From positions 2,289,847 to 2,353,846 of the forward strand of contig NZ_CM001484.1 in assembly GCF_000243395.2 (NCBI RefSeq): 64,000 nt of DNA. The letters are read 5' to 3'. Source of the stretch: Saccharomonospora glauca K62 (GTDB lineage Bacteria; Actinomycetota; Actinomycetes; Mycobacteriales; Pseudonocardiaceae). Below the pieces are notes generated by a model. That model ran no database searches. It saw only the letters and a program-made list of their open reading frames with translations, and was not told where the DNA came from. How positions within the stretch are numbered: position 1 is the first letter of the stretch; each line of letters begins with the position of its first letter. The position numbers and the translations under genes are program-made. Positions 1 to 64,000 of the stretch are shown one piece after another.

Positions 1-3000
1 GTGAGCCCCTCGGCCCGCATGGCCTCCCGCAAGCGCTCGGCCACCGCGCCGTCCAACACGTACTGGCGCGCCTGGCCGCGCGGACCCCGCACGGTACCCG
101 CCTTGTCGGGCAACCGTAGCGACGGGAGCGCGCTCGTGCGGCGATGCCAGAAGTCGCGCTGTTCTGGGTCCTTGATCGCCTTGCGTTCCAGGGCGACGAA
201 CTCACGGTAGGTGCCGCTGTCCTCCTCACCGAGCAGCGAGGGCTCGCCACGGGTGAGCCGCCGGTAGTCGGTGAGCCAGTGTCCGAACAGCGTGGAGATG
301 CTCCAGCCGTCGAGGATCGAGTGGTGGAAGCTCACGACGAGGTGGAACCGGTCCTCGGCACGCCGGAAGACCTGGATGCGGGCCAGTGGCGCGCGGGTCC
401 AGTCGAAGCCTCGGGTCTTCTCCTCCTCCAGCCACGCGTCGATCCGCTCCTGCTGCTCCGCGTCGGGAAGCTCACGCAGGTCACGGAAGTCGAGGGGCAG
501 CTCGGCCTCGGCCCACACCAGTTGCATCGGCTCGCTGTAGGTCGCGAGATCGAACGAGGTGCGCAGCGCCGGATGGCGCCGTACCACGGCGGCCAGCGCG
601 GTGCGCAAGGCGTCCTCGTCGTAGGGCGCGCGCACGTGGTAGCCGATCAGATCGTGGTAGACGGGCGTGTTCGGGTCGACCGTGCTGTGGTAGAGCGTTC
701 CGGCCTGCGCCGCGGCCATCGGATACGCGTCCACCAGTCCCTCGGGCAGCAGCTTCCTGTCCTCGGTGGACACCAACGAGAAAGGTGCGGTGGGTTCCTC
801 CGGGGGCCGACCGCCCCGTTCGAGCGCCGCCGCCAACTCCGCGACCGTCTGGCACCGGAAGAGATCCTGCAGTTCGAGGGAGAAGCCCTTCTCCCGCAGC
901 AGGCCGAGCACCCGCAGGCTGCGCAACGAGTCCCCGCCGAGAGCGAAGAAGTTGTCGTCGGGGTCGACCTCACCGGTTCCGAGAACCTTCGCCCAGATCC
1001 CGCTCACGATCTCCTCGGCCGGAGTTCGGGCCGCCCGGCCTCCGGTGCGCGGGGTCTCCGACACCGAGGGCAGTGCCTTGCGGTCGAACTTGCCGTTCGG
1101 CGTCCGGGGCAGCGCGGGCAGGCAGCGGAGATACGCGGGCACCATGTACTCCGGCAGGATCGCGCGCATGGCCGCGCGGATCGCCTCGGCTCCGGGGTCC
1201 TCGCCCGACGGCACGTAGAAGCCGGCGAGCTGGAGGTCACCTCGTTCCCGCGTGGTGGTGACCGCCGCTTCGAGCACACCGGGATGGCTCCGCATCGCGG
1301 ACTCCACCTCGCCCAGCTCGATGCGGAAGCCCCGCACCTTCACCTGGTGGTCGGCGCGGCCGAGAAATTCCAGTGTGCCGTCGGGGCGCCAGCGGGCGAG
1401 GTCGCGGGTGCGGAACAGCCGGGTTCCGGGGGCACCGTCGGGGTCCGGCACGAATCGTTCCGCGGTCAGGGCGGGACGGTCGTGGTATCCGCGCGCCAGT
1501 CCCGGTCCGGCCACGCACAACTCGCCGGGGACGCCCACCGGTACGAGCTGGAGCCGCTCGTCTCGGATCGAGACACGGACTCCGGGAACGGGGCCTCCGA
1601 TGGTGGCGGTGCCGTCGACCGGCCCTCCCGGAAGGTCGGCGAACGTGGAGTAGACGCTGGCCTCCGTAAGTCCGTAGAGGTTCAGCACTCGCCGGACACC
1701 GGGAAGCTGGTGCAGGTCGGTGACCACGGCGTTGGGCAGTGCCTCCCCGGCCATGCTCACGACCTGCGCCCCCGCCGGGATGCCGCCCGTCCGGGCCAGC
1801 TCCGCCGCGGCCGAGGGCACCGTGTTGACGATGCGCACCGTGTCGGCCACCGACTTGGGCAGGTGCGGCAGTTGCAGGACGTTCTCGACCAGGACGACAC
1901 AGCCGCCGTAGCACAGGGGCAGGAAGATCTCCCAGACCGAGGAGTCGAAGCAGACCGACGACGACGCCAGCATGCCCGCCAACTGGTCGTCGTCGAACAA
2001 CCGGCGACCCCAGTCCAGCAGCACTCGCAGTCCACCGTGCTCGGTGGTGGCTCCCTTGGGACGCCCGGTGGAGCCGGAGGTGTAGAGCAGGTAGGCCGCC
2101 GAACGCGCGGTCAGTTTCCGGGGCGGGGCGGTCGGTTCCCGCCGGGTGAGGAGTTCCGTGGTCTCGGGTGCGTCGATTCGCAGCACGGTGGCGTCGGTGC
2201 CGCTCAGCGCGGGAGCGGTCGCCTCCGTGGTCACCACCACCGAAGCACCCGAGTCGCTCAGCATGAAGGTGAGGCGCTCCGCCGGATAAGCGGGATCGAG
2301 GGGCAGATAGGCCGCGCCCGCCTTCATCGCCGCGAGCAGGGTGACGATCAGGCGTTCGTTCCTGGGTAGACACACCGCGACGGGAGCGTCGGGGCCCGCG
2401 CCGAGGTCCCGCAGCCGCCACGCGAGGCGGTTCGCGTCCTCGTCGAGTTCCCGGTAGGACAGCGAGCCCGACGCCGTGCGCACCGCGGTTCGCTCCGGGT
2501 GCTCGGCGGCTCGGCGCTCGACGAGGTCGATCAGCGTTTCGGCGGCCGGTTCCGGGTCGGGCTCGCCCGACCACGCGGTGAGCAGGGCCCGCTCGGCGTC
2601 GTCCAGCAGCGGCAGGGCGCCGACCGTGGTGTTCGGCTCGGTGACCGCCGCCGTCAGCAGCGAGGTGAAGTGACCGGCCATCCGCTCGACGGTCTCGCGG
2701 TCGAACAGATCCGCGTTGTACTCGATCAGGCCGTGGAACGCGCCGTGCTCGGCATCGCCGGGGAAGACGATGAAGAGCAGGTCGAACTTCGCGGTGCCGT
2801 TGTCGAGCGCGCGCACGTCGACGTCCAGCCCGGTGGCCCCGATCTCCCCGACCGGCGCGGATTCGAGCACCAACATCACCTGGAACAACGGGTTGCTGCT
2901 CAGGTCACGTCCGGGGGCGATCTCGTCCACGAGCCGTTCGAACGGCATGTCCTGGTGCTGGTAGGCGCCCAGGCAGGTCTCGCGGACCCGGTCGAGCAGC

Positions 3001-6000
3001 TCGCGGAAGGTCAAGTCGCCCCGGACCTCGGTGCGCAGCACGAGGGTGTTGGCGAACAACCCGATGACGCGTTCCAGTTCCGTGCGCGTGCGGTTGGCGT
3101 TGAACGTCCCGACGAGCAGGTCCTCCTCGCCGGTGTAGCGGTGGAGCAGGGCCTTGAGCGCGGCGAGCAGCACCATGAACGGGGCGGCCTCGGCTTCCTG
3201 CGCGAGCGCGGTCAGCCGAGCCGAGGTCTCCGCCGACAGGTCGAACTCCTGCCACCCGCCGCGCCTGCTCTGCACCGCCGGGCGCGGCCGGTCGGTGGGT
3301 AGTTGCAGCAACGGTGGCGCGCCCGCCAACCGCTTCTTCCAGTACTCGACCTGGTCGTCGAGGTAGTGGCCGTCGTGCAGGGCGGCCTGCCAGCGCGCGT
3401 AGTCCCGGTACTGCACGGTGAGTTCCGGCAGATCGGGCGTCCGGCCCGCCGCGAACGCCTCGTACAACCGGAAGATCTCGTGGAACAGCAGCCCGCTCGA
3501 CCAGTAGTCGGACACGATGTGATGGGTCGACACCAACAGTACGTGCCGTCGCGGGGCCAACCGGATCAGCCGAGTGCGCAGCAGATGTCCGACTCGCAGG
3601 TCGAACGGCTCGCGACAGAATTCGGCGGCGATCCGCTCAACTTCCGCGATCGCGTCCCGCTCGGGCAAGGACGTCAGGTCCCGTATCGGCAGGGGCTGTT
3701 CCCGAGGCGGTTCCACCCGCTGTACCGGCCGACCGTCGACCAGGGGCATGGCCGTGCGGAGGGTCTCGTGTCGCCGGACCAGCTCGTCGAGCGCCGCCCG
3801 CAACGCCGTGACGTCGAGCTCCCCCGTGAGCCACACGTCGTTGGCCATGACGTAGAACGGGCTCGCCGGGTCGAGTTCCTGGAGGAACCACAGGTTCTCC
3901 TGCATCGACGACGCCGGGGCGAGTTCGTCGGCCCAGTCGTGCGACCGCAGCACGGGAAGCGCCCGCTCCTCGCGGCTCGCGCGGACCTCGTCGATGACCG
4001 CGGCGATGCCCGCCACGGTCGGGTCGCCGAGCAGCTCCCGCACGCTGAGCGTGACCCCGAAGTGATCGCTGAGTTGCGCGGCCAGCTGCGTGGCGAGCAG
4101 CGAGTGCCCACCCAGGGCGAAGAAGTCCTTGCGCAGCCCCACGTCCGCGATGCCGAGGAGATTGCCCATCACCGCGGCGACCCGTGCCTCGGTCTCCGTT
4201 CGTTCCGGCGTCGGCTCGACCGGAGCCTCGTCGCCGTCCCCGGTGTCCACCCAGGTCGCGGTGGTCGCAGGCACCGTCAGGGCCGTGCTCCGCGTAGTGG
4301 CCAACAGGCCGGCCCAGTCCTCGGGGCGTCGCTGCCCTTCCCATTCCAGGGTGACGCAGTCGAGATCGGCAGAGACGACCCCGAGCGCGAGACACCGGGC
4401 GACCATGCGGTCCAGCTCGGTCCCGACGGGCAACACCAGCACCACGTGGTCGGCACCCAGCCGGTCGGCGGTCGCGGCGATGGCACGGCCGCGCTGCTCC
4501 GCCTCCGTCAATCTCCTCGCGACCTCCGTCCAGTCCGAGGCCGCGGAACCGTCACACGGTGCCGGTTCGACGAGCACGCCGTCGGCCCGATCCAGCTCGT
4601 CGGCGGCGCGCACGACGCAGCCGGTGAGCGTGTCGGCGAGCGCGCCGCGGTCGCCGACGAAGGCATAGGTGTCTCCCGCGCGCAGGCGGATCGGGTCCGC
4701 GGTCTCCGGGCTCCGGGTGCTCGCCACCCAGCGCCGGGTGCCCCGGAACGCCACGACCGCCGGTCCCTCGGGCGCCGAGACCTCCGCGGCCAGGGCGCGC
4801 AGCACCGCGTCCCGGCGGCGCCCGGAGGCGGGCACGTCACCGACGTCGACCACCCGGCATCCGCCACCGTCGGCGAAGGCGGCCAGCGCCACGGCGGTGA
4901 GATCGGGGCGGTCGGCACTCTCAACCGCCAGTCCCGCGCGCGTCACCACAGTGATGCCGGTGATCAGCCCGTCGGCGAGCAGGTGCGCGTATCGCCAGGG
5001 CGCCGGCGGAGTGTCCGGATTGGACGACGCCACCAGGCGGAGCGGCCCATGCTCGCGCGCGACGGCGTCGACGTCCTCGGGCGCGCATGTCGCGGTGGCG
5101 GTGCCGAAGAGCTCCCGCAGCGGGTCGTCCTTCTCGGCGACCAGCAGGTAGGGAGCGGGTTCGCTCGCCGTCGTGGGCGTGGACTCCCAGGTCCGGGCCC
5201 GTGGTCCTTCGGTCGTCTCGCTCGGTTCTGGCGCGCTGATCCAGTATCGGCGGCGTTCGAACGGGTACGGGGGCAGCTCGACGCGTCCGCGCCGTTCGTC
5301 GCCCCGGATTCTCGACCAGTCCACGGCGACGCCTCGTGCCCAGAGAGCCCCCGTCGCCTCGGCCAGCTGTGCGCCTTCCCGCTCGGGGTCGGCATCGGGG
5401 AGCGTGGCCACCACCGCCTCGGGTCCGACCTGGGCCGCGGCGAGTCCGCTCACCGTGCGGCGGGGTCCCGTCTCCAGGAGCAGGCCTCCCACGTCGTCGC
5501 GCAGCGTGCGGACGCCCTCGGCGAAGCGGACAGTGCCGCGCAGGTGGCGGCACCAGTGTTCGGGGTCGGTCGCCTGGGCGGCGTCCACCCACGTTCCGGT
5601 CACGTTGGTGACGTAGGGCGTCCGCGGCGCGTGCAGGGTCACGCTTTCGACGGCGGCGCGGAACTCGTCGAGCACCGGCTCCACGAGCGGTGAGTGGAAG
5701 GCGTGGGCCGTGCGCAGCAGCCGGGTTTGGACGCCGTCCTCGGCGAGTCGACTCCGCAGCGCTTCGATGGCTTCCGCGTCGCCGGACGCCACTGAAGCGG
5801 CCGGTCCGTTGTCCGCCGCCAAGGCCACGTTCTCGGGCAGCAGTGGCGCCAGTTCCTCCGCGGGCAATCGGGTCGCGAGCATCGCCCCGGAGGGGGCACT
5901 CTGCACCAACCTGCCCCGGACGACCACCAGCCGGAGCGCGTCGGCCAGGCTGAACACCCCGGCGAGGTGGGCGGCGACAAACTCGCCGATGCTGTGCCCG

Positions 6001-7856
6001 AGCAACGCGACGGGGCGCACTCCGCGGTCCTCCCACAGCCGCGCCAGCGCGTACTGGATCGCGAACAGCGCGGGCTGCGTGTACTCGGTTCGGTCCAGGC
6101 GGGCCGCCGCCTCGTCCCCGGTCGTGAACAACAGCTCCCGCAAAGGCACGTCGAGGTGAAGCCGTAGCAGCTCCTCGCACTCCCGGATCGCCTCGCGAAA
6201 CGCCGGCTCCTCGTCGTAGAGACCGCGCCCCATGCCGGGGTACTGGCTCGCCTGGCCGGGGAACAACAGCGTCACCGGCATCTCGCCGGACTCGAACTCC
6301 GCTGTCGTCCCGGCGTCGGGGTCACGCAGGCGCGCGATCGCCTCGTCCAGATCGCGCGCTTGGAAGGCCCGTCGGTGCGACAGCGACGGCCGTCCGACCT
6401 GGAGGGTGTGGGCGACGTCGGCGATGTTCAGCTCGGCGTGCGAGGCCAGGTGGCCGGCGAGCCGTTCGCTCGCCCGCGCCAACGCCGAGGCCGAGCGTGC
6501 CGACAGCACGATCGTCTCGGCCTCACGCCGCCTCGGACGGGAGACCGGGGCGGGCGGCTGCTCCAGGATCAAGTGGGCGTTAGTACCGCCGATGCCGAAG
6601 GAACTGACTCCCGCGCGGCGCGGTCCCCGATCGGGGAACGCGTGGAGCTCGGTGCTGACGTAGAACGGGCTGTTCGCGAAGTCGATCTCCGGGTTCGGTT
6701 CGGTGAAGTGCGGGCTCGGTGGGATGAGGTTCGACTCCACCGCGAGCGTCGCTTTGATGACGCCCGCCACACCCGCCGCCGAGTCGAGATGGCCGACGTT
6801 GCCCTTGAGCGACCCCAACGCGCAGTAGCCGATGCCGGTCGCACCCGCCGCGCGATAGGCCTTGGTCAACGCGGCGACCTCGATGGGGTCGCCGAGCGGA
6901 GTCGCCGTCCCGTGCGCCTCGACCATGCCGACGGTGTCGGGATGCACCTCGGCGGCGGCCAGCGCGGCACGGATCACCTCGGACTGTCCCGTGACACTGG
7001 GGGCGGTGTAGCCGATCTTCGCCGCGCCGTCGTTGTTGATCGCCGACCCGCGGATGACGGCGCGAATCGGATCACCGTCGTCGAGCGCGTCCTGCAACCG
7101 GCGCAGGACGACGACCCCCGCGCCGTTGCCGGGGATCGTTCCCGCCGCGCGCGCGTCGAACGGGCGGCAGCGCCCGTCGGGGGAGGCGATGCCGTTCTCC
7201 CCGCCGCGGTAGCCGATGCGTTGGGGAACGCGGATGGTACTGCCGCCGGCGAGCACCAGGTCGCTCTCGCCAGCCAGCAACGACTGGCATGCCAGGTGGA
7301 TCGCCACGAGCGAGCTGGAACACGCGGTCTGCACGGTCACCGCCGGACCGCGCAGACCGAGCTTGTACGCGGTGCGGCTGGCGATGAAGTCCTTGTCGTT
7401 GGAGAGCAACTTCTGCAGATAGCCGACGACGTCGTCCAGACCGCGGTGCGGGTACACGTTGCGCAGGCCGTACTCGTTGACACTCACCGACGCGAAGACG
7501 CCGATGGCGCCCTTCTCCCGCTCCGCGTCGTGTCCGGCCGACTGTAACGCCTCCACGGCGCATTCGAGGAACAGCCGTTGCTGGGGGTCGAGCAACGCCG
7601 CCTCTCGCGGTGTGTACCCGAAGTAGTCCGCGTCGAAGAGGTCCTCACCGTCGACCACCGCCGCCCTGCGCACGTAGTCCCGTGCCGAGAACTCGGTCTC
7701 GGGCACTCCCGAGGCGCGTAGCTCCTCCGCAGTGAGCTCCCGGATGCCCTCCTCGCCCGCGCACAGCAGGGACCAGAACCGCGTGACGTCCGGCGCCTGC
7801 GGAAACCTGCCGCTGAGACCGATCACCGCGATCTCCAGCCCGGTCGCTTGCTCCAT
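1..7856 (-). CDS. Hybrid polyketide synthase / non-ribosomal peptide synthetase (partial, 3' end beyond window)
   Basis: A modular megasynthase; about 2,618 residues are inside the window and the frame stays open to the left edge. Domains in order: KS (TACSSS, Cys about 179; EAHGTA; GNVGHL), AT (GHSIGE, Ser about 622; HAFH, the malonyl-type signature), a linker with KR structural remnants but no usable NADPH motif, carrier (LGGHSL, about 1252), condensation (HHIVSDYWS, about 1446), adenylation (YTSGSTGRPKG; NLYGLTE with L for the usual P), carrier (LGGDSL, about 2308), then a second condensation domain (HHSILDGWS, about 2509) that continues out of view. My reading of the A-domain pocket is D-S-W-T-S-A-L-V-Y-K, which I cannot assign. 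The start is ATG 7856, 17 nt after the aminotransferase stop. It probably condenses an acyl or aminoacyl starter with malonate and then adds at least one amino acid. Confidence 0.93.
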   Translation of the reverse strand, partial: MEQATGLEIAVIGLSGRFPQAPDVTRFWSLLCAGEEGIRELTAEELRASGVPETEFSARDYVRRAAVVDGEDLFDADYFGYTPREAALLDPQQRLFLECAVEALQSAGHDAEREKGAIGVFASVSVNEYGLRNVYPHRGLDDVVGYLQKLLSNDKDFIASRTAYKLGLRGPAVTVQTACSSSLVAIHLACQSLLAGESDLVLAGGSTIRVPQRIGYRGGENGIASPDGRCRPFDARAAGTIPGNGAGVVVLRRLQDALDDGDPIRAVIRGSAINNDGAAKIGYTAPSVTGQSEVIRAALAAAEVHPDTVGMVEAHGTATPLGDPIEVAALTKAYRAAGATGIGYCALGSLKGNVGHLDSAAGVAGVIKATLAVESNLIPPSPHFTEPNPEIDFANSPFYVSTELHAFPDRGPRRAGVSSFGIGGTNAHLILEQPPAPVSRPRRREAETIVLSARSASALARASERLAGHLASHAELNIADVAHTLQVGRPSLSHRRAFQARDLDEAIARLRDPDAGTTAEFESGEMPVTLLFPGQASQYPGMGRGLYDEEPAFREAIRECEELLRLHLDVPLRELLFTTGDEAAARLDRTEYTQPALFAIQYALARLWEDRGVRPVALLGHSIGEFVAAHLAGVFSLADALRLVVVRGRLVQSAPSGAMLATRLPAEELAPLLPENVALAADNGPAASVASGDAEAIEALRSRLAEDGVQTRLLRTAHAFHSPLVEPVLDEFRAAVESVTLHAPRTPYVTNVTGTWVDAAQATDPEHWCRHLRGTVRFAEGVRTLRDDVGGLLLETGPRRTVSGLAAAQVGPEAVVATLPDADPEREGAQLAEATGALWARGVAVDWSRIRGDERRGRVELPPYPFERRRYWISAPEPSETTEGPRARTWESTPTTASEPAPYLLVAEKDDPLRELFGTATATCAPEDVDAVAREHGPLRLVASSNPDTPPAPWRYAHLLADGLITGITVVTRAGLAVESADRPDLTAVALAAFADGGGCRVVDVGDVPASGRRRDAVLRALAAEVSAPEGPAVVAFRGTRRWVASTRSPETADPIRLRAGDTYAFVGDRGALADTLTGCVVRAADELDRADGVLVEPAPCDGSAASDWTEVARRLTEAEQRGRAIAATADRLGADHVVLVLPVGTELDRMVARCLALGVVSADLDCVTLEWEGQRRPEDWAGLLATTRSTALTVPATTATWVDTGDGDEAPVEPTPERTETEARVAAVMGNLLGIADVGLRKDFFALGGHSLLATQLAAQLSDHFGVTLSVRELLGDPTVAGIAAVIDEVRASREERALPVLRSHDWADELAPASSMQENLWFLQELDPASPFYVMANDVWLTGELDVTALRAALDELVRRHETLRTAMPLVDGRPVQRVEPPREQPLPIRDLTSLPERDAIAEVERIAAEFCREPFDLRVGHLLRTRLIRLAPRRHVLLVSTHHIVSDYWSSGLLFHEIFRLYEAFAAGRTPDLPELTVQYRDYARWQAALHDGHYLDDQVEYWKKRLAGAPPLLQLPTDRPRPAVQSRRGGWQEFDLSAETSARLTALAQEAEAAPFMVLLAALKALLHRYTGEEDLLVGTFNANRTRTELERVIGLFANTLVLRTEVRGDLTFRELLDRVRETCLGAYQHQDMPFERLVDEIAPGRDLSSNPLFQVMLVLESAPVGEIGATGLDVDVRALDNGTAKFDLLFIVFPGDAEHGAFHGLIEYNADLFDRETVERMAGHFTSLLTAAVTEPNTTVGALPLLDDAERALLTAWSGEPDPEPAAETLIDLVERRAAEHPERTAVRTASGSLSYRELDEDANRLAWRLRDLGAGPDAPVAVCLPRNERLIVTLLAAMKAGAAYLPLDPAYPAERLTFMLSDSGASVVVTTEATAPALSGTDATVLRIDAPETTELLTRREPTAPPRKLTARSAAYLLYTSGSTGRPKGATTEHGGLRVLLDWGRRLFDDDQLAGMLASSSVCFDSSVWEIFLPLCYGGCVVLVENVLQLPHLPKSVADTVRIVNTVPSAAAELARTGGIPAGAQVVSMAGEALPNAVVTDLHQLPGVRRVLNLYGLTEASVYSTFADLPGGPVDGTATIGGPVPGVRVSIRDERLQLVPVGVPGELCVAGPGLARGYHDRPALTAERFVPDPDGAPGTRLFRTRDLARWRPDGTLEFLGRADHQVKVRGFRIELGEVESAMRSHPGVLEAAVTTTRERGDLQLAGFYVPSGEDPGAEAIRAAMRAILPEYMVPAYLRCLPALPRTPNGKFDRKALPSVSETPRTGGRAARTPAEEIVSGIWAKVLGTGEVDPDDNFFALGGDSLRSLRVLGLLREKGFSLELQDLFRCQTVAELAAALERGGRPPEEPTAPFSLVSTEDRKLLPEGLVDAYPMAAAQAGTLYHSTVDPNTPVYHDLIGYHVRAPYDEDALRTALAAVVRRHPALRTSFDLATYSEPMQLVWAEAELPLDFRDLRELPDAEQQERIDAWLEEEKTRGFDWTRAPLARIQVFRRAEDRFHLVVSFHHSILDGWSISTLFGHWLTDYRRLTRGEPSLLGEEDSGTYREFVALERKAIKDPEQRDFWHRRTSALPSLRLPDKAGTVRGPRGQARQYVLDGAVAERLREAMRAEGL

Positions 7857-7873
7857 ACAGGTACACCCCTGTC

Positions 7874-9115
7874 TCAGGCGTTGTTCTTGAGCAGCAGTTC
7901 CAGCACGTCACCGAAGCGATCGATCTCGTCCTCGGTGTTGTAGTAGTGCACCGATGCGCGCAGCTGCGCTGTCTCCTCGCGCTGGGTGGGGGCGAGTGGC
8001 GCCAACTCGCGTTCGGACACCGACACGTTGATGCCCGCGCGCCGCAGTTCGCGGCGAATCCGATGGGGATCGTTTCCGGGGAGCCGGAAGCGGACCAGCC
8101 CGCAGCCTTCGACCCCCGAGTCCGGCAGCAGTACGCCCGGCACGTAGCCGAGGCGCTCGGTCAACCTCGCCGACAACGACCGGATGCGTTGCCAGATCGC
8201 GTCGATTCCCCACGACAACGCGTAGTCGATGGCGGCGCCGAGTCCCAGCCGTGTCGCGAAGCTGGCCTCCCACGCCTCGAACAACTTCGCGTCGCGTCGG
8301 ACACCGACCTCGCCGTTGCCGAACCAGCGCAACCCCCGCGTGTCCAGACACACGTTGCGTAGCGCCGACATGCTCGACGAGCGCGCGTAGAGCAGGCCGG
8401 TGCCGCGCGGACCCCGCAGGTACTTCCGCCCGGCGGTCGTCAGCAGGTCACAGCCGATGTCGGACACGTCGACCCGCAACTGCCCGACCGTCTGGCAGGC
8501 GTCGACCAGGTAGAGCACCGGGGCGTCGCGCAGCAGTCGGCCGACTTCGTGCACCGGGTTGACGGGTCCGCCGTACACGGGGACGTGCGTCACCGCGACC
8601 AACTTCGTCCGCTCGTCCAGCACGGTGCGCAGGAACTCGACGTCGAAGCGACCGTGCTCGTCGTCGGGCACCACGACCACCTCGGCTCCGGTGGTGGTGC
8701 TGACCGCGTCGAGCACCAGCTTGTTGCTGACGTACTCCGCCACCCCGATCACGACGCGATCTCCGGGTGACAGCGGAACCGACTGGACGGCCAATTGCCA
8801 GGCGCGCGAGGCGTTCTCCGTGAGAGCGATCTCCGAGGGCAGACAGCCGAGGAGGGTCGCCGCCGATTCGTAGATTCGCCGCACGTCCGCGACCGCTAGC
8901 TCGGCCGCCTCGTACCCACCCACGTGGGCTTCGAGTTCGAGATGTCTCATCACTCGGCTCAGCACCGGCCGCGGCATCAACGCCGAACCCGCGTTGTTGA
9001 GATGGATCACGCCGCCGCAGCCCGCGGTCTCCGCCCGCGCGCGTTCGATGTCGAAGCACGCGGCGGGGTCGCCGCCCGTATTCGGATCGGCGAGCTCCAT
9101 TCGACCGCCGCACAC
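7874..9115 (-). CDS. Class V PLP-dependent aminotransferase-fold enzyme
   Basis: About 413 residues of the cysteine desulfurase / isopenicillin-N-epimerase fold. Seen: HLNNAGSALMP near the N-terminus, the DAC segment near the cofactor, and TTAGRKYLRGPRGTG with the likely Schiff-base lysine. A GTG at 9115 is preceded by GGAGG at 8 nt, so I prefer it to the ATG at 9100; the open frame extends further upstream without comparable support. It sits immediately upstream of the PKS-NRPS in the same direction, so it is likely co-transcribed. Family members carry out transamination, epimerisation, desulfuration or beta-elimination; which applies here cannot be read from sequence. A role in making or tailoring an amino-acid building block is inference. 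Confidence 0.87.
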   Translation of the reverse strand: MCGGRMELADPNTGGDPAACFDIERARAETAGCGGVIHLNNAGSALMPRPVLSRVMRHLELEAHVGGYEAAELAVADVRRIYESAATLLGCLPSEIALTENASRAWQLAVQSVPLSPGDRVVIGVAEYVSNKLVLDAVSTTTGAEVVVVPDDEHGRFDVEFLRTVLDERTKLVAVTHVPVYGGPVNPVHEVGRLLRDAPVLYLVDACQTVGQLRVDVSDIGCDLLTTAGRKYLRGPRGTGLLYARSSSMSALRNVCLDTRGLRWFGNGEVGVRRDAKLFEAWEASFATRLGLGAAIDYALSWGIDAIWQRIRSLSARLTERLGYVPGVLLPDSGVEGCGLVRFRLPGNDPHRIRRELRRAGINVSVSERELAPLAPTQREETAQLRASVHYYNTEDEIDRFGDVLELLLKNNA

Positions 9116-9350
9116 GACAGCAACCTCCGGGTAAGTAATACCGAAATGATCGGGAGAGTCCCGCTCGACAATTCGTCGAGTTGATTCACGTGGCAAAACC
9201 TGGCGCGAGAGGAAGCCGCCGAAGAACGGGCGACTCAATATCCGGATGCCCCCAGGTTACCGCACGGAAGAGCTGTCGTGAACTCGCGGAAAACGACGAT
9301 CGTAGACAGCATTTCCATCACCGATTCGCGCATGTCCGTCCAGCTCGGGT

Positions 9351-9827
9351 TCACGCCGAAGCGCCACTCAAGGCGGGAAGGGGGCGTCTCGTTTGGGGCG
9401 CTCCCGGCACCTTCGGCACCACGCGGGCCGGCAGCTCGGCCATCGCCCCCGCGGCCATCGCGGACATGCTGCCGCGGTTGGTCGCCCGCGCCCGCGTCAT
9501 CGCCGCATCGACCAAAGCGTTCACCCATTCCGCCAGCTCAGGGTCCTTCTGACGGCTCGCCGCGAGCCGTAATTGCTCCCACACCCCGGCCACCGTCCAT
9601 CGCGCGAACCACCGGTGCGCGGTCGGTACGGCGACACCGAACGACGACGGCACCGAGCGCCACGAACCGTTGCTGCTCAGCACCAAGGTCACGGCTGCGA
9701 ACACCGACCTCGCGTCGGCGCGAGCGCGCCCACCGCCCTGAGGTCGTTTCGAGGCTTTCGGCAACAAAGGTTCGACGAGATTCCAGAGGTCGTCCGGAAC
9801 CAATCTTCGCATCAACGCGTCGGCCAT
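9351..9827 (-). pseudogene. IS5-family transposase N-terminal remnant
   Basis: About 158 codons. The first half aligns by eye with the N-terminal domain of IS5-type transposases (LVPDDLWNLVEPLLP, then GGGRARADARSVF and a degraded W-R-S-V-P-S-S-F-G block) and resembles the intact copy near 51.6 kb. The second half has lost the catalytic DDE segments and ends in unrelated sequence. No terminal inverted repeats were found. The frame is open further upstream to 9920, but ATG 9827 matches the family start. It fills the divergent gap between the aminotransferase and the ATP-grasp gene, so it probably marks an old insertion in the cluster. A retained DNA-binding role is possible but unsupported. Confidence 0.7.
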
Positions 9828-9992
9828 GGAATCGACAATGGCACTGCTGGGGGTGATTAGGCAATCGCGTTCGACTCCACTCGTTGCCGCCCGACAGTGA
9901 CGATTGTCTTGCGTGGCCAATGACAGCGGCCGTGGATAGAGTCAGCTTTCGCATTCCAGCCAAAGCAGCTTTTTCGAGTCCGGGGGTGACTC

Positions 9993-11237
9993 ATGCCCGC
10001 GTTACCGGTGGTCGCGGTCGTCTACGACCTCGGTTCGGCCGGTCCCACCGACGTCCTCCGGGCCGCGCGAGGACTGTGCATACCGCTCTTCGTCTACGAC
10101 CGGGCCTCCGGGGTCCCGGAAGGAGTGCTCGACCTGCTGGCCGGCCTCGACGACACACTCGACGTCACCGGGTGGTCCACTCAACGCGTCGCCGAGGAAC
10201 TGCGTCGCCGTGACGTCGCAGGCATTGTCACCTTCGCCGAGTACCAGATCCGGCGCACGGCCGAGCTGGCCGATCTGCTCGCCCTGCCTTACCAGGACAC
10301 GGCCACCGCGCGCAGGCTCACCGACAAGGCCCGACAGCGGGAAGCGCTGGCCGCCGCGCGAGTCGACACCACTCGCACGGCCGTTCTCGACACGGTCGCC
10401 GACGTGGCGACGGCACTGTCCACAGTGGGTCTTCCCGCCGTGCTCAAGCCCGCCGTCGGGGGGTCCAGCCGCAACTGCTTCCTCGTCACGACGGCGGACC
10501 AGTGCGCGAGGACGGCCGCCCGGTTGCTCGACGGTGTCGAGGACCAGTTGGTCCTCGAGGAGTATCTGGTCGGCGCGCCGCAGGAGAGCTGGGGTGACTA
10601 CGTGTCGGTGGAGTGTCTGACGGTGGAGGGCGGCCACGTCCCGATCGCCGTCACCGGAAAACTGCCGCTGTCGGCCACGGGATTCAAAGAGACCGGCATG
10701 TTCGTCCCCGCGGAGCTCGACCCCGAGCTGAGTGCCGAGATCGAGCGGCTCGCCGTGGCCGCGCTGGGGGCGCTCGGCCTGCGGACCGGACTCACGCACA
10801 CCGAGATCAAGCTGACGCCGGAGGGACCCCGTCTGATCGAGGTCAACGGGCGGCTCGGCGGACACGTCGCCGACCTGGTCCGCCGTGCGGGCGGACCCGA
10901 CCTCGTGCGGCTGGCGCTGCGCGCGGCGCTGGGGACGGTGACGCCGCCGCGGCGGGCCGAGTGGGACCGCGTGTCCTTCCAGTACTTCGTCCTCCCGCCC
11001 GACGGGGCCACGACGGTGCACGACGTCCACGGCGTCGCGGAGGTTCGTGCGCTCCCCGGAGTGACCAAGGTCGAACTTGCCGACCTGCCACGAACGCTTC
11101 CCGCCGTAGCCGACGGCGTGAGCAGCCGCCTCGGCACCGTCTACGGCGCCGTGGCGAACCACACCCAACTGCGTTTCCTCAGCCGGCTCGTGGGCGAGCG
11201 CCTGCGCCCGGCCGTCGATCCGGAGGTGACCCGTTGA
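9993..11237 (+). CDS. ATP-grasp ligase
   Basis: 414 residues. ATP-grasp features: VLKPAVGGSS with the nucleotide-binding lysine near residue 150, LVLEEYLVG, and a C-terminal metal/phosphate motif (HTEIKL...LIEVNGRLGG). The overall layout is like carnosine-synthase or L-amino-acid ligase types, which activate a carboxylate as acyl-phosphate and couple it to an amine. ATG 9993 gives a normal N-terminus (MPALPVVAVVYDLG). The end overlaps the next gene's TTG start by 4 nt (TTGA), so the two are translationally coupled. In context it is likely to make an amide or dipeptide bond for the natural product; the substrate is unknown. Confidence 0.88.
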   Translation: MPALPVVAVVYDLGSAGPTDVLRAARGLCIPLFVYDRASGVPEGVLDLLAGLDDTLDVTGWSTQRVAEELRRRDVAGIVTFAEYQIRRTAELADLLALPYQDTATARRLTDKARQREALAAARVDTTRTAVLDTVADVATALSTVGLPAVLKPAVGGSSRNCFLVTTADQCARTAARLLDGVEDQLVLEEYLVGAPQESWGDYVSVECLTVEGGHVPIAVTGKLPLSATGFKETGMFVPAELDPELSAEIERLAVAALGALGLRTGLTHTEIKLTPEGPRLIEVNGRLGGHVADLVRRAGGPDLVRLALRAALGTVTPPRRAEWDRVSFQYFVLPPDGATTVHDVHGVAEVRALPGVTKVELADLPRTLPAVADGVSSRLGTVYGAVANHTQLRFLSRLVGERLRPAVDPEVTR

Positions 11238-12931
11238 CCCCCATAACCGTGCCCACACTCGTCGACCGGCATGCCGAGATCACACCCGACGCCGTGGCGC
11301 TGTGGCACCCCGACGGCACCCGGCTCACGTACGCGCGGCTGCGTGACCGCACCGACGACCTGGCGCGCGTCCTGGCGGCACGCGGGGTTCGCCGGGAGAC
11401 TCCGGTCGGGATCGTGGTGCCCCGAGGGGTCGACGCCGTGGTGCTGATGCTCGCGGTGCTCAAGTGCGGGGGTTACTGCGTGCCGCTGGACCCGGAACAT
11501 CCGGAGAGCCACCGTCGGCGGGCGATTGCCGACTCGGGGGCTTCGCTCGTGCTCACCGGGATTCCGGATCGCTCCGTGGTGGAGGAGCGCGACACGCTCC
11601 CGGAGCCTCCCCTGCCCGGCAACGCCGCCTACCTGGTCTACACCTCCGGGTCGACCGGGGTGCCCAAGGGTGTCGTCGCCACCCACGACTCCGTCGCCAA
11701 CCTCGTCACCGCACCCGACCTCGGCATCGAACCCGGCGACCGGGTGCTGCACTACGCCCCGCTGGCCTTCGACGCCTCGGTGTTCGAACTCTGGGGTGCT
11801 CTCGCGCGCGGCGCCACAGTCGCCGTGGCGCCGCCGGGGACGCTCGGAACCCGTGACCTGCTCGACTTCATGGAGAGCGCGTCGGTCACCGTCGCGTGGC
11901 TCACCGCGGGGCTGTTCCACGAGCTGGTGACCGTCGAGAAGCGACTGCCGACCTCGCTTCGGATGCTGTTCGCCGGAGGGGACACCGTCCGCGCCGACGT
12001 CGTCCGGCGGGCCGTCGCCCTCTCCCCCGGCCTGCGTCTGGTGAACGGTTACGGACCGACGGAGTGCACCACGTTCACCACGCTCCAGCACGGGCTGGAG
12101 GAGCTGGTCACCGAGGACGAGCACACCGTCCCGATCGGTCGCCCGCTGCCGAGGGTGGCGACGCACGTGCTGGACGAGCGACTCGACCCGGTCCCGGACG
12201 GGGTGATCGGACAGCTCTACGTCAGCGGGGCGAACCTCGCTCGGGGCTATCACGGCCGTCCCGGCGTTACGGCCGAGCGGTTCGTGCCCTTGCCGGGTGG
12301 GGCGCGTATGTACCGCACCGGAGACCTGGTCCGCCGGCGCCCGGACGGTGTGCTGGAGTTCCACGGCCGCGTCGATCGGCAGGTGAAGATTCGCGGTTTC
12401 CGTGTGGAGCCCGGTGAACTCGAAGCGCGCCTCGGCGAGCATCCCGAGATCCGGGCCGCCGCCGCGGTCGGGGCACCGGACGGCGACGGCGGTACCCGGC
12501 TCGTGGCGTATCTCGTGGCGGAGAACGCGGAGGCGGGCCTCGACCTCGACGGCGTCCGTTCGTGGCTCGCCGAGCGTGTCCCGCCCTATCTCGTGCCCTC
12601 GGCCTTCCTGCAGTTGCCCGAACTCCCGCTCACGGCCAACGGCAAGGTCGACACCGCCGCGCTTCCGGCGCCCGACTCGGCTGGCGTGTCACGGGGACAG
12701 CGGGCGCCCCGCACCCCGGCCGAGAAGCTCGTCGCCGAGATCTGGTGCGAGGTGCTGGGCGTCGAGGAGGTCGGCATGGACGACAACTTCTTCGAGTTGG
12801 GCGGCGACTCCCTCAGGATGAACCGGGTCGCCGCGGCGTTGCGTAAGGCCACCGGACGGCCCGTCGCGTTGGCCGACCTCCTGCTCGCGGAGACGGCGGG
12901 AGAGCTGGCCCGTTCGTTGGGCGACGACTGA
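11234..12931 (+). CDS. Stand-alone NRPS adenylation-carrier (A-PCP) protein
   Basis: 565 residues: adenylation domain with VYTSGSTGVPKG (about 134), NGYGPTE, YRTGD and a C-terminal ANGKVD lysine, followed by a carrier domain with LGGDSL (Ser about 525). No condensation or thioesterase domain. Pocket residues read by analogy to GrsA give DAFWFGGTFK, one position from published valine codes of the DAFW-I/L-GGTFK type, so valine is the best guess. The start is TTG 11234, set by GGAGG 7 nt upstream and by the TTGA overlap with the ATP-grasp gene. It probably loads an aminoacyl starter in trans onto the megasynthase. The stop is only 4 nt from the end of the convergent thioesterase gene. Confidence 0.92.
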   Translation: MTPITVPTLVDRHAEITPDAVALWHPDGTRLTYARLRDRTDDLARVLAARGVRRETPVGIVVPRGVDAVVLMLAVLKCGGYCVPLDPEHPESHRRRAIADSGASLVLTGIPDRSVVEERDTLPEPPLPGNAAYLVYTSGSTGVPKGVVATHDSVANLVTAPDLGIEPGDRVLHYAPLAFDASVFELWGALARGATVAVAPPGTLGTRDLLDFMESASVTVAWLTAGLFHELVTVEKRLPTSLRMLFAGGDTVRADVVRRAVALSPGLRLVNGYGPTECTTFTTLQHGLEELVTEDEHTVPIGRPLPRVATHVLDERLDPVPDGVIGQLYVSGANLARGYHGRPGVTAERFVPLPGGARMYRTGDLVRRRPDGVLEFHGRVDRQVKIRGFRVEPGELEARLGEHPEIRAAAAVGAPDGDGGTRLVAYLVAENAEAGLDLDGVRSWLAERVPPYLVPSAFLQLPELPLTANGKVDTAALPAPDSAGVSRGQRAPRTPAEKLVAEIWCEVLGVEEVGMDDNFFELGGDSLRMNRVAAALRKATGRPVALADLLLAETAGELARSLGDD

Positions 12932-12935
12932 TCCG

Positions 12936-13700
12936 TCAACGCAGGGCGTTGTTCCGTGCCTCCACCAACGCCCTGCGCACTTCCGCCACCACGTCGACCA
13001 ATGAGTCCTGCAGATAGAAGTGCCCGCCGGGGAAGATTCGGTGGCGGAATCGTCCGGTGGTGTGGCGTTCCCAGGCGATCAGGTCCTCCGGTGGCACGTT
13101 GTCGTCCGAGTCTCCGCCCAGCGCGACGAGGTCGTGGGCCACCGGGTCCCCGCCCGGCCACACGTACTTCTCCACCACCGCCAGATCGGCGCGGACGGTG
13201 GGCAGCACGAGCTTGAGGTATTCGGGGTTCTCCAACAGCTCCGGCGACAGTCCACCCAGGTCACGCAGCGCCTCCACGAGCTCGGCTTCGGGCAGGTCGT
13301 GCCGATGCGGGCCGAGGCGCTCCAGGTGCGGCGCGTGGTGCCCGGACACGACGAGCACGTCCGGGCGACGGCTTTCGTCGAGATAGCGGCTGAGTTCGAA
13401 CGCCACCAACGCGCCCATGCTGTGCCCGAACAAGGCGTAGCGGCCCTCCAGGAGCGGGCCGAGGTTGTCGGCCAACGCGGGCACGAGCGTGTCCATGCGC
13501 TCGTGGGGTGGCTCGAACATGCGGTTCTCTCTGCCGGGTAGCTGCACGAGCTTGACCTCGACGTCACTGTCGAAGTAACTCGGCCACTCCCGGTAGGCCG
13601 TGGCACCGCCGCCGGCGTGGGGCAGGCAGATCAGCCGCAGCGAGGCGTCCGGCCGGGGCTGGGGTGTGAGGACCCAGGGGTTGCGTGTCGTGTCGGCCAT
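12936..13700 (-). CDS. Type II thioesterase
   Basis: 254 residues, alpha/beta-hydrolase fold. LPHAGGGATAYREW near the N-terminus, nucleophile elbow ALFGHSMGA (Ser about 95) and catalytic GGHFYL near the C-terminus are all classic for the discrete editing thioesterases of PKS/NRPS clusters, which clear misprimed or stalled acyl groups from carrier domains. The start is ATG 13700 with a GGGAG-type site upstream; an open frame continues further upstream but lacks the family sequence. It follows the discrete acyltransferase by 29 nt in the same direction. Confidence 0.93.
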   Translation of the reverse strand: MADTTRNPWVLTPQPRPDASLRLICLPHAGGGATAYREWPSYFDSDVEVKLVQLPGRENRMFEPPHERMDTLVPALADNLGPLLEGRYALFGHSMGALVAFELSRYLDESRRPDVLVVSGHHAPHLERLGPHRHDLPEAELVEALRDLGGLSPELLENPEYLKLVLPTVRADLAVVEKYVWPGGDPVAHDLVALGGDSDDNVPPEDLIAWERHTTGRFRHRIFPGGHFYLQDSLVDVVAEVRRALVEARNNALR

Positions 13701-13729
13701 GTGTCGTGGTCTCCCGTCCGTTCTCGTGT

Positions 13730-15028
13730 TCAGTCGGTCGCCGAGGCCCGGTCGGCGAATACCGTTTCCCAGTCGACCGGCACGCCCGCCAGCCACAGGT
13801 GCGCGGCGGCGGCGAGCAGGCTGTCCGTGTCGGACTCCCAGTACGGGGAGGGGGCGAGCGAGGCCACCATCGGGGTGGGCTCGCCCCCGGCCTTCGCCAG
13901 GAACTTCTTGGCCATGTTCAGGGCGGTCTGTTCCGGCCCGATCTCCAAGACGGCTCCGGGGTGGCGACGCCACAACGTACGCAGGCCCTCGTTGAACAGC
14001 ACGGGCGAGCACATATGTTGCCCCCAGTGCTCGGGATCGGTTGCCTGCCGGGGGGTGAGCTGGGTGCCGGTCAAGCAGGAGACGTAGCGCAGCCGGGGAG
14101 GTTTCCTCGTCATGGCGGTGGCCAGCTCGACCAGGCGCGGACGCACCGGTTCGAGCGTCGGCGTGTGGAAGGCGTGCGTGGTGTCGAGCAGTCCGCACCG
14201 GATGCCTTCCGCGAGCAGCCGCTCCCGCAACTGCTCGACAGCGACCGTGTCGCCCGCCGCGATGCTCACCTCGGGGCCGTTCGTGGCGGCCAGCCAGAGT
14301 CCCTCGCGCAGGCGTGGCTCCAGTTCCTCCCTCGGTAGCGACACCGCGAGCATCCGGCCCTGCGGCAGCTCGTCGACCATGAGGGCACGTCGCATGATCA
14401 GACGGAGGGCGTCCTCGGGGGCGAGAACGCCCGCGACGCTCGCCGCGACGTATTCGCCGAGGCTGTGCGACAGCATCGTGTTCGGGGTGACTCCCCACGC
14501 CCGCCAGACCTCGAACAGGGAGTACTCCAGCACGAACAGCGCCGGGTGCCCGACGGTGTTGCGTCGAAGCATTTCCTCGTACTCCGTCGACCGCGCGTCG
14601 TCCGTCGGGGCAAACATGGCCGGTCGGGGGTCCACGTCGAACTCGGCGACCAGCAGCTCGCTGAGCCGGTCGGCCGTGGCCCGGAACCTGGGGAGCTTGG
14701 TGTGGAGGTCGGAGCCTCGTAGCACCGACAGCTTGCCGAACCCGGCGAACAGGAAGGCCACCGACGGCGCCGCCGGGGTGGCTCCTTCCGGTACCGACCT
14801 GGTCAGCATCCAGCGGGTGTCCCGATCGCGTACGGTGGCCAGCGCGTGGTCGGTGTCGTAGGCGAGAACGCAGCGACGATACCGGTGGGTGGGGTCCGGT
14901 CGAACCGAGGCGGCCACCGCAGTGAGTCCGGCCGGTTCGTTTTTCAACCTCTCAGCGAGATCGGTGGTGCGGTCCTCCAGGTCTCGGGCGCTCGCTCCGG
15001 TCAACGGAATAGGATGCAGCAGTCTCAT
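13730..15028 (-). CDS. Discrete acyltransferase (AT) of PKS type
   Basis: 432 residues, covering one AT domain with its flanking linker. The usual FPGQG start is replaced by FLFAGFGKLS, and the nucleophile motif reads LSHSLGEYVAAS, so the first glycine of GHSxG is serine. HAFH (malonyl-type) and the C-terminal LEIGPEQ block are present. The megasynthase has its own AT, so this protein may serve another carrier, act as an acyl hydrolase, or be specialised for a different acyl-CoA. It lies between the StrR-like regulator and the type II thioesterase in one leftward operon. Confidence 0.87.
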   Translation of the reverse strand: MRLLHPIPLTGASARDLEDRTTDLAERLKNEPAGLTAVAASVRPDPTHRYRRCVLAYDTDHALATVRDRDTRWMLTRSVPEGATPAAPSVAFLFAGFGKLSVLRGSDLHTKLPRFRATADRLSELLVAEFDVDPRPAMFAPTDDARSTEYEEMLRRNTVGHPALFVLEYSLFEVWRAWGVTPNTMLSHSLGEYVAASVAGVLAPEDALRLIMRRALMVDELPQGRMLAVSLPREELEPRLREGLWLAATNGPEVSIAAGDTVAVEQLRERLLAEGIRCGLLDTTHAFHTPTLEPVRPRLVELATAMTRKPPRLRYVSCLTGTQLTPRQATDPEHWGQHMCSPVLFNEGLRTLWRRHPGAVLEIGPEQTALNMAKKFLAKAGGEPTPMVASLAPSPYWESDTDSLLAAAAHLWLAGVPVDWETVFADRASATD

Positions 15029-15056
15029 ACCGTGCTCTCCCCGATCGATCCCCTGG

Positions 15057-16130
15057 TCAGCTTCCCGCGATTTCGAGGTTCGGGTGCTGAGTGATCTCGC
15101 CTTCCTCCAGCAAAGTGGCGAGGCTGGTCCATGCCGCTCCGTAGAGACGGGCGAAGTTCGCCACCAGCACGGTGCAGTGACTCGGCACCGAGGCCAGGAG
15201 TTGGGGCCATTCGGCCATCCCGAGCACGTGCCGGTCGAGCCACCGCAGCAAGTTCCGCCCCGTCTCGGTGAACCGCAGGGCGGGGTCCTTCTTCATCTGG
15301 TCGAGCGCGTGTTTGAGGTCGTGTGCCAAGGTCTGCCACGACCGTCTTCCGGAGGAGCCGTCGTCTCGCCGCAGCGGAACCGCGGCGCGGGCACGGCGAG
15401 AGTGGCCACGACGCGGTTCGGGCACTGGGTCGTCGCCGGCGCGCATCCGCTTCCGCACATCCTGCACGGTCGCGGGGGACACCCCCGCTTGCCTCGCGAC
15501 CGCACGCAACGACGCCGTGGGGTTCTCGATCAGCAGCTTGCTGGCCAGACGTCTACCGGCGGCGCTGTTCAGCGGACGTCTCCGCCCGTCGCGGCCGATC
15601 CGGATGTCCGACTGCGCATTTTGATCAGTTGAACGCCGGCGGAGGGAGCGGATCGTGCCCGCGGCCAGGCCCACCGCGGCGGCGATGCGCCGATCGGACC
15701 AGTGCGCGTGTGTCTTGAGAATCCGGATGGCGGCCTCGGTGCGGTCCTGCCGGGAGAGGGGAAGCCCGTGTGCGGTGTTCATCCACACCGACAACACGAA
15801 GGCGTCCTCTTCGCTCCCTTGGTAGCATCTGGCCCGAATGTGCCGATCGCCGCGAAGTACCGCGGCACGCAACCGATGAACCCCATCGATGACCCGCATC
15901 GACGGCTCGTGTACCACAATGGGCGGTAATTCTTCACCCCATTCTGCAAGATTTTCGATATGGCTTTCGTCCTCACCTGATCGGCGCGGCGACTCCGTCG
16001 TGGACAACGCGCTGATCTCCAGTGTGACGATCGGGCACCCTTCCAGTGATCGCCGTGCCCAATCTGCCATGCCGGTGGGGTCAGCTACGGCTCTCTCCTC
16101 AGATCTCGGCAGGTCACGCGCTTGCACCAT
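15057..16130 (-). CDS. StrR/NovG-like pathway-specific activator with ParB-type N-terminal domain
   Basis: About 357 residues. The N-terminal half has the ParB/sulfiredoxin-like segment (ELPPIVVHEPSMRVIDGVHR, then AFVLSVWMNTAHGLPL), followed by helix-turn-helix segments (HWSDRRIAAAVGLAAGTI; TASLRAVARQAGVSPATV). This arrangement is typical of StrR, NovG and glycopeptide-cluster activators, which bind palindromic promoters in their own cluster. The start is uncertain: ATG 16130 is chosen; the frame reaches 16157 and ATG 16070 is also possible. It heads the leftward AT/thioesterase operon and is divergent from the CoA transferase gene across a region with a nested inverted repeat. Confidence 0.85.
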   Translation of the reverse strand: MVQARDLPRSEERAVADPTGMADWARRSLEGCPIVTLEISALSTTESPRRSGEDESHIENLAEWGEELPPIVVHEPSMRVIDGVHRLRAAVLRGDRHIRARCYQGSEEDAFVLSVWMNTAHGLPLSRQDRTEAAIRILKTHAHWSDRRIAAAVGLAAGTIRSLRRRSTDQNAQSDIRIGRDGRRRPLNSAAGRRLASKLLIENPTASLRAVARQAGVSPATVQDVRKRMRAGDDPVPEPRRGHSRRARAAVPLRRDDGSSGRRSWQTLAHDLKHALDQMKKDPALRFTETGRNLLRWLDRHVLGMAEWPQLLASVPSHCTVLVANFARLYGAAWTSLATLLEEGEITQHPNLEIAGS

Positions 16131-16278
16131 CAATCCCCACAATCGTCGACGCGTCACACCAAGGGCATGTGGAACAAGATTGATTAATCGGGAAGGGTGG
16201 CCGAATCGGACGTAATAATGAGCCGAGGAAGCTACTCATCACGTCGTCTAACGGTCCACGTTGCCCGCCCTCAAAATC

Positions 16279-16318
16279 GACTGCTGAGCAATTTCGCGCA
16301 CAGCGAAATTTGGCAGTC
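16279..16318. promoter_or_regulatory. Nested inverted repeat in divergent promoter region
   Basis: Inner arms AATTTCGC (16290-16297) and GCGAAATT (16303-16310) around 5 nt; outer arms GACTGC (16279-16284) and GCAGTC (16313-16318). The locus separates the StrR-like gene from the rightward CaiB-type gene, in a 450-nt gap that is more AT-rich than its surroundings. The outer arms recall the CGACTG...CAGTCG core of known StrR sites, but the spacing is wider, so this is only a candidate operator. Confidence 0.5.
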
Positions 16319-16541
16319 CGACTGTAGCAACGAAAACTTTCTCGTCGCAACAGGATTGATCACCGCACCGACCGTGACGAACCCGGGTCGCACTGGACCG
16401 TTCGAGTGATTTCCCGGAGAGTCCGTTCCGTTTGCCCATTTTCCTGACTGTCTGCTGTGGACCGAAATGGCTCCGCCCCTTCCGTTGACACGGGTTCTGC
16501 ACTAGAACCGTGGTGATCAACTTTCCGGGAGGGGATGCGAG

Positions 16542-16595
16542 ATGCCAAGTCATCAACACGACGGCTCGGAAGGCAGATCGTGCCGGGTCCGCTGA
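16542..16595 (+). CDS. 17-codon upstream ORF (possible leader peptide)
   Basis: ATG 16542 lies 7 nt after a strong GGGAGGGG ribosome-binding site (16528-16534) and opens a 17-codon frame ([17 protein letters not shown]) that ends at TGA 16593-16595, past the GTG start of the CoA transferase gene at 16580. The overlap would let ribosomes terminate near the downstream start. It could be a coupling or attenuating leader, or a chance frame. No homology can be judged at this length. Confidence 0.35.
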
Positions 16596-17674
16596 ACGAC
16601 CTGCGGGTCGTCGAACTCGCCGGCCTCGGTCCGGCCCCCCACGCCGCGATGCTGCTGGCCGACCTCGGCGCCGACGTGGTCAGGATCGAACGACCCGGCG
16701 GGAACGGGCCGGATCTCCTGGGTGGGCTGCCCGACCACCTCCTGCGCGGCAGACGCACGATCGTCACGGACCTGAAGACCCCCGAGGGACGTGCGCGTGT
16801 GCTCGAACTGGTCGAACGCGCGGACGTGCTGATTGAAGGCTTCCGACCGGGCGTGGCCGAACGCCTCGGTGTCGGCCCCGAGGACTGCCACCGCCGCAAC
16901 GCGCGCCTCGTCTACGGACGAGTCACCGGATGGGGGCGCTCCGGCCCGCTCTCCGACCGGGCCGGTCACGACATCAACTACCTCTCGCTGACCGGAGCCT
17001 TGCACGCCGTCGGGACCCGTGACCGGCCCGTCGCTCCCCTGAACCTGATCGGGGACTTCGGGGGTGGCTCGCTCTTCCTGCTGGCCGGAATCCTGGCCGC
17101 GTTGTGGGAACGAGAACGTTCCGGCCTCGGCCAGGTGGTCGACGCGACGATGACCGACGGCGTCGGTCTGCTGATGCACATGATCTGGACCCTCCACGGG
17201 AGTGGAGTGTGGAGCGACGAACGGGCGAGCAACCTGCTCGACGGCGGCGCGCCGTTCTACGACACCTACGCGTGCTCCGACGGCCGGTGGGTCGCCGTCG
17301 GAGCCATCGAGCCGCAGTTCTACCGCGCCCTGCTCGACGGCCTGGACCTCGCCGGAGAGGAACTTCCCGACCAGTACGACCGTGCGGGCTGGCCGGTGCT
17401 GCGAGCCCGGATCGCCGGGGTGTTCGCCACGAAGCCACGGGACCATTGGGCCGAGGTCTTCACCGGCACCGACGCGTGTGTCACACCGGTGCTCTCCCTG
17501 GAGGAGGTGGCCGACCACCCCCACAACCGCGCGCGGCAGCGCTTCTTCACCCGCGACGGTGTCCGGCAGCCCAAGCCTTCGCCGGAGTTCTCCCGCACCT
17601 CCCCGGACCTGCCGTCCCCGCCTCCTTCACGACCGACGGAGTACGGTGCGGTGCTTCGGGACTGGGAAGCCTGA
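16580..17674 (+). CDS. CaiB/BaiF family III CoA-transferase / alpha-methylacyl-CoA racemase-like protein
   Basis: 364 residues. The N-terminus ([20 protein letters not shown]) and [13 protein letters not shown] are diagnostic of the alpha-methylacyl-CoA racemase and CaiB group; [16 protein letters not shown] and [11 protein letters not shown] are also typical. The start GTG 16580 has GGAAGG 6 nt upstream; an in-frame ATG at 16535 touches its own Shine-Dalgarno and is less likely. The next gene follows after 21 nt. It may epimerise a 2-methylacyl-CoA or move CoA between acids; the link to the PKS-NRPS is by position only. Confidence 0.87.
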
Positions 17675-17695
17675 ACAGTCAGCGAAGGAGCCCTG

Positions 17696-18619
17696 ATGAC
17701 CACGAACTTCTCCGCGGCCGAGGTGCGCGCGGCGGTGCCGATGTCCCACGCGATCGAGGCCGTGCGCGAGGCCTTCGCCGATCTCGCCGCGGGACGTTTC
17801 AGCCAGCCGGACCGGCTGGTCTTCGGCACCGCCGACAACGCGGTACTCGTGATGTCGGCCCACCACACCCCCACTGGTGCGGCGGTGGTGAAGACGGCCG
17901 GAGTGGTGCTCGACCGCGATCCCGCCATCGTCGCGACCTTGGTCTGGACCGATGCCCTCGGACAGCTCACGGCGGACGCGGCGGCGGTGACCACCTTGCG
18001 CACCGGCGCCGCCACCGGCGTGGCCACCGACCTGCTCGCCGACCCCGAGGCCCGGAAACTCGCTCTGCTCGGCGCCGGAGAGCAGGCCGCGGACCAGGTG
18101 CGCGCGGTGGCGGCCGTTCGCGAGATCACCGAACTGACCGTCTACAACCGGGGCGCCGAACGAGCGAAACGACTGGTCGCCGCGTTGCGGGAGGAGTTCC
18201 CGGAGATGCGCATCGACGTGGCGGACACCGCGGCCGACGCCGTCGGTGACGCCGACGTGGTGTGCTGCGTCACCTCCGCGTCCGACCCACTCTTCGAGCT
18301 GTCGGACCTTCCCGAGCGGGTTCACGTCAACGCCATCGGCTCGTTCCGGCCAACGATGCGCGAGCTGCCGGACGACCTCGTGAAGACGGCATCCGTCGTG
18401 GTGGTCGACCAGCTCGGCGCGGCCAGGGAAGAGGCGGGCGAGATCCACCACGCCCTGAAGCACGGGCTGCGCGCGGAAAGCGACATCGAGGAGCTCGGCA
18501 CCGCCCTGACCACCCGCCCGGACCGAGTGGGGCGCACCGTCTTCAAGTCGGTGGGGGTGGCCGCCCAGGACTGGGCCGTCGCACGGTTGCTCGCGCGGTA
18601 CGCGCGTACCGAGTCCTGA
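17696..18619 (+). CDS. Ornithine cyclodeaminase / mu-crystallin family protein
   Basis: 307 residues with a Rossmann fold: LALLGAGEQAADQVRAVA for NAD(P) and the family-wide VKTAGVV and VNAIGSFRPTMREL segments. Members include ornithine cyclodeaminase, alanine dehydrogenase, ketimine reductase and SbnB-type enzymes for amino-acid precursors. The start ATG 17696 has AAGGAG upstream. It follows the CaiB-like gene by 21 nt and is probably co-transcribed. It could supply or reduce an unusual amino acid, but the substrate is not readable. Confidence 0.88.
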   Translation: MTTNFSAAEVRAAVPMSHAIEAVREAFADLAAGRFSQPDRLVFGTADNAVLVMSAHHTPTGAAVVKTAGVVLDRDPAIVATLVWTDALGQLTADAAAVTTLRTGAATGVATDLLADPEARKLALLGAGEQAADQVRAVAAVREITELTVYNRGAERAKRLVAALREEFPEMRIDVADTAADAVGDADVVCCVTSASDPLFELSDLPERVHVNAIGSFRPTMRELPDDLVKTASVVVVDQLGAAREEAGEIHHALKHGLRAESDIEELGTALTTRPDRVGRTVFKSVGVAAQDWAVARLLARYARTES

Positions 18620-18664
18620 CCTTCTTCGCGGAAACGGCGGTGCGACCTCGGCTAGCCACCGCCT

Positions 18665-19411
18665 TCAGGCGGGCACGGGTGGGCGCACGTCCTCGAAGAT
18701 CACGTTGGCGTCGTGCCGACGCGCGACGTCCTGGTGTCGGGGTGTGCGCACCGTCCACAACAGAAGGGGCACGCCCAGGACCCGACGCCAGCCGGAGACC
18801 CACGCGTCCGGCATCGCGGTGACGTCGTAGGCGAGGAAGTGCGGGCGGGTGACGACGTTGCCGGCGAAGGTGCGCAGCAACGCCTTCTGGACGCGTGGCA
18901 GAGGCCGGTCCGGCTTGGAGGTGGCGAGCTGGCCACGTAACACGGCGGGGTGTTCGTGACGGAACCACGCGAGGACGCGCGGGTCGAACGACTGGATCGC
19001 CACGGGACCGCGGTAGGCGCGCAGCAGTCTTGCGACCGCGGGACCGATGCGGCGGGCGGGAGCGCCGGGTTTGATCTCGACGAGGACGGGGACCCGCCCG
19101 GCGACGTGGTCGAGCACGTCGCCGAAGAGCGGGACGGTGGCCTCGGTGTCGAGCAGGGTGAGGCGGGAGACCTCCCGCGCGGTGAGGGTGGCGACCTTCG
19201 CGCCGCTTCGGGTCATGCGGGCGAGGTCGTCGTCGTGCATGACGACGAGCCGGTCGTCGACGGTGAGGTGGACGTCGAGTTCGATGCCGTAGCCCGCGGC
19301 GAGGGCGGCGTCGAAGGCGGGCAGGCTGTTCTCGGGTCGGTGGGCGTCGTGCAGGCCCCGATGGGCGATCGGAGTGGTTCGCAGCCAGTCGGCGCCCGCC
19401 GGTGTGTTCAC
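18665..19411 (-). CDS. Glycerophosphodiester phosphodiesterase
   Basis: 248 residues, TIM-barrel GDPD. Seen: IAHRGLHDAHRPENSLPAF (catalytic His and metal ligands), GIELDVHLTVDDRLVVMHD and VLVEIKPG. It hydrolyses glycerophosphodiesters to glycerol-3-phosphate and an alcohol. GTG 19411 is chosen because GAGGAGG lies just upstream; a frame extending to 19465 lacks family residues. No signal peptide, so probably cytosolic. It converges on the cyclodeaminase gene. Confidence 0.9.
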   Translation of the reverse strand: MNTPAGADWLRTTPIAHRGLHDAHRPENSLPAFDAALAAGYGIELDVHLTVDDRLVVMHDDDLARMTRSGAKVATLTAREVSRLTLLDTEATVPLFGDVLDHVAGRVPVLVEIKPGAPARRIGPAVARLLRAYRGPVAIQSFDPRVLAWFRHEHPAVLRGQLATSKPDRPLPRVQKALLRTFAGNVVTRPHFLAYDVTAMPDAWVSGWRRVLGVPLLLWTVRTPRHQDVARRHDANVIFEDVRPPVPA

Positions 19412-19550
19412 GTGTCCTCCTCGTCGCCCGCGCCAACGTAGCGGACCGGGTGGAAGGACCGTCACGTGCGGGGTGGGAGTCCGGGTTCTCCCCTCGATTT
19501 CGGGTGCGCGCCCGGTGCGTTTCCTCGCGGACCCACCGGGCGCGCGAGTC

Positions 19551-20429
19551 TCACCGGTTTCCGATCACCTCGTAGAGGCTGGGCCAGCCGTCCTTGCCGT
19601 GCCCCGCGGCGAGGACGCGGTGATAGTAGGACTGCACCGCGCGTGGCAGCGTGGCATCGATGCCCGCGGCGTCGCTGGCACCGACGATGTGGTCGGCGGT
19701 GGCGCCCATCATGGTGGCGGTCGCGCCGTCACCGGGGTACTCCCCTCGTTCGAGCTGTTCGGCGACTCCTTTCAAAAAGTACGGCATCATGTCGAACATC
19801 TCGGTGGCGTAAGGGGCGAACGTCGTCTCGGTAACCCCCGCGGCCCTCATCAACGCCGTCGCGTGCAGGTAGGCCGCCAACGACGTCAGGAAGATGTCGA
19901 GGTGCGCCTGGTAGTAGAGCTGGGCGAGCGCGTGGTCCTCCCCTCGGTAGTCGGGCCTGCCGAGCACCGCGAGCGTGTTCGCGTGCGCGTCGAAGGAGTC
20001 TCGGGGGCCGCTGTAGAAGACGTAGGACCGCTCGGTGCCCACCAGTTCCCCGGACACCATGACCCCGCCGACGAGCGGGCGGGCGCCGTGTCCGGCCAGC
20101 CAGCTCGCCGCCTCGGTGGTCCGTTGTGGAGTGTCGGAGCTGAGGTTGACGATCAGCTTGCCCGCCAAGGCCTCCGTGGCGGTGGACAGGATGTCGTCCA
20201 TGGCTCGGTAGTCAGTGAGGCTGAGGATCACCAATTCGCTCGCGGCCAGGGCCTCGGCGATGGTCTCGGCGTGGGTCGCGCCGAAAGCGACCAGGGGCGT
20301 GGCCTTGGAGGGGGTGCGGTTCCACACCGTCACGGGATGTCCCGCGTCGAGCAGACAGCGAACCATGGCCCGTCCCATGGGACCCAGGCCGATGACGGTG
20401 ACGGGTTCGCGGGTGGTGTCGGTGGTCAT
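19551..20429 (-). CDS. NAD(P)-dependent imine-reductase-family oxidoreductase
   Basis: 292 residues. N-terminal Rossmann motif VIGLGPMGRAM, then VTVWNRTPSKA (NADPH type) and an all-helical C-terminal domain typical of imine reductases and beta-hydroxyacid dehydrogenases. Its start overlaps the preceding paralogue's stop by 4 nt (ATGA). The two products are clearly homologous but well diverged, so they may act together or on different substrates. Reduction of a C=N bond is the family expectation; no substrate is known. Confidence 0.86.
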   Translation of the reverse strand: MTTDTTREPVTVIGLGPMGRAMVRCLLDAGHPVTVWNRTPSKATPLVAFGATHAETIAEALAASELVILSLTDYRAMDDILSTATEALAGKLIVNLSSDTPQRTTEAASWLAGHGARPLVGGVMVSGELVGTERSYVFYSGPRDSFDAHANTLAVLGRPDYRGEDHALAQLYYQAHLDIFLTSLAAYLHATALMRAAGVTETTFAPYATEMFDMMPYFLKGVAEQLERGEYPGDGATATMMGATADHIVGASDAAGIDATLPRAVQSYYHRVLAAGHGKDGWPSLYEVIGNR

Positions 20430-21328
20430 GCCGAAGCTCCTGTGGTGTTCGTCGATGCGGTGAGGTAGTCGATGACGCCGGTGATGTCCTCGTGGCCGAA
20501 ACCCTCGGCGACACGGCGGCGCAGTAGCCGTCCCAGGGGGTCGAGCAGCAGCGGGTTCATCCCACGGTCGCGGGCGACGGCGAGGAAACCCTCGTAGGCG
20601 GTGGCTTGCATAGCGAGGTTGGAGGCGACGTCACGGGCGTGGTCGCCGTCGTCGATCCGCTCGGCCGCCGAGGAGGCCCAGCCGACCATGCCGGTCAACC
20701 ACTCGCGTAGCACGGGGGCGAACTGGCGGGCGGTGACACCGCCGGTGCGCACGAGCGCGAAGGCGTGCAGGATGCCGCCGAACAGGCCGTACATGCCGCT
20801 GAGCAGCGCCGTGTCCTGTAAGGCGGCCAGGCTCGGGTCGCTGCCGAGGTAGCGGACGTCGCCGAAGGCCTCCAGCGCGGGGCGAGCCGTCTCCAGGGCG
20901 CTGGGCGAGCCGCTGTAGAGGACGAAGGCCGACGGGGTCCCGATCTGCGGTGGGACGGCCATGATGCCGCCGTCGAGGAAGTCTGCGCCGTGGGAGGCGG
21001 CCCAGGACGCCAGCTCGGCGGAGCCCTCGGGCGTGGTGTTGGTGACGTTGACCAGGGTGCGCCCGGTCAGCGCGCTCGCGTGGTCGTCGAGGACGTCGTG
21101 GACCGAGGCGTGGTCGAGCAGGCAGGTGACGATCACGCGGCTCGCGGCCAGGGCCTCGCCGACGTCGCCCGCCCGCGCCGCACCGCGAGTGATCAGGGGC
21201 GTGGCCCTGGAGGCGGTGCGGTTCCACACCGTCACGGCGTGGCCCGTGTCGAGCAGGGCCGAGGCCAGGGCCGTGCCCATGGTTCCCAGACCGAGCACGG
21301 TCACGGAGAGAGGTGGTCGTTCGTGCAT
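20426..21328 (-). CDS. NAD(P)-dependent imine-reductase-family oxidoreductase (paralogue)
   Basis: 300 residues. TVLGLGTMGTALASALLDTGH and VTVWNRTASRATPL are the dinucleotide-binding and NADPH-phosphate segments; the helical C-terminal half follows the imine reductase pattern. ATG 21328 is chosen because the family sequence begins there; the frame continues upstream to 21394 without match. It is first of a two-gene operon and divergent from the AfsR-type regulator 67 nt away, which may control it. Confidence 0.86.
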   Translation of the reverse strand: MHERPPLSVTVLGLGTMGTALASALLDTGHAVTVWNRTASRATPLITRGAARAGDVGEALAASRVIVTCLLDHASVHDVLDDHASALTGRTLVNVTNTTPEGSAELASWAASHGADFLDGGIMAVPPQIGTPSAFVLYSGSPSALETARPALEAFGDVRYLGSDPSLAALQDTALLSGMYGLFGGILHAFALVRTGGVTARQFAPVLREWLTGMVGWASSAAERIDDGDHARDVASNLAMQATAYEGFLAVARDRGMNPLLLDPLGRLLRRRVAEGFGHEDITGVIDYLTASTNTTGASA

Positions 21329-21395
21329 GCCCTCACGGTGGCGGGTTCGGCGCACGAAATTCGCACGCGCGACGCACGACGGCGGAGGAGTCACC

Positions 21396-24300
21396 GTGCC
21401 TCGCTACGGTGATCCCGTGCGTTTCGGGGTGTTGGGACCACTGGCGGTGTGGACGGACGCGGGCACGCCGGTGCGAGTCCGGGAGGGCAAGGTCCGGGCC
21501 TTGCTGGCGGTGTTGGTCCTCAACGCGGGCGGGGAGGTGCCGCTCGGGCGGATCGTCGAGGCGGTGTGGGACGGCGCCGCGCCCGCGGACCCGGCCAACA
21601 CCGTGCAGACCAAGATCTCCCAACTCCGGCGCGTGCTGCGGACCGCCGAGCCGGGCGCCGACGCGCTGGTGGCGCGGCGCGGCGGCGGCTACGTGCTGGA
21701 CGTGGACGACACCGCGGTCGACGCCTCTCGTTTCCGGCTGCTGACGGCGCGAGCGGCCGGGGTGCGCGACCCGGAGACCAAGGCCGCGCTGCTCGGCGAG
21801 GCGCTCACGTTGTGGCGTGGGGAGCCGTTGGCCGAGTTCGACCAGCCCGTACTCGTCGCCGAGGCCACCCGGTTGTCGCAACGGGAGCTGGCCGCCCGCG
21901 AGGAGCTGGCGCGGGCCCGCCTCGACACCGGCACCGACGTCACCGGGCTGGCCGAGGAACTGGCCGAGCTCGTGGCGCGGCACCCGCTGCGGGAACGCCT
22001 GCGGGCCCTGCACATGCACGCCCTCTACCGCGAAGGCCGTCAGGAGGAGGCGCTGGCCGCCTTCACCGACCTGCGGACCCGGCTGGTCGACGAGCTCGGC
22101 GCCGAACCCGGCCCGGAGATCTCCCGGTTGTACGAGGCGATCTTGCGGCACGATCCCGTACTCGGTGCCCCGCCGACGAAGACGCGCCGGAGCGCGACGG
22201 AGCACGGGAACACCAACCTGCCGGTGCCGTTGACCGAGCTCATCGGACGTGACTCCGCCGTCGACGCCGTACGTGCGGCCCTGCGCCGCTCCCGGCTGGT
22301 GACCCTCACCGGCCCCGGCGGGGTCGGCAAGACCCGGCTCGCCGTCGAGGTCGGTTCCCGCGAGCGCCCGACGACTCGCGACGGCGTGTGGCTGGTGGAA
22401 TTGGCCGGGCTCGAACGCGGGCACACCGGACGGCCGGTGCCGGACGACCACGTCGCCGACGCGCTGGCCGGGGTGCTCGGGATCCGGGAGAGCGTCGGCC
22501 CCGGTGGGCCCGCGATGCTCGACCAGCTCGTCGACGCGTTGCGCGATCGGCGGGTGCTGCTGGTGGTCGACAACTGCGAAGCGGTGCTCGATCCCGTGGC
22601 CGCGGTGGTGAGCCGGCTGTTGCGCGCGTTGCCGGAGTTGCGAGTGCTGGCCACCAGCCGGGAACCCCTCGGAGTGACGGGGGAACTGGTGTGGGAGGTA
22701 CCCCGCTGGGCATTCCGGACCGGCCGTCGTCGGGCCCGGCGAACCACGACGCCGCGGCCGTGCGGCGGGCCCTGGCCTTCAGTTCGGTGCGGCTGTTCGT
22801 CGCCCGCACCCGGGCCGCCGATCCCGGATTCACGCTCACCCCGGACACCGTGGCGGCCGTCAGCGAGATCTGCCGCAGACTCGACGGACTGCCGCTGGCG
22901 CTGGAGCTGGCGGCCACCCGCCTGCGGGGGCTGGGACCCCACGAGCTGCTGTCGCGATTGGACGATCGATTCCGGTTGCTCACCCGTGGGCCGCGGGACG
23001 TGCCGGAACGGCAGCGCACCCTACGGGCTGTCATCGAGTGGAGCTGGCGGCTGCTGGAGGACCCGGAGCGGGTGGTGTTGCGGCGGTTGGCCGTGCACAC
23101 CGGCGGCGCCGGGCTGGCCGAGGCCGAAGTTGTGTGCGCGGGCGAGGACGTGGCCCGCGAGGACGTGGCCGATCTCCTGGCGCGGCTGGTCGACCGGTCA
23201 CTCGTCGTGCGAAAGCCCCACGGCACCGCCACCCGATACCGGTTGCTGGAGTCGGTGGCCGCCTACGGCCTCGACCGGCTCGCCGCTGCCGGGGAGCTCG
23301 ATGCGACCCGCCTCCGGCACGCCGGGGTGTACGCGGAGCTGGCGGCGGCGGCCGACGACGGCCTGCGCGGTCCGAACCAATGCTGCTGGCTCGCAGAGCT
23401 CGACGTCGAGTCGGCCAACCTCCACACCGCCGTGGACACCCTGCTCGCCGCGCGGGAATGGACTGCCGCCGCCCGGATGGCGACCACCCTGACCTGGTAC
23501 TGGTTCCTGCGAGGCAGGCTCTCCGCGGCGCGCCGGATGCTGCGGGCGGTCCTCGCCGCGGCGGAGGGCGAGAGCGCTGCGAGCATCGAGAAAGACGTGG
23601 TGTCGGCGTGGCTGGCGGGCCTGGAGCTGGTGTCCGGTCACCGGCGTTCCCCCGCCGTGATCCCTCTCGTGGAACGGATGCTGCGCGCTCCGCGCGGACG
23701 GGCTCGCACCCGGGCGTTGTGGTGGTTGGGCCACACGCTCGGCACGGTCGGAGACCTCAAGGGCGCGGAGCTGGCCACGCGCGATGCGGTGGAGGACTGT
23801 CGCGCGTCCGGGGACCGTTGGGGGGCTGGCCGCCGCCCTCAGCGAGCGTGCGGGGCAGGCCCTCGCCCGCGGTGAGTTGCCCGAATCCCACGCCGCCGCC
23901 GAGGAGAGCGAGGCGTTGTTCGGTGAGCTCGGCGACCGCTGGGGACAGTTGCAGGCCGCGTTCGCCATCGGCACGTTGGCCGAATTGCGCGCCGACTACG
24001 ACCTGGCCGAACAGCGTTTCCGTGCGGCGCTGGAGATGGCCACGGAACTCGACCTGCGGCCCGAGATGTCCTACCAGACCTCGTGGTTGGGGCGGGTGGC
24101 GCTGCTGCGCGGCGACCTCGTCGAGGCGCGGGTGTTACACGAACGCGCGATGCGACTCGCCACCGAGCAGGGCTTCACCCCCGGCGAGATGTACGCGCGT
24201 CTCGGGCTCGCGCTCGGGCTGCGCCGCGAGGGCAAGCCCGACGACGCGGAACGGCACCTGAAGCTGCTGCTCGCCTGGCACCGCGACCACGACGCGCCGT

Positions 24301-24602
24301 CCGGCGAAGCGCTCGTGCTGGCGGAGTTGGGGTTCATCGCCGAACTGCGAGGGGACGCGGAGCTGGCGAGGCGCACGCAGCGGGAGGGACTCGCCGCGGC
24401 TCGCCGTAGCCGGGATCCCAGGGCCGTCGCGCTCGGGGTGGAGGGACTGGCCGGGGCCGAGGCGCTCGCGGGCAACACCCGGCGGGCACGACGACTGCTG
24501 GCGGTGGCCGCCCGGCTCCGGGAGGGGGTGGGAACCCCGTTGCGGCCCGGTGAGCGCGGCGACGTGGAGCGCATCGCCGCTCGCGTCGCCGCCGGGAAGT
24601 GA
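21396..24602 (+). pseudogene. AfsR/SARP-type regulator, interrupted by two single-base indels
   Basis: Reading frames joined give about 1,068 residues: winged-helix DNA-binding domain (FGVLGPLAVW; GRIVEAVWDG), bacterial transcriptional activation domain, NB-ARC-like ATPase (TGPGGVGKTRLAVE; VLLVVDNC), and C-terminal helical repeats. GTG 21396 follows GGAGGAG at 5 nt. The frame breaks at a run of four C (22701-22704; five would restore WEVP-PLGIPD) and again at a run of six G (23820-23825; five would restore DRWG-LAAALS). The indels cancel, so downstream frame and length are normal. Either sequencing errors or a real defect. It probably controls the divergent imine reductase pair. Confidence 0.8.
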
Positions 24603-24703
24603 CCGGTTCCGGCCGTCACATCCCACGTTTCGCCGATACCGCCCGGCAGAGGCGTGTACCAGTGTTGATCTTCGGATCTTCACCGGGAAGGGTGGCGATA
24701 CTC

Positions 24704-27700
24704 GTGCTCTACCGCAGGATCGTGTCACGCCGCGTGACCATCAAGCTCGTGGGGCCGACCGCCGTGGGACTCGCGGCCGTGCTCACCACCGGATTGGCGG
24801 CCGTGCCGCATCCGCGTGCCGCGGCCGAGACCGAGGTGATCCCGGTGACCGTCACCGAGGGCACCAACCTCACCGCCGCTGCCGCGCCGGACGGCAGCGT
24901 GGTCATGGACCTGCAGGGGCTGCTCTTCCGGGTCCCCGAGGGTGGTGGGAAGGCCGAGCGGCTGACCTCGGTGGAGGACGAAGCCGCGATGCCCGACGTG
25001 GGACCGGACGGCCGTATCGCCTACCAGAGCTACGCCGACGGCCGGTTCCACATCTGGATCACCGACGCGGACGGCGGCAACCCGGTGCAGCTCACCCACG
25101 GCGGGTTCGACGACCGGGAACCCCGTTGGTCGCCCGACGGCACCACGATCGCGTTCTCGTCCGACCGCGGTGGCACCTACGACATCTGGACCGTCGACGT
25201 CGTCACCGGCGAGCTCACCCGCCGCACCGACGACCCCGGACAGGAGTACACCCCCACCTGGCATCCCGACGGGCGGAGCCTGGCCTACGTCGGGGACGAG
25301 GGAATCGCCGAGGTGGCCGCCGACGGCACCACTCGTACCCTCGTCCCCGCACCCGACGGCGAGGTGATCCTGCACGCTCCTTCCTGGTCGCCGGACGGCG
25401 AGCGGCTGGCCTACGTGCGCCAGGAGGGCACTCGCGCCGATCTCGTCGTCGACGACCGCGCCGTCACCGACGACGAGGACGTGTTCCTCTTCGCCGCCGA
25501 GTGGCTCGACGACCACCGGGTGCTCTACACCGCCGACGGCGCGCTGCGCACCCGCGACCTTGAGGCGGGAACCACCCGCGACGTGCCGTTCGAGGCGACG
25601 TTCGAGCTGCCGCGCGTCGACTACCGGCGCAAGGAGCACGATTTCGACGACCGCTCGCGCCACCGCGTGCGCGGCATCCTCACCCCGGCGTTGTCACCGG
25701 ACGCGCGGCAGGTGGCGTTCGTGGCGTTGAACGACCTGTGGCTCATGCCGATCGACGGCAAGCCGCGCCGGCTCACCCACGACCAGTTCGCCGAGAGCAA
25801 CCCGGTGTTCTCCCCCGACGGGCGGTACCTCGCCTACGCCGCCGACCGCGCCGGTACTCCCGACCTGTACGTGCGGGATCTGCGTAATGGTCGGGAGCGT
25901 CGGGTCACCGCGCTCGACGGTGCCGAGGTGTCCCCCGCGTTCTCGCCGGACGGGAGGAAGCTGGCCTTCCAGGACCAGGACGGCGCCACCTACGTGCTCG
26001 ACCTGCGCACCGGGAAGGTGCGGCAGGTGGTGTCGTCGTTGTTCGGCCCCGGACGGCCGAGCTGGTCGGCCGACGGGAAGACGCTGGCGTTCGCGGCGGT
26101 CAAGCCGTATTCGGCGCGGTTCCGGGAAGGCACCAGCCAGATCCTCACCGTCGACGTCGCCACCGGGCAGCTGACCTACCACGCTCCCGGTGAGGACCAC
26201 GCCTCGATCTCCACGCGCGGCGACGACGGTCCGGTGTGGTCGCCGGACGGACGGTCGATGGCGTTCGTGGTCGACTCCACGTTGCGGATCATGCCGGTGG
26301 CCGCCGACGGTACCCCGCGCGGCCCGGCCCGCGAACTCAACGGGGAGATCGCCGACGCGCCCTCCTGGAGCGGGGACTCCACGCGGCTGCTGTATCTGTC
26401 GAATGGGACTCTGCGGCTGGCCGACGTCACCACCGGCAAGGCCCGAGACATCGACGTGCCCTTGTACTACCGGCCCGACGTCGCGCGGGGTCGCACCGTC
26501 ATCCATGCCGGGGCGTTCTGGGACGGCGAGAGCCGAGGACTGCGTCACGACGTCGACATCGTCGTGCGGGACAACCGCATCGAGTCGGTGACCCCGCATC
26601 GCGAGAGCACCCATCACCGCGGCCGGTTCGTCGACGCCTCCGACCTCACCGTGATGCCCGGACTCATGGACTCCCATGTCCACCAGGAGTACGAGTCCCG
26701 CTTCTACGGCGACCGACAGGGCCGCATCAGCCTCGCCTACGGCATCACCTCCACCCTGTCGGTGGGCGACCAGGTGTATCGGGCGCTGGAGGACCGTGAG
26801 TCACTCGACTCCGGAGCCCGCGTCGGCCCCCGCTTCTACGCCACCGGCGAGCCGATCGACGGCTCGCGCGTCTACTACAACTTCATGCGCCCCACCACCA
26901 GTGACGAGCAGGTGGAGTGGGAGTTGTCGCGGGCAAAGGCCCTCGACTACGACATGATCAAGACCTATGTGCGGTTGCCCGCCGACCGCATGCGAACGGT
27001 GATCGACACGGCCCACGAGCTGGGGGTGCCCTCGGCGTCGCACTACCTGTCGCCCGGCGCGCACCTCGGCCAGGACGGCACCACTCACCTGGCCGCCACT
27101 CAGCGCCTCGGCTACGCGCGCACGCTCACGGCCACCGCCACCACCTACGGTGACGTCGTCGCCCTCTACGGGAAGGGTGAGCGTTCGGTGACGGCCACGC
27201 TGTTCACCACCGAGTTCCTGGGTGCCGAGGAGATCGGCTCCGACCCGAGGCTGGCGCTGTATCCGTCGTGGACCCGCGAGAAGCTGCTCGACGAGACCCG
27301 CGATAACACCGCTCCGCCGTCGGACCCGAACTGCGAGGGCGCCGACTGCCGCGAGGTGCAAGCCCTGCGGGCCATCGCCGACGCGGGAGGCCGCGTGGTC
27401 GCGGGTACCGACGCGCCGCTGACGTACGTGGGGATAGGGGTGCACGCCAACCTGCGGGAGCTCGTCGGCTACGGCTGGACCCCGTACGACGCGCTGCGCA
27501 CCGCCACCGTCAACGCCGCCGAGAACCTCGGGGTCGCCGAGGACGTGGGCACGCTGGAGCCGGGCAAGCTGGCCGACCTGCTGCTGGTGCGGGGCGACCC
27601 GCTGCGGGACATCGACGCCGCGATGCGCGTCGAGGCCACTATGGTCGGCGGCCACCTGTACACCCGCGACGAGCTGCTGGCGCCCTACACCCGCGATCAC

Positions 27701-27889
27701 GGCGTCACCACGGCGTCCGCGACCGTCGGCGAGGACGCCGCTCCCGCCCCGGCCACGGTGGTGTCGGAGTGGGCGGACCCCGAGGCGGGGTCGCGTTACT
27801 GGTGGCACGCCCCCGAGGTGGTCGCCGCCGACTACGCCCACTCCTGCAGTGCCTACGACCACCTCGGCCGCTCCCACGTTCACCCGTGA
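24704..27889 (+). CDS. Exported beta-propeller (TolB-like) / amidohydrolase fusion protein
   Basis: About 1,061 residues. A basic N-terminus with SRRVTIK followed by a hydrophobic stretch ending PRAAA suggests a Tat-type signal. Repeated W-S-P-D-G blocks (for example PRWSPDGTTIAF, PVFSPDGRYLAY) form a PD40 beta-propeller of roughly the first 600 residues. Then an amidohydrolase domain: MPGLMDSHVHQEYE metal ligands, SASHYLSP, and VAGTDAPLT with the catalytic aspartate. The start is uncertain: GTG 24704 or GTG 24722; the frame reaches 24599. It likely hydrolyses amide or ester bonds outside the cell. Substrate unknown. Confidence 0.85.
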   Translation: MLYRRIVSRRVTIKLVGPTAVGLAAVLTTGLAAVPHPRAAAETEVIPVTVTEGTNLTAAAAPDGSVVMDLQGLLFRVPEGGGKAERLTSVEDEAAMPDVGPDGRIAYQSYADGRFHIWITDADGGNPVQLTHGGFDDREPRWSPDGTTIAFSSDRGGTYDIWTVDVVTGELTRRTDDPGQEYTPTWHPDGRSLAYVGDEGIAEVAADGTTRTLVPAPDGEVILHAPSWSPDGERLAYVRQEGTRADLVVDDRAVTDDEDVFLFAAEWLDDHRVLYTADGALRTRDLEAGTTRDVPFEATFELPRVDYRRKEHDFDDRSRHRVRGILTPALSPDARQVAFVALNDLWLMPIDGKPRRLTHDQFAESNPVFSPDGRYLAYAADRAGTPDLYVRDLRNGRERRVTALDGAEVSPAFSPDGRKLAFQDQDGATYVLDLRTGKVRQVVSSLFGPGRPSWSADGKTLAFAAVKPYSARFREGTSQILTVDVATGQLTYHAPGEDHASISTRGDDGPVWSPDGRSMAFVVDSTLRIMPVAADGTPRGPARELNGEIADAPSWSGDSTRLLYLSNGTLRLADVTTGKARDIDVPLYYRPDVARGRTVIHAGAFWDGESRGLRHDVDIVVRDNRIESVTPHRESTHHRGRFVDASDLTVMPGLMDSHVHQEYESRFYGDRQGRISLAYGITSTLSVGDQVYRALEDRESLDSGARVGPRFYATGEPIDGSRVYYNFMRPTTSDEQVEWELSRAKALDYDMIKTYVRLPADRMRTVIDTAHELGVPSASHYLSPGAHLGQDGTTHLAATQRLGYARTLTATATTYGDVVALYGKGERSVTATLFTTEFLGAEEIGSDPRLALYPSWTREKLLDETRDNTAPPSDPNCEGADCREVQALRAIADAGGRVVAGTDAPLTYVGIGVHANLRELVGYGWTPYDALRTATVNAAENLGVAEDVGTLEPGKLADLLLVRGDPLRDIDAAMRVEATMVGGHLYTRDELLAPYTRDHGVTTASATVGEDAAPAPATVVSEWADPEAGSRYWWHAPEVVAADYAHSCSAYDHLGRSHVHP

Positions 27890-27898
27890 GGTGAGCGG

Positions 27899-27939
27899 CT
27901 CCTCCTCGGCCGGGCAAGGGCGCTCAGGCCGAGGAGGAG
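27899..27939. terminator. Bidirectional hairpin terminator
   Basis: Arms CTCCTCCTCGGCC (27899-27911) and GGCCGAGGAGGAG (27927-27939) pair perfectly over 13 bp with a 15-nt loop. It lies between the convergent amidohydrolase and NADAR genes and overlaps the last codons of the latter. No strong T-run. Confidence 0.7.
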
Positions 27940-28487
27940 AGCCTCTCCCGCGTCTCGGTCAACGCGAAGCCCAGCAGGTTCAGCCCCCGCCACCGGCTCG
28001 GGTCCTCGGCGCGGGGATCGTCGGCGGCCAGGCCGATTCCCCAGATCCGATCCACCGGGCTGGCCTCCACCAGTACCCGGTCCCCGGTGTCGAGCAGGAA
28101 CCGGCGCAGCTCAGTGTGCTGGCCGAACTTCGCCAGGCAGCCCGCCAGCACGATGTCGTACCGGCACTGCCGCCATCGGTGTTCGTCGAAGCCCCGGACC
28201 CCGCGACCCAATTCCTTGGCACGACGTGGGTGGGGCGCCCGCAGGATCGCCTCCGCGCTGTCCCGGTCGCCGAACAGCATCGCCTTGCGCCACATCATGT
28301 AGTGCTCGGCGGTGGCGAACTCCCGGCCGTCGACGGTGAACGGAGCGGGCCACCACTGACTCAGGCAGCCCCGCCCGACTCGGCCGTCCCGTTCGGGGCG
28401 ATGGCCCCAGAAGAACAGGAACTCGACCCGCTGTCCCCGTCGTATCCGGTCGATCACCTCGGCAATGGCCGTCGATGGAGTGTCCAC
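27924..28487 (-). CDS. NADAR family protein (YbiA-like)
   Basis: 187 residues. LFFWGHRP, CLSQWWPAPFTVDG, YMMWRKAMLFGD and WRGLNLLGFAL are hallmarks of the NADAR/YbiA fold. Family members cleave N-glycosidic bonds of riboflavin-pathway intermediates or remove ADP-ribose from DNA or protein. GTG 28487 starts MDTPSTAIAEV. It is followed leftward by the terminator shared with the amidohydrolase gene. Damage-control or anti-ADP-ribosylation role is inferred from the family. Confidence 0.87.
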   Translation of the reverse strand: MDTPSTAIAEVIDRIRRGQRVEFLFFWGHRPERDGRVGRGCLSQWWPAPFTVDGREFATAEHYMMWRKAMLFGDRDSAEAILRAPHPRRAKELGRGVRGFDEHRWRQCRYDIVLAGCLAKFGQHTELRRFLLDTGDRVLVEASPVDRIWGIGLAADDPRAEDPSRWRGLNLLGFALTETRERLSSSA

Positions 28488-28555
28488 GACTGATGATCAT
28501 GCCCGGCGGGCGACTCGGCGGACGACCGATTTCCCGGCCGGGCACGTCCGGCGCA

Positions 28556-29395
28556 TTACTTCCCCGCGTACACCTTCCGCAGCCGAGCCAGTTCGATGTC
28601 GTCCACGACGATGCCCAGGGAACGCAGCACCTCGCCCAGCTCGGTGGCGGTGATCTCCCGCGACTCGGCCGGGCGCCCGTCGGCGTATTCGACCCGGTAC
28701 TCGCGGCCGAGCAGTTTGCGGCAGGTCCCGTGGGCCTTGCGTTGGACGATGAGCCGTCGCGTGAACGGTGAGTCGGGGTGTGTGGCGATGTAGTGGTTGG
28801 CCACTACGTAGTCGACGAGCCGCTGCGGGGTCTCGTCGAAGCCGTGTCCGATCCGCCAGGTGCCGTTGGTGAAGGCCTCCAACAGCCAGTACGGGCCTTC
28901 GCGCCGCAGACGGAACGGCCACCCTCCGTGGTCGGTGTAGGCGCCCTCGGTCAACGGAAGCGGCACCAGCAGGCCCGACCCGAATCCCACGTCGACGAGG
29001 AAGCGTTCCTTGCCGAGCCGGACGAGCGACATCAGGTGGGTCAACGGCGCGTCCGGTTCGTCGAAGCCCACCCGCGCCATGCATCGGGTGACCTCGTAAC
29101 CCAGCCGCTCCAGGACCGCCGCGAACAGCAGCCCGTGTTCGAAGCAGTACCCTCCGCGCTGTCGGCGCACGAGTTTGTCGACGATGGCGGGCAGTTCCAG
29201 GCTCGGAGTCCGGCCCAGCATGACCTCGACGTTGTCGAACGGGATCGTTCTCACATGCGCCTCGTGCAACACCGCGAGTCCCGGCACCGATACGGAAGGC
29301 GTGGGGAGACCGATCCGGCGCAGGTAGGCGTCGAGATCGAGGGCGTCGACGTTCCAGTCCAGCGTGGGAATGGCCGTCGTCAATTCGGTCGTCAC
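28556..29395 (-). CDS. nat: Arylamine N-acetyltransferase
   Basis: 279 residues. Catalytic triad visible: RRGGYCFEHG (Cys about 75), LTHLMSLV (His) and FLVDVGFGSG (Asp), plus the typical IPFDNVEVMLGR segment. It transfers acetyl from acetyl-CoA to arylamines, hydrazines or similar amines; homologues also form amides in ansamycin clusters, but no such cluster is visible here. GTG 29395 begins MTTELTTAIP. It is divergent from the MFS transporter. Confidence 0.92.
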   Translation of the reverse strand: MTTELTTAIPTLDWNVDALDLDAYLRRIGLPTPSVSVPGLAVLHEAHVRTIPFDNVEVMLGRTPSLELPAIVDKLVRRQRGGYCFEHGLLFAAVLERLGYEVTRCMARVGFDEPDAPLTHLMSLVRLGKERFLVDVGFGSGLLVPLPLTEGAYTDHGGWPFRLRREGPYWLLEAFTNGTWRIGHGFDETPQRLVDYVVANHYIATHPDSPFTRRLIVQRKAHGTCRKLLGREYRVEYADGRPAESREITATELGEVLRSLGIVVDDIELARLRKVYAGK

Positions 29396-29567
29396 CAGCT
29401 CACCGTTGCACCTTCACCGCGGTCGAGGTCAAGCGGCCGCCCCACACCGAAATAGTTGCAACACGCAAGCTTTTTCGTTAGCCTTGTTAAGTACCTCTAT
29501 CGTGTCCCGAACTCCGTCTTTTTCGAAAGGAGCTACTACGTCGTCCGCGCCCACCGCCACCGTCTCG

Positions 29568-31253
29568 ATGCCTCACCGGCAGATCCTCAAAGCCTTCACC
29601 GGTCTGCTGTCCGCCTTGCTGGTGGCGATGTTGTCCTCCACCATCGTCTCCAGCGCACTACCCACCATCCTCGCCGACCTGCACGGCACCCAGGGCCACT
29701 ACACGTGGGTGGTCACCGCGATGCTGCTGACCTCCACGGCCACGACCCCGATCTGGGGCAAGCTGTCGGACCTGTTCAGCAAGAAGGTGCTCTACCAGAC
29801 GGCGATCGTGATCTTCACCGTCGGCTGTGTGCTCGGTGGCTTCGCCCAGTCCATGCCGCACCTCATCGCCTTCCGTGCCCTGCAGGGCATCGGCATGGGC
29901 GGCCTGCAGGCCCTCATCCAGGCCGTCATCGCCGCGATGATCGCACCCCGTGACCGCGGCCGCTACGCCGGTTACATCGGCGCCACCTTCGCCGTCGCCA
30001 CCGTCTCCGGCCCCCTCGTGGGTGGCTTCATCGTGGACTCGCCGCTCGGCTGGCGCTGGTCGTTCTGGGTGTGCGTCCCCATCGCCGTCGTCTCCTTCAT
30101 CCTGCTCGGCCGCACCCTGAAACTGCCCGTGGTCAAGCGCGACGTCTCCATCGACTGGCTCGGCGCCACCCTCATCGTCGGCGGCGTGGCCGTGCTGCTG
30201 ATCTGGATCACCCTCGCGGGCAAGGACTTCCCCTGGTGGGGCCCCCACACGGCCGCACTGCTCGGCGGGGCCGCCCTTCTGATCGCCGCGGCGATCGTCG
30301 TCGAGAGCAAGGTGCGGGAACCCGTCGTGCCGCTGCACCTGTTCCGCAACCGCACCTTCACCCTCTCCGTTATCGGGTCCCTCGCCGTGGGCACCGCGAT
30401 GTTCGGCGGCACCGTCTTCCTGGTGCAGTACTTCCAGATCGCGCGCGGCTTCTCCCCCACGATCGCGGGTCTGCTGACCCTGCCGATGGTGGGAGGCATG
30501 GTGGGCTCCTCCACGATCGTCGGCCGGATCGTCTCGCGGGTCGGGCGCACCAAGCCGTTCCTCGTGGCGGGCTCCCTCGTGCTGCTGCTCGGCCTGGCCC
30601 TGTTGTCCCAGGTCGACCACGACACCAACCTCTGGCAGATGGGTGTGTTCCTCGCGCTCATGGGTATCGGTGTGGGCTCGGTGATGCAGAACCTCGTGCT
30701 CGCCGCGCAGAACACCGTCGGCATGAGCAACGTCGGCGCCGCCACCGCCACCGTGACCTTCTTCCGCACGCTCGGGGGCGCCACCGGAGTCTCCGCCCTC
30801 GGCGCGGTGCTCGCCTCGCGGGTGTCCGACCTGGTGGCCCAGTCCCTGGCCGCCCGAGGCGTCCCCGCCACCGGCGGCATCCCCGGTGGCGGCAACCTCG
30901 ACGTGGAAGCACTGCCCGCGCCGATGCAAGAGATCGTGCGCGCCGCCTACGGCGACGCCACGGGGACACTCTTCCTCATCTCGGCCCTCATCGCGGTGGT
31001 CACCGTGCTCGCCGTGGTCTTCATCCGCGAGACACCGCTACGGGACACCCTCGACCTCGACGAGGGCCCCGATGAGGAACCGCGACCGGTGCGGCCCTCC
31101 GCCGCCGGGCACCGTCCGGCCTCCGGGCACGCGACCAACCCGCGGCTGGCCTGCGCCCGGCCTCGGACCGACTCCCGGCCCGAACCCCGGCGGCCGATGC
31201 CGGGAGCGCATCGCCCGCCCACCCCGCACGTAACCACCACCCGCGACACCTGA
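29568..31253 (+). CDS. MFS drug efflux transporter, EmrB/QacA (DHA2) type
   Basis: About 561 residues with some 14 hydrophobic segments. The N-terminal motif LSSTIVSSALPTILADLHGT, the loop GKLSDLFSKK and GRYAGYIGATFAVATVSGPLVGG match the 14-TM proton-antiport family. The C-terminus is a 60-residue Pro/Arg-rich tail. ATG 29568 is the first in-frame ATG; an AAAGGAG at 29526-29532 instead points to an in-frame ACG at 29538, so the true start may be unusual. The upstream sequence has an AT-rich stretch around 29448-29500 that probably holds the promoter. Likely exports a toxic compound. Confidence 0.88.
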   Translation: MPHRQILKAFTGLLSALLVAMLSSTIVSSALPTILADLHGTQGHYTWVVTAMLLTSTATTPIWGKLSDLFSKKVLYQTAIVIFTVGCVLGGFAQSMPHLIAFRALQGIGMGGLQALIQAVIAAMIAPRDRGRYAGYIGATFAVATVSGPLVGGFIVDSPLGWRWSFWVCVPIAVVSFILLGRTLKLPVVKRDVSIDWLGATLIVGGVAVLLIWITLAGKDFPWWGPHTAALLGGAALLIAAAIVVESKVREPVVPLHLFRNRTFTLSVIGSLAVGTAMFGGTVFLVQYFQIARGFSPTIAGLLTLPMVGGMVGSSTIVGRIVSRVGRTKPFLVAGSLVLLLGLALLSQVDHDTNLWQMGVFLALMGIGVGSVMQNLVLAAQNTVGMSNVGAATATVTFFRTLGGATGVSALGAVLASRVSDLVAQSLAARGVPATGGIPGGGNLDVEALPAPMQEIVRAAYGDATGTLFLISALIAVVTVLAVVFIRETPLRDTLDLDEGPDEEPRPVRPSAAGHRPASGHATNPRLACARPRTDSRPEPRRPMPGAHRPPTPHVTTTRDT

Positions 31254-31605
31254 CGGCGCGGCGAACCCGCGAGCGGCCCGCCGCGTCGCAACGCCGACTC
31301 CGGCGCAGCGACCGATGGGCCGCCCCCCTGGGAGGCGGGAGCCGGTGAGCCCGCGACACGGGCACACGAGGGTGAAGCCCGGATGGCGGGCGTGCCGCCC
31401 ACGGGGGGCGGTGCTCCCCGACACGCTCACCGGCCGGGCATCGGACCGCGCGAACACGGTCGGGACGGCCGACGGGAAAACCGCCTTCGGCCGGTGACGC
31501 TCCGGGGCCGTGGCCGACGCGGTGCGCACCGACGGCGCGACGGTGGCCACGAAACTCCCGCGCACCGGCCCCGGCGGAGAGCCGTTCCGCCGTCTTCGAC
31601 CGGGG
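31254..31605. other. Intergenic stretch, no feature recognised
   Basis: GC-rich sequence between the convergent MFS and hydrolase genes. Short open frames occur on both strands but none has recognisable protein features or a convincing ribosome-binding site. No strong hairpin seen. Confidence 0.5.
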
Positions 31606-32397
31606 TCAGGACGCCACGCTCGCCGGGGTCTCGGCGGCGTTGAGGAAGTCGATCAGCTCGGTGGTGAAGCCGGGGGCGCGCAGGGCACTCATGTGGTTTC
31701 CGGGCACCCTGCGCACCATCGCGGTGCGCAGGGCTCCGGCGAGCACCTCGGGACGCGCGGCCAGCGGGTCGTCGTCGCCGGTGAGCACGAGCGTGGGGGC
31801 CTCGATGCGGTTGAGCGGGATCGGCCGGGCGTGCACGGAGGCCGCCTGGGCCGCCAACGCCGCCCGGTCGGCACCGATCGCGTCGGCGAAGACCCGGAAC
31901 GGGGCGGCCGGGGAACCGGCGAGCGAGGCCGGGTCGTCGGACCGCAACGCCTCCACCAACGCCTCGGCGGGAATCACCCGCGTGTCCACCCCGCCGAGCT
32001 CCACGGCTCCCGCGCCCACGCCACCGACGACCAGGCGCCGGACCCGCCGGTCCCGCGCCGCGGTGAGCAACGCGACGATCGACCCCATCGAGTACCCCAC
32101 CAGATCGACGGCGGGTTCGGCGAGCACGTCGAGCAGCGTCACGACGTCCTCGGCCATGCGCGGTTCGCCGTAGTAGGCCGGGTCGTGGGGCTTGTCGGAG
32201 TCGCCGTGGCCCCTGGCGTCGATCGTGGCCACACGGCGTCCCGACTCGACGAGTTTGCGGACGATGCCCAGCGCCTCCCAGTTCGTGCGCCCGCTGGCAC
32301 CGAAACCGTGGTGCAGCAGCACCAGCGGCAGCTCGGAGTCCTGCTCCCAGCACCGGTAGGAGATCTCGACGCCATCGGTGGCACGGAAGCGGGGCAT
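31606..32397 (-). CDS. Alpha/beta hydrolase
   Basis: 263 residues. Oxyanion region LLHHGFGASG, TIDARGHGDSDKP, nucleophile elbow VGYSMGSIVAL (Ser), TGDDDPL (Asp) and PGNHMSA (His) make a complete hydrolase triad. ATG 32397 lies after a GGAGGG site. The substrate is not evident; epoxide, ester and haloperoxidase-like members share this pattern. Confidence 0.9.
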   Translation of the reverse strand: MPRFRATDGVEISYRCWEQDSELPLVLLHHGFGASGRTNWEALGIVRKLVESGRRVATIDARGHGDSDKPHDPAYYGEPRMAEDVVTLLDVLAEPAVDLVGYSMGSIVALLTAARDRRVRRLVVGGVGAGAVELGGVDTRVIPAEALVEALRSDDPASLAGSPAAPFRVFADAIGADRAALAAQAASVHARPIPLNRIEAPTLVLTGDDDPLAARPEVLAGALRTAMVRRVPGNHMSALRAPGFTTELIDFLNAAETPASVAS

Positions 32398-32545
32398 GCG
32401 ACGCGGCCCTCCTCGGAAGCTGTCCCACTGCTTGCGGCCCGGCCAGCCTACCGACGATCTCGGCGGGCGAGGCCGTGCCGGACGGGCGGGGAGACGTACG
32501 GCACGTCCGAGGAGGGAGTGGGTTCCGGGCGGATCGATACCGCTG

Positions 32546-33037
32546 CTACGACTGCGCTTCGCGTTCCTCGGGCGGTTCCGGATACACGTTGTGCCGTCGT
32601 TCGACCGTCGTCGCCAGCACCCCGAGCCCGATCATGCCGAGCCCCAGGCCGAGGTGGAGCCAGTCGTCGGCACGGTTGAGCGGCACGAAGTTCGCCGCGC
32701 TGTCGTCGTGGGTGCCGACCCCGTAGACCCACAGCAACAGGTAGACACCTCCGCCGACGATGAGGTAGCCGCGTGAGGCGGCCGCGCGGGTGGCCGCCGC
32801 GATCCCCGCGACGCCGAACAGCAGGTGCACCAGGTTGTGCAGGATCGACACGGCGAACACTCCGAAGAGGAACGCGTCCGAATCGGGGCCCGCGAACGTC
32901 ATCTCCCCGACCCCCTCGGTGAGTCCGGGCACGAAACCCGCGACACCGACGAGGACGAACACGATTCCGACGACGAGGGCGAACACCCGGACCAGACGGT
33001 GCTCGTCCGACACCTGAGGGCTGACATCCTGCGACAC
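32546..33037 (-). CDS. DUF4383 membrane protein
   Basis: 163 residues with four hydrophobic segments. The blocks VGVAGFVPG, NLVHLLFGVAGIA and NRADDWLHLGLGLGMIGLG match DUF4383 proteins, common small membrane proteins of actinobacteria without known function. GTG 33037 follows AAGGAG at about 7 nt. It is preceded by a strong palindrome that separates it from the protease gene. Confidence 0.88.
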   Translation of the reverse strand: MSQDVSPQVSDEHRLVRVFALVVGIVFVLVGVAGFVPGLTEGVGEMTFAGPDSDAFLFGVFAVSILHNLVHLLFGVAGIAAATRAAASRGYLIVGGGVYLLLWVYGVGTHDDSAANFVPLNRADDWLHLGLGLGMIGLGVLATTVERRHNVYPEPPEEREAQS

Positions 33038-33139
33038 GGGCTGCTCCTTCGTGGTGCCCACTCCCGGCTCGGGAGCGGAGGGTCGTCCACGCCGAGGGCT
33101 ACCCGTGACGGCGGCACCCAATCGCCGCCGAGCACGACA

Positions 33140-33175
33140 CCGGGGTGGTGGCGGCACATGCCGCCACCACCCCGG
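33140..33175. terminator. Near-perfect 36-nt palindrome, probable terminator
   Basis: Arms of 17 nt (CCGGGGTGGTGGCGGCA at 33140-33156 and its complement at 33159-33175) are separated by only 2 nt. It lies 34 nt past the stop of the serine protease gene and probably ends that transcript. Confidence 0.7.
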
Positions 33176-33183
33176 CTTCCGTC

Positions 33184-33215
33184 GATCAGTGGTTCAACCG
33201 ATCAGTGGTTCAGCC
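33184..33215. repeat. Tandem 16-nt duplication spanning a stop codon
   Basis: GATCAGTGGTTCAACC (33184-33199) is followed directly by GATCAGTGGTTCAGCC (33200-33215). The second copy contains the stop codon of the protease gene; the first lies just beyond it. One mismatch separates the copies. Possibly a replication-slippage scar. Confidence 0.8.
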
Positions 33216-34343
33216 GCCCGTGACCAGCCTCAGGTTGTAGGCGTTGAGGACCTCGTTGACGGGCTGGAAGTACGTCGTGCCGCCCCAGGTGCAGTTACCG
33301 GAGCCGCCGGACGTCATGCCCTGGGCCTGGTTGCCCGAGATGAACGAACCACCGGAGTCACCCGGCTCCGCGCACACGTTCGTGCGGGTCAGGCCGCTGA
33401 CGGTGCCCTCCGCGTACCGCACGGTCTGGTTCGTGGCCTGGATCGTGCCGCAGTGCCAGCCCGTGGTCGAGCCCGACCGGCACACCGACGAGCCGACCGG
33501 AGCCACGGTCGAACCGGACACGACTCGGGCGCTGCCGTTGTACATGTTCACCAGCCCGCGCGGCGTGTCGCCCGAGCCGGTCTGGACGTAGGCGTAGTCG
33601 TTGCCGGGGAACGACGACCCGGCGAAGCGGCCCGAGGGCGAGGAGGTGGTGGCGCCGGTGGAGCCGCAGTGGCCCGCGGTCACAAACCCGCCCTGCACCG
33701 CGAACCCGACCGAGCAGCGGGCGCCGGTGCCGATGTAGTAGGCGTTGCCACCGATGATGTCCATGAACGTCCGCGGCGACTCCGTGGACTCCACGACGTC
33801 CACGACGTCGGCGTCCACGCCCGCGCGAGTCACGAAACGCTCGGCCTGCTCGGCGGTGCCCATGGCGGTGGTCACCACGACCGAGTTGGCCTCCACGTCC
33901 ACGTACCAGCCGGTGACCGCGTCGGGAGCGCTGCTCTCCTTCGCGTCAAGCGCCTTCGCGGCCTTCTCCAGCTCGGCGACGGTGTGCTCGACCAGCCGCG
34001 GCTCGGCGCCCGCCGCCCGCACCTCGGCGAAGTCGGCGGTGTCGGTCACACCCACGACGAGCTTGCCCAGCGCGGCGTCGTAGTGAGCACCGGCGAAGTC
34101 GGCTCCGAGCTCCTTGGTCACGGCCTTGTGGACCTCACGGGCCTCGGCCTCGCTGCGCAGGCGCTGCTCGGCCTCCGCCTTGGTGAGGCCGAGGTCGCGC
34201 TGCATGGCTTGGATCACCGGGTCGGCCGCGGTGGTCGAAACCTCCGTCGCGGGCGCGGCGGTCGCGGGCAGGGTGAACGCCACGGCCGTTCCCGCTGCCA
34301 ACGTCACGGACGCGATCAAGCGTGCCGCGGTTTTACGATTCAT
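33210..34343 (-). CDS. Secreted S1-family serine protease with pro-domain (streptogrisin / alpha-lytic type)
   Basis: 377 residues: signal peptide (MNRKTAARL... ending ATAAPA, about 30 aa), a pro-region with the alpha-lytic pro-domain segment, then a chymotrypsin-fold domain from about residue 194. Triad: VTAGHCG, GNDYAYV and EPGDSGGS. Paired cysteines suit a secreted enzyme. The pro-domain acts as folding chaperone and inhibitor until cleaved. ATG 34343 has AGGAGGA at 6 nt; a longer frame upstream is not credible. Broad extracellular proteolysis is expected. Confidence 0.95.
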   Translation of the reverse strand: MNRKTAARLIASVTLAAGTAVAFTLPATAAPATEVSTTAADPVIQAMQRDLGLTKAEAEQRLRSEAEAREVHKAVTKELGADFAGAHYDAALGKLVVGVTDTADFAEVRAAGAEPRLVEHTVAELEKAAKALDAKESSAPDAVTGWYVDVEANSVVVTTAMGTAEQAERFVTRAGVDADVVDVVESTESPRTFMDIIGGNAYYIGTGARCSVGFAVQGGFVTAGHCGSTGATTSSPSGRFAGSSFPGNDYAYVQTGSGDTPRGLVNMYNGSARVVSGSTVAPVGSSVCRSGSTTGWHCGTIQATNQTVRYAEGTVSGLTRTNVCAEPGDSGGSFISGNQAQGMTSGGSGNCTWGGTTYFQPVNEVLNAYNLRLVTGG

Positions 34344-34556
34344 CACTTTCCTCCTGGGGGCGAGGATTGCGCCATTTTTGGCGACTGCTGGAGTATGCCG
34401 CGCCCCCAATGGCCCGCACAGCCGCTCAATGGTTCGCGACGAATGGAGCGTCCTGGGCCGAAAGGATTACGACGAAAGTCGCGAAAGGGTGTTTTCCGCG
34501 CTTCGGGTTATCAGTTTGTGGAAATGTCGTGGACAGTTCCGCTGATTCATGGCACG

Positions 34557-34593
34557 AAAAAACCCGCCCACCGGCGGGAACCGGCGGGCGGGG
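34557..34593 (-). terminator. Rho-independent terminator of the aldo/keto reductase gene
   Basis: Read leftward, CCCGCCCGCCGG pairs with CCGGTGGGCGGG with one mismatch and is followed by six T (34562-34557). It lies about 20 nt after the stop codon at 34613. Confidence 0.85.
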
Positions 34594-34612
34594 TCGAGGG
34601 AGTGGCGAAGGA

Positions 34613-35440
34613 TCAGCCGAAGTTGTCGGGGTCCGGACCCACCCGGACACCGGTCTCCAGCCCCTTGAGGGTGGCCATGTCCTCGTCGGACAACTCGAAG
34701 TCGAACACCTGGATGTTCTCCCTGATCCGGGACGGCGTCACCGACTTCGGAATCGTGATGTTGCCCAGCTGCACGTGCCAGCGCAGCACGATCTGCGCCG
34801 GGGACCGGCCGTACTTCTCGGCCAGCGAGGCCAACGTGGCGTCGTCGAGCAGACCCTTGCCCTGACCGAGCGGGCTCCACGCCTCCGTGGCGATACCGTG
34901 CTCGGCGTGGAACGCCCGCAACTCCTCCTGCTGCAGGCGCGGGTGCAGTTCGATCTGGTTCACCGCGGGCACCACGTCGGTCTCGTCGAGCAGCCGACGC
35001 AGGTGCGAGACCTGGAAGTTCGACACCCCGATGGCCTTGGCGCGGCCCTCGGAGTGCAGCTTCTCCATCGCCTTCCACGTCTCCACGTAGCGGTCCTGCG
35101 CCGGGGCGGGCCAGTGGATCAGGTACAGGTCGACGTAGTCGAGGCCCAACCGAGCCAGACTCTCGTCGAACGCCGCGAGCGTGCTGTCATAGCCCTGCCG
35201 GTCGTTCCAGACCTTGGTGGTGACGAAGAGGTCCTCCCTGGCGACTCCCGACTCGGCGATGGCCCGTCCGACACCCTCCTCGTTGCCGTACACCGCGGCG
35301 GTGTCGATGCTGCGGTAGCCGGCCCGCAGCGCTTCCACCACCGGCTCGACCACCTGGTCGGGCGGCACCTGGAAAACGCCGAACCCCAGCTGCGGCATCG
35401 CGGCGCCGGTGTTGAGGGTGATGTTGGGAACCTGTGTCAT
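34613..35440 (-). CDS. Aldo/keto reductase
   Basis: 275 residues. GFGVFQVPPDQ, YRSIDTAAVYGNEEGVGRA (Asp, Tyr of the active site), TTKVWNDRQGYD (Lys), LYLIHWPAP (His) and IPKSVTPSRI (NADPH phosphate) match the 2,5-diketo-D-gluconate reductase group of AKRs, NADPH-dependent carbonyl reductases. ATG 35440 follows a GGAAGGAAG stretch. Single-gene unit with its own terminator. Confidence 0.94.
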   Translation of the reverse strand: MTQVPNITLNTGAAMPQLGFGVFQVPPDQVVEPVVEALRAGYRSIDTAAVYGNEEGVGRAIAESGVAREDLFVTTKVWNDRQGYDSTLAAFDESLARLGLDYVDLYLIHWPAPAQDRYVETWKAMEKLHSEGRAKAIGVSNFQVSHLRRLLDETDVVPAVNQIELHPRLQQEELRAFHAEHGIATEAWSPLGQGKGLLDDATLASLAEKYGRSPAQIVLRWHVQLGNITIPKSVTPSRIRENIQVFDFELSDEDMATLKGLETGVRVGPDPDNFG

Positions 35441-35629
35441 GAAATCGATGCTTCCTTCCGCCGATCGCGGTTGTCGTTCTCGGGTGGTGCCGTGCGATCA
35501 CACCACCGCAGTCCATGTTGAACCGATTCGACGGTGCTCGCATTCCCCGATGTGTCCTATACCGCAGTCGACGTTCGTCAAACGGCGTTCCGCGCACCGG
35601 GTGACGGTCGCGTCGCGCACGCGCCGCGG

Positions 35630-36262
35630 TCAGGTCAGCGCGGACTCGATGCGGGTGGCGGCGGCGACCACCCGCTCCCCGTACCGCGCGCCGGGGCTGG
35701 GATCGAGGCGTTGGATCGGCGCCGACAGACACACCGCCGCGACGACGTCGCCGTGCAGGTGCACGGGCGCGCTCACCGAGCCCACCCCCGGTGCGCGGCC
35801 CTGCAGACTCTCCACCCAGCCGTGCCCGGCGGGATCGCCCTCGCCCAACAGCACCCGCGCGGCGGAACCGCCGTGCGACAGCGGCAGCAGACTGCCTTCC
35901 GGTTGGCTGGCCCGCAGTTCCTCACCGCATTCGACGCCCACCACGCACAACCGGTGATCGGCGCGCCGCACCCACAGTTGCACGCATTCCCCCGAGGAGT
36001 CACGCAGCTCCTCCAACACGGGGCGGGCGATCGTGGCCAGCGTCGAGGTGGCGAAACGCGGTCCGGGGTGGAATCGGCCGTCGGCGTCGCGGCGCAGCAG
36101 TCCGTGCGCCGTCAGCGCCGAGACCAGTCGGTGGGTGGTGGAGACCGTGAGCCCCAGCGTCCTGGCCAGTTCGCTGGTTCCCATGGGGTGGCTTTCGACG
36201 CAGTCCAGGATCGCCACCGACCGGTCCAGGACACCGACCCCGGTGGTGAACGAGCCCTTCAC
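35630..36262 (-). CDS. IclR-family transcriptional regulator
   Basis: 210 residues: N-terminal winged helix (VGVLDRSVAILDCVESHP; TSELARTLGLTVSTTHRLVSAL) and a ligand-binding domain (CVQLWVRRADHRLCV; VGSVSAPVHLHGDVVAAVCLS). GTG 36262 follows GGAG at 6 nt and overlaps the lyase stop by 4 nt. It is therefore co-translated with the CoA transferase and lyase and likely senses their substrate. The palindrome at 38431-38451 is the likely target. Confidence 0.9.
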   Translation of the reverse strand: MKGSFTTGVGVLDRSVAILDCVESHPMGTSELARTLGLTVSTTHRLVSALTAHGLLRRDADGRFHPGPRFATSTLATIARPVLEELRDSSGECVQLWVRRADHRLCVVGVECGEELRASQPEGSLLPLSHGGSAARVLLGEGDPAGHGWVESLQGRAPGVGSVSAPVHLHGDVVAAVCLSAPIQRLDPSPGARYGERVVAAATRIESALT

Positions 36263-37161
36263 GACCGGCTCCGCACCGGTGCCGGGGCGGCGGGCACCGC
36301 CGCCAGCGCCGACGGCAGCGCGTGTCCGACCAGTTCGGCGAGCTCGTCCCGCAACGCCGGAAGCCGCGTGACGTCGATACCGGTGTCGACGCCTTCCCGG
36401 TGGAACAGATGGATCAGGTCGTCCGCGGCGACGTTGCCGGTGGCGCCGGGCGCGAACGGGCAGCCACCGAGCCCGCCGAGGGCGGCGTCGAACCGGCGCA
36501 CCCCGCGCTCGTAGGCGACCCACGCGTTGGCCGCCGCCATGCCGTAGGTGTTGTGCAGGTGCAGACCGATCCGCTCGATCGGGAACACCTCGCCCACGGC
36601 GTCGAGCGCGCGCGTGACGTCACCGGGTGAGGCGGCGCCGATGGTGTCGGCCAGGTGCAGCACCTCCACCCCGAGGTCGGCGTAGTGGCGGGCCACCCGC
36701 ACCACTCGTTCGACGGGGGTGTCTCCGTCGAACGGGCAGACGAACGCCGTGGCGACACAGCCCTCCATGCGAATCCCGGCCTCGCGCAGCACCGCGGCGG
36801 CCGCGGCCAGCCGGCGCATCACCTCGCCGGTGTCCGCGCCGGAGTTCGCCTTGCTGTGGCCCTCACTGGCCGACATGACCAGCCGCACCCGACGCGCCCC
36901 CGCCGCCACGGCGCGTTCGGCCCCGCGTTCGTTGAGCACCAGCGTGTGACAGTCGGCTCGCTGGTCGCCCAGACCGGCGAGGACCTCGGCGGTGTCGGCC
37001 ATCGTCGGCACGCGGGCCGGGTTGACGAACGCCCCGACCTCCAGGCTGGTGAATCCCGCGGCGACCAGGCGCTGCCCGAACCGGATCTTGGCCTCGGTGG
37101 GCACGACGACGGGTTCGATCTGCAACCCATCCCGCAGGGACACCTCGGTGATGAGCACCAT
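36259..37161 (-). CDS. Hydroxymethylglutaryl-CoA lyase-like enzyme
   Basis: 300 residues, DRE-TIM metallolyase fold. EVSLRDGLQIEP (metal and substrate residues), FTSLEVGAFVNPARVPTMAD, LHLHNTYGMA (metal His pair) and GLGGCPFAPGATGN with the signature cysteine match HMG-CoA lyases. The reaction cleaves a 3-hydroxy-3-methylacyl-CoA to acetyl-CoA and a ketoacid or ketone. It begins 1 nt after the CoA transferase stop. With the transferase and permease it suggests catabolism of HMG or a similar branched hydroxy acid. Confidence 0.92.
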   Translation of the reverse strand: MVLITEVSLRDGLQIEPVVVPTEAKIRFGQRLVAAGFTSLEVGAFVNPARVPTMADTAEVLAGLGDQRADCHTLVLNERGAERAVAAGARRVRLVMSASEGHSKANSGADTGEVMRRLAAAAAVLREAGIRMEGCVATAFVCPFDGDTPVERVVRVARHYADLGVEVLHLADTIGAASPGDVTRALDAVGEVFPIERIGLHLHNTYGMAAANAWVAYERGVRRFDAALGGLGGCPFAPGATGNVAADDLIHLFHREGVDTGIDVTRLPALRDELAELVGHALPSALAAVPAAPAPVRSRS

Positions 37162-37162
37162 G

Positions 37163-38374
37163 TCAGATCACTCCCTCGGCACGCAGCTCGGCGGTTTCGG
37201 CCGCGGAGTAACCCAGTTCCGCGAGCACCTCCTCGGTGTGCTCCCCGAGCTCGGGTCCCAGCCACCGGGTCCGCCCCGGATTCTCGCTCAGCTTCGGCAC
37301 CACGCCGGGGAAGAGCACCTCGCGAGTCTCGTCGCCCTCGATGCGCACCCGGTGACGTTCGTGCATTCCCCTGGCCGCGAAGTGCTCGTCGGCCACGATG
37401 TCGGCGATGTCGTAAATGGGTCCACTGGGGACGGAGGCGTCCTCGAGCGCGGCGAGGACGTCCCGGCTGTTCCGCTGCCGCGTCCACGCGTTGATGGCGT
37501 CGTCGATCTCCTCGGCGCGCCGCACCCGGCCCACGTTGGTGGCCAGCTCCGGGTCGTCGGCGAGGTCCGCCCGGCCGATCAGCCGCATGAGACGGTCGAA
37601 GATGGCGTTGTTGTTCCCGCCGATCACCACGTAGCGGTCGTCGGCGCACAGATAGGTGTTCGACGGCACCACACCGGGGATCGTCGGGCCCGTGGGCTGC
37701 CGGGTGACGCCGAACGCGTCGTAGTCGGGGACCGACGACTCCAGCAGCGAGTACACCGCCTCGTACAGGGCGACGTCGACGGTGTCGCCGCCGTCGCCGG
37801 CGCGTCGGCGCAGCAGTCCGAGCAGGGCGCCGATCACGGCGTACAGGCCCGCCACCGAGTCCGCCAGGCTCACTCCGGTGCGTACCGGGGGCAGTCCGGG
37901 ATAGCCGGTGAGGTGGCGGAGTCCTCCCATGGCCTCGGCCACTCCCCCGAATCCGGGCCGGTCGCGGTAGGGGCCGGTCTGCCCGAACCCGGAGATCCGC
38001 ACGAACACGACGTCGGGGTTGAGGCGCCGGATCTCGTCGGGGCCGAGGTTCCAGCGCTCCAGGGTTCCGGGGCGGAAGTTCTCCAGCACGATGTCCGCGC
38101 CCGCGACGAGTCGGCGGGCGATCTCCTGGCCTTTCGGGGACCGCAGATCGAGTGTCATGGAACGTTTGTTGCGGGCCATCGTGCGGAAAAGCAGTGACAC
38201 GTCACCGCCGTGCAACCGCCAGGTGCGCAATTCGTCGCCCGTTCCGGGGCGTTCGACCTTGACGACGTCCGCTCCGAATTCGGCGAGGATCCGTCCCGCC
38301 GTCGGGGCCGCGATGAAGTTCCCGAGTTCCACCACCTTGACCCCGGTCAACGGGCCGTGGGGGCTGCGCGTCAT
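37163..38374 (-). CDS. Family III (CaiB/BaiF) CoA-transferase
   Basis: 403 residues. GVKVVELGNFIAAPTAGRILA, FGADVVKVERPGTGD, DIVLENFRPGTLERW and GDTVDVALYEAVYSLLE are typical. The conserved nucleophile aspartate is in the GDTVDVALYE block. It would activate an organic acid by CoA exchange before cleavage by the lyase encoded 1 nt downstream. ATG 38374. First gene of the transferase-lyase-IclR operon. Confidence 0.92.
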   Translation of the reverse strand: MTRSPHGPLTGVKVVELGNFIAAPTAGRILAEFGADVVKVERPGTGDELRTWRLHGGDVSLLFRTMARNKRSMTLDLRSPKGQEIARRLVAGADIVLENFRPGTLERWNLGPDEIRRLNPDVVFVRISGFGQTGPYRDRPGFGGVAEAMGGLRHLTGYPGLPPVRTGVSLADSVAGLYAVIGALLGLLRRRAGDGGDTVDVALYEAVYSLLESSVPDYDAFGVTRQPTGPTIPGVVPSNTYLCADDRYVVIGGNNNAIFDRLMRLIGRADLADDPELATNVGRVRRAEEIDDAINAWTRQRNSRDVLAALEDASVPSGPIYDIADIVADEHFAARGMHERHRVRIEGDETREVLFPGVVPKLSENPGRTRWLGPELGEHTEEVLAELGYSAAETAELRAEGVI

Positions 38375-38430
38375 TGCTCGTCTCCAGATCTGGCAGGTCT
38401 GTGCGACGTCCGTCTTCGCCAGTCCCGCGC

Positions 38431-38451
38431 TTTGCCAGTATTTGGCAAAGT
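38431..38451. promoter_or_regulatory. Perfect palindrome, candidate IclR operator
   Basis: CTTTGCCA (38431-38438) and TGGCAAAG (38444-38451) pair exactly around 5 nt. Extra CTGGCA half-site-like copies flank it near 38393 and 38464. It sits between the divergent CoA transferase operon and the permease gene, where a shared IclR operator is expected. Confidence 0.65.
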
Positions 38452-38642
38452 TGTTGCTCTATCTGGCAAGAGGCCAACGTAGCCGGGGGGCCGGGTTCGA
38501 ACAAGACCTTGATATTCGCCGGACGCGGGATACACTGCGCCGGTCCGTCTTCGTCGCCGCGAGCGTCCACTCGCGGGGTCCCAGTCGCCGCGCGCGAGAC
38601 ACCAGGAGTCGACGAGAGTCGACCCGACGGAAGCGGACCCGT

Positions 38643-39986
38643 ATGTCAGACATCGTTGTCTTCGCCAACACCGCGATCACCATCGTCGGTGTGGTCGTGC
38701 TCATCCTCAAAGCCAAGGTCAGCCCGGCCATCGCCCTCGTCGTGGGCGCGCTGTATCTGGGGCTGGTCTGCGGCCTCGGCCCCGAGCAAACCCTCACGTC
38801 GATCACCACCGGTTTCGGTGACCTGATGGCGGAGGTCGGGCTTCTCATCGCCTTCGGCGTGCTGCTCGGCTCGTTGATGACCGAGCTGGGCGCCATCGAG
38901 AAACTCGTGGCCCTGCTGGTCCGAGCCTTCGGGCCGCGCGCCCTGCCCTACGCCTTCGGCGGCACCGTCGGCACCGTCCTGCAGTCGATCTTCGCCGACG
39001 CGCTGCTGGTGATCACCGCCCCGTTGGCGAGCCGGTTGTCCCGCCGGATCGGCCCCCACGGGGTGGCGCGAATGTGCGCGGCGATGGCGCTGGGCATCGA
39101 GGTCGGTCTGGTGTTCGTGCTGCCGGGCGTGGGCGCGGTCGCGCTGGCCGGGGTGATGAACCTGTCGTTCGGCACGATGTTCGTCTTCGGCGTGATCGTG
39201 GCGGTGTTCACCATCGTGACCACGCTCGCGCTGTTCACCGCGCTGGCCAAGCGGGGGCTGTGGAACCCGGAGCTGGACGAGACCACGGAAGCGCCCGTCG
39301 TCGAGGACACCGAGCGGCCCGACGACCGGGACGAGCGCTCCCTGCCGCGCCTGCGGTTCTCCCTGGCCCCGCTGGCGCTGGCGTTGGCGCTCATCGCCGT
39401 CGGCGCCATCGCCGACATGCTGGGCGTGACGTCCCCGGTGATCGACCTGCTCGGCAACCCCGTCGTCGCGCTGCTGCTCGGCCTGATCGGCGCGCTCGTG
39501 GTGGCACGGGTGACCCTGCCCGCCGACCGCTCCGCCACCGCGTTCCGGCGCGGCTTCCACGACAGCGGCCAGATCCTGATCCTCACCGGCGTCGGCGGTT
39601 CGCTGGCGCAGACGGTGAAGGACATCGGGCTCGGGGAAGTGCTCAAGGGCTACTTCTCCACCAGCACCGTGCTGCCGCTGCTGCTGGTGTGGCTGGTGGC
39701 GGCCGTGCTACACGTCGCGATCGGCTCGGTGGTGCTGGCCTCGATCACCGCGGCGGGCGTGCTGGGTCCGGTGATGCCGCTGCTGGGCATCGACCCGGTG
39801 TTCGTGGCGTTGGCCGCCGGCGCGGGTTCGCTGTTCGCCATTCACGCCACGAGCAACACGTTCTGGCTGCTGCAGACCTTGTTGCCGCAGACCACGCGGG
39901 GCGCGTTGAAGTCGGTGACGTTGACGGTGTCGTGCGCGTCGGTGATCGCCATGGTGCCCATCCAGCTCCTGGCGTTGGTGTTCTGA
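38643..39986 (+). CDS. GntP-family organic acid permease
   Basis: 447 residues, about 12-14 hydrophobic segments, with an acidic loop near residues 215-240. The layout (VGLLIAFGVLLGSLMTELGAIEKL; QSIFADALLVITAPLA; GSVVLASITAAGVLGP) is that of GntP-type gluconate/hydroxy-acid:H+ symporters. ATG 38643. It is divergent from the CoA transferase-lyase-IclR operon and probably imports their substrate. Confidence 0.87.
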   Translation: MSDIVVFANTAITIVGVVVLILKAKVSPAIALVVGALYLGLVCGLGPEQTLTSITTGFGDLMAEVGLLIAFGVLLGSLMTELGAIEKLVALLVRAFGPRALPYAFGGTVGTVLQSIFADALLVITAPLASRLSRRIGPHGVARMCAAMALGIEVGLVFVLPGVGAVALAGVMNLSFGTMFVFGVIVAVFTIVTTLALFTALAKRGLWNPELDETTEAPVVEDTERPDDRDERSLPRLRFSLAPLALALALIAVGAIADMLGVTSPVIDLLGNPVVALLLGLIGALVVARVTLPADRSATAFRRGFHDSGQILILTGVGGSLAQTVKDIGLGEVLKGYFSTSTVLPLLLVWLVAAVLHVAIGSVVLASITAAGVLGPVMPLLGIDPVFVALAAGAGSLFAIHATSNTFWLLQTLLPQTTRGALKSVTLTVSCASVIAMVPIQLLALVF

Positions 39987-40014
39987 CCCGGCGCGGCACG
40001 GCCACCGGCGCCCC

Positions 40015-41739
40015 TCACCGCACTTTTCCGACCCGCGGCTCGTCGTCGGGCTCGGGCCGGGACGGCGGGAGGGCGCCGGTGGTCCGCAGGTGGGCGCGGG
40101 CCGCGGCGATGGCCTCGGGGGTAGTGGCGAAGACCCGTCCCTGCGCGGCGAGACGGTTGATCACCCCCAACGCCTCCAACGGCCGGTGGTGCCCGTCCCG
40201 GATGCCGGAGACGTAGACGACGACCCCGCGGTGTTCGAGCTTTTCGATGGCGTCCTTGAGCACCAGCGCCCCGCTGGCATCGATGGTGGTCACACGGGAC
40301 ATGCGCAGAATCAGCACCGACATGGTCGTGACGTCGGGCAGCTCCAGCAGGAAACGGTGCGCGGCCGCGAAGAACAACGGCCCGTCGATGCGGTAGGCGA
40401 CGATGTGCTCGCTCAGCAGCGCGTGCTCCTCGTCGGTGGTGCTGCCGGGCAGGTCCCCGGCCAGATCCACCTGGTCGAGCCGCGCCTGCCGCGCGATGGA
40501 CCGCAGCGCCAGCGTGCCCGCCAATAGCATGCCGAGCACCACCGCGTAGACGAGGTCCAGTACCACGGTGGCCACGGCGGTCGAGACGAGGACGACCCCG
40601 TCGGAACGGGTCGCCCGCACCATCGCCTTGACACTGCCGACCTCCACCATCCGCACCGCCGTGGCCAGCAGCACACCCGCGAGCGCGGCCAGCGGGATCG
40701 CCGACACCAGGGGCGCGGCGGCGTAGACGATGACGGCGAGCACGGCGGCGTGGGCGAAGGACGCGAGCCGGGACCCCGCACCCGCGCGCACGTTCACGGC
40801 CGTGCGGGCGATCGCGCCCGTAGCGGGCACGCCACCGAACAGCGGGGCCGCGAGGTTGGCCAGTCCCTGCCCGAACAGCTCCCGGTCGGGGTCGTGTTTC
40901 TGCCCCACCGTCATCCCGTCCGCGACGGAGGCCGACAACAGCGACTCCAACGCGGCCAGCGCGGCCACGGCGAGCGCGGAGGGCAGCAGGGTGGGAATGG
41001 CCGCGAAGTCCACGAAGTCCAGCGACGGCGCGGGCAACCCGGCGGGCAGCTCCCCGATCGGCGTGACGTCCCAGCCGGTGAGCTCCACCACGATCGTCGC
41101 CGCGGTGATCGCGAGGATGGAGAACGGCACGCCCGGACGCCACCGGGCCCCGGCGAGCATCACGACCGCCACCGCCACCGCCACGGCCACCGCCACCCAG
41201 TCCGGCTGCTCGACGAAGGCCCGAAGGGCCTGCCAGGTCGAGGCCAGGACGTGCTCGCCGCCGACATCTCCCACCCCGAGCGCGTTGGGGATCTGCTGCA
41301 GACCGATGACGCAGGCGATGCCGAGGGTGAAGCCTTCCACCACCGACGCGGGGATGTAGCTCATGAACCGCCCCGCGCGGGCCACGGCCAGGACGACGAG
41401 GAACAACCCGGCGAGCAACCCGACCGTGAGCACGCCGCTGGCGCCGTGGGCGGCGGCGATCGGCACGAGGACGACGGTCATCGCGCCGGTGGGTCCGGAG
41501 ACCTGGACGTTGGAGCCGCCGAACACGGCGGCGAGCGCGCCCGCGACCACCGCGGTCGCCAACCCGGCGGCGGCACCGAGTCCGGAGGAGACCCCGAAAC
41601 CGAGCGCGAGCGGGAGAGCGACGATCGCCACGGTCAGCCCGGCCAGCAGGTCACGGCGGGGATTACGGCGGATCGCTCGCAGGTCGGCGCGGCCGGGCAA
41701 CAGCGACCGCACCCGCTGCCACGCGGTGATCGGGCTCAT
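40015..41739 (-). CDS. SulP-family anion transporter with STAS domain
   Basis: 574 residues: about 12-14 membrane segments with AIVALPLALGFGVSSGLG and VQVSGPTGAMTVVLVPIA, then a C-terminal STAS domain (LPDVTTMSVLILRMSRVTTI; DASGALVLKDA). Family substrates are sulfate, bicarbonate or dicarboxylates. ATG 41739. A small ArsR-like frame lies just upstream. Confidence 0.94.
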   Translation of the reverse strand: MSPITAWQRVRSLLPGRADLRAIRRNPRRDLLAGLTVAIVALPLALGFGVSSGLGAAAGLATAVVAGALAAVFGGSNVQVSGPTGAMTVVLVPIAAAHGASGVLTVGLLAGLFLVVLAVARAGRFMSYIPASVVEGFTLGIACVIGLQQIPNALGVGDVGGEHVLASTWQALRAFVEQPDWVAVAVAVAVAVVMLAGARWRPGVPFSILAITAATIVVELTGWDVTPIGELPAGLPAPSLDFVDFAAIPTLLPSALAVAALAALESLLSASVADGMTVGQKHDPDRELFGQGLANLAAPLFGGVPATGAIARTAVNVRAGAGSRLASFAHAAVLAVIVYAAAPLVSAIPLAALAGVLLATAVRMVEVGSVKAMVRATRSDGVVLVSTAVATVVLDLVYAVVLGMLLAGTLALRSIARQARLDQVDLAGDLPGSTTDEEHALLSEHIVAYRIDGPLFFAAAHRFLLELPDVTTMSVLILRMSRVTTIDASGALVLKDAIEKLEHRGVVVYVSGIRDGHHRPLEALGVINRLAAQGRVFATTPEAIAAARAHLRTTGALPPSRPEPDDEPRVGKVR

Positions 41740-41777
41740 GAAGTTCTCTTTCGTGCGTCGTTCGTCGAGCGGGGCGT

Positions 41778-41969
41778 CTACGCGTCCCGCCTCCGGGCGA
41801 GGATGCGCTGAGCCACCCGCGGGAGGTCGGCGATGTCCTCGTCGGCCAGCTCGTGGATCACGGTGCCGTTGGTGCGCGTACCGGTGATGAGCCCGTCGCG
41901 GCGCAGGATAGACAACCGCTCGGCAGGAGCGGAGGGCGGGGCGTCGACGACGTCCCGGAGCTCACGCAC
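41778..41969 (-). pseudogene. Truncated ArsR-like winged-helix remnant
   Basis: 63 codons from GTG. VVDAPPSAPAERLSILRRDGLITGTR resembles the recognition-helix and wing part of ArsR repressors; the first helices are missing and upstream codons in the same frame (no start) do not supply them. Its stop is 38 nt before the SulP gene, a common partner. Possibly a degraded regulator of that transporter. Confidence 0.4.
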
Positions 41970-42245
41970 CGGCTCGGGGTGGTCCGGGAGGGATGAAAAG
42001 TCGCGACGCGAAGCCGATGGGAACGCCCCGGAAGAAGCCCGCTACCACCGGATGGCTCGGTGTGGACACGACACGTTCCCCCGTCGACAGCGCGAAGACA
42101 CGGACACCTGTGATCAACACCAGGATTATGCACGGTGAACCCCGTCACAGGAGGTGACGGGGCCTCGGACGGGAGTCGGCGGGAAAGCCCGACACGGAGC
42201 GGACGGCGATTGCGAACCGAGACCGGCGTCCTTCGCCGACCGCGA
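41970..42245. other. Intergenic stretch without recognised gene
   Basis: Lies between the truncated ArsR-like frame and the dioxygenase terminator, both read leftward. No convincing coding frame or conserved motif was seen on either strand. It may include the promoter of the SulP unit. Confidence 0.45.
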
Positions 42246-42289
42246 GTCTCGGTGGGGCCGCGCGTGGCACCGCGCGGCCCCACCGAGAC
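42246..42289 (-). terminator. Strong hairpin terminator
   Basis: Two 19-nt arms (beginning GTCTCGGTGGGGCC at 42246 and its complement at 42271-42289) with a 6-nt loop, perfect pairing. It lies 37 nt past the dioxygenase stop. Confidence 0.8.
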
Positions 42290-42326
42290 GACTTTCCTTC
42301 ATGGGTGATGCGGCGACGTGTCCGCG

Positions 42327-43319
42327 TCACTCCCGCGCTCGGACGCCGGTCCGCTCCCCGTGAGCGGGGTCGTTTTCGTTCGGAAGGGACAGTGGGGGCA
42401 GGCTGCGGGCGATCTGTTCGCGGTTCGGTTCCAGCCACGGCGGGAGTTTGAGCGCCCGCCCCAGTTCCAGCAGGGGTTCGTCGGCGGTGAAACCGGGTTG
42501 GTCGGTCGCGATCTCCAGCAGCGTGCCGCCGGGTTCGTGGAAGTAGATCGACCGGAAGTACCGGCGGTCGCGGATCTCGGTGACGTCCTCGCCCCGGTCG
42601 AGCAGTTCGGCGCGCCACCGCTGCTGGGTGGCGTCGTCCGGCGCACGGAAGGCGATGTGGTGCACCGTGCCGCCCGCCACCAGGCCGCGGGGTGCGGTGG
42701 GGTCGACGACGACGTCCACCAGGGTGCCGGGGCCCCCGTCGCCGGTGGCGAACCGGAGCGTGGCCCCGTGCCGCCCGGCGAAGCGCAGGCCGAGTTCTTC
42801 CAGCATCGTCACGGTGCCGGTCTCGTCGGCCGTGCACAGCGTCACCGAGTGCAGTCCGCGCACCGCGTGCTCGGCGGGCACGAAGCCGCCCTCCCAGGGG
42901 GCGCGGGGATCGGTGCGCTGCCGGTGGGCGACGAGCTTGAGCTCCAGCCCGTCGGGGTCGTGGAAGGTCAGGCTCGCCTCGTCGTCGTGTTCGACGACCT
43001 CACCCACGTCGGTGCCGTGGCGCCGCAGGTGGTGTTGCCACCAGCCGATCGACTCGGCGGGCACGGAGAACGCCGTGGTGGTGGCCTGGCCGTGCCCGCG
43101 TCGTCCCGGTGGCACCGTGCCGTAGGGGAAGAAGGTCAGCAGTGTGCCCGGTCGTCCCTCGGTGTCGCCGTAGTACAGGTGGTAGACGGCCGGGTTGTCG
43201 AAGTTCACCGTGGTCTTGACCAGCCGGAGCCCGAGGGTTCGCAGGTAGAAGTCCGCGTTCGCGCTCGGGTCTTTGGCGATGGCCGTGACGTGGTGCAGGC
43301 CGTGGCTCGCCAGGGTCAT
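42327..43319 (-). CDS. Ring-cleaving dioxygenase / glyoxalase-fold protein (MhqO-like)
   Basis: 330 residues, two tandem vicinal-oxygen-chelate units: LHHVTAIAKDPSANADFY with LRLVKTTVNFD, and LHSVTLCTADE followed by HHIAFRAPD and FRSIYFHEPGGTLLEIATD. Metal ligands His/His/Glu are recognisable. Homologues (MhqO, YkcA) are induced by quinones. It follows the YceI-like gene by 9 nt. Likely detoxifies hydroquinone or catechol-type compounds under control of the divergent MarR protein. Confidence 0.9.
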   Translation of the reverse strand: MTLASHGLHHVTAIAKDPSANADFYLRTLGLRLVKTTVNFDNPAVYHLYYGDTEGRPGTLLTFFPYGTVPPGRRGHGQATTTAFSVPAESIGWWQHHLRRHGTDVGEVVEHDDEASLTFHDPDGLELKLVAHRQRTDPRAPWEGGFVPAEHAVRGLHSVTLCTADETGTVTMLEELGLRFAGRHGATLRFATGDGGPGTLVDVVVDPTAPRGLVAGGTVHHIAFRAPDDATQQRWRAELLDRGEDVTEIRDRRYFRSIYFHEPGGTLLEIATDQPGFTADEPLLELGRALKLPPWLEPNREQIARSLPPLSLPNENDPAHGERTGVRARE

Positions 43320-43328
43320 GGTGGCCGC

Positions 43329-43886
43329 TCAGTCCTGCTTGATGGCCGAGATCTCGAATTCGAGCACGACCTTGTCGCCGACCAGCACGCCACCGGTCTC
43401 CAGCGGGGCGTTCCAGGTCACCCCGAAGTCCTTGCGGTTGATGGTGGTCTGTCCTTCGAAGCCGATGCGGAGGTTGCCGAACGGGTCCTTGGCTTGTCCT
43501 TCGAAGGTCAGCGGGATGGTGACCTGCCGCGTGACGCCCCTGATGGTGAGGTCGCCGGTGACGTCGAAGGTGTCCTCGCCGGTCTGGGTGATCGCGGTGG
43601 ACCGGAAAGTGATCTCCGGGTGCTCCTCCACGGCCAAGAAGTCGTTGGTGCGCAGGTGCTGGTCGCGGTCGGCGTTGCGGGTGTCGATGCTGGCGACCTT
43701 GATGGTCAGCTCCACCGAGGAGTCGGCGGGGTTCTCGCCGTTGATCGTGGCGGTGCCGTGGAAGTCGTTGAACGCGCCGCGCACCTTGGTGATCATGGCG
43801 TGCCGGGCCACGAAGCCGATGCGGGTGTGCGCGGGGTCGATGGTGTAGGTGCCGGTCAGCTGGCTGTAGTCCGTGCTCGTGGTCAT
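43329..43886 (-). CDS. YceI-family protein
   Basis: 185 residues: YTIDPAHTRIGFVARHAMITKVRGAF, then GDLTIRGVTRQVTIPLTFEG and INRKDFGVTWN are the YceI lipocalin-like signature. Members bind isoprenoid quinones or similar lipids. No signal peptide, so likely cytoplasmic. ATG 43886 follows GGAGGA at about 6 nt. First gene of a two-gene unit with the dioxygenase. Confidence 0.93.
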   Translation of the reverse strand: MTTSTDYSQLTGTYTIDPAHTRIGFVARHAMITKVRGAFNDFHGTATINGENPADSSVELTIKVASIDTRNADRDQHLRTNDFLAVEEHPEITFRSTAITQTGEDTFDVTGDLTIRGVTRQVTIPLTFEGQAKDPFGNLRIGFEGQTTINRKDFGVTWNAPLETGGVLVGDKVVLEFEISAIKQD

Positions 43887-43936
43887 GCCCGTCCTCCATG
43901 TGGTTAATGTGTCATCATCCACCCTCCTCCAATGTA

Positions 43937-43959
43937 TGTGACGTGTCAACAAGTAGAAT
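43937..43959 (+). promoter_or_regulatory. Candidate MarR promoter/operator region
   Basis: TAGAAT (43954-43959) ends 6 nt before the MarR ATG, compatible with a -10 box and an almost leaderless mRNA. An interrupted dyad TGAC-GT-GTCA (43939-43948) lies just upstream, where MarR repressor would block both divergent genes. Weak evidence only. Confidence 0.35.
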
Positions 43960-43965
43960 GCGGTC

Positions 43966-44442
43966 ATGACCCGATGGCTCGACGACCACGAGCAACGCGC
44001 CTGGCGCGGCTACCTCGCGATGCACGCCCAGCTCATGGCCCGTCTGAGCCGACAACTCCAAGCCGACTCGGGGCTGTCGCTGTCCGACTTCGAGGTGCTC
44101 GTCCAACTCACCGACCGGCCCGAACCCCGCATCCGCGTCGGCCACCTCGCCGCCGCCCTGCAATGGGAGAAGAGCCGGCTCTCCCACCATCTGGCCCGCA
44201 TGGAGAAACGCGGTCTCATCAGCCGCGAAGGCTGCCCCGAGGACGCCCGTGGCGCCTTCGTGACACTCACCGACCACGGCCGCGAGGTGATCGAACAGGC
44301 CGCCCCCGGCCACGTCGACGCCGTCCGCGCCCTGGTGTTCGACCACCTCGACCCCGACCACGTCACCGCGCTGGCCTCAATCGCCGAACGCGTCCTCGAC
44401 CGCCTGGAAGCCACGGCACCGAACACGGGACACGACAAGTAG
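43966..44442 (+). CDS. MarR-family transcriptional regulator
   Basis: 158 residues. SLSDFEVLVQLTDRPEPRIRVGHLA, WEKSRLSHHLARMEKRGLI (recognition helix) and GAFVTLTDHGREVIE (wing) are typical. It lacks an obvious redox cysteine in the N-terminal helix. Divergent from the YceI-dioxygenase operon with a 79-nt gap; likely represses it and itself in response to a phenolic or quinone ligand. Confidence 0.93.
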   Translation: MTRWLDDHEQRAWRGYLAMHAQLMARLSRQLQADSGLSLSDFEVLVQLTDRPEPRIRVGHLAAALQWEKSRLSHHLARMEKRGLISREGCPEDARGAFVTLTDHGREVIEQAAPGHVDAVRALVFDHLDPDHVTALASIAERVLDRLEATAPNTGHDK

Positions 44443-44494
44443 CCACGCGGCCACCCTCACGCAACCTTCGGCGCGCCGCCCGCGTCACACCGAC

Positions 44495-45196
44495 ATGATC
44501 GAGAACAGAGAACTCGCCTGGGACGGGTGCGTCAACGTTCGTGATCTCGGTGGCCTGGGGAAGATCCGCCGCGGCGCCCTAGTGCGCATGGAAGCCCCCA
44601 CGCGGCTGAGCGAGCGCGGGTGGAGCCAAGCCCTGGACCACGGCGTGCGCACGATCGTCGACCTGCGCAGCCCCGGAGAACGCACCCCGCCCCTCGTCCC
44701 GCCCCCGCGGGAGATCACGACCGTGCGAGTGCCTCTGGACCCGGTCGGCACCCCGTTCCACGAGCACTGGATGAGGATCGACAAACTGTCGACCCCCCTG
44801 TACTACCGGGCACTGCTCGCCGAACACCCGGAACTGGTGATCGCCGCCGTCCGCGCGATCGCCACCGCCGCGCCGGGCTGCGTGGTCTTCCACTGCGCCG
44901 GCGGCAAGGACCGCACCGGCCTGCTCGCCCTGGTACTGCTCACCCTCGGCGGAGCGAGCACCGACGAGATCATCGCCGACTACCTGCTGACCTACGAGCG
45001 GATGCGCGACCAGTACGCCGAACTCGGTCAACCGGACCTGCTCGCCGTCGTGACCGAGTTCCTCGCCGAGCACGACACCACCATCGAAGACACCCTGGCC
45101 GCCACGGTCGAGTCCCTCACCATGCCCGACTACCTGCTCGACAACGGCCTCTCCGAGGCCGACCTCGACGCACTTTTGGCCCGTCTGACCGGCTGA
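44495..45196 (+). CDS. Tyrosine/dual-specificity protein phosphatase (IphP-like)
   Basis: 233 residues. CVNVRDLGGLGKIRRGALVR at the N-terminus and VVFHCAGGKDRTGLLALVLL holding the CX5R P-loop (Cys and Arg) are diagnostic. Such proteins dephosphorylate phosphotyrosine or phosphoinositides. ATG 44495. It converges on the OafA-like gene. Confidence 0.92.
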   Translation: MIENRELAWDGCVNVRDLGGLGKIRRGALVRMEAPTRLSERGWSQALDHGVRTIVDLRSPGERTPPLVPPPREITTVRVPLDPVGTPFHEHWMRIDKLSTPLYYRALLAEHPELVIAAVRAIATAAPGCVVFHCAGGKDRTGLLALVLLTLGGASTDEIIADYLLTYERMRDQYAELGQPDLLAVVTEFLAEHDTTIEDTLAATVESLTMPDYLLDNGLSEADLDALLARLTG

Positions 45197-45208
45197 GCCG
45201 AAAGCGAA

Positions 45209-45246
45209 CTCGGCCGGACCCACCGCGGCGAGCGGGTCCGGCCGAG
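45209..45246. terminator. Bidirectional hairpin terminator
   Basis: CTCGGCCGGACCC (45209-45221) pairs with GGGTCCGGCCGAG (45234-45246) over 13 bp; loop 12 nt. It separates the convergent phosphatase and acyltransferase genes. Confidence 0.8.
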
Positions 45247-45273
45247 ACGCCACCCCACGTCAGGGGCCGACGA

Positions 45274-47325
45274 TCACTGGTTCGCCCCGCCCACGGGGTC
45301 GTTCTCCCAGTTCATGACCTCCACCAGTCCTTCCTCCACGATCGGCGACATCGTCTCCAGATACGTGGCGGTGACGTGGTTGTCGTCCATGTACACCAGC
45401 ACGTTCCCGATCACCGGCGGGCAGATCTTGGCATCGCAGAAGTAGTCGCTGAAGTCGAGGAACGACACCGACGGCGGAACCCCCTCGGCGTCCAGGTACG
45501 GCGGCCGCGGGGACAACAGCTCCTCCCGGACCCCCGCGCACTCCGGCGAGGTCACGCTGTGTTTCTGCACGCACTCCGAGGGCTCGAAGTCGTAGCGGGG
45601 GCTGTCGCGAATCGCCACCACCGGAATGCCCGCGGCGTCCAGAGCCTGCCACTGCTCGATGTAGCCCGGCGGGGTCCACTCCTGCAACCCCACCCGCACG
45701 TCCCGCGTGGCCATGGTGACCACCACGTCCGGACGCATCTCGATGATCTCGTCCCGCACGGCCTCGTTCCACGCGCGGCAGTCCTCGTCACCCCAGTTGG
45801 TGGTGAAGGGGCAACCACCCTTGCCCATCGAGATGACCTGCCACCCCCGCCGGTCGACGATCGGGCGCATCGCGGCGATGTACTGCTGCGAGTGGGAATC
45901 CCCCACCACGACCACCCGCCGCACGGGCTCCCCCTCGGGATCGACCGTGCAGATCCGCAGCTGGTCGTTCTTCGGCGAGTACCAGCACTCCTCCTCGCTG
46001 AAGCTGTCGAACTGGTCCGGCAGCGCCGCGAACGGCGGCACCAGCGGTTTGGTGTCGTCCACCAACGGCGCGCGCGTGTGGATCGCCTGCGCCCCCAGGG
46101 TCGCCTTCTCCTCCACCGCGACCGTGAACGACGCGCGCTGCGCCGTGACGACCTGCCAGCTCACCGACGCCACCAGCACCGGCAGCAGCACCACGACCGC
46201 GAACCGGTACGCACCCCACGGGGTCGCGGTGGCCATGCGCGCCGACCGCGCGGGCTGCTCCACGAAACGGTGCGTGAGCGCCGCGAGCACCAACGACACC
46301 GCGATCACCCCGGCGCCCTCCACCACACTGGGCGTGTCCTGATCCCGCGCCACCAGGAACAACACCAACAGCGGCCAGTGCCACAAATACAGCGCGTAGC
46401 TTATGTTGCCCAGCTTCACCAACGGCCGCGCCGACAAAAACCGGTCCGCACCGATCCGGCTCTCCGTCGCCCCGGCCACCAGCACCAGCACCGCCGCCAC
46501 CGTCGGCCACAACGCGACATAACCGGGGAATTCGGTGCCGACCTGCAACACCAGCCCGCACGAGACGAGCGCGATCACTCCGACCCAGCCGAAGACGATC
46601 CGCACCGCCCTCGGCACGCGCACCTCGTCGATCACCAGGGCCGTCAACCCGCCCAGCGCGAATTCCCACACCCGCGTGGCCGAGTGGAAGTACGCCAGCG
46701 GCTGGTTCGACGCCGTCAACCAGATCGAATACGCCAGCGACAACGCGAACACCACGGCCAGCGCCACCACCAGCGAACGCCGCAACGTCCGGCCCGCCCG
46801 CCGCGCGACGAGCACCACCAACGCCACCAACAGCGGCCACACCAGATAGAACTGCCCCTGGATGGCCAACGACCAGAAGTGCTGGAAGACGCTCGCCGAG
46901 GAGTGCTGGGCGAAGTAGTCCGCCGAGTTCGCCACCAGCTGCCAGTTCTCGAAAAACAGCGCCGAGGCCACGACCTCCCTGGCCGTCTGCATCCACCGGT
47001 GTTCCGGCAGCACCACCACGGCCACTGCCATCACCACCGCGAGCACCGTCAACGCGGCCGGCAGCAGCCGGGTGAGCATCCGGCCCCACATGCGCCGGAA
47101 CTCGATCCGTCCCCGCATACTCGCCCGGTAGAGCTGACCGGTGATGAGGAACCCGCTGATCACGAAGAACACGTCCACACCACCGGACACCCGGTCCAGC
47201 CACACGTGGTAGACGACCACGAGCAGCACCGCCAGGGCACGCAGGCCCTGCAATTCGGGCCGGAACCTGCGCGGCCGTGCCGTCACCGACTCGTCGGTGA
47301 CACCTTCGGGGTACGGAACGGACAC
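45274..47325 (-). CDS. OafA/YrhL-type acyltransferase with C-terminal SGNH domain
   Basis: 683 residues. N-terminal acyltransferase-3 domain with about 10-11 membrane helices (ELQGLRALAVLLVVVYHV; GGVDVFFVISGFLITG; WSLAIQGQFYLVWPLL; LGNISYALYLWHWPLL) and an extracytoplasmic SGNH esterase-like domain (VVVVGDSHSQQYIA; DDNHVT). It adds O-acyl groups to cell-surface polysaccharide or peptidoglycan. GTG 47325 is preceded by GGGAG at 6 nt; a frame to 47352 also exists. Confidence 0.93.
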   Translation of the reverse strand: MSVPYPEGVTDESVTARPRRFRPELQGLRALAVLLVVVYHVWLDRVSGGVDVFFVISGFLITGQLYRASMRGRIEFRRMWGRMLTRLLPAALTVLAVVMAVAVVVLPEHRWMQTAREVVASALFFENWQLVANSADYFAQHSSASVFQHFWSLAIQGQFYLVWPLLVALVVLVARRAGRTLRRSLVVALAVVFALSLAYSIWLTASNQPLAYFHSATRVWEFALGGLTALVIDEVRVPRAVRIVFGWVGVIALVSCGLVLQVGTEFPGYVALWPTVAAVLVLVAGATESRIGADRFLSARPLVKLGNISYALYLWHWPLLVLFLVARDQDTPSVVEGAGVIAVSLVLAALTHRFVEQPARSARMATATPWGAYRFAVVVLLPVLVASVSWQVVTAQRASFTVAVEEKATLGAQAIHTRAPLVDDTKPLVPPFAALPDQFDSFSEEECWYSPKNDQLRICTVDPEGEPVRRVVVVGDSHSQQYIAAMRPIVDRRGWQVISMGKGGCPFTTNWGDEDCRAWNEAVRDEIIEMRPDVVVTMATRDVRVGLQEWTPPGYIEQWQALDAAGIPVVAIRDSPRYDFEPSECVQKHSVTSPECAGVREELLSPRPPYLDAEGVPPSVSFLDFSDYFCDAKICPPVIGNVLVYMDDNHVTATYLETMSPIVEEGLVEVMNWENDPVGGANQ

Positions 47326-47555
47326 GAATAACTCCCGCAATGCTTCTCTCAAGGTTCAGCGCGCTGACGGTACCGGCCGCTCCGGGGCGCCGGTGCCCCG
47401 TGTCCACACTGTGTGCCCGACGGAACATTTTCGAGGGTCTCGACCTCCGCCGCGCAGGCGGTGGGCTCCCGCACCCTTTTCGCAGGTCACCGCCCCGCGC
47501 CCCGTTCCGGAGAGCACGTGCGAGCCGCCGAGTGTGATGAGGAACAATCCCGGTC

Positions 47556-48509
47556 GTGGTCGACTTCCTCTCCTCCCGCGACCTGGCCCGCCGCACGGCC
47601 GCCGCGGTCGACGCCGCCGTGGGCGCGGGCCGCGAACTCGGCCTCACCGTCACCGACGCCACGGTGCTGCACGACCTGTTCTCCGTCGTCGTCCACCTCG
47701 CCCCCACCCCGGTCGTGGCCCGCGTTCCCACCGTCCGGCCTCGCCGCGAGGACCTCACCCAACGGGCCCGCGCCCAGCAGCGGGAGCTGGACGTCGCCCA
47801 GTGGCTCGCCGACCGCGGCACCCCCGTCATCCCGCCCAGCCCGCTCACCCCGCGCGAACCCGTGCGGCGCGACGGGTTCGCGATGACCTTCTGGCAGTTC
47901 GTCGAACCGGACCGAACCACCGAACCCGACTACGTGGCCAACACCGAAGTCGTCCCCGAACTGCACGCCGCCCTGCGCGACTATCCCGGCCCCCTGGACT
48001 TCCTGGGCGCGGCCGAACCACATCTCGTCGACGACCACCTCGACCTGCTGGCGACCCGCCCCGACCTGCTGGACCCGGCCGACCTGGACCGCGCCCGCCG
48101 CGAATGGCGCGCCCTGGCGCCCCTCGTGCGCTCCCGCGCGGCGTTCGAGCACGCGTTTCCGGGCATCGATCTCCAGCCCATCCACGGCGACAGCCCGCCC
48201 GCCAACCTCTTCCACGCCGCGGACGGGCACCGTCACACCGACTTCGAGCTGGTCTGCCTGGGCCCCGTCGAATGGGACGTGGCCACGCTCGGCCCCGACT
48301 TCGCGGCCGCCTACGACCGCGGCGCCCGCCGCTGCGGTCGTAGGCCCCTCGACGAGAAGGTCAAGACCTTCGTCGACGCCGTGGGACGACTGCGCGCGAT
48401 CACCTCACTCGCGCTCGCCCCGCAACTGCCGGTGCTGACGGAGTACCTGACCCCGGCCGTCGAACACTGGCGGGAGACGCCGTTCGCCGGTGGCGTGGTC
48501 ACCCCCTGA
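47556..48509 (+). CDS. Aminoglycoside phosphotransferase-like kinase (APH family)
   Basis: 317 residues of kinase-like fold: catalytic loop LQPIHGDSPPANLF and metal-binding DFELVCLGPVEWD. The N-lobe shows VVARVP with the ATP site. Such enzymes phosphorylate small molecules (aminoglycosides, choline, sugars). GTG 47556. The substrate cannot be assigned. Single gene, convergent with the HAD gene. Confidence 0.85.
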   Translation: MVDFLSSRDLARRTAAAVDAAVGAGRELGLTVTDATVLHDLFSVVVHLAPTPVVARVPTVRPRREDLTQRARAQQRELDVAQWLADRGTPVIPPSPLTPREPVRRDGFAMTFWQFVEPDRTTEPDYVANTEVVPELHAALRDYPGPLDFLGAAEPHLVDDHLDLLATRPDLLDPADLDRARREWRALAPLVRSRAAFEHAFPGIDLQPIHGDSPPANLFHAADGHRHTDFELVCLGPVEWDVATLGPDFAAAYDRGARRCGRRPLDEKVKTFVDAVGRLRAITSLALAPQLPVLTEYLTPAVEHWRETPFAGGVVTP

Positions 48510-48531
48510 GCGCGGACCACACCACGGGTGG

Positions 48532-49251
48532 TCAGCCCTTCGCTTGCCGCGCCGCCCGCGCGAAGGAGATCAGGTCGGGAAACTCCAGGTTGTAGGAGTA
48601 CTCGGCGGCGGGCTCCGGCGTGGCACCCCAACCGGGACGGTCGTGCCGCCGGTTGATCCACACCGAGCGCAGACCGTGCCGCTTGGCGGGCACGTGGTCG
48701 TGGAAGAGGCTCTGCGCCACGTGCACGAGGCGCTCCCGAGGCACCCCCATCTCCCGCAGCGCTGAGTCGAGGGCCTCGAAGTGATTCGGCGCCGGCTTGT
48801 AGGCGCCCACGTCCTCGGCCGTGATGATCCGATCGAACTCCACACCCAACCGTTTGTTCGACCCCGCGAACCCCTCGCGATGCACGTTGGACACGATGAC
48901 CAGCCGATAGTCCCGCGCCAGCAGCGCGAGCGCCTCGGCCGAGTCGGGAAAAGCCGGCCACTCGGGCACCGACTCCCCCAACCGCCGCGCCCACTGCTCG
49001 CTCACCGGCCGCCCCAGCGTCTCCCCGGTCCGTCGGAAAGCCTCCGCGAGGACCACCGAGTAGAGCGCGGTGGGCATCTCCCGCGCCACCCGCGCCTCGT
49101 TGTCGGCGTAGGCGACGAGCAACTCCTCGTCGGACAGCTCCAGACCAACCTCACGTGCCCACGGAGCCAACACCGCGGCGATGCCGGTCTCCCAGTCGAT
49201 GAGCGTGCCGTAGCAGTCGAAGCTCAACACGTCGTAGTCGGCGAGGTTCAC
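48532..49251 (-). CDS. HAD-superfamily hydrolase, haloacid dehalogenase type II
   Basis: 239 residues. VLSFDCYGTLIDWETG (nucleophile Asp), LVIVSNVHREGF (motif II), AYKPAPNHF (Lys) and VHVAQSLFHDHVPAK (acidic motif) match 2-haloacid dehalogenases. GTG 49251 follows AAGGAG at 7 nt. It may act on haloacids or another small substrate; family function is loose. Confidence 0.91.
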   Translation of the reverse strand: MNLADYDVLSFDCYGTLIDWETGIAAVLAPWAREVGLELSDEELLVAYADNEARVAREMPTALYSVVLAEAFRRTGETLGRPVSEQWARRLGESVPEWPAFPDSAEALALLARDYRLVIVSNVHREGFAGSNKRLGVEFDRIITAEDVGAYKPAPNHFEALDSALREMGVPRERLVHVAQSLFHDHVPAKRHGLRSVWINRRHDRPGWGATPEPAAEYSYNLEFPDLISFARAARQAKG

Positions 49252-49446
49252 GAAGCGTCTCCTTCTTCCGGAATCACCTGCCGCGCCGGTGGGCGAGGCC
49301 GTGAGGCGATCGTCGACGCTCCGGGGGTCACCCCGCAAGCTTTTCGGGCGCTCGGGGGATGCGACCGGCGTCATGATCGTTTGTGGTATCCGAGGACGTG
49401 GCCGCTCGGTCACGAACCCGTACTTGACCCGAGGAGCAGTCGACGC

Positions 49447-49833
49447 ATGCAGGAGCACCATGTCCGGCCCGCCGGATTGCCACCCACCAACGGATACAGC
49501 CACGCGGTCGCCTTCACCGGCCGCATGATCGCCGTATCCGGCCAGGTACCGCTGGATGCCGAGGGCAAGCTGGTCGGCAAGGACGACCCCTACGCGCAGA
49601 CCAAGCAGGTGTTCACGAACCTGGCCACCGCGCTCGCCGCGGCGGGCGCCTCGTTGGACCAGGTCGTCAAGCTGACGTTCTATCTCACCGACCTCGGTGA
49701 CCTGGAGGCCGTCCGCCGGGCCCGCGACGAATTCCTCTCGCCGGACAAACTCCCGGCCAGCTCGCTCGTGGAGGTCAAAGGCCTGGTGAACCCGGACTTC
49801 CGAATCGAGATCGACGCGCTGGCAGCGGTCTGA
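49447..49833 (+). CDS. RidA-family protein (Rid/YjgF)
   Basis: 128 residues: PTNGYSHAVAFTGRMIAVSGQVPLD, QTKQVFTNLATALAAAGASLDQVVKLTFYLTD and PASSLVEVKGL with the conserved arginine-like motif region. RidA hydrolyses reactive enamine/imine intermediates. ATG 49447 is preceded by GAGGAG. Divergent from the HAD gene. Confidence 0.93.
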   Translation: MQEHHVRPAGLPPTNGYSHAVAFTGRMIAVSGQVPLDAEGKLVGKDDPYAQTKQVFTNLATALAAAGASLDQVVKLTFYLTDLGDLEAVRRARDEFLSPDKLPASSLVEVKGLVNPDFRIEIDALAAV

Positions 49834-50528
49834 GCCGAAGCTCCGGCGATCGTGCCGCAGGCAACGGGTGTCGGGCTGCGGCACCGATAGCAGCCGGGGC
49901 TCACCCGAGGGCCACTACTCCACCCCGACTCACCTTGGCGATGCTGCAGCCTGTCGCCGGTGTCCTTTCCTGCGTATCGGGCGAGCAGAGGAACGACTAT
50001 AAAGCGCACGATCACGAAGAAGTGACTGTATGGCAGGACGGTCAGGCCCCGATCTGATCAGATGCTCCCGGCGACAGACATTGGACTAGAGCAGTTGCAC
50101 TGACCGGAACGTTAAAAGGACCGTCCGGACCGAACACCATCTTGTGAGCAGGCGAGGCCCCGGCAAACACCGACCTGATCACGAGTACGTCGGGGACTCC
50201 GACCTCCCTCGGTCTCGTCGACGCCCGCTGCTGTGCGCTCCGGCGCGGAGACGTCGTGTACCCCGTGTGCGCTTGGAGAGCTCACCGCGGTCACCGGCCG
50301 GTTCCGGCACACCGTCGCGCACATGACCGCCAGGGTGGGTGCCGAACTGATAAAGAACACTGTGGAGATCGGCCAACCCCTCTCCCACGAGCTGCCGCCC
50401 CCACAGGCTGGAACGGAACGGTAAGGGTTCGGTCCGAACCCGTCAGCCGGGCCCGGACCGTCATCGCCCCCGCTGCCCGATGACCCCGCAACGGCTGAGC
50501 TGATCAGACACGTGGCGGCTTCCGCTGC
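49834..50528. other. Intergenic stretch with one short palindrome
   Basis: No convincing gene; short frames on both strands lack recognisable features. GGGTTCGG and CCGAACCC (50425-50441) form a 17-nt hairpin-like dyad around one T, possibly an operator left from the adjacent ABC transporter locus. Confidence 0.4.
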
Positions 50529-50738
50529 TCAGTGGGAGAACTCGCGGTTGAACAGTCGCCTCGACCAGAGAGAGCCACCGAGGGCGATGAGGACACACCA
50601 GACGAGCGCAATCCACGCGTGGTTTCCGATCGGCCGGCCCATCAGCAGCCCGCGCAGGGTCTCGATGATCGACGTGAACGGCTGGTACTCGGCGAACCAG
50701 CGCAGCCCGGCAGGCATGGAGTCGGTGGGGATGAACTG
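50529..50738 (-). pseudogene. C-terminal remnant of an ABC-2 type transporter permease
   Basis: About 70 codons (MPAGLRWFAEYQPFTSIIETLRGLLMG ... SRRLFNREFSH) match the last two membrane segments of DrrB-type drug-export permeases. The frame upstream to 50963 is unrelated, and no ATPase partner is present, so it is a scrap left by deletion. It sits directly beside the CRISPR/IS zone. Confidence 0.65.
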
Positions 50739-50999
50739 ATGCCCGGGGCGGTTCGCGGGGCTTGTTCGATCCGGGCGGAGTGCAGGTAATCGGCCTCGAC
50801 GATGTGGTCGACCCTCTTCTTGCGTAGGTCTTCCGCGCGGTGGCTCGTCACGTTGGTCTACTTCTGCACCGGGAGGGTCATCGCGGGCTCGCTCGGAGGC
50901 GAGCATGCGGGCGCGGTAGTGGGCAAGCCACCATCTCGCCCAGTGGATGCCCGATGAATGCATCCTCAGGTGGGTTGGATCCCCTCCGGGATGACACGC

Positions 51000-51058
51000 A
51001 TAACTTCAGAGTGAAGAAAAAATGGGTTACTGTCCCGTAGAATCGCTGGTCAGGAAGT
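51000..51058 (+). promoter_or_regulatory. Leader of CRISPR array 1
   Basis: The 60 nt before the first repeat are AT-rich compared with the surroundings and end GGTCAGGAAGT directly against the repeat. The same GGTCAGCAAGT abuts array 2, and degenerate repeats are at the far end of both arrays, so transcription should run rightward from here. Confidence 0.65.
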
Positions 51059-51450
51059 ATCGGCCCCGCGCACGCGGGGATAGACCGCGCCTGCAGGCAA
51101 CGCTGACGCGGGCCGCCATATCGGCCCCGCGCACGCGGGGATAGACCCATCCTTCTCCGCAGGTTCGGGTACATCCGCTATCGGCCCCGCGCACGCGGGG
51201 ATAGACCTCAGCGCGGATGCGATATCCCGCTGGCCGGCGCATCGGCCCCGCGCACGCGGGGATAGACCTAACCAGATCTTCCTCTACTCGCTCCTCGTAC
51301 TATCGTCCCCGCGCACGCGGGGATAGACCTAACCAGATCTTCCTCTACTCGCTCCTCGTACTATCGTCCCCGCGCACGCGGGGATAGACCGACGTCCTGG
51401 CAGGTGAGGCGTCCCTCGCCGATGTCGGCCCGTGCAGACGGGGACAGTCT
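51059..51450 (+). CRISPR. Type I-E CRISPR array 1 (7 repeats, 6 spacers)
   Basis: 28-nt repeats start ATCGGCCCCGC and end GCGGGGATAGACC at 51059, 51120, 51180, 51241, 51302 and 51363, with a degenerate last copy at 51424-51450. Spacers are 32-33 nt, so the period is about 61 nt, as in type I-E. Spacers 4 (51269-51301) and 5 (51330-51362) are identical, and the repeats after each carry the same G-to-T change (ATCGTCCCC), indicating a duplicated repeat-spacer unit. No cas gene is present in the window. Confidence 0.97.
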
Positions 51451-51508
51451 GGGTTCGGCACGTGGTGCGAATATTAAGCGGGCCCCCGGCGCTACTCCGG
51501 GGGCCCGC

Positions 51509-52382
51509 TTAGAGCGTGTCTCGTTTGGATCTTGGTTGGGTTGCGGGCATGATCTTGGTTCGTGGTTGATGAGTTGTCGCGGCGGTTGGTGCCTGATGAG
51601 CTGTGGGCACTGGTCGAACCGCTGGTCCCTGCGCATCAGGTTCGTCCGCAGGGAGGCGGACGGTCGCGCGTGGATGATCGTGCTGTGTTCACCGCGATCG
51701 TGTTCGTGCTGACAAGCGGGTGCGCTTGGCGACACCTGCCACCCAGCTTCGGAGTGAAGGTCCCGACCGCGCATCGTCGCTTCACCGAGTGGACGAAAGC
51801 CGGATTATGGCGCAGGTTGCATCGCGCGGTACTCGATGAACTCGGCAGCCAGGGAATGATCGACTGGTCCCGCGCGGTCCTGGACGGAGCCTCCGTCAGG
51901 GCCAAAAGGGGGGATCTCTGACCGGTCCCAGTCCTGTGGACCGCGGGAAACCCGGCTCGAAGATCCATGCACTGTCCGACCGGGCGGGACTGCCGCTGGC
52001 GGTCGCGATCTCGGCCGCGAACACCAACGACGCGCACGCCCTCAAACCGCTGATTCTGGCCATCCCCGCCGTGAAATCCCGGCGGGGGCCCCGCCGGCGC
52101 AAGCCGGACAAGCTCCACGCCGACAAAGCCTACGACCAGGCCGAACTCCGAGACTGGGTACGCAAGCAAGGAATCACCGTGCGCATCGCCCGCAAAGGCA
52201 TCGAATCCAGCCAGAAACTCGGCAAGCACCGCTGGGTCATCGAACGATGTATCGCGTGGCTGTTCGGATACCGACGATTGACCATACGCTACGAGCGCTA
52301 CGCCAACCACTTCTGCGCCTTCCTCACTCTCGCCGCAGCCCTCACCTGCTTCAAGAAACTCGCGAAATGAGACATGCTCTTA
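51509..52382 (+). mobile_element. IS5-family insertion sequence (IS427-like)
   Basis: Imperfect terminal inverted repeats GAGCGTGTCTCGTTT (51512-51526) and, on the other strand, GAGCATGTCTCATTT (ending 52379) bound an 868-bp element; they differ at 2 of 15 positions. Flanking TTA copies (51509-51511 and 52380-52382) look like the target duplication. Inside is one transposase in two frames. Nothing suggests inactivation. Confidence 0.9.
51562..52370 (+). CDS. IS5-family transposase, orfA/orfB by -1 frameshift
   Basis: OrfA (51562-51921) carries the N-terminal DUF4096-like domain and the first catalytic Asp (VLDGASVRAK). OrfB runs in the next frame to 52370 with the second Asp (HADKAYD) and the Glu (WVIERCIAWLFGYRR). 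At AAAAGGGGGG (about 51903-51912) a -1 slip turns the stop-bound reading into AKKGGSLTGPSPVDRGKPGSK, the standard family sequence. This slippery run is typical of IS427-group elements. All three DDE residues are present, so the enzyme may be active. Confidence 0.9.
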
Positions 52383-52407
52383 GGTGGGTCAGCGGTCGGA
52401 TCGAGGA

Positions 52408-52596
52408 TTAGATGTCGAATTCGCCGTTTTTAACGCCCAGGATGAATGCCTTCCACTCGTCCATTGTGAACACGTGTTCCGGCTTTGCCCGGTCCTTGGT
52501 GTCACGCAGGTGGACCATTTCGCCGTCGAAGCGGGTCTCCACGCAGTTGCCCTGGTTGCCGCTAAAAGACGACGTACGCCAGGTGTTGTCCATCAT
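52408..52596 (-). CDS. DUF397 protein
   Basis: 62 residues: WRTSSFSGNQGNCVETRFDG, VHLRDTKDRAKP and FTMDEWKAFILGVKNGEFD match DUF397, small actinobacterial proteins paired with XRE regulators (WhiJ/AbaA-like sets). Its start overlaps the regulator's stop by one base (TGATG). Confidence 0.93.
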   Translation of the reverse strand: MMDNTWRTSSFSGNQGNCVETRFDGEMVHLRDTKDRAKPEHVFTMDEWKAFILGVKNGEFDI

Positions 52597-53435
52597 CAGG
52601 TACTCTCCACCTCATCGGATAGCTTCGCGATGAGCTCCTCTGTGGCGACGGGGCTCATCGCCTGCCGGCGGATCGTATCCACCGCAGACATGTAGTCGTT
52701 CACGTCTCTGCGTTCGGTCAGAGTCGTGGCGGACCGGTAGTGCTCCAATTGCACCACCGAGGGTCCTTTCTCGAACTCCAGCAGGATGAACGGTCCTTCG
52801 AGCGCGGGCGAGTAGCCTCCGTCGAACGGCAGGGCGCGGATCGTCACATGCTCCATGCGTGACCACTTGAGCAACGCCTGAAGCTGCTCGACCATCACCG
52901 TCCGGTCGCACGGTGGGTAGCGCAACGCTTGCTCGCCGATGTAGGCCTCGAACTGCACCGGCCGGGCTCGCGTGAGGATGTTCTGGCGTCCCATGCGATG
53001 AGTGGCACGCTGCTCCGCTTCACCGGGCGACGCGCCCGCCGAGGTCATCACCGAACGCGCGTAGTCCATGGTCTGGAGCAGACCGGGGATCAGCAACGGC
53101 TCGACGTTGACGATCCGCGACGCCGCACGTTCGTAGTCGGTCAGCATCGCCAGATGCTTGGTCACGCCGGGCGCAACCCAGTTCGGGTTGGCTGCATCAC
53201 GGGCGAGCTGGAGAATCTCCTCCCGCCGTTGTCCTTGCACATCGAGCACACCCAAGACAGTCGCGACGTCCTCGACCGAGATCCCGAGTTGCCCGCGTTC
53301 GATTCGAGAGAGCTGGTCGTGTGACCTGCCGATTTTCGCGCCGAGAGCGGCCAAGGTGTAGCCCTTCGCTTTTCGCGCGTCGCGAAGTTCGGCACCAAGC
53401 GCGAGGGCTTTCGGGAGATTCCTTGTGCTCGCCAC
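52596..53435 (-). CDS. XRE-family regulator with DUF5753
   Basis: 279 residues: N-terminal helix-turn-helix (ALGAELRDARKAKGYTLAAL; IGRSHDQLSRIERGQLGIS) and a DUF5753 domain (EPLLIPGLLQTMDYARSVM; FEAYIGEQALRY; FDGGYSPALEGPF). Such proteins act with DUF397 partners to control development or antibiotic genes. GTG 53435 fits the family start; the frame continues upstream. Its divergent control region holds several dyads. Confidence 0.9.
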   Translation of the reverse strand: MASTRNLPKALALGAELRDARKAKGYTLAALGAKIGRSHDQLSRIERGQLGISVEDVATVLGVLDVQGQRREEILQLARDAANPNWVAPGVTKHLAMLTDYERAASRIVNVEPLLIPGLLQTMDYARSVMTSAGASPGEAEQRATHRMGRQNILTRARPVQFEAYIGEQALRYPPCDRTVMVEQLQALLKWSRMEHVTIRALPFDGGYSPALEGPFILLEFEKGPSVVQLEHYRSATTLTERRDVNDYMSAVDTIRRQAMSPVATEELIAKLSDEVEST

Positions 53436-53501
53436 GCACACGATCGTAGTCGAGGCATAGCCGACTGTGATCGTCATCCTATCGGGGCATTGCCTCTGAT
53501 G

Positions 53502-53577
53502 TGCTGACACATTCAGCATGTGTGAACACATTAAGTGTGAGGCTACACATAGCCTAGTGAACCGGGGGTCACTAGGC
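53502..53577. promoter_or_regulatory. Cluster of inverted repeats in a divergent control region
   Basis: Three dyads occur: TGCTGA-5 nt-TCAGCA (53502-53518), TGTG-AA-CACA (53521-53530) and GCCTAGTGA-8 nt-TCACTAGGC (53552-53577). The region lies between the XRE gene and the small rightward genes and is less GC-rich than its surroundings. Candidate autoregulatory operators. Confidence 0.5.
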
Positions 53578-53708
53578 AGCGTTATCTGTGGCAGCAAGCC
53601 GATGGCAAACGGCATGTCTACGACACCGTCAGGCACCGGGTACAAGCCGGGTGCCCCTTTACTGCGCTGTGTGGGGAGACCGTCACTCCTCAAATCGAGC
53701 GCGGCGAC

Positions 53709-53915
53709 ATGACGGCGGGTTTGTGGTTTGACGGTGAATGCCCGGTCTGCACCGTCGTGCTCGCCAAGGCCTTGGGCTGGCCTGTGCGGGAGATCTTCGA
53801 TCTGGCGCATCGTTTCGCCTGGTCTTTGGAACTGCTTACGCGCCTGGCGGAGGTGCTCCACTGCTCCTTCGGGGAAGTCACTGAACTGACCGGGGCGCGG
53901 ATGGTGGGCGCATGA
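53709..53915 (+). CDS. Small zinc-finger-like protein, start uncertain
   Basis: 68 codons from ATG 53709. The same frame runs back to a stop at 53550-53552 and reads protein-like (RHVYDTVRHR...CPFTALCGETVTPQIERGD) before that ATG, with no usable ATG/GTG/TTG start. With ECPVC inside, it resembles small actinobacterial zinc-finger proteins, so the gene may be 5'-truncated or start at a rare codon. The stop overlaps the next ATG by 4 nt. Confidence 0.6.
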   Translation: MTAGLWFDGECPVCTVVLAKALGWPVREIFDLAHRFAWSLELLTRLAEVLHCSFGEVTELTGARMVGA

Positions 53916-54313
53916 CGACTGTCCGGGATCTTGCTTTGCTCGACCGTCTGTCGCAGACCTCTCGCGCGCTCGGGATCATCACCGCCGAGTTCCGCGTTTG
54001 CCAGGTCTATGGTGAAGACCTCAACCCCGACACATTGCGGGAGATCGGGGAGAGTCTGCGTTCGCTGGGTGAGGCCCTGCTCGCTCGCGCCGACGAACTC
54101 GACACCACCCCACCTCCACGTCCCGGCAGATGCGCCCTGTGCGGCGCCGAGCCCGTCGCTTGTCCCCATGCTGAGGCGTGGATGGTCGAAAGCCGCTTTT
54201 GCGTCGACTGCATTGACCGTTGTCTCAGCGATGCCCGCCATGGCCACTGGTGCCCCGTTGATGCCTTCGCCCACGACCAGGAAACAGGTTCCCGAGGTCG
54301 CGGCGATGAATGA
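53912..54313 (+). CDS. Hypothetical protein with zinc-ribbon-like cysteines
   Basis: 133 residues. A helical N-terminal half is followed by CALCGAEPVACPH and FCVDCIDRC, consistent with metal binding. No family recognised. It overlaps its neighbours on both sides (ATGA; ATGAATGA), so the three are one operon and are translationally coupled. Confidence 0.65.
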   Translation: MTTVRDLALLDRLSQTSRALGIITAEFRVCQVYGEDLNPDTLREIGESLRSLGEALLARADELDTTPPPRPGRCALCGAEPVACPHAEAWMVESRFCVDCIDRCLSDARHGHWCPVDAFAHDQETGSRGRGDE

Positions 54314-54590
54314 CGTACCGGTCGCCGTGGTCACCCCACCGCCCGAGACCGAGACCGAGCGGACCGCACGGCTCTGGCTGCCGGATACTTGGCAGTGGCC
54401 CATCCGTGACCCCGATCCCCCACCCGAGAACGTGATCGCCGAAACCCACACGGCACTACACCGGTGCGATGAGCCGACCCTGCCGATCCTGCACGCCGTC
54501 CTCACCGAACTACGACAGCAACTCCCCCACACGGCCCCGGAGACACCGGGGAGTGGAAGGGATTCCCTCCTGCGGTGGCAGACTGAATGA
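54306..54590 (+). CDS. Hypothetical small protein, third of a coupled set
   Basis: 94 residues from ATG 54306. Tryptophan- and proline-rich (LWLPDTWQWPIRDPDPPPENV). No recognisable domain. The 8-nt overlap with the previous gene supports expression. It ends 40 nt before CRISPR array 2. Confidence 0.55.
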   Translation: MNDVPVAVVTPPPETETERTARLWLPDTWQWPIRDPDPPPENVIAETHTALHRCDEPTLPILHAVLTELRQQLPHTAPETPGSGRDSLLRWQTE

Positions 54591-54630
54591 AAACTGCTCG
54601 TTGCTCGGGTAAACTCCCAGGTCAGCAAGT
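54591..54630 (+). promoter_or_regulatory. Leader of CRISPR array 2
   Basis: The 40 nt between the last small gene and the first repeat end GGTCAGCAAGT, nearly identical to the end of the array 1 leader. Transcription rightward is inferred from the degenerate repeat at the other end. Confidence 0.6.
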
Positions 54631-55020
54631 GTCGGCCCCGCACACGCGGGGATAGACCATAGTCGGCCGGTTGTCCGGGCCATACGTCGGCGTCGGCCCC
54701 GCACACGCGGGGATAGACCGTCGAACAGGTCGCCGGACGAGCTGCTGGATGCGTCGGCCCCGCACACGCGGGGATAGACCCGGAGACACCATGTCCGACG
54801 AGACGATCCGCTTGTCGGCCCCGCACACGCGGGGATAGACCGGCCTCTAGGGGGCTTTAGCTTGGTGAAACACGGTCGGCCCCGCACACGCGGGGATAGA
54901 CCTACGCCAACAGCATCGGGATGAGCACTGCGGCAGTCGGCCCCGCACACGCGGGGATAGACCGCGGTTGCCGGGCTTGGTGGCCTCGCGGGCCAAGTCG
55001 GCCCCGCGCATGCGGGGATG
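54631..55020 (+). CRISPR. Type I-E CRISPR array 2 (7 repeats, 6 spacers)
   Basis: 28-nt repeats start GTCGGCCCCGC and end GCGGGGATAGACC at 54631, 54692, 54753, 54814, 54875 and 54936; a truncated, altered copy lies at 54997-55020. Period is 61 nt, spacers 33 nt. The repeat core is GCACACGC, one base different from GCGCACGC in array 1. No cas genes in the window. Confidence 0.97.
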
Positions 55021-55781
55021 TTTTCGATACGCGCCCACCTCGTTGGTTTCCCAGTGGGTGTGGGGTCGGGCTGGGATGGCGTGTTGGCCGTTAGGGCTTG
55101 TCAACCGTGCGGTGTCGAGGACTAGTGGCCAGGTGTTCCCGGGGCGGTGAGTGGGGTTTCCGGTTCCGGGCAGTGTGGTTGAGCGGCTTACTTCAGCCGT
55201 TGCAGGCCCCGGAGGGTTTCCTCCGGTAATTGCGATGCCGGTGGTGGGCATCATGGGCCTCCTTGGTGGAGGCATGATCAGGGTTTCGGTGGGGTGGTTC
55301 GGTGGTTGGTTGGCGCGCCGTCGAGTGAGGTGGGCGTGTCGTTCTCGGTCGTGGGGAGCACGGCTGTGGGCTGTTCGTGCTCGACCGTGGTTCAGCCCCA
55401 GTGATCGAAACCCAGTCCGGTTTGGCGTGATGCTCGGCCTTCGACTGCAATCGGTGGGTGAGTGGGTCGGCCGTGGTCATTGTGGTGGTGGGGTGGCCGT
55501 CATGTCGAGGCGGTTCGGTGTCGTCGCGGGCCGTGGGGTGATCGCAGTGGTGCAGCGGGCGCGCAAGTCGTGAACCTGACCTGCCCGGTGAGTTCGGCTC
55601 GGGTTCGCGACGACCGCTGCGTTTCGTCGCCCCGCTGCAGCTCGGCGGCTGCCGGTTCGGGGCTTTCCATGCGTGACCGCGGTGGGGCCGACGGACCGGT
55701 AACCGGCCTCGGGGAGTTCCACGCGCGCCTACGAGAACACCCTTACCTCCACCGAAGACGGTGCATACCCCCGACATCGGG
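55021..55781. other. Stretch beyond CRISPR array 2, no gene supported
   Basis: Overlapping open frames occur on both strands but none shows recognisable protein features or good codon use. It may hold decayed sequence. No terminal repeats or hairpin seen. Confidence 0.4.
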
Positions 55782-56352
55782 TCAGTAGAGCGGTTCCTCG
55801 GGAGCGGGGGTGCCTCGCCGGTGGGCTTCGCTGGTGAGGTGGCAGCCGGTGCTGAGGCTGATGATGGTGTTCTTGGCCGTCCCGAAGATCAGCTCGGCGC
55901 CGTACTGGTCGTAGAGGGCCACTTCGTGGTCGCCGGGCCGGTCGACCACGGTTCTCGGGTCGGTGAAGCCCTTCTCCGCGGCCAGCTCGGTGACCAGCTC
56001 CACGGCGCGAGGCCAGGCCTCGTCGGGGAGGTTGCCGGGCGAGCGGCTCGCGGCGATGTGCCGGACCTCCGCCTCGCGGACGGTGGAGAACTCGCCGGGA
56101 CACGCGGAACCGGTGACCGGTTCCGCGGCGTCGAGGACGAACGGCGCGATTCCGAAGTCGCTGACCAACCGGTCGCGGATGAGGTCGAGCAGCGCGAGGT
56201 AGTCACGCTGCACGGTCTCGATGTCGGGACGGCCCAACAGCTCGTCGAACAGGGGGTTCACTGATCCGTCCTTCGCTGGGTCGGGGCCGCATCCGGTCGC
56301 GACCCAGCACGACAGCGGATGCGAGTGCGGTGAGCAGGGAGGTCTTGCGCAT
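55782..56352 (-). pseudogene. LppA-like lipoprotein, frameshifted in the signal peptide
   Basis: The intact frame (GTG 56261 to 55782, 159 codons) matches LppA-like proteins (ALYDQYGAELIFG; LSTGCHLTSEAH). Upstream, ATG 56352 encodes MRKTSLLTALASAVVL in another frame, and the intact frame reads VATGCGPDPAKDGS before the GTG. Deleting one base from GGG (56303-56305) joins them into a lipobox signal peptide. ATG 56352 overlaps the hydrolase stop (TGATG), confirming the true start. Either a sequencing error or a real frameshift; the GTG alone would give a non-exported form. Confidence 0.75.
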
Positions 56353-58058
56353 CAGTTCGAGAAGGGCTCGGTCAGGGTATCGCCGAAGCCCTTCTCGGTG
56401 CCTTTCACGACCCGGTCCGACAAACCGGCGGTGATGACGGCCATGTTGTACTGGCTGGTGCTGCCGTCCTTCAGATACGACGTGTGGCCGGTGACGCCGG
56501 TCAGCACCCGCCCGTCGCCGGGGTGTCGTGCCTCGGCCGAGGACGCGTACTGCATGCCCTCCATGTGGCTGGGGTCGATGCCGAACCGGCGGAAGTCGCC
56601 CACGGCGTCGTTCTTCGCCTCGATGTAGGTGGCGTGACCGTCGGGGACCTTGATGTCCTTGATGTCGTCGGTTCCGATTCCCGGCGAGCCGAAGAACACC
56701 ACGTCGTCCACCCCGGTGTTCTTCTGGAGCGCGAAGCCCGTGGTGGTCGAACCGTAGGAGTGACCGAGCGCGGTGAGGTGGGCGTCGGTGTCCCGCGCGG
56801 TGTCGATGCCCTGCAGGAACGGGGTGAGTTTCTCCGCGCCCGCCTTCGCGGCGTCGTCCATCACCACCGAGTTGTCGGAGAACAGGCTGCCCGCCGTGAG
56901 CTGCGGAGCCTGGTAACCGATCCAGGTGACGGTGGCGACCGTGCCGCCGTCACCGTAACGACTGAGCTCGTCCTCGGCCCGCTTCTTCAGGTGGGCCATG
57001 TTCGAGTCGTAGCCGGCCATGCTGTCCGGCACGTTGGACGTCAGACCGGGGACGAACACGGCGACGTGATCGGCGGTGTCGACGTTGCCGTTGGAGATGG
57101 CCGCCTCCGTGCGCTCGCTGTCCGTGTTGAACAGCAGAAGCTGCCGCTCACCCGGCTTGGCCAGGGTTTCCTCGATCGCCTTGATCGACTCGAGTTTCTC
57201 CTTGACCCGGTCGAGTTTGTCGTCGGTGTCGGTGAACAGGCCACCGAGGAAGCTGTCGTCCAGCTCGGCCTGCAACCGGCGGGCCTCCTCCTGCAGCCGC
57301 TCCTTCTCGCTGACCAGCAGCGCACGGTTGGCCTCGTCCCGCGCGGTGAAGGGGATGCCGTCCCGGTTGCCGATCCACTCCGGATGGTTTTCGATGACGT
57401 ACTTCTTCTCCTCGTCCGAGAGCGTGTCCCACCATCCGGCGTTGTCCCCCGGCGTGCCCTTGCCGTCGGGCGGTTCCAGCACCGACAACACACCTTGGCG
57501 TTGCCCCGCGGCCGCCGCCTCGGCGAGCGTCGTCGCGCCGTCGTCCCCGATCTTCCCGCTGGCGACCTTGTCCAGCACTCCGGCGAGGTCGGAGTCGATG
57601 TCGTTGGCTCGGCGCAGGATCTGCTCCACGCGGTCGACGAGTTCGGCGCGGATCCGTTCCCGCTCGCGCCGAACCTCGTCCTCCTGCCCGGCGGGCACCG
57701 TCTGCGGCGGTGCGACGTCTTTGACGGAGCCGTCGTCACCGATGGCGAACCCGTTGGCATCGGCCAGTCCGTCGGCCTCCTTGACGGCGTGTCCGAGACC
57801 GATGACGGCGTCCGCCGTCCGGCCGATCGCCGAGCGGACGGCGGACACCTCGGCGACGAGATGTTCCATCCGGTCGATGATGGTCTTGTGCTTGGCTTTC
57901 GCGGAGTCGGCGGCGTCGCCGGTCCACTCCGCGGGAGTGCCCGTCTCGGCGAACTCGTCGGACAACCCGAGCAACGTTTCCGAATGGCGCTTGAGCTCCT
58001 GCTCGGCCTCGTCGAGCGGGTCGGGGCGCCACTGTCGCACGTCTCCGTAGGTGGCCAT
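56352..58058 (-). CDS. DUF1023 alpha/beta-hydrolase
   Basis: 568 residues. N-terminal WXG-like helical part (WTGDAADSAKAKHKTIIDRM), a long coiled-coil linker, and a C-terminal alpha/beta-hydrolase domain with ALGHSYGSTT (nucleophile Ser) and the His near GVTGHTSYL. ATG 58058 overlaps the upstream gene's stop (TGATG) and its own stop overlaps the lipoprotein start. No signal peptide. Such proteins are often exported or displayed through type VII-like systems in actinobacteria; that is inference. Confidence 0.87.
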   Translation of the reverse strand: MATYGDVRQWRPDPLDEAEQELKRHSETLLGLSDEFAETGTPAEWTGDAADSAKAKHKTIIDRMEHLVAEVSAVRSAIGRTADAVIGLGHAVKEADGLADANGFAIGDDGSVKDVAPPQTVPAGQEDEVRRERERIRAELVDRVEQILRRANDIDSDLAGVLDKVASGKIGDDGATTLAEAAAAGQRQGVLSVLEPPDGKGTPGDNAGWWDTLSDEEKKYVIENHPEWIGNRDGIPFTARDEANRALLVSEKERLQEEARRLQAELDDSFLGGLFTDTDDKLDRVKEKLESIKAIEETLAKPGERQLLLFNTDSERTEAAISNGNVDTADHVAVFVPGLTSNVPDSMAGYDSNMAHLKKRAEDELSRYGDGGTVATVTWIGYQAPQLTAGSLFSDNSVVMDDAAKAGAEKLTPFLQGIDTARDTDAHLTALGHSYGSTTTGFALQKNTGVDDVVFFGSPGIGTDDIKDIKVPDGHATYIEAKNDAVGDFRRFGIDPSHMEGMQYASSAEARHPGDGRVLTGVTGHTSYLKDGSTSQYNMAVITAGLSDRVVKGTEKGFGDTLTEPFSN

Positions 58059-58357
58059 CAGCCCGCCCTCGTTCCGCCGAACGCCGCGCTCGCGGCGTCC
58101 TCGTTGGCGCTGTAGTCGTCGGCCGCCTTGTTCAGCGCGTCGGCGTAGTCGTCGGCCTGTTTGACCCATCCGGTGAGCGCTGAATGCCACGTTGTGCTCA
58201 CCGCGTCGAACGACCGCACACAGCGCGACCCCGGCATACCGTCTCCGGCGCTGCGAATCGCCCCGGCCAGATCGACGTCCGACACTTGTTCGGACGCTTT
58301 ACGCACCGCCTTCGCAGCGGCCCGCAAGGCATCGATCTCCGTCTGGTACCCGGCCAC
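58058..58357 (-). CDS. WXG100/ESX-like small helical protein
   Basis: 99 residues, mostly helical, with a W-H-S-A-L-T-G-W turn in the middle (TTWHSALTGWVKQADDYADAL), like WXG100-type type VII secretion proteins. GTG 58357 follows GGAGG at 6 nt. First gene of a three-gene coupled operon with the DUF1023 hydrolase and lipoprotein. Homology is by pattern only. Confidence 0.75.
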   Translation of the reverse strand: MAGYQTEIDALRAAAKAVRKASEQVSDVDLAGAIRSAGDGMPGSRCVRSFDAVSTTWHSALTGWVKQADDYADALNKAADDYSANEDAASAAFGGTRAG

Positions 58358-58689
58358 TCGTGACCTCCCCCAGCCTGTCCACCCGCATGGGCGCGAATGA
58401 TTGCGGGAATCATGCCACTCATCGGCGGGCGTGCGCAGCAAAAACGTCGTTAAGAGTTGATCACTGTTCGAGGGCCGGGCTCGTGGTCGCACGTCGGCTC
58501 AACGCCGCCTCGTTCCACCCCGGCCGCCACGCCGCTTCCCGCTTGTTATCCCCCCGGCACGCGGTGGGACATGCTCGTCGGTTGGCTCGCGTGGCGTCCG
58601 GGAGGGACAGGTGTGAACCGAGGTGTCGGGGCTAGCGCTCGCCAATCGCGCGGCGTACGACAGCCGCACGACCTGAGTCAAGGAGCGAG

Positions 58690-58751
58690 GCCGCCCCCTC
58701 CCGGCCGCACGGGGTCGGCGCCCCGGCCCGGTGCGGCCGGGAGGGGGCGGC
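58690..58751. repeat. Perfect 21-bp inverted repeat
   Basis: Arms at 58690-58710 (starting GCCGCCCCCTCCCGG) and 58731-58751 are exact complements with a 20-nt loop. It lies in a gene-poor divergent gap, not at a gene end, so its role is unclear: terminator remnant, structured RNA or protein site. Confidence 0.75.
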
Positions 58752-59127
58752 TTGCCGGTGACGAGCGAAACGAGGGTCGGGGCCGCTACCCCACCGTATG
58801 CCACATAACATCCATTGTGTGTCACCCTAGTTTTTCGTTTCGCGTGTCGTGTTTCTATTTCGCGTATCGCGTTAGCGAAACTAAAGTGGCAGGTGGGCGC
58901 GGAAACGGGCGGGGGATTCCCGGCCGAATGCCGGGCGAGGAAACATGACGGGATGGCGAAGACACGGACGCGGCTTCCGCGAGCCACTCCGCGGCAGGGA
59001 CGCCGGATGGATCACCGCGCCGTGATCGGAGGGGCACCGTGGTCCGAACAACTCGTCGTCGGGCAGCTTCCGGTCCTCGGGCGGTCGGTCGCTACCGTCT
59101 CTGTCCTACGACGGGAGGGAGGTCGGC
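58752..59127. other. Divergent gap with an AT-rich stretch
   Basis: Downstream of the inverted repeat, 58800-58900 is unusually AT-rich and holds GTTTCGC and GCGAAAC copies in both orientations, suggesting a promoter/operator area. No gene supported. Confidence 0.4.
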
Positions 59128-59661
59128 ATGGCGACGGAACGGGAGTTGGGCGCGGTTCTCGGCCGGTACGAGACCGACAACCGGCGGAGGCGGAAGATCG
59201 CGGTGATCGGCGTGCCCGCGGGCGCCGCCCTCACCGCGATCGGAATGATGGTCGTGCTGTCGGGGCTGGGCACCCCCGCGATCGGGGTCATGGTCTTCCC
59301 CGCGTTCGCCACCGGGATCGGACTGGGTGTGTTCGTGGTCGGGGTGTGGCAGGCTCTGCTGTCCGTCACGCGCACCGACGAGGCCTTCACCCTGCACGAG
59401 GGCGGGTTCGTCCACTCCTACGCCGGGAAGTCGTGGGCGATCGCGTGGGACGAGATCGCCGACGTCAAGGACAACGGCAGGGACACCATGCTGCAGCGAT
59501 CCCTGGGCGGGGACGTGCGATACCGCGTCAAGCTCCGCTCTCCCGTCGGCCGGCGCCGGAGTGTAACGATCACCGGTTTCACCACCGACGCCGTCGAACT
59601 CACCAAGCTCGTGGAGCAGGCGGTGGTCCACGACGTGCGCCCCACGCGGGAGTCGACCTGA
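59128..59661 (+). CDS. DUF6585-like membrane protein
   Basis: 177 residues: an N-terminal basic segment, two membrane helices (IAVIGVPAGAALTAIGMMVV; FATGIGLGVFVVGVW) and a PH-like beta domain (AFTLHEGGFVHSYAGKSWAIAWDEIADVK). Common in actinobacteria, function unknown. ATG 59128 after GGGAGG. Confidence 0.75.
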   Translation: MATERELGAVLGRYETDNRRRRKIAVIGVPAGAALTAIGMMVVLSGLGTPAIGVMVFPAFATGIGLGVFVVGVWQALLSVTRTDEAFTLHEGGFVHSYAGKSWAIAWDEIADVKDNGRDTMLQRSLGGDVRYRVKLRSPVGRRRSVTITGFTTDAVELTKLVEQAVVHDVRPTREST

Positions 59662-59690
59662 CGCCGTCGCGACACGAGCCGGGGAGAGCG

Positions 59691-60227
59691 GTGGGGTGGT
59701 CCTCGGGGCATTCGGTCATCGCCGTTCCGGTCCCGGAGCTCGACGACTACGTACGCGGGCGAACCGCCCACTACGACGCGTCGTTCCTCTCCCCCGACCC
59801 CGCTTTCGTGCACGCCCACATCACGTTGTTGGGGCCGTGGTTGGCGGAGCCGTCGCGTGCCGACCTCGACGCGGTCGCGCGGATCATGGCGGCGACGGAC
59901 CCGTTCGAGACCACGCTCGCGCGGGTCGAGACCTTTCCCGACGGACTGATCTATTTGCGTCCCGACCCGGACGAGCCGTTTCGGGCGCTGACCGCCGCCT
60001 TGGTGGAGGCGTTCCCGCACTGCCCGCCGTATGCGGGGGCGTTTCCCGATCCGGTGCCGCACATGACTCTGGACCGGCGCGCCGAGGGCATCACCCCGGA
60101 GAGCGTGGAGCACGACCTGCGGCACCTGTTGCCCACCCGGATCGTCGTCGATCGGGTCGATCTGCAGTGGTGGGCCAACCACCACTGCCACGTGCGGGAG
60201 TCCTGGAAACTCGGGACGTCCCTCTGA
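59691..60227 (+). CDS. 2'-5' RNA ligase / phosphoesterase-family protein
   Basis: 178 residues. The two H-x-T motifs (VHAHITLLGPW and VPHMTLDR) mark the 2H phosphoesterase fold, which hydrolyses or ligates 2',3'-cyclic phosphates. GTG 59691 follows GGGGAGAG. Gap of 29 nt from the DUF6585-like gene, same direction. Confidence 0.83.
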   Translation: MGWSSGHSVIAVPVPELDDYVRGRTAHYDASFLSPDPAFVHAHITLLGPWLAEPSRADLDAVARIMAATDPFETTLARVETFPDGLIYLRPDPDEPFRALTAALVEAFPHCPPYAGAFPDPVPHMTLDRRAEGITPESVEHDLRHLLPTRIVVDRVDLQWWANHHCHVRESWKLGTSL

Positions 60228-60464
60228 CGGTCCACCCCCGTCAGTGACCGGCGGAGGCCTTCACCTTGCCGGGGATCACCGCCGCAAGGCGCCCCCGCAT
60301 CCGATGAGCGGTGCCACGAGGAACGCGGAGAGTGTTCCGGGCTCGGATGTCCTCCGACGCGGTGCGGCATGGACGCCGGGAGCACCTACGCGACACTCGG
60401 CGCCGCACTGCGCTCCGTCGGTCTGGCCCTCCCCCCGCTCCGCGCGCTGAACACGCGACACCGC

Positions 60465-61186
60465 TCACCGTCCGTGCCGCTGTTCGCCTTCCCGGCCGAC
60501 GCGCGCGAAACACACGGCGACGAGCGCGACGCCGAGTGCCGCGAGGACGAGCACCAGGCTCGGCGACACGCGTAACAACAGTGCCCCCGCGCTGGCTCCC
60601 GCCAGCATGACGGCAATGGACCCGAGCCGTCGATGGGGCCGTGCCATGCGGCCTCCCGCGATCTGGCTGTAGGTCACCACACCGGCGAGGGACAGGGTGA
60701 GCACGGTGGTCGTGAGATGGGGGACCCCGAGGTGATGCACCGTGCCGTTCTGCACCCCCAGTGCCACGGCCAGCACCATCACCGTGACCACCGTGCCGTC
60801 ACCGGCGACCGGCAGCACGTCGACCGCGGTCAGCGCCGCCACGAGCGCGATCACGAAAGCCTCGATGCCGAACGCCACGGACAACCACCGCCGCGGTGTC
60901 CGATCGAACCGGTCCGCCGCCCGCCCGGCGATCAGCGCTCCGGCGATGAATCCCCCAACGCCGACAGCGGTGTGATCGCGTCGATGTGCGCGTCGGGGTG
61001 GAGGCTGAGACCGAGGAACGTGAGGTTGCCGGTCATGTTCGCGACGAACACCTGCCCGAGCGACAGGAAGCTCGCGGCGTCCACGAGCCCGGTGACGCAG
61101 GTCAGCACCAGCAGCAGGCCGACAGTCCACCGACGACTCACGGGACTTTTCGTCGCGGCCACCGTCATGTCGAGCAGCATGGCCAC
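60465..61186 (-). pseudogene. DUF1275 (YoaK) membrane protein, frameshifted
   Basis: Two frames join into a DUF1275 protein of about 240 residues: the first holds RRWTVGLLLVLTCVTGLVD and FVANMTGNLTFLGL, the second GALIAGRAADRF, VQNGTVHHLGVPHLTTT and SQIAGGRMAR. The break is at five C (60952-60956); six would restore LSALGGFIAG. Likely a homopolymer error. Membrane protein of unknown function. Confidence 0.8.
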
Positions 61187-61233
61187 ACCGGTGCCGGCCC
61201 GCTCGGTGAATCACCCCACCGGGGATCGCCGAC

Positions 61234-61572
61234 TCAGGCTCGGGTCGTGGAGCGTGCGGCGAGAATGTCCGCCAGTCCGGGATGGGCCCGGCCCGCGGCG
61301 ACGGTGGTGATCTCGTACCGCGCCACCCCGGCCACGACGAACGGGTCCTGCGCCGCGATGGCCTCGGCGGTGTCCCGGTCGACGCCGCATGCCACGATCA
61401 CCCCACCGTCCTCCGACGGCACGGTCTGCCCCGAGAGCAGGAACGTGCCGTCGGCATGATGGCGCCGCAGATAGTCGACATGCGCCGCCGTGTACGGCGC
61501 GGAGTCGGCCTCCGTGCCCGTGTAGTGGACCCGCAGCACGTGCAGCGGGACCTCTGCGCTCGCTCGACTCAC
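61234..61572 (-). CDS. YciI-family protein
   Basis: 112 residues: HVLRVHYTGT, HVDYLRRHHADGTFLLSGQ, GGVIVACGVDRDTAEAIAAQDPFVVAGVARYEI match YciI, small dimeric proteins with a conserved His/Asp active-site-like pair. Function uncertain. ATG 61572. Confidence 0.9.
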   Translation of the reverse strand: MSRASAEVPLHVLRVHYTGTEADSAPYTAAHVDYLRRHHADGTFLLSGQTVPSEDGGVIVACGVDRDTAEAIAAQDPFVVAGVARYEITTVAAGRAHPGLADILAARSTTRA

Positions 61573-61682
61573 AGCCGAGCAAGCTAGCGCACCGGTCCGA
61601 CAGTCCCGCCCCGAGAGCGGCTCGGGTTTCGACGACCGCGTGGTCGGGAAGAACCTGCCCGTTCCGTGGAGGAGGAGGCAGG

Positions 61683-62204
61683 GTGAGCGAGTCCGACGCC
61701 GACGGCCCCGACGTGGCCGATCTCATCGACGAGAGCCCGTCGTTCCAACGTCGCGAATGGGTGGTGAACCGGGTCGGGTGGGTGGTCATCGCTTTGATCG
61801 TGACGGCCGGGCTCGCCGGTGTCTGGGGTGACGGACTCGCCAGCCGAGCACAGGTGACCAGCGTCGACGGGCGGCTGCGCGTGGACTACGAGCGCTTCGT
61901 GCGCAACCTCGGTGAGGCCACCCTGCAGGTGTCCTTCGCGCGGGGAAGTGCGCGGGACGGCGCGTTCCGGCTCGCTCTGTCCCAGCAGTACCTGTCCAAG
62001 CACGAGGTCATGGCCACCACGCCCGAACCCGACACGATCACCGTCGCCGGTGGTCAGCTCGTCTACGAGTTCCCCGGACGCGGTGACAGCGCGCTGACGG
62101 TGACGTTCGACCTGCGCCCCACCTCGGGACCGGGCGTGCTGGACGCGGTGGTGGGGGACGTGTCCGGGCCGCCCGTGCGTTTCCGGCAGTTCGTCTACCC
62201 CTGA
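61683..62204 (+). CDS. Membrane-anchored hypothetical protein
   Basis: 173 residues: a short cytoplasmic N-terminus, one membrane helix (VGWVVIALIVTAGLAGVWG) and a beta-rich external domain. No family recognised. GTG 61683 follows GGAGGAGGAGG. Gap of 17 nt to the DUF421 gene, so likely one operon. Confidence 0.75.
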   Translation: MSESDADGPDVADLIDESPSFQRREWVVNRVGWVVIALIVTAGLAGVWGDGLASRAQVTSVDGRLRVDYERFVRNLGEATLQVSFARGSARDGAFRLALSQQYLSKHEVMATTPEPDTITVAGGQLVYEFPGRGDSALTVTFDLRPTSGPGVLDAVVGDVSGPPVRFRQFVYP

Positions 62205-62221
62205 TACGAAAGAGGACGTCC

Positions 62222-62719
62222 GTGGACACCGTGATCCGCACGCTGGCGATCTACCTGATCATCGTGGTGCTGTTCCGCGTCACCGGCAAACGCACCATGT
62301 CCCAGGTGACCACCGTCGACTTGGTGCTGCTGCTGGTGATCAGCGAGGCCACCCAACAGGCGTTGCTCGGTAACGACTTCTCCCTCACCACCGCGGCGCT
62401 GGTGATCGTCACCCTGGTGTTCTTCGACCGCTTCGCCGATCTGCTGAAGTTCAAGTCCAAGAAGTTCAGCAAGCTGGTCGAGGGCGCTCCGGTCGTCCTC
62501 GTCGCCCACGGCAGACCGCTGGAGCAGCGTCTCCGCAAGGAACACCTCAACGTCGACGACGTGCTCGCCGCCGCCCGCAGCCAACGGGGACTGCTCCGGT
62601 TGGACCAGATCGACTACGCCATCCTGGAAGGCTCCGGCGGCATCAGCATCATCCCCGCCACCGACACCGCGTCACGCGACCGCGCCGGAGGAGAAACGTC
62701 GGCGCCGCCCGGAGCCTGA
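62222..62719 (+). CDS. DUF421 (YetF-like) membrane protein
   Basis: 165 residues. LIIVVLFRVTGKRTMSQVTTVDLVLLLVISEATQQALLG is characteristic, followed by a small cytoplasmic domain (RLRKEHLNVDDVLAAARSQRG). YetF-like proteins are membrane proteins with unclear roles. Same direction and 17 nt after the membrane-anchored gene. Confidence 0.92.
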   Translation: MDTVIRTLAIYLIIVVLFRVTGKRTMSQVTTVDLVLLLVISEATQQALLGNDFSLTTAALVIVTLVFFDRFADLLKFKSKKFSKLVEGAPVVLVAHGRPLEQRLRKEHLNVDDVLAAARSQRGLLRLDQIDYAILEGSGGISIIPATDTASRDRAGGETSAPPGA

Positions 62720-62832
62720 CCCCCGTCGCGTGTCGGGCCGGGCAGCGGGTGTCGGATGGACGAAGATCGCGGTGAACTAGTCTCCGATGCGGATCACCCG
62801 CACACCTTTTCCATCTGGGGGAGAAAGTTCCG

Positions 62833-62955
62833 ATGCCCAAGCGAATCAACCGTCGAGCCCTTCTGGTCGGTTTCTTCGCCATGCCCGTCCTCGTCGCGTG
62901 TGGAGATCCCGCGAAGCAGAGGCTGCGTGGCAGGAGGCGTGTCGTCAAGCACTGA
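62833..62955 (+). CDS. Tiny lipoprotein (40 residues)
   Basis: ATG 62833 follows GGGGGAGA with good spacing. The 40-residue product has a basic start (MPKRINRR), a hydrophobic core and a lipobox-like VLVAC near residue 23, then a short basic tail. The stop is followed 5 nt later by a strong terminator, which argues for a real small transcript rather than a truncated gene. Function unknown. Confidence 0.65.
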   Translation: MPKRINRRALLVGFFAMPVLVACGDPAKQRLRGRRRVVKH

Positions 62956-62960
62956 GGGCC

Positions 62961-62994
62961 CGTCTTGCCCATCGCCTCCGTGATGGGCAAGACG
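62961..62994 (+). terminator. Hairpin terminator after the tiny lipoprotein
   Basis: CGTCTTGCCCATC (62961-62973) pairs perfectly with GATGGGCAAGACG (62982-62994); loop 8 nt. Short T-rich stretches follow. Begins 5 nt after the stop codon. Confidence 0.85.
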
Positions 62995-63677
62995 CGGTTT
63001 CGCCTGTTTTCGTCCCGGCTCCTGCCCACGGAAGTGGCGCTCGGCGATGGCCGGGGTGCTCAGCGCACGCCTCACCACGTCTTACTTCCCGGCAGTTCGC
63101 CGCATGGCTCCGGCACCGTTCGTCATCACCACTATGGGACCCGGTGGGCGCTGATCGCCCTCGTCTACTTGTCGCCGTTGTTGTCGGTGGTGGGTTCTTC
63201 CGTGTGTTCTCGGATCGTGGCGGCGCTCGCCCTCCCGGCTTCGACCAGCGAAAAGACCGAGGCTCGTTGACTTCTTTTAGTTAATGTCATTTACTTAGTG
63301 ATCATTATTTTCTGGTCGGTCGCGAAGCACGCCCCAATCGGTAGGCGTCTTCGGGGCGACGAGGGAACCATTGGGCGACACGGAGTGCGACAACGGACAT
63401 GGCCCGCCAACCGGGGAAGAACGGCGATTCCGCAGCGGGAAGACCCCTGTGTCCAGGGATGTCGTGAATCCGGTCACCGAGTCGGGTCCGCTTTCCTCCC
63501 GAGGACAAGGCGTCGTCGACGTCCGGTGTCGCTCGTGCCGCGGGCGGGGACCCGGTGCGGAGGCACGGATCACCGCGGAAGTGGCCCGAGTCGAGCTCAG
63601 TGACTTCCTCGGCCTTCCAACCGGACCAGCAGAGTCTTGGGTCCGCTGCATGACGTGAAAACGCAAGGAGGGAACAT
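62995..63677. other. Intergenic stretch, AT-rich control-like region
   Basis: No gene supported. 63271-63312 is strongly AT-rich and contains a bulged dyad (AATGTCA... TGATCATT, 63284-63307), a possible operator. A TTG-started frame of 95 codons (63371-63658) has poor codon bias and no recognised features. Confidence 0.45.
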
Positions 63678-64000
63678 ATGGACATCACCGACGTGGCCGC
63701 GCGGGCCGTGGCCATCGTGGGCAGTTACCTGGCGGACGTCGCCGCAGGCGTTGTCGACCGGGCCCAGCGGTCGGCGCCCCAGGCGCTGACCGCCTTGATC
63801 GCGGATCGGCTCGGCCGTACCCAGGCTGGGGCGGCCCTGCTGCAGCAGCTCCAGCTCCAGCCCGCCGATGCGGGGGTTAGGGAACAGGTCAACGCGGCGG
63901 TTGCGGGGATGGCGGCCGAGGATCCGGGGTTCGCCGCGGAACTGGAACGCGCCGTCGGGGCCGTGGCCGCCCCGGACAACACGATCGACCGTGCGATGGC
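63678..64000 (+). CDS. Partial protein with helical N-terminal region
   Basis: First 107 codons of a gene cut by the right edge. AAGGAGGG lies 5 nt before ATG 63678. The sequence is Ala-rich and helical (VAIVGSYLADVAAGVVDRAQ; ELERAVGAVAAP), like N-terminal regions of actinobacterial effector-associated or RHIM-type proteins, but this is weak. Function unknown. Confidence 0.6.
   Translation, partial: MDITDVAARAVAIVGSYLADVAAGVVDRAQRSAPQALTALIADRLGRTQAGAALLQQLQLQPADAGVREQVNAAVAGMAAEDPGFAAELERAVGAVAAPDNTIDRAM

Follow-up and report, generated by a model that had tools for sequence, protein, structure and literature searches.

A conserved hybrid NRPS-PKS locus of Saccharomonospora glauca K62 that appears to combine a modular assembly line with parts of an amine-degrading pathway

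Butirosin and vicenistatin are reportedly the models for the loading of a masked aminoacyl starter. In butirosin-type masking an ATP-grasp enzyme adds gamma-Glu and a cyclotransferase takes it off, and in aminoacyl starter transfer of the VinK type the PKS has a loading carrier protein. For zwittermicin, Table 2 of PMC4207774 gives GYSxG for both ATs that use ACP-bound extenders, and the same source describes the carrier-recognition (RXR) motif of ZmaA-AT and ZmaF as hydrophobic; in the CoA-using ATs of its Table 3 the RXR position begins with Arg.

The window, i.e., the whole stretch of 64,000 nucleotides of Saccharomonospora glauca K62 that was analysed, holds the right-hand third of a hybrid peptide-polyketide cluster. 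In this soil bacterium the complete cluster measures 62.7 kb (G000:C1:2245788-2308465, window -44058 to 18619), and its right end lies at 18619. The PKS-NRPS locus is real, and the observation made in the initial annotation is confirmed; the leftward extension proposed there followed PKS1, of 3,886 aa, to window -3804, 3.8 kb beyond the left edge, and the cluster itself for about 44 kb. All the parts listed there, i.e., the megasynthase, aminotransferase, ATP-grasp enzyme, A-PCP, discrete AT, type II thioesterase and regulator, were found with Pfam. The genes of this part of the window are:

1..7856, minus strand: PKS1, N-terminal 2,618 of 3,886 aa (KS-AT-psiKR-ACP-C-A-PCP-C...), from Pfam; it runs on to the left.
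7874..9238, minus strand: class V aminotransferase-fold PLP enzyme, from Pfam, with SufS/EgtE-like scores under cut-off; its real start is probably at about 9142.
9408..9839, minus strand: N-terminal half of a transposase, which we take from the look of the sequence to be IS5-type; it occupies the same site in all three clusters.
9993..11237, plus strand: ATP-grasp ligase, from Pfam; the closest solved relatives are BacD and L-amino acid ligases.
11234..12931, plus strand: free-standing A-PCP with the code DAFWFGGTFK, from Pfam.
12936..13700, minus strand: type II thioesterase, from Pfam.
13730..15028, minus strand: discrete AT in the form of an excised domain, from Pfam and motif comparison.
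15057..16157, minus strand: HTH regulator, matched in Pfam by HTH models only.
16535..17674, plus strand: CoA-transferase family III, from Pfam; also in the A. dendrobii cluster.
17696..18619, plus strand: ornithine cyclodeaminase/mu-crystallin (OCD) family protein, from Pfam, possibly a ketimine reductase; the cluster ends with this gene on the right.

All 30 cluster genes are present in A. dendrobii, with 62-87% protein identity, and 28 of the 30 were found in a second Amycolatopsis genome (G560), where the CoA-transferase and OCD genes fell outside the stretch examined and PepN is split by contig ends. Both of these family genes accompany the cluster in A. dendrobii. The regulator gene neighbours the discrete AT gene in G560 as in S. 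glauca; in A. dendrobii it sits at the cluster's opposite end. To the right of 18619, 15 genes queried against A. dendrobii gave no orthologue (two weak matches, 28-32%), and to the left of PepN none of eight queried genes was found in the comparison with the Amycolatopsis clusters. The borders are thus fixed by the conservation of the gene set in the two Amycolatopsis genomes. Across the three genomes compared this set is one bordered, conserved unit, which bears out the original description of a hybrid PKS-NRPS cluster with free-standing partners; because its left and right parts form a single conserved block, the suggestion that they might belong to separate clusters failed. Family E-values, which reach 1e-199, and the conservation in three genomes exclude chance. 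A search with the ATP-grasp ligase gave matches in 33 of 120 genomes, its own counted, and the cluster is absent from the five best of the 32 other neighbourhoods (G040, G033, G111, G070 and G102). Literature searches gave no product for the cluster, in agreement with the earlier statement that the set could not be matched to a known one; the genus was surveyed with antiSMASH and MIBiG, according to the part of PMC7990883 that was available, and an antiSMASH entry for the cluster is likely in that survey.

The functions given here are assigned from sequence alone. To the left of PKS1 lie three further synthase proteins, an MbtH protein, a formyltransferase, a transporter and 15 other cluster genes. 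The whole line has six A domains, whose codes are the same in all three genomes, three PKS modules and one TE; C/A/PCP and KS/AT/ACP modules share proteins and the TE is terminal, as in the hybrid modular type. PKS1 is KS-AT-psiKR-ACP-C-A-PCP-C-C-A-PCP, PKS2 is KS-AT-KR-ACP, PKS3 is C-A-PCP-KS-psiAT-KR-ACP-TE, and NRPS4 is C-A-PCP-C-A-PCP with a C domain at its N-terminus. The KR of PKS1 was fairly called degenerate in the initial annotation: it matches no Pfam KR model even at E 10, and the Rossmann glycine motif was not seen by eye between AT and ACP. The codes of the first A domain of NRPS4 and the second of PKS1 are presumably those for Ser, and that of the second A domain of NRPS4 is presumably pipecolate-like. 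The code of the lone A-PCP is identical in the three genomes and, as proposed earlier, is taken by us to be a valine code. The line would start with Val on the lone A-PCP and pass through NRPS4, PKS1, PKS2 and PKS3, and we infer that Val-PCP is more naturally received by the C domain with which NRPS4 begins. The formyltransferase, which within the class has matches in 6 of 394 genomes (own counted; best other 39%) and in 2 of 80 Amycolatopsis genomes (67-70%), would probably formylate the N-terminus. The KAS III of the cluster was also considered as a possible duplicated target; its paralogues in the same genome are just 36-40% identical.

A peculiarity of the line is found in PKS3. In all three genomes its AT region has ASGAGE in place of GHSxG, and the central part that should contain HAFH is missing; at E 10 it gives no Pfam AT match. 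In the discrete AT the catalytic Ser in SHSLG, the HAFH motif and the Arg in RRALM are retained, again in all three. Since the discrete AT is of the malonyl type and the AT core is missing from PKS3 in the three genomes, extender supply is likelier than aminoacyl transfer; the best reading is that an AT would be supplied in trans to PKS3, whose ACP it would charge. This is not a trans-AT PKS in the sense of lacking module ATs, as the ATs of PKS1 and PKS2 have active-site motifs and PKS3 alone is AT-dead. At E 1e-60 the discrete AT has matches in 13 of 120 relatives, own counted, and the best match outside itself is the PKS1 AT of its own genome (41%; best other genome 40%); a discrete relative was not seen among the 120, where the matches sit in open frames of 1,079-3,903 aa. 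The malonyl-type HAFH and Arg, present in all three genomes, speak against a function as a VinK-type aminoacyl AT, and the loading carrier that this type of transfer employs is not present, as PKS1 starts with a KS. The mechanism first proposed, a valine-type A-PCP that loads a PKS in trans, is partly supported: a putative AT supply in trans takes its place, and aminoacyl loading by the discrete AT was set aside given its malonyl-type motifs and the AT-dead PKS3; direct loading of the PKS by the lone A-PCP, if the discrete AT is the carrier, finds no support in the malonyl-type motifs of this AT or in PKS1, where a loading carrier is missing.

Four other gene types occur together in the cluster, i.e., an acyl-CoA dehydrogenase, a SerRS-like amino acid:[ACP] ligase that is a predicted relative of type-2 SerRS, a 3-hydroxyacyl-CoA dehydrogenase and an ACP, and this set would make an aminomalonyl-ACP extender. 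The AT motif of PKS2 is GYSVG (3/3 genomes) and that of the discrete AT is SHSLG; a hydrophobic RXR motif was not found in S. glauca, where the discrete AT has RCG, the PKS2 AT has ASR and the PKS1 AT has QTR, and the cluster may hold no AT that uses aminomalonyl-ACP.

A further set comprises a tyrosine-decarboxylase-like enzyme, a GS-like gamma-glutamyl ligase, a P450, a ring-cleaving LigB dioxygenase, an HpaE-like ALDH, an HpaG-like FAH protein and the gamma-glutamyl cyclotransferase GGACT. Among 12 LigB loci of other genomes, ALDH, LigB and FAH are joined in 10, the GS-like gene occurs in 8, P450b in 6 and the decarboxylase in 2; modular NRPS/PKS genes are absent from these loci, the only matches, in one of them, being to a single ORF that is acyl-CoA-ligase-like. 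The loci also have a PuuC-like ALDH at 60% or more (8/12), a PuuD-like hydrolase (6/12), an HpaR-like regulator (7/12) and a permease (5/12), none of which is in the three clusters, where the only ALDH match (38-40%) is the HpaE-like gene. The amine set resembles operons for aromatic-amine degradation in other actinobacteria, minus the amine-consuming genes, and probably makes an unusual amino acid. The decarboxylase scores 124 bits with the tyrosine decarboxylase MfnA, versus a cut-off of 299, and we infer the substrate amine from such weak scores; its presence in just 2 of the 12 free-standing loci also counts against this part of the reading; GGACT is supported by one Pfam model, with no solved relative below E 0.2. 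The pathway would yield a masked amino-keto acid, which GGACT would unmask, and ring closure would then supply the line with a cyclic amino acid. The cluster PepN, whose C-terminal domain has diverged, is a gene-conversion mosaic with the housekeeping aminopeptidase N copy; it would remove a protecting residue or act as an insensitive copy of the target. Independent recruitment of PepN in each genus, which the whole-gene tree suggested, was overturned by the mosaic and by a tree of the diverged segments, which gave them a single origin.

The joint reading, i.e., a hybrid NRPS-PKS cluster with one mainly cis-AT line and a trans AT, an aminomalonyl set, a borrowed amine pathway and PepN as described, is held with somewhat better than even confidence. 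A masked starter is a decidedly unlikely alternative: the ATP-grasp ligase would put gamma-Glu or another protecting residue on Val-PCP, the discrete AT would carry Val to the PKS, and GGACT or PepN would unmask it. The butirosin pair of ATP-grasp and cyclotransferase gene types is in the cluster, as is PepN, and the TTG start of the A-PCP gene overlaps the stop of the ATP-grasp gene, the two being conserved together; against this, the ATP-grasp ligase is closest to BacD-type ligases, the AT is malonyl-type, PKS1 has no loading carrier and PKS3 is in need of an AT. The aminomalonyl assignment faces a less doubtful competitor, tentative in its own right, in which the dehydrogenases, the SerRS-like ligase and the ACP make another carrier-bound starter (e.g., a dehydro- or pyrrole-type aminoacyl group) and the discrete AT takes malonyl-CoA. 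The acyl-CoA dehydrogenase scores best, under cut-off, with prolyl-carrier dehydrogenases, and therefore an aminoacyl-ACP of another kind may be what the set makes; the RXR position of the discrete AT opens with Arg, as in the CoA-using ATs of PMC4207774 (Table 3). On the other hand, the 3-hydroxyacyl dehydrogenase suits the serine-to-aminomalonate chemistry of the zwittermicin set, and the kinship of the ligase with type-2 SerRS also counts for aminomalonate.

It is unlikely that the decarboxylase-GS-LigB-ALDH-FAH genes are a plain catabolic operon beside the synthase genes, with no role in the product. Their relatives do stand alone, in catabolic-looking surroundings, in 10 of the 12 loci, but here the set lies within the conserved block, between the ACP/P450 genes and GGACT, in all three genomes, and the PuuC-like, PuuD-like, permease and regulator genes are missing from every cluster. 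The preferred reading, a pathway borrowed for the line, can be drawn out into a route that is possible yet doubtful: a tyramine-type amine would be masked with gamma-Glu, ring-opened, oxidised, decarboxylated and unmasked by GGACT to give a pipecolate- or azepane-like acid for the second A domain of NRPS4, alongside SerRS-charged aminomalonate and rescue by the trans AT.

An amine-degrading pathway and a housekeeping peptidase appear to be the sources of borrowed parts in the cluster. If this is true, a catabolic operon has been turned into a precursor pathway by shedding its amine-consuming steps and gaining an unmasking enzyme, and ten other loci with free-standing relatives are available for comparison. 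Likewise, a cis-AT line would be kept working by an AT in the form of an excised domain, a SerRS-related route to aminomalonyl-ACP would be possible, and a housekeeping peptidase gene would have been copied into the cluster gene by gene conversion.

Among described systems, zwittermicin A, as presented in the available parts of PMC4207774 and PMC6395733, shares with this cluster the ACP, the acyl-CoA and 3-hydroxyacyl dehydrogenases, an amino-acid activator, a discrete AT and a GYSxG AT; it differs in that here a SerRS-like ligase replaces ZmaJ, the AT resembles an excised modular domain and RXR is not hydrophobic. In blasticidin S a PepN matures the product, according to the portion of PMC4664946 at hand, and the PepN described here possibly strips an aminoacyl mask likewise, although it is encoded in the cluster and its C-terminal domain has diverged. 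Among solved structures the lone A-PCP scores best with LgrA, the initiation module of linear gramicidin, and a formyltransferase is also present; unlike in LgrA, this enzyme has a gene of its own, about 28 kb away, and is nearest to ArnA. The amine set is like a combination of homoprotocatechuate degradation (HpaE/HpaD/HpaG) with Puu-type breakdown of gamma-glutamylated amines, of which loci L124-L133 are examples, with identities of 61-74% for the trio, 52-55% for the GS-like enzyme, 56-71% for P450b and 61-62% for the decarboxylase; it departs from them in lacking the PuuC-/PuuD-like, permease, acetoacetate-decarboxylase-like and regulator genes and in the presence of GGACT and NRPS/PKS genes. 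From the lincomycin enzymes the cluster would be set apart by a LigB-type dioxygenase, a putative decarboxylated and gamma-glutamylated substrate and HpaE/HpaG-like steps. If our reading is right, it shares with the 4-alkyl-L-proline pathway of lincomycin, hormaomycin and the pyrrolobenzodiazepines, as outlined in the consulted part of PMC4780272, the opening of a tyrosine ring on the way to an amino acid for an NRPS.

The megasynthase and free-standing partners listed in the initial annotation were all recovered with Pfam in the window (G000:C1:2289847-2353846, in the S. glauca K62 genome of 4.56 Mb and two contigs), and its left flank was read for a further 54.8 kb. PKS1, the megasynthase cut by the window's left edge, has 3,886 residues and reaches window position -3804, negative positions lying left of the window. 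The genes beyond it, followed by two individually located features, are:

minus strand, after PKS1: PKS2, KS-AT-KR-ACP
minus strand: PKS3, C-A-PCP-KS-AT remnant-KR-ACP-TE
minus strand, beyond PKS3: formyltransferase, then MbtH
minus strand: NRPS4, C-A-PCP-C-A-PCP
minus strand, beyond NRPS4: MFS transporter, KAS III, gamma-glutamyl cyclotransferase family (GGACT) protein
plus strand, beyond GGACT: FAH, LigB and ALDH genes
minus strand, beyond ALDH: GS-like gene, P450, PLP decarboxylase, second P450, small protein without assigned family
plus strand, leftmost: ACP, 3-hydroxyacyl-CoA dehydrogenase, aaRS-like protein, acyl-CoA dehydrogenase, aminopeptidase N (PepN; L009:10789-13368 = G000:C1:2245788-2248367)
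L009:17041-17406, minus strand: conserved 121-aa protein, 76-82% identical to its copies in two Amycolatopsis clusters, with no match in Pfam or NCBIfam
window 9408-9839, minus strand: N-terminal half (~145 aa) of a transposase, presumably IS5-type, flanked by the class V enzyme and ATP-grasp genes

The half-transposase occupies the same site in all three clusters, and may have been domesticated for DNA binding. When the 84,980 species in genome_contigs were scanned with the ATP-grasp protein, a single relative appeared, in Amycolatopsis dendrobii DR6-1 (70%); the scan detects close relatives only, and the window's own genome may be missing from its results. The formyltransferase was found at 67-70% in 2 of 80 Amycolatopsis genomes, A. 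dendrobii and G560. A. dendrobii has 30/30 cluster genes at 62-87% identity, in the same order save for the regulator, CoA-transferase and OCD genes, which lie at the opposite cluster end. G560 has 28/30, on a stretch that ends inside PepN at the contig end, and its regulator, like that of S. glauca, adjoins the AT. For eight queried genes left of PepN and 15 queried beyond window 18619 on the right, the A. dendrobii stretch holds no orthologue, giving just two weak matches (28-32%); the cluster was therefore delimited to 62,678 bases, from window -44058 to 18619. Of the 12 Saccharomonospora genomes searched, which include the window's own, that of S. glauca K62 alone has an ATP-grasp protein above 34% identity or a LigB match; such patchy distribution is usual for biosynthetic clusters.

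The six A-domain codes are identical in the three genomes, the proteins themselves differing by 23-27% (the last K of each code is assumed):

lone A: DAFWFGGTFK
NRPS4: DVWHVSLVDK, DFQFLGFAAK
PKS1: DSWNSALVYK, DVWHVSLIDK
PKS3: DALFIGVVVK

We take the lone A code to read valine and the DVWH-type codes serine; DFQFLGFAAK presumably resembles a pipecolate code. Since an integrated TE is seen in PKS3 only, the PKS1-PKS2-PKS3 genes are consecutive, and NRPS4 is the sole remaining multimodular protein able to precede PKS1, we infer the order NRPS4-PKS1-PKS2-PKS3. With a KR remnant between AT and ACP, the unit extended by PKS1 should, judging from sequence, stay a ketone. PKS1 also carries three Condensation stretches versus two A domains, two condensation-type domains standing in tandem ahead of the last A domain (residues about 2370-3240; L012:42-11702, minus strand); recruitment of a P450 is one possibility for the extra one. 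Elsewhere in the genome, G000:C1:2092114-2103074 and G000:C1:2436481-2441321 show 65-86% DNA similarity to the 3' part of PKS1, and are probably two further NRPS/PKS loci.

PKS3 retains the KS-AT linker and both AT ends, with GHSxG replaced by ASGAGE; the AT centre, HAFH included, is absent in all three genomes, and the region has no Pfam AT match at E 10. The discrete AT has a KS-AT-linker-like start, a post-AT tail and, in 3/3 genomes, the catalytic serine (SHSLG) and HAFH; its best solved relatives, ZmaA-AT (E 2.1e-49) and CurL (E 2.2e-49), are practically tied. The simplest reading is that it would supply the AT-dead PKS3 module in trans. Judged by modules without an AT, the cluster did not fall among trans-AT PKSs, and of two features looked for as signs of VinK-type starter transfer, a loading carrier on the PKS was absent; for the other, an AT adapted to aminoacyl groups, the malonyl-type HAFH and Arg of the discrete AT in 3/3 genomes may speak against it.

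The cluster PepN is 90% identical to a second, housekeeping copy (L081 = G000:C1:1304056-1306623); two copies at E 1e-200 occur in 2 of 46 genomes searched (own included). Trees were built with 25 of the 29 other PepN loci from this search; a third A. dendrobii paralogue and a G560 N-terminal piece were left out. In the whole-gene tree, the cluster PepN groups with the housekeeping PepN of S. glauca (100/100). Protein identity between the two is nevertheless uneven: complete over residues 1-584 and 691-750, 65% over 585-690 and 59% over 751-857. In an ungapped comparison, DNA windows match fully up to and including codon 561 and across codons 694-726, and drop to 0.43-0.72 in the diverged stretches. 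A tree of these stretches places the cluster copies from all three genomes in a single clade (100/99). Of 81 sites in the diverged parts conserved across 28 housekeeping copies, 14 are changed in the S. glauca cluster copy and 13 in both Amycolatopsis ones; 10 are shared versus 2.2 expected (P 1.3e-7), and at 7 of these all three copies carry an identical replacement (a whole-gene version of this comparison exaggerates the contrast). Thus it seems that an ancestral cluster PepN was partly overwritten by the housekeeping gene, in an apparently recent gene conversion; the two segments that conversion spared are mainly within the C-terminal ERAP1_C domain. By analogy with blasticidin S, where PepN removes a masking residue (PMC4664946), the cluster PepN may trim such a residue, or it may instead be a target copy.

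LigB relatives were found at 12 places, all of which were fetched, spread over 11 of 119 other relatives. When matches spanning <60% of the query are discarded, ALDH-LigB-FAH occurs in 10/12 loci, the GS-like gene in 8, one of the cluster P450s (P450b) in 6 and the decarboxylase in 2. Searches with the cluster synthases revealed no modular NRPS/PKS in the 12 loci, their matches being one acyl-CoA-ligase-like frame (~25% identity) in a single locus. Counting each query's source locus, the loci also hold a gene we take to be acetoacetate-decarboxylase-like (10/12), a PuuC-like ALDH (60% or more; 8/12), an HpaR-like regulator (7/12), a PuuD-like gamma-glutamyl hydrolase (6/12) and an amino acid permease (5/12), the names PuuD, PuuC and HpaR being best NCBIfam scores below cut-off. 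The free-standing loci L124-L133, which carry LigB, ALDH and FAH genes and mostly GS-like, P450, PuuC-like and PuuD-like genes as well, and of which no published description was found in the literature, are probably operons degrading an aromatic amine via its gamma-glutamyl amide. All five extra genes are absent from the three clusters, where GGACT is present in their place, and the cluster did not come out as a member of Puu catabolism; we infer that it retains the amine nitrogen. The gamma-glutamyl amine would undergo hydroxylation, ring opening, oxidation and decarboxylation, and GGACT would then free an amino-keto acid that could close into a ring and undergo reduction, with the OCD-family enzyme as a possible catalyst. 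The cluster decarboxylase is nearest to tyrosine decarboxylases, far below cut-off, and occurs in just 2/12 loci, so that the identity of the amine is a guess.

Hybrid NRPS-PKS clusters are a known kind; no paper matching this gene set was found in the literature, and the cluster was rated as a variant of that kind. The ACP and the acyl-CoA and 3-hydroxyacyl-CoA dehydrogenases are encoded together with the aaRS-like protein, whose relatives are type-2 SerRS (E 4.4e-22) and amino acid--[acyl-carrier-protein] ligase 1 (Bll0957, E 4.8e-33); the four form a candidate set for supplying an aminomalonyl-ACP extender. Against an aminomalonyl reading of these genes, the acyl-CoA dehydrogenase scores highest, below cut-off, with prolyl-carrier dehydrogenases, and the hydrophobic RXR residues proposed by the zwittermicin authors are present in none of the three cluster ATs. 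In zwittermicin, aminomalonyl-ACP is built by an ACP, an acyl-CoA dehydrogenase, a 3-hydroxyacyl-CoA dehydrogenase and an activating enzyme (PMC6395733, PMC4207774); the gene kinds match those of the cluster, although the activating enzyme differs, and the GYSVG motif of the PKS2 AT has the GYSxG form found in both zwittermicin ACP-extender ATs (PMC4207774).
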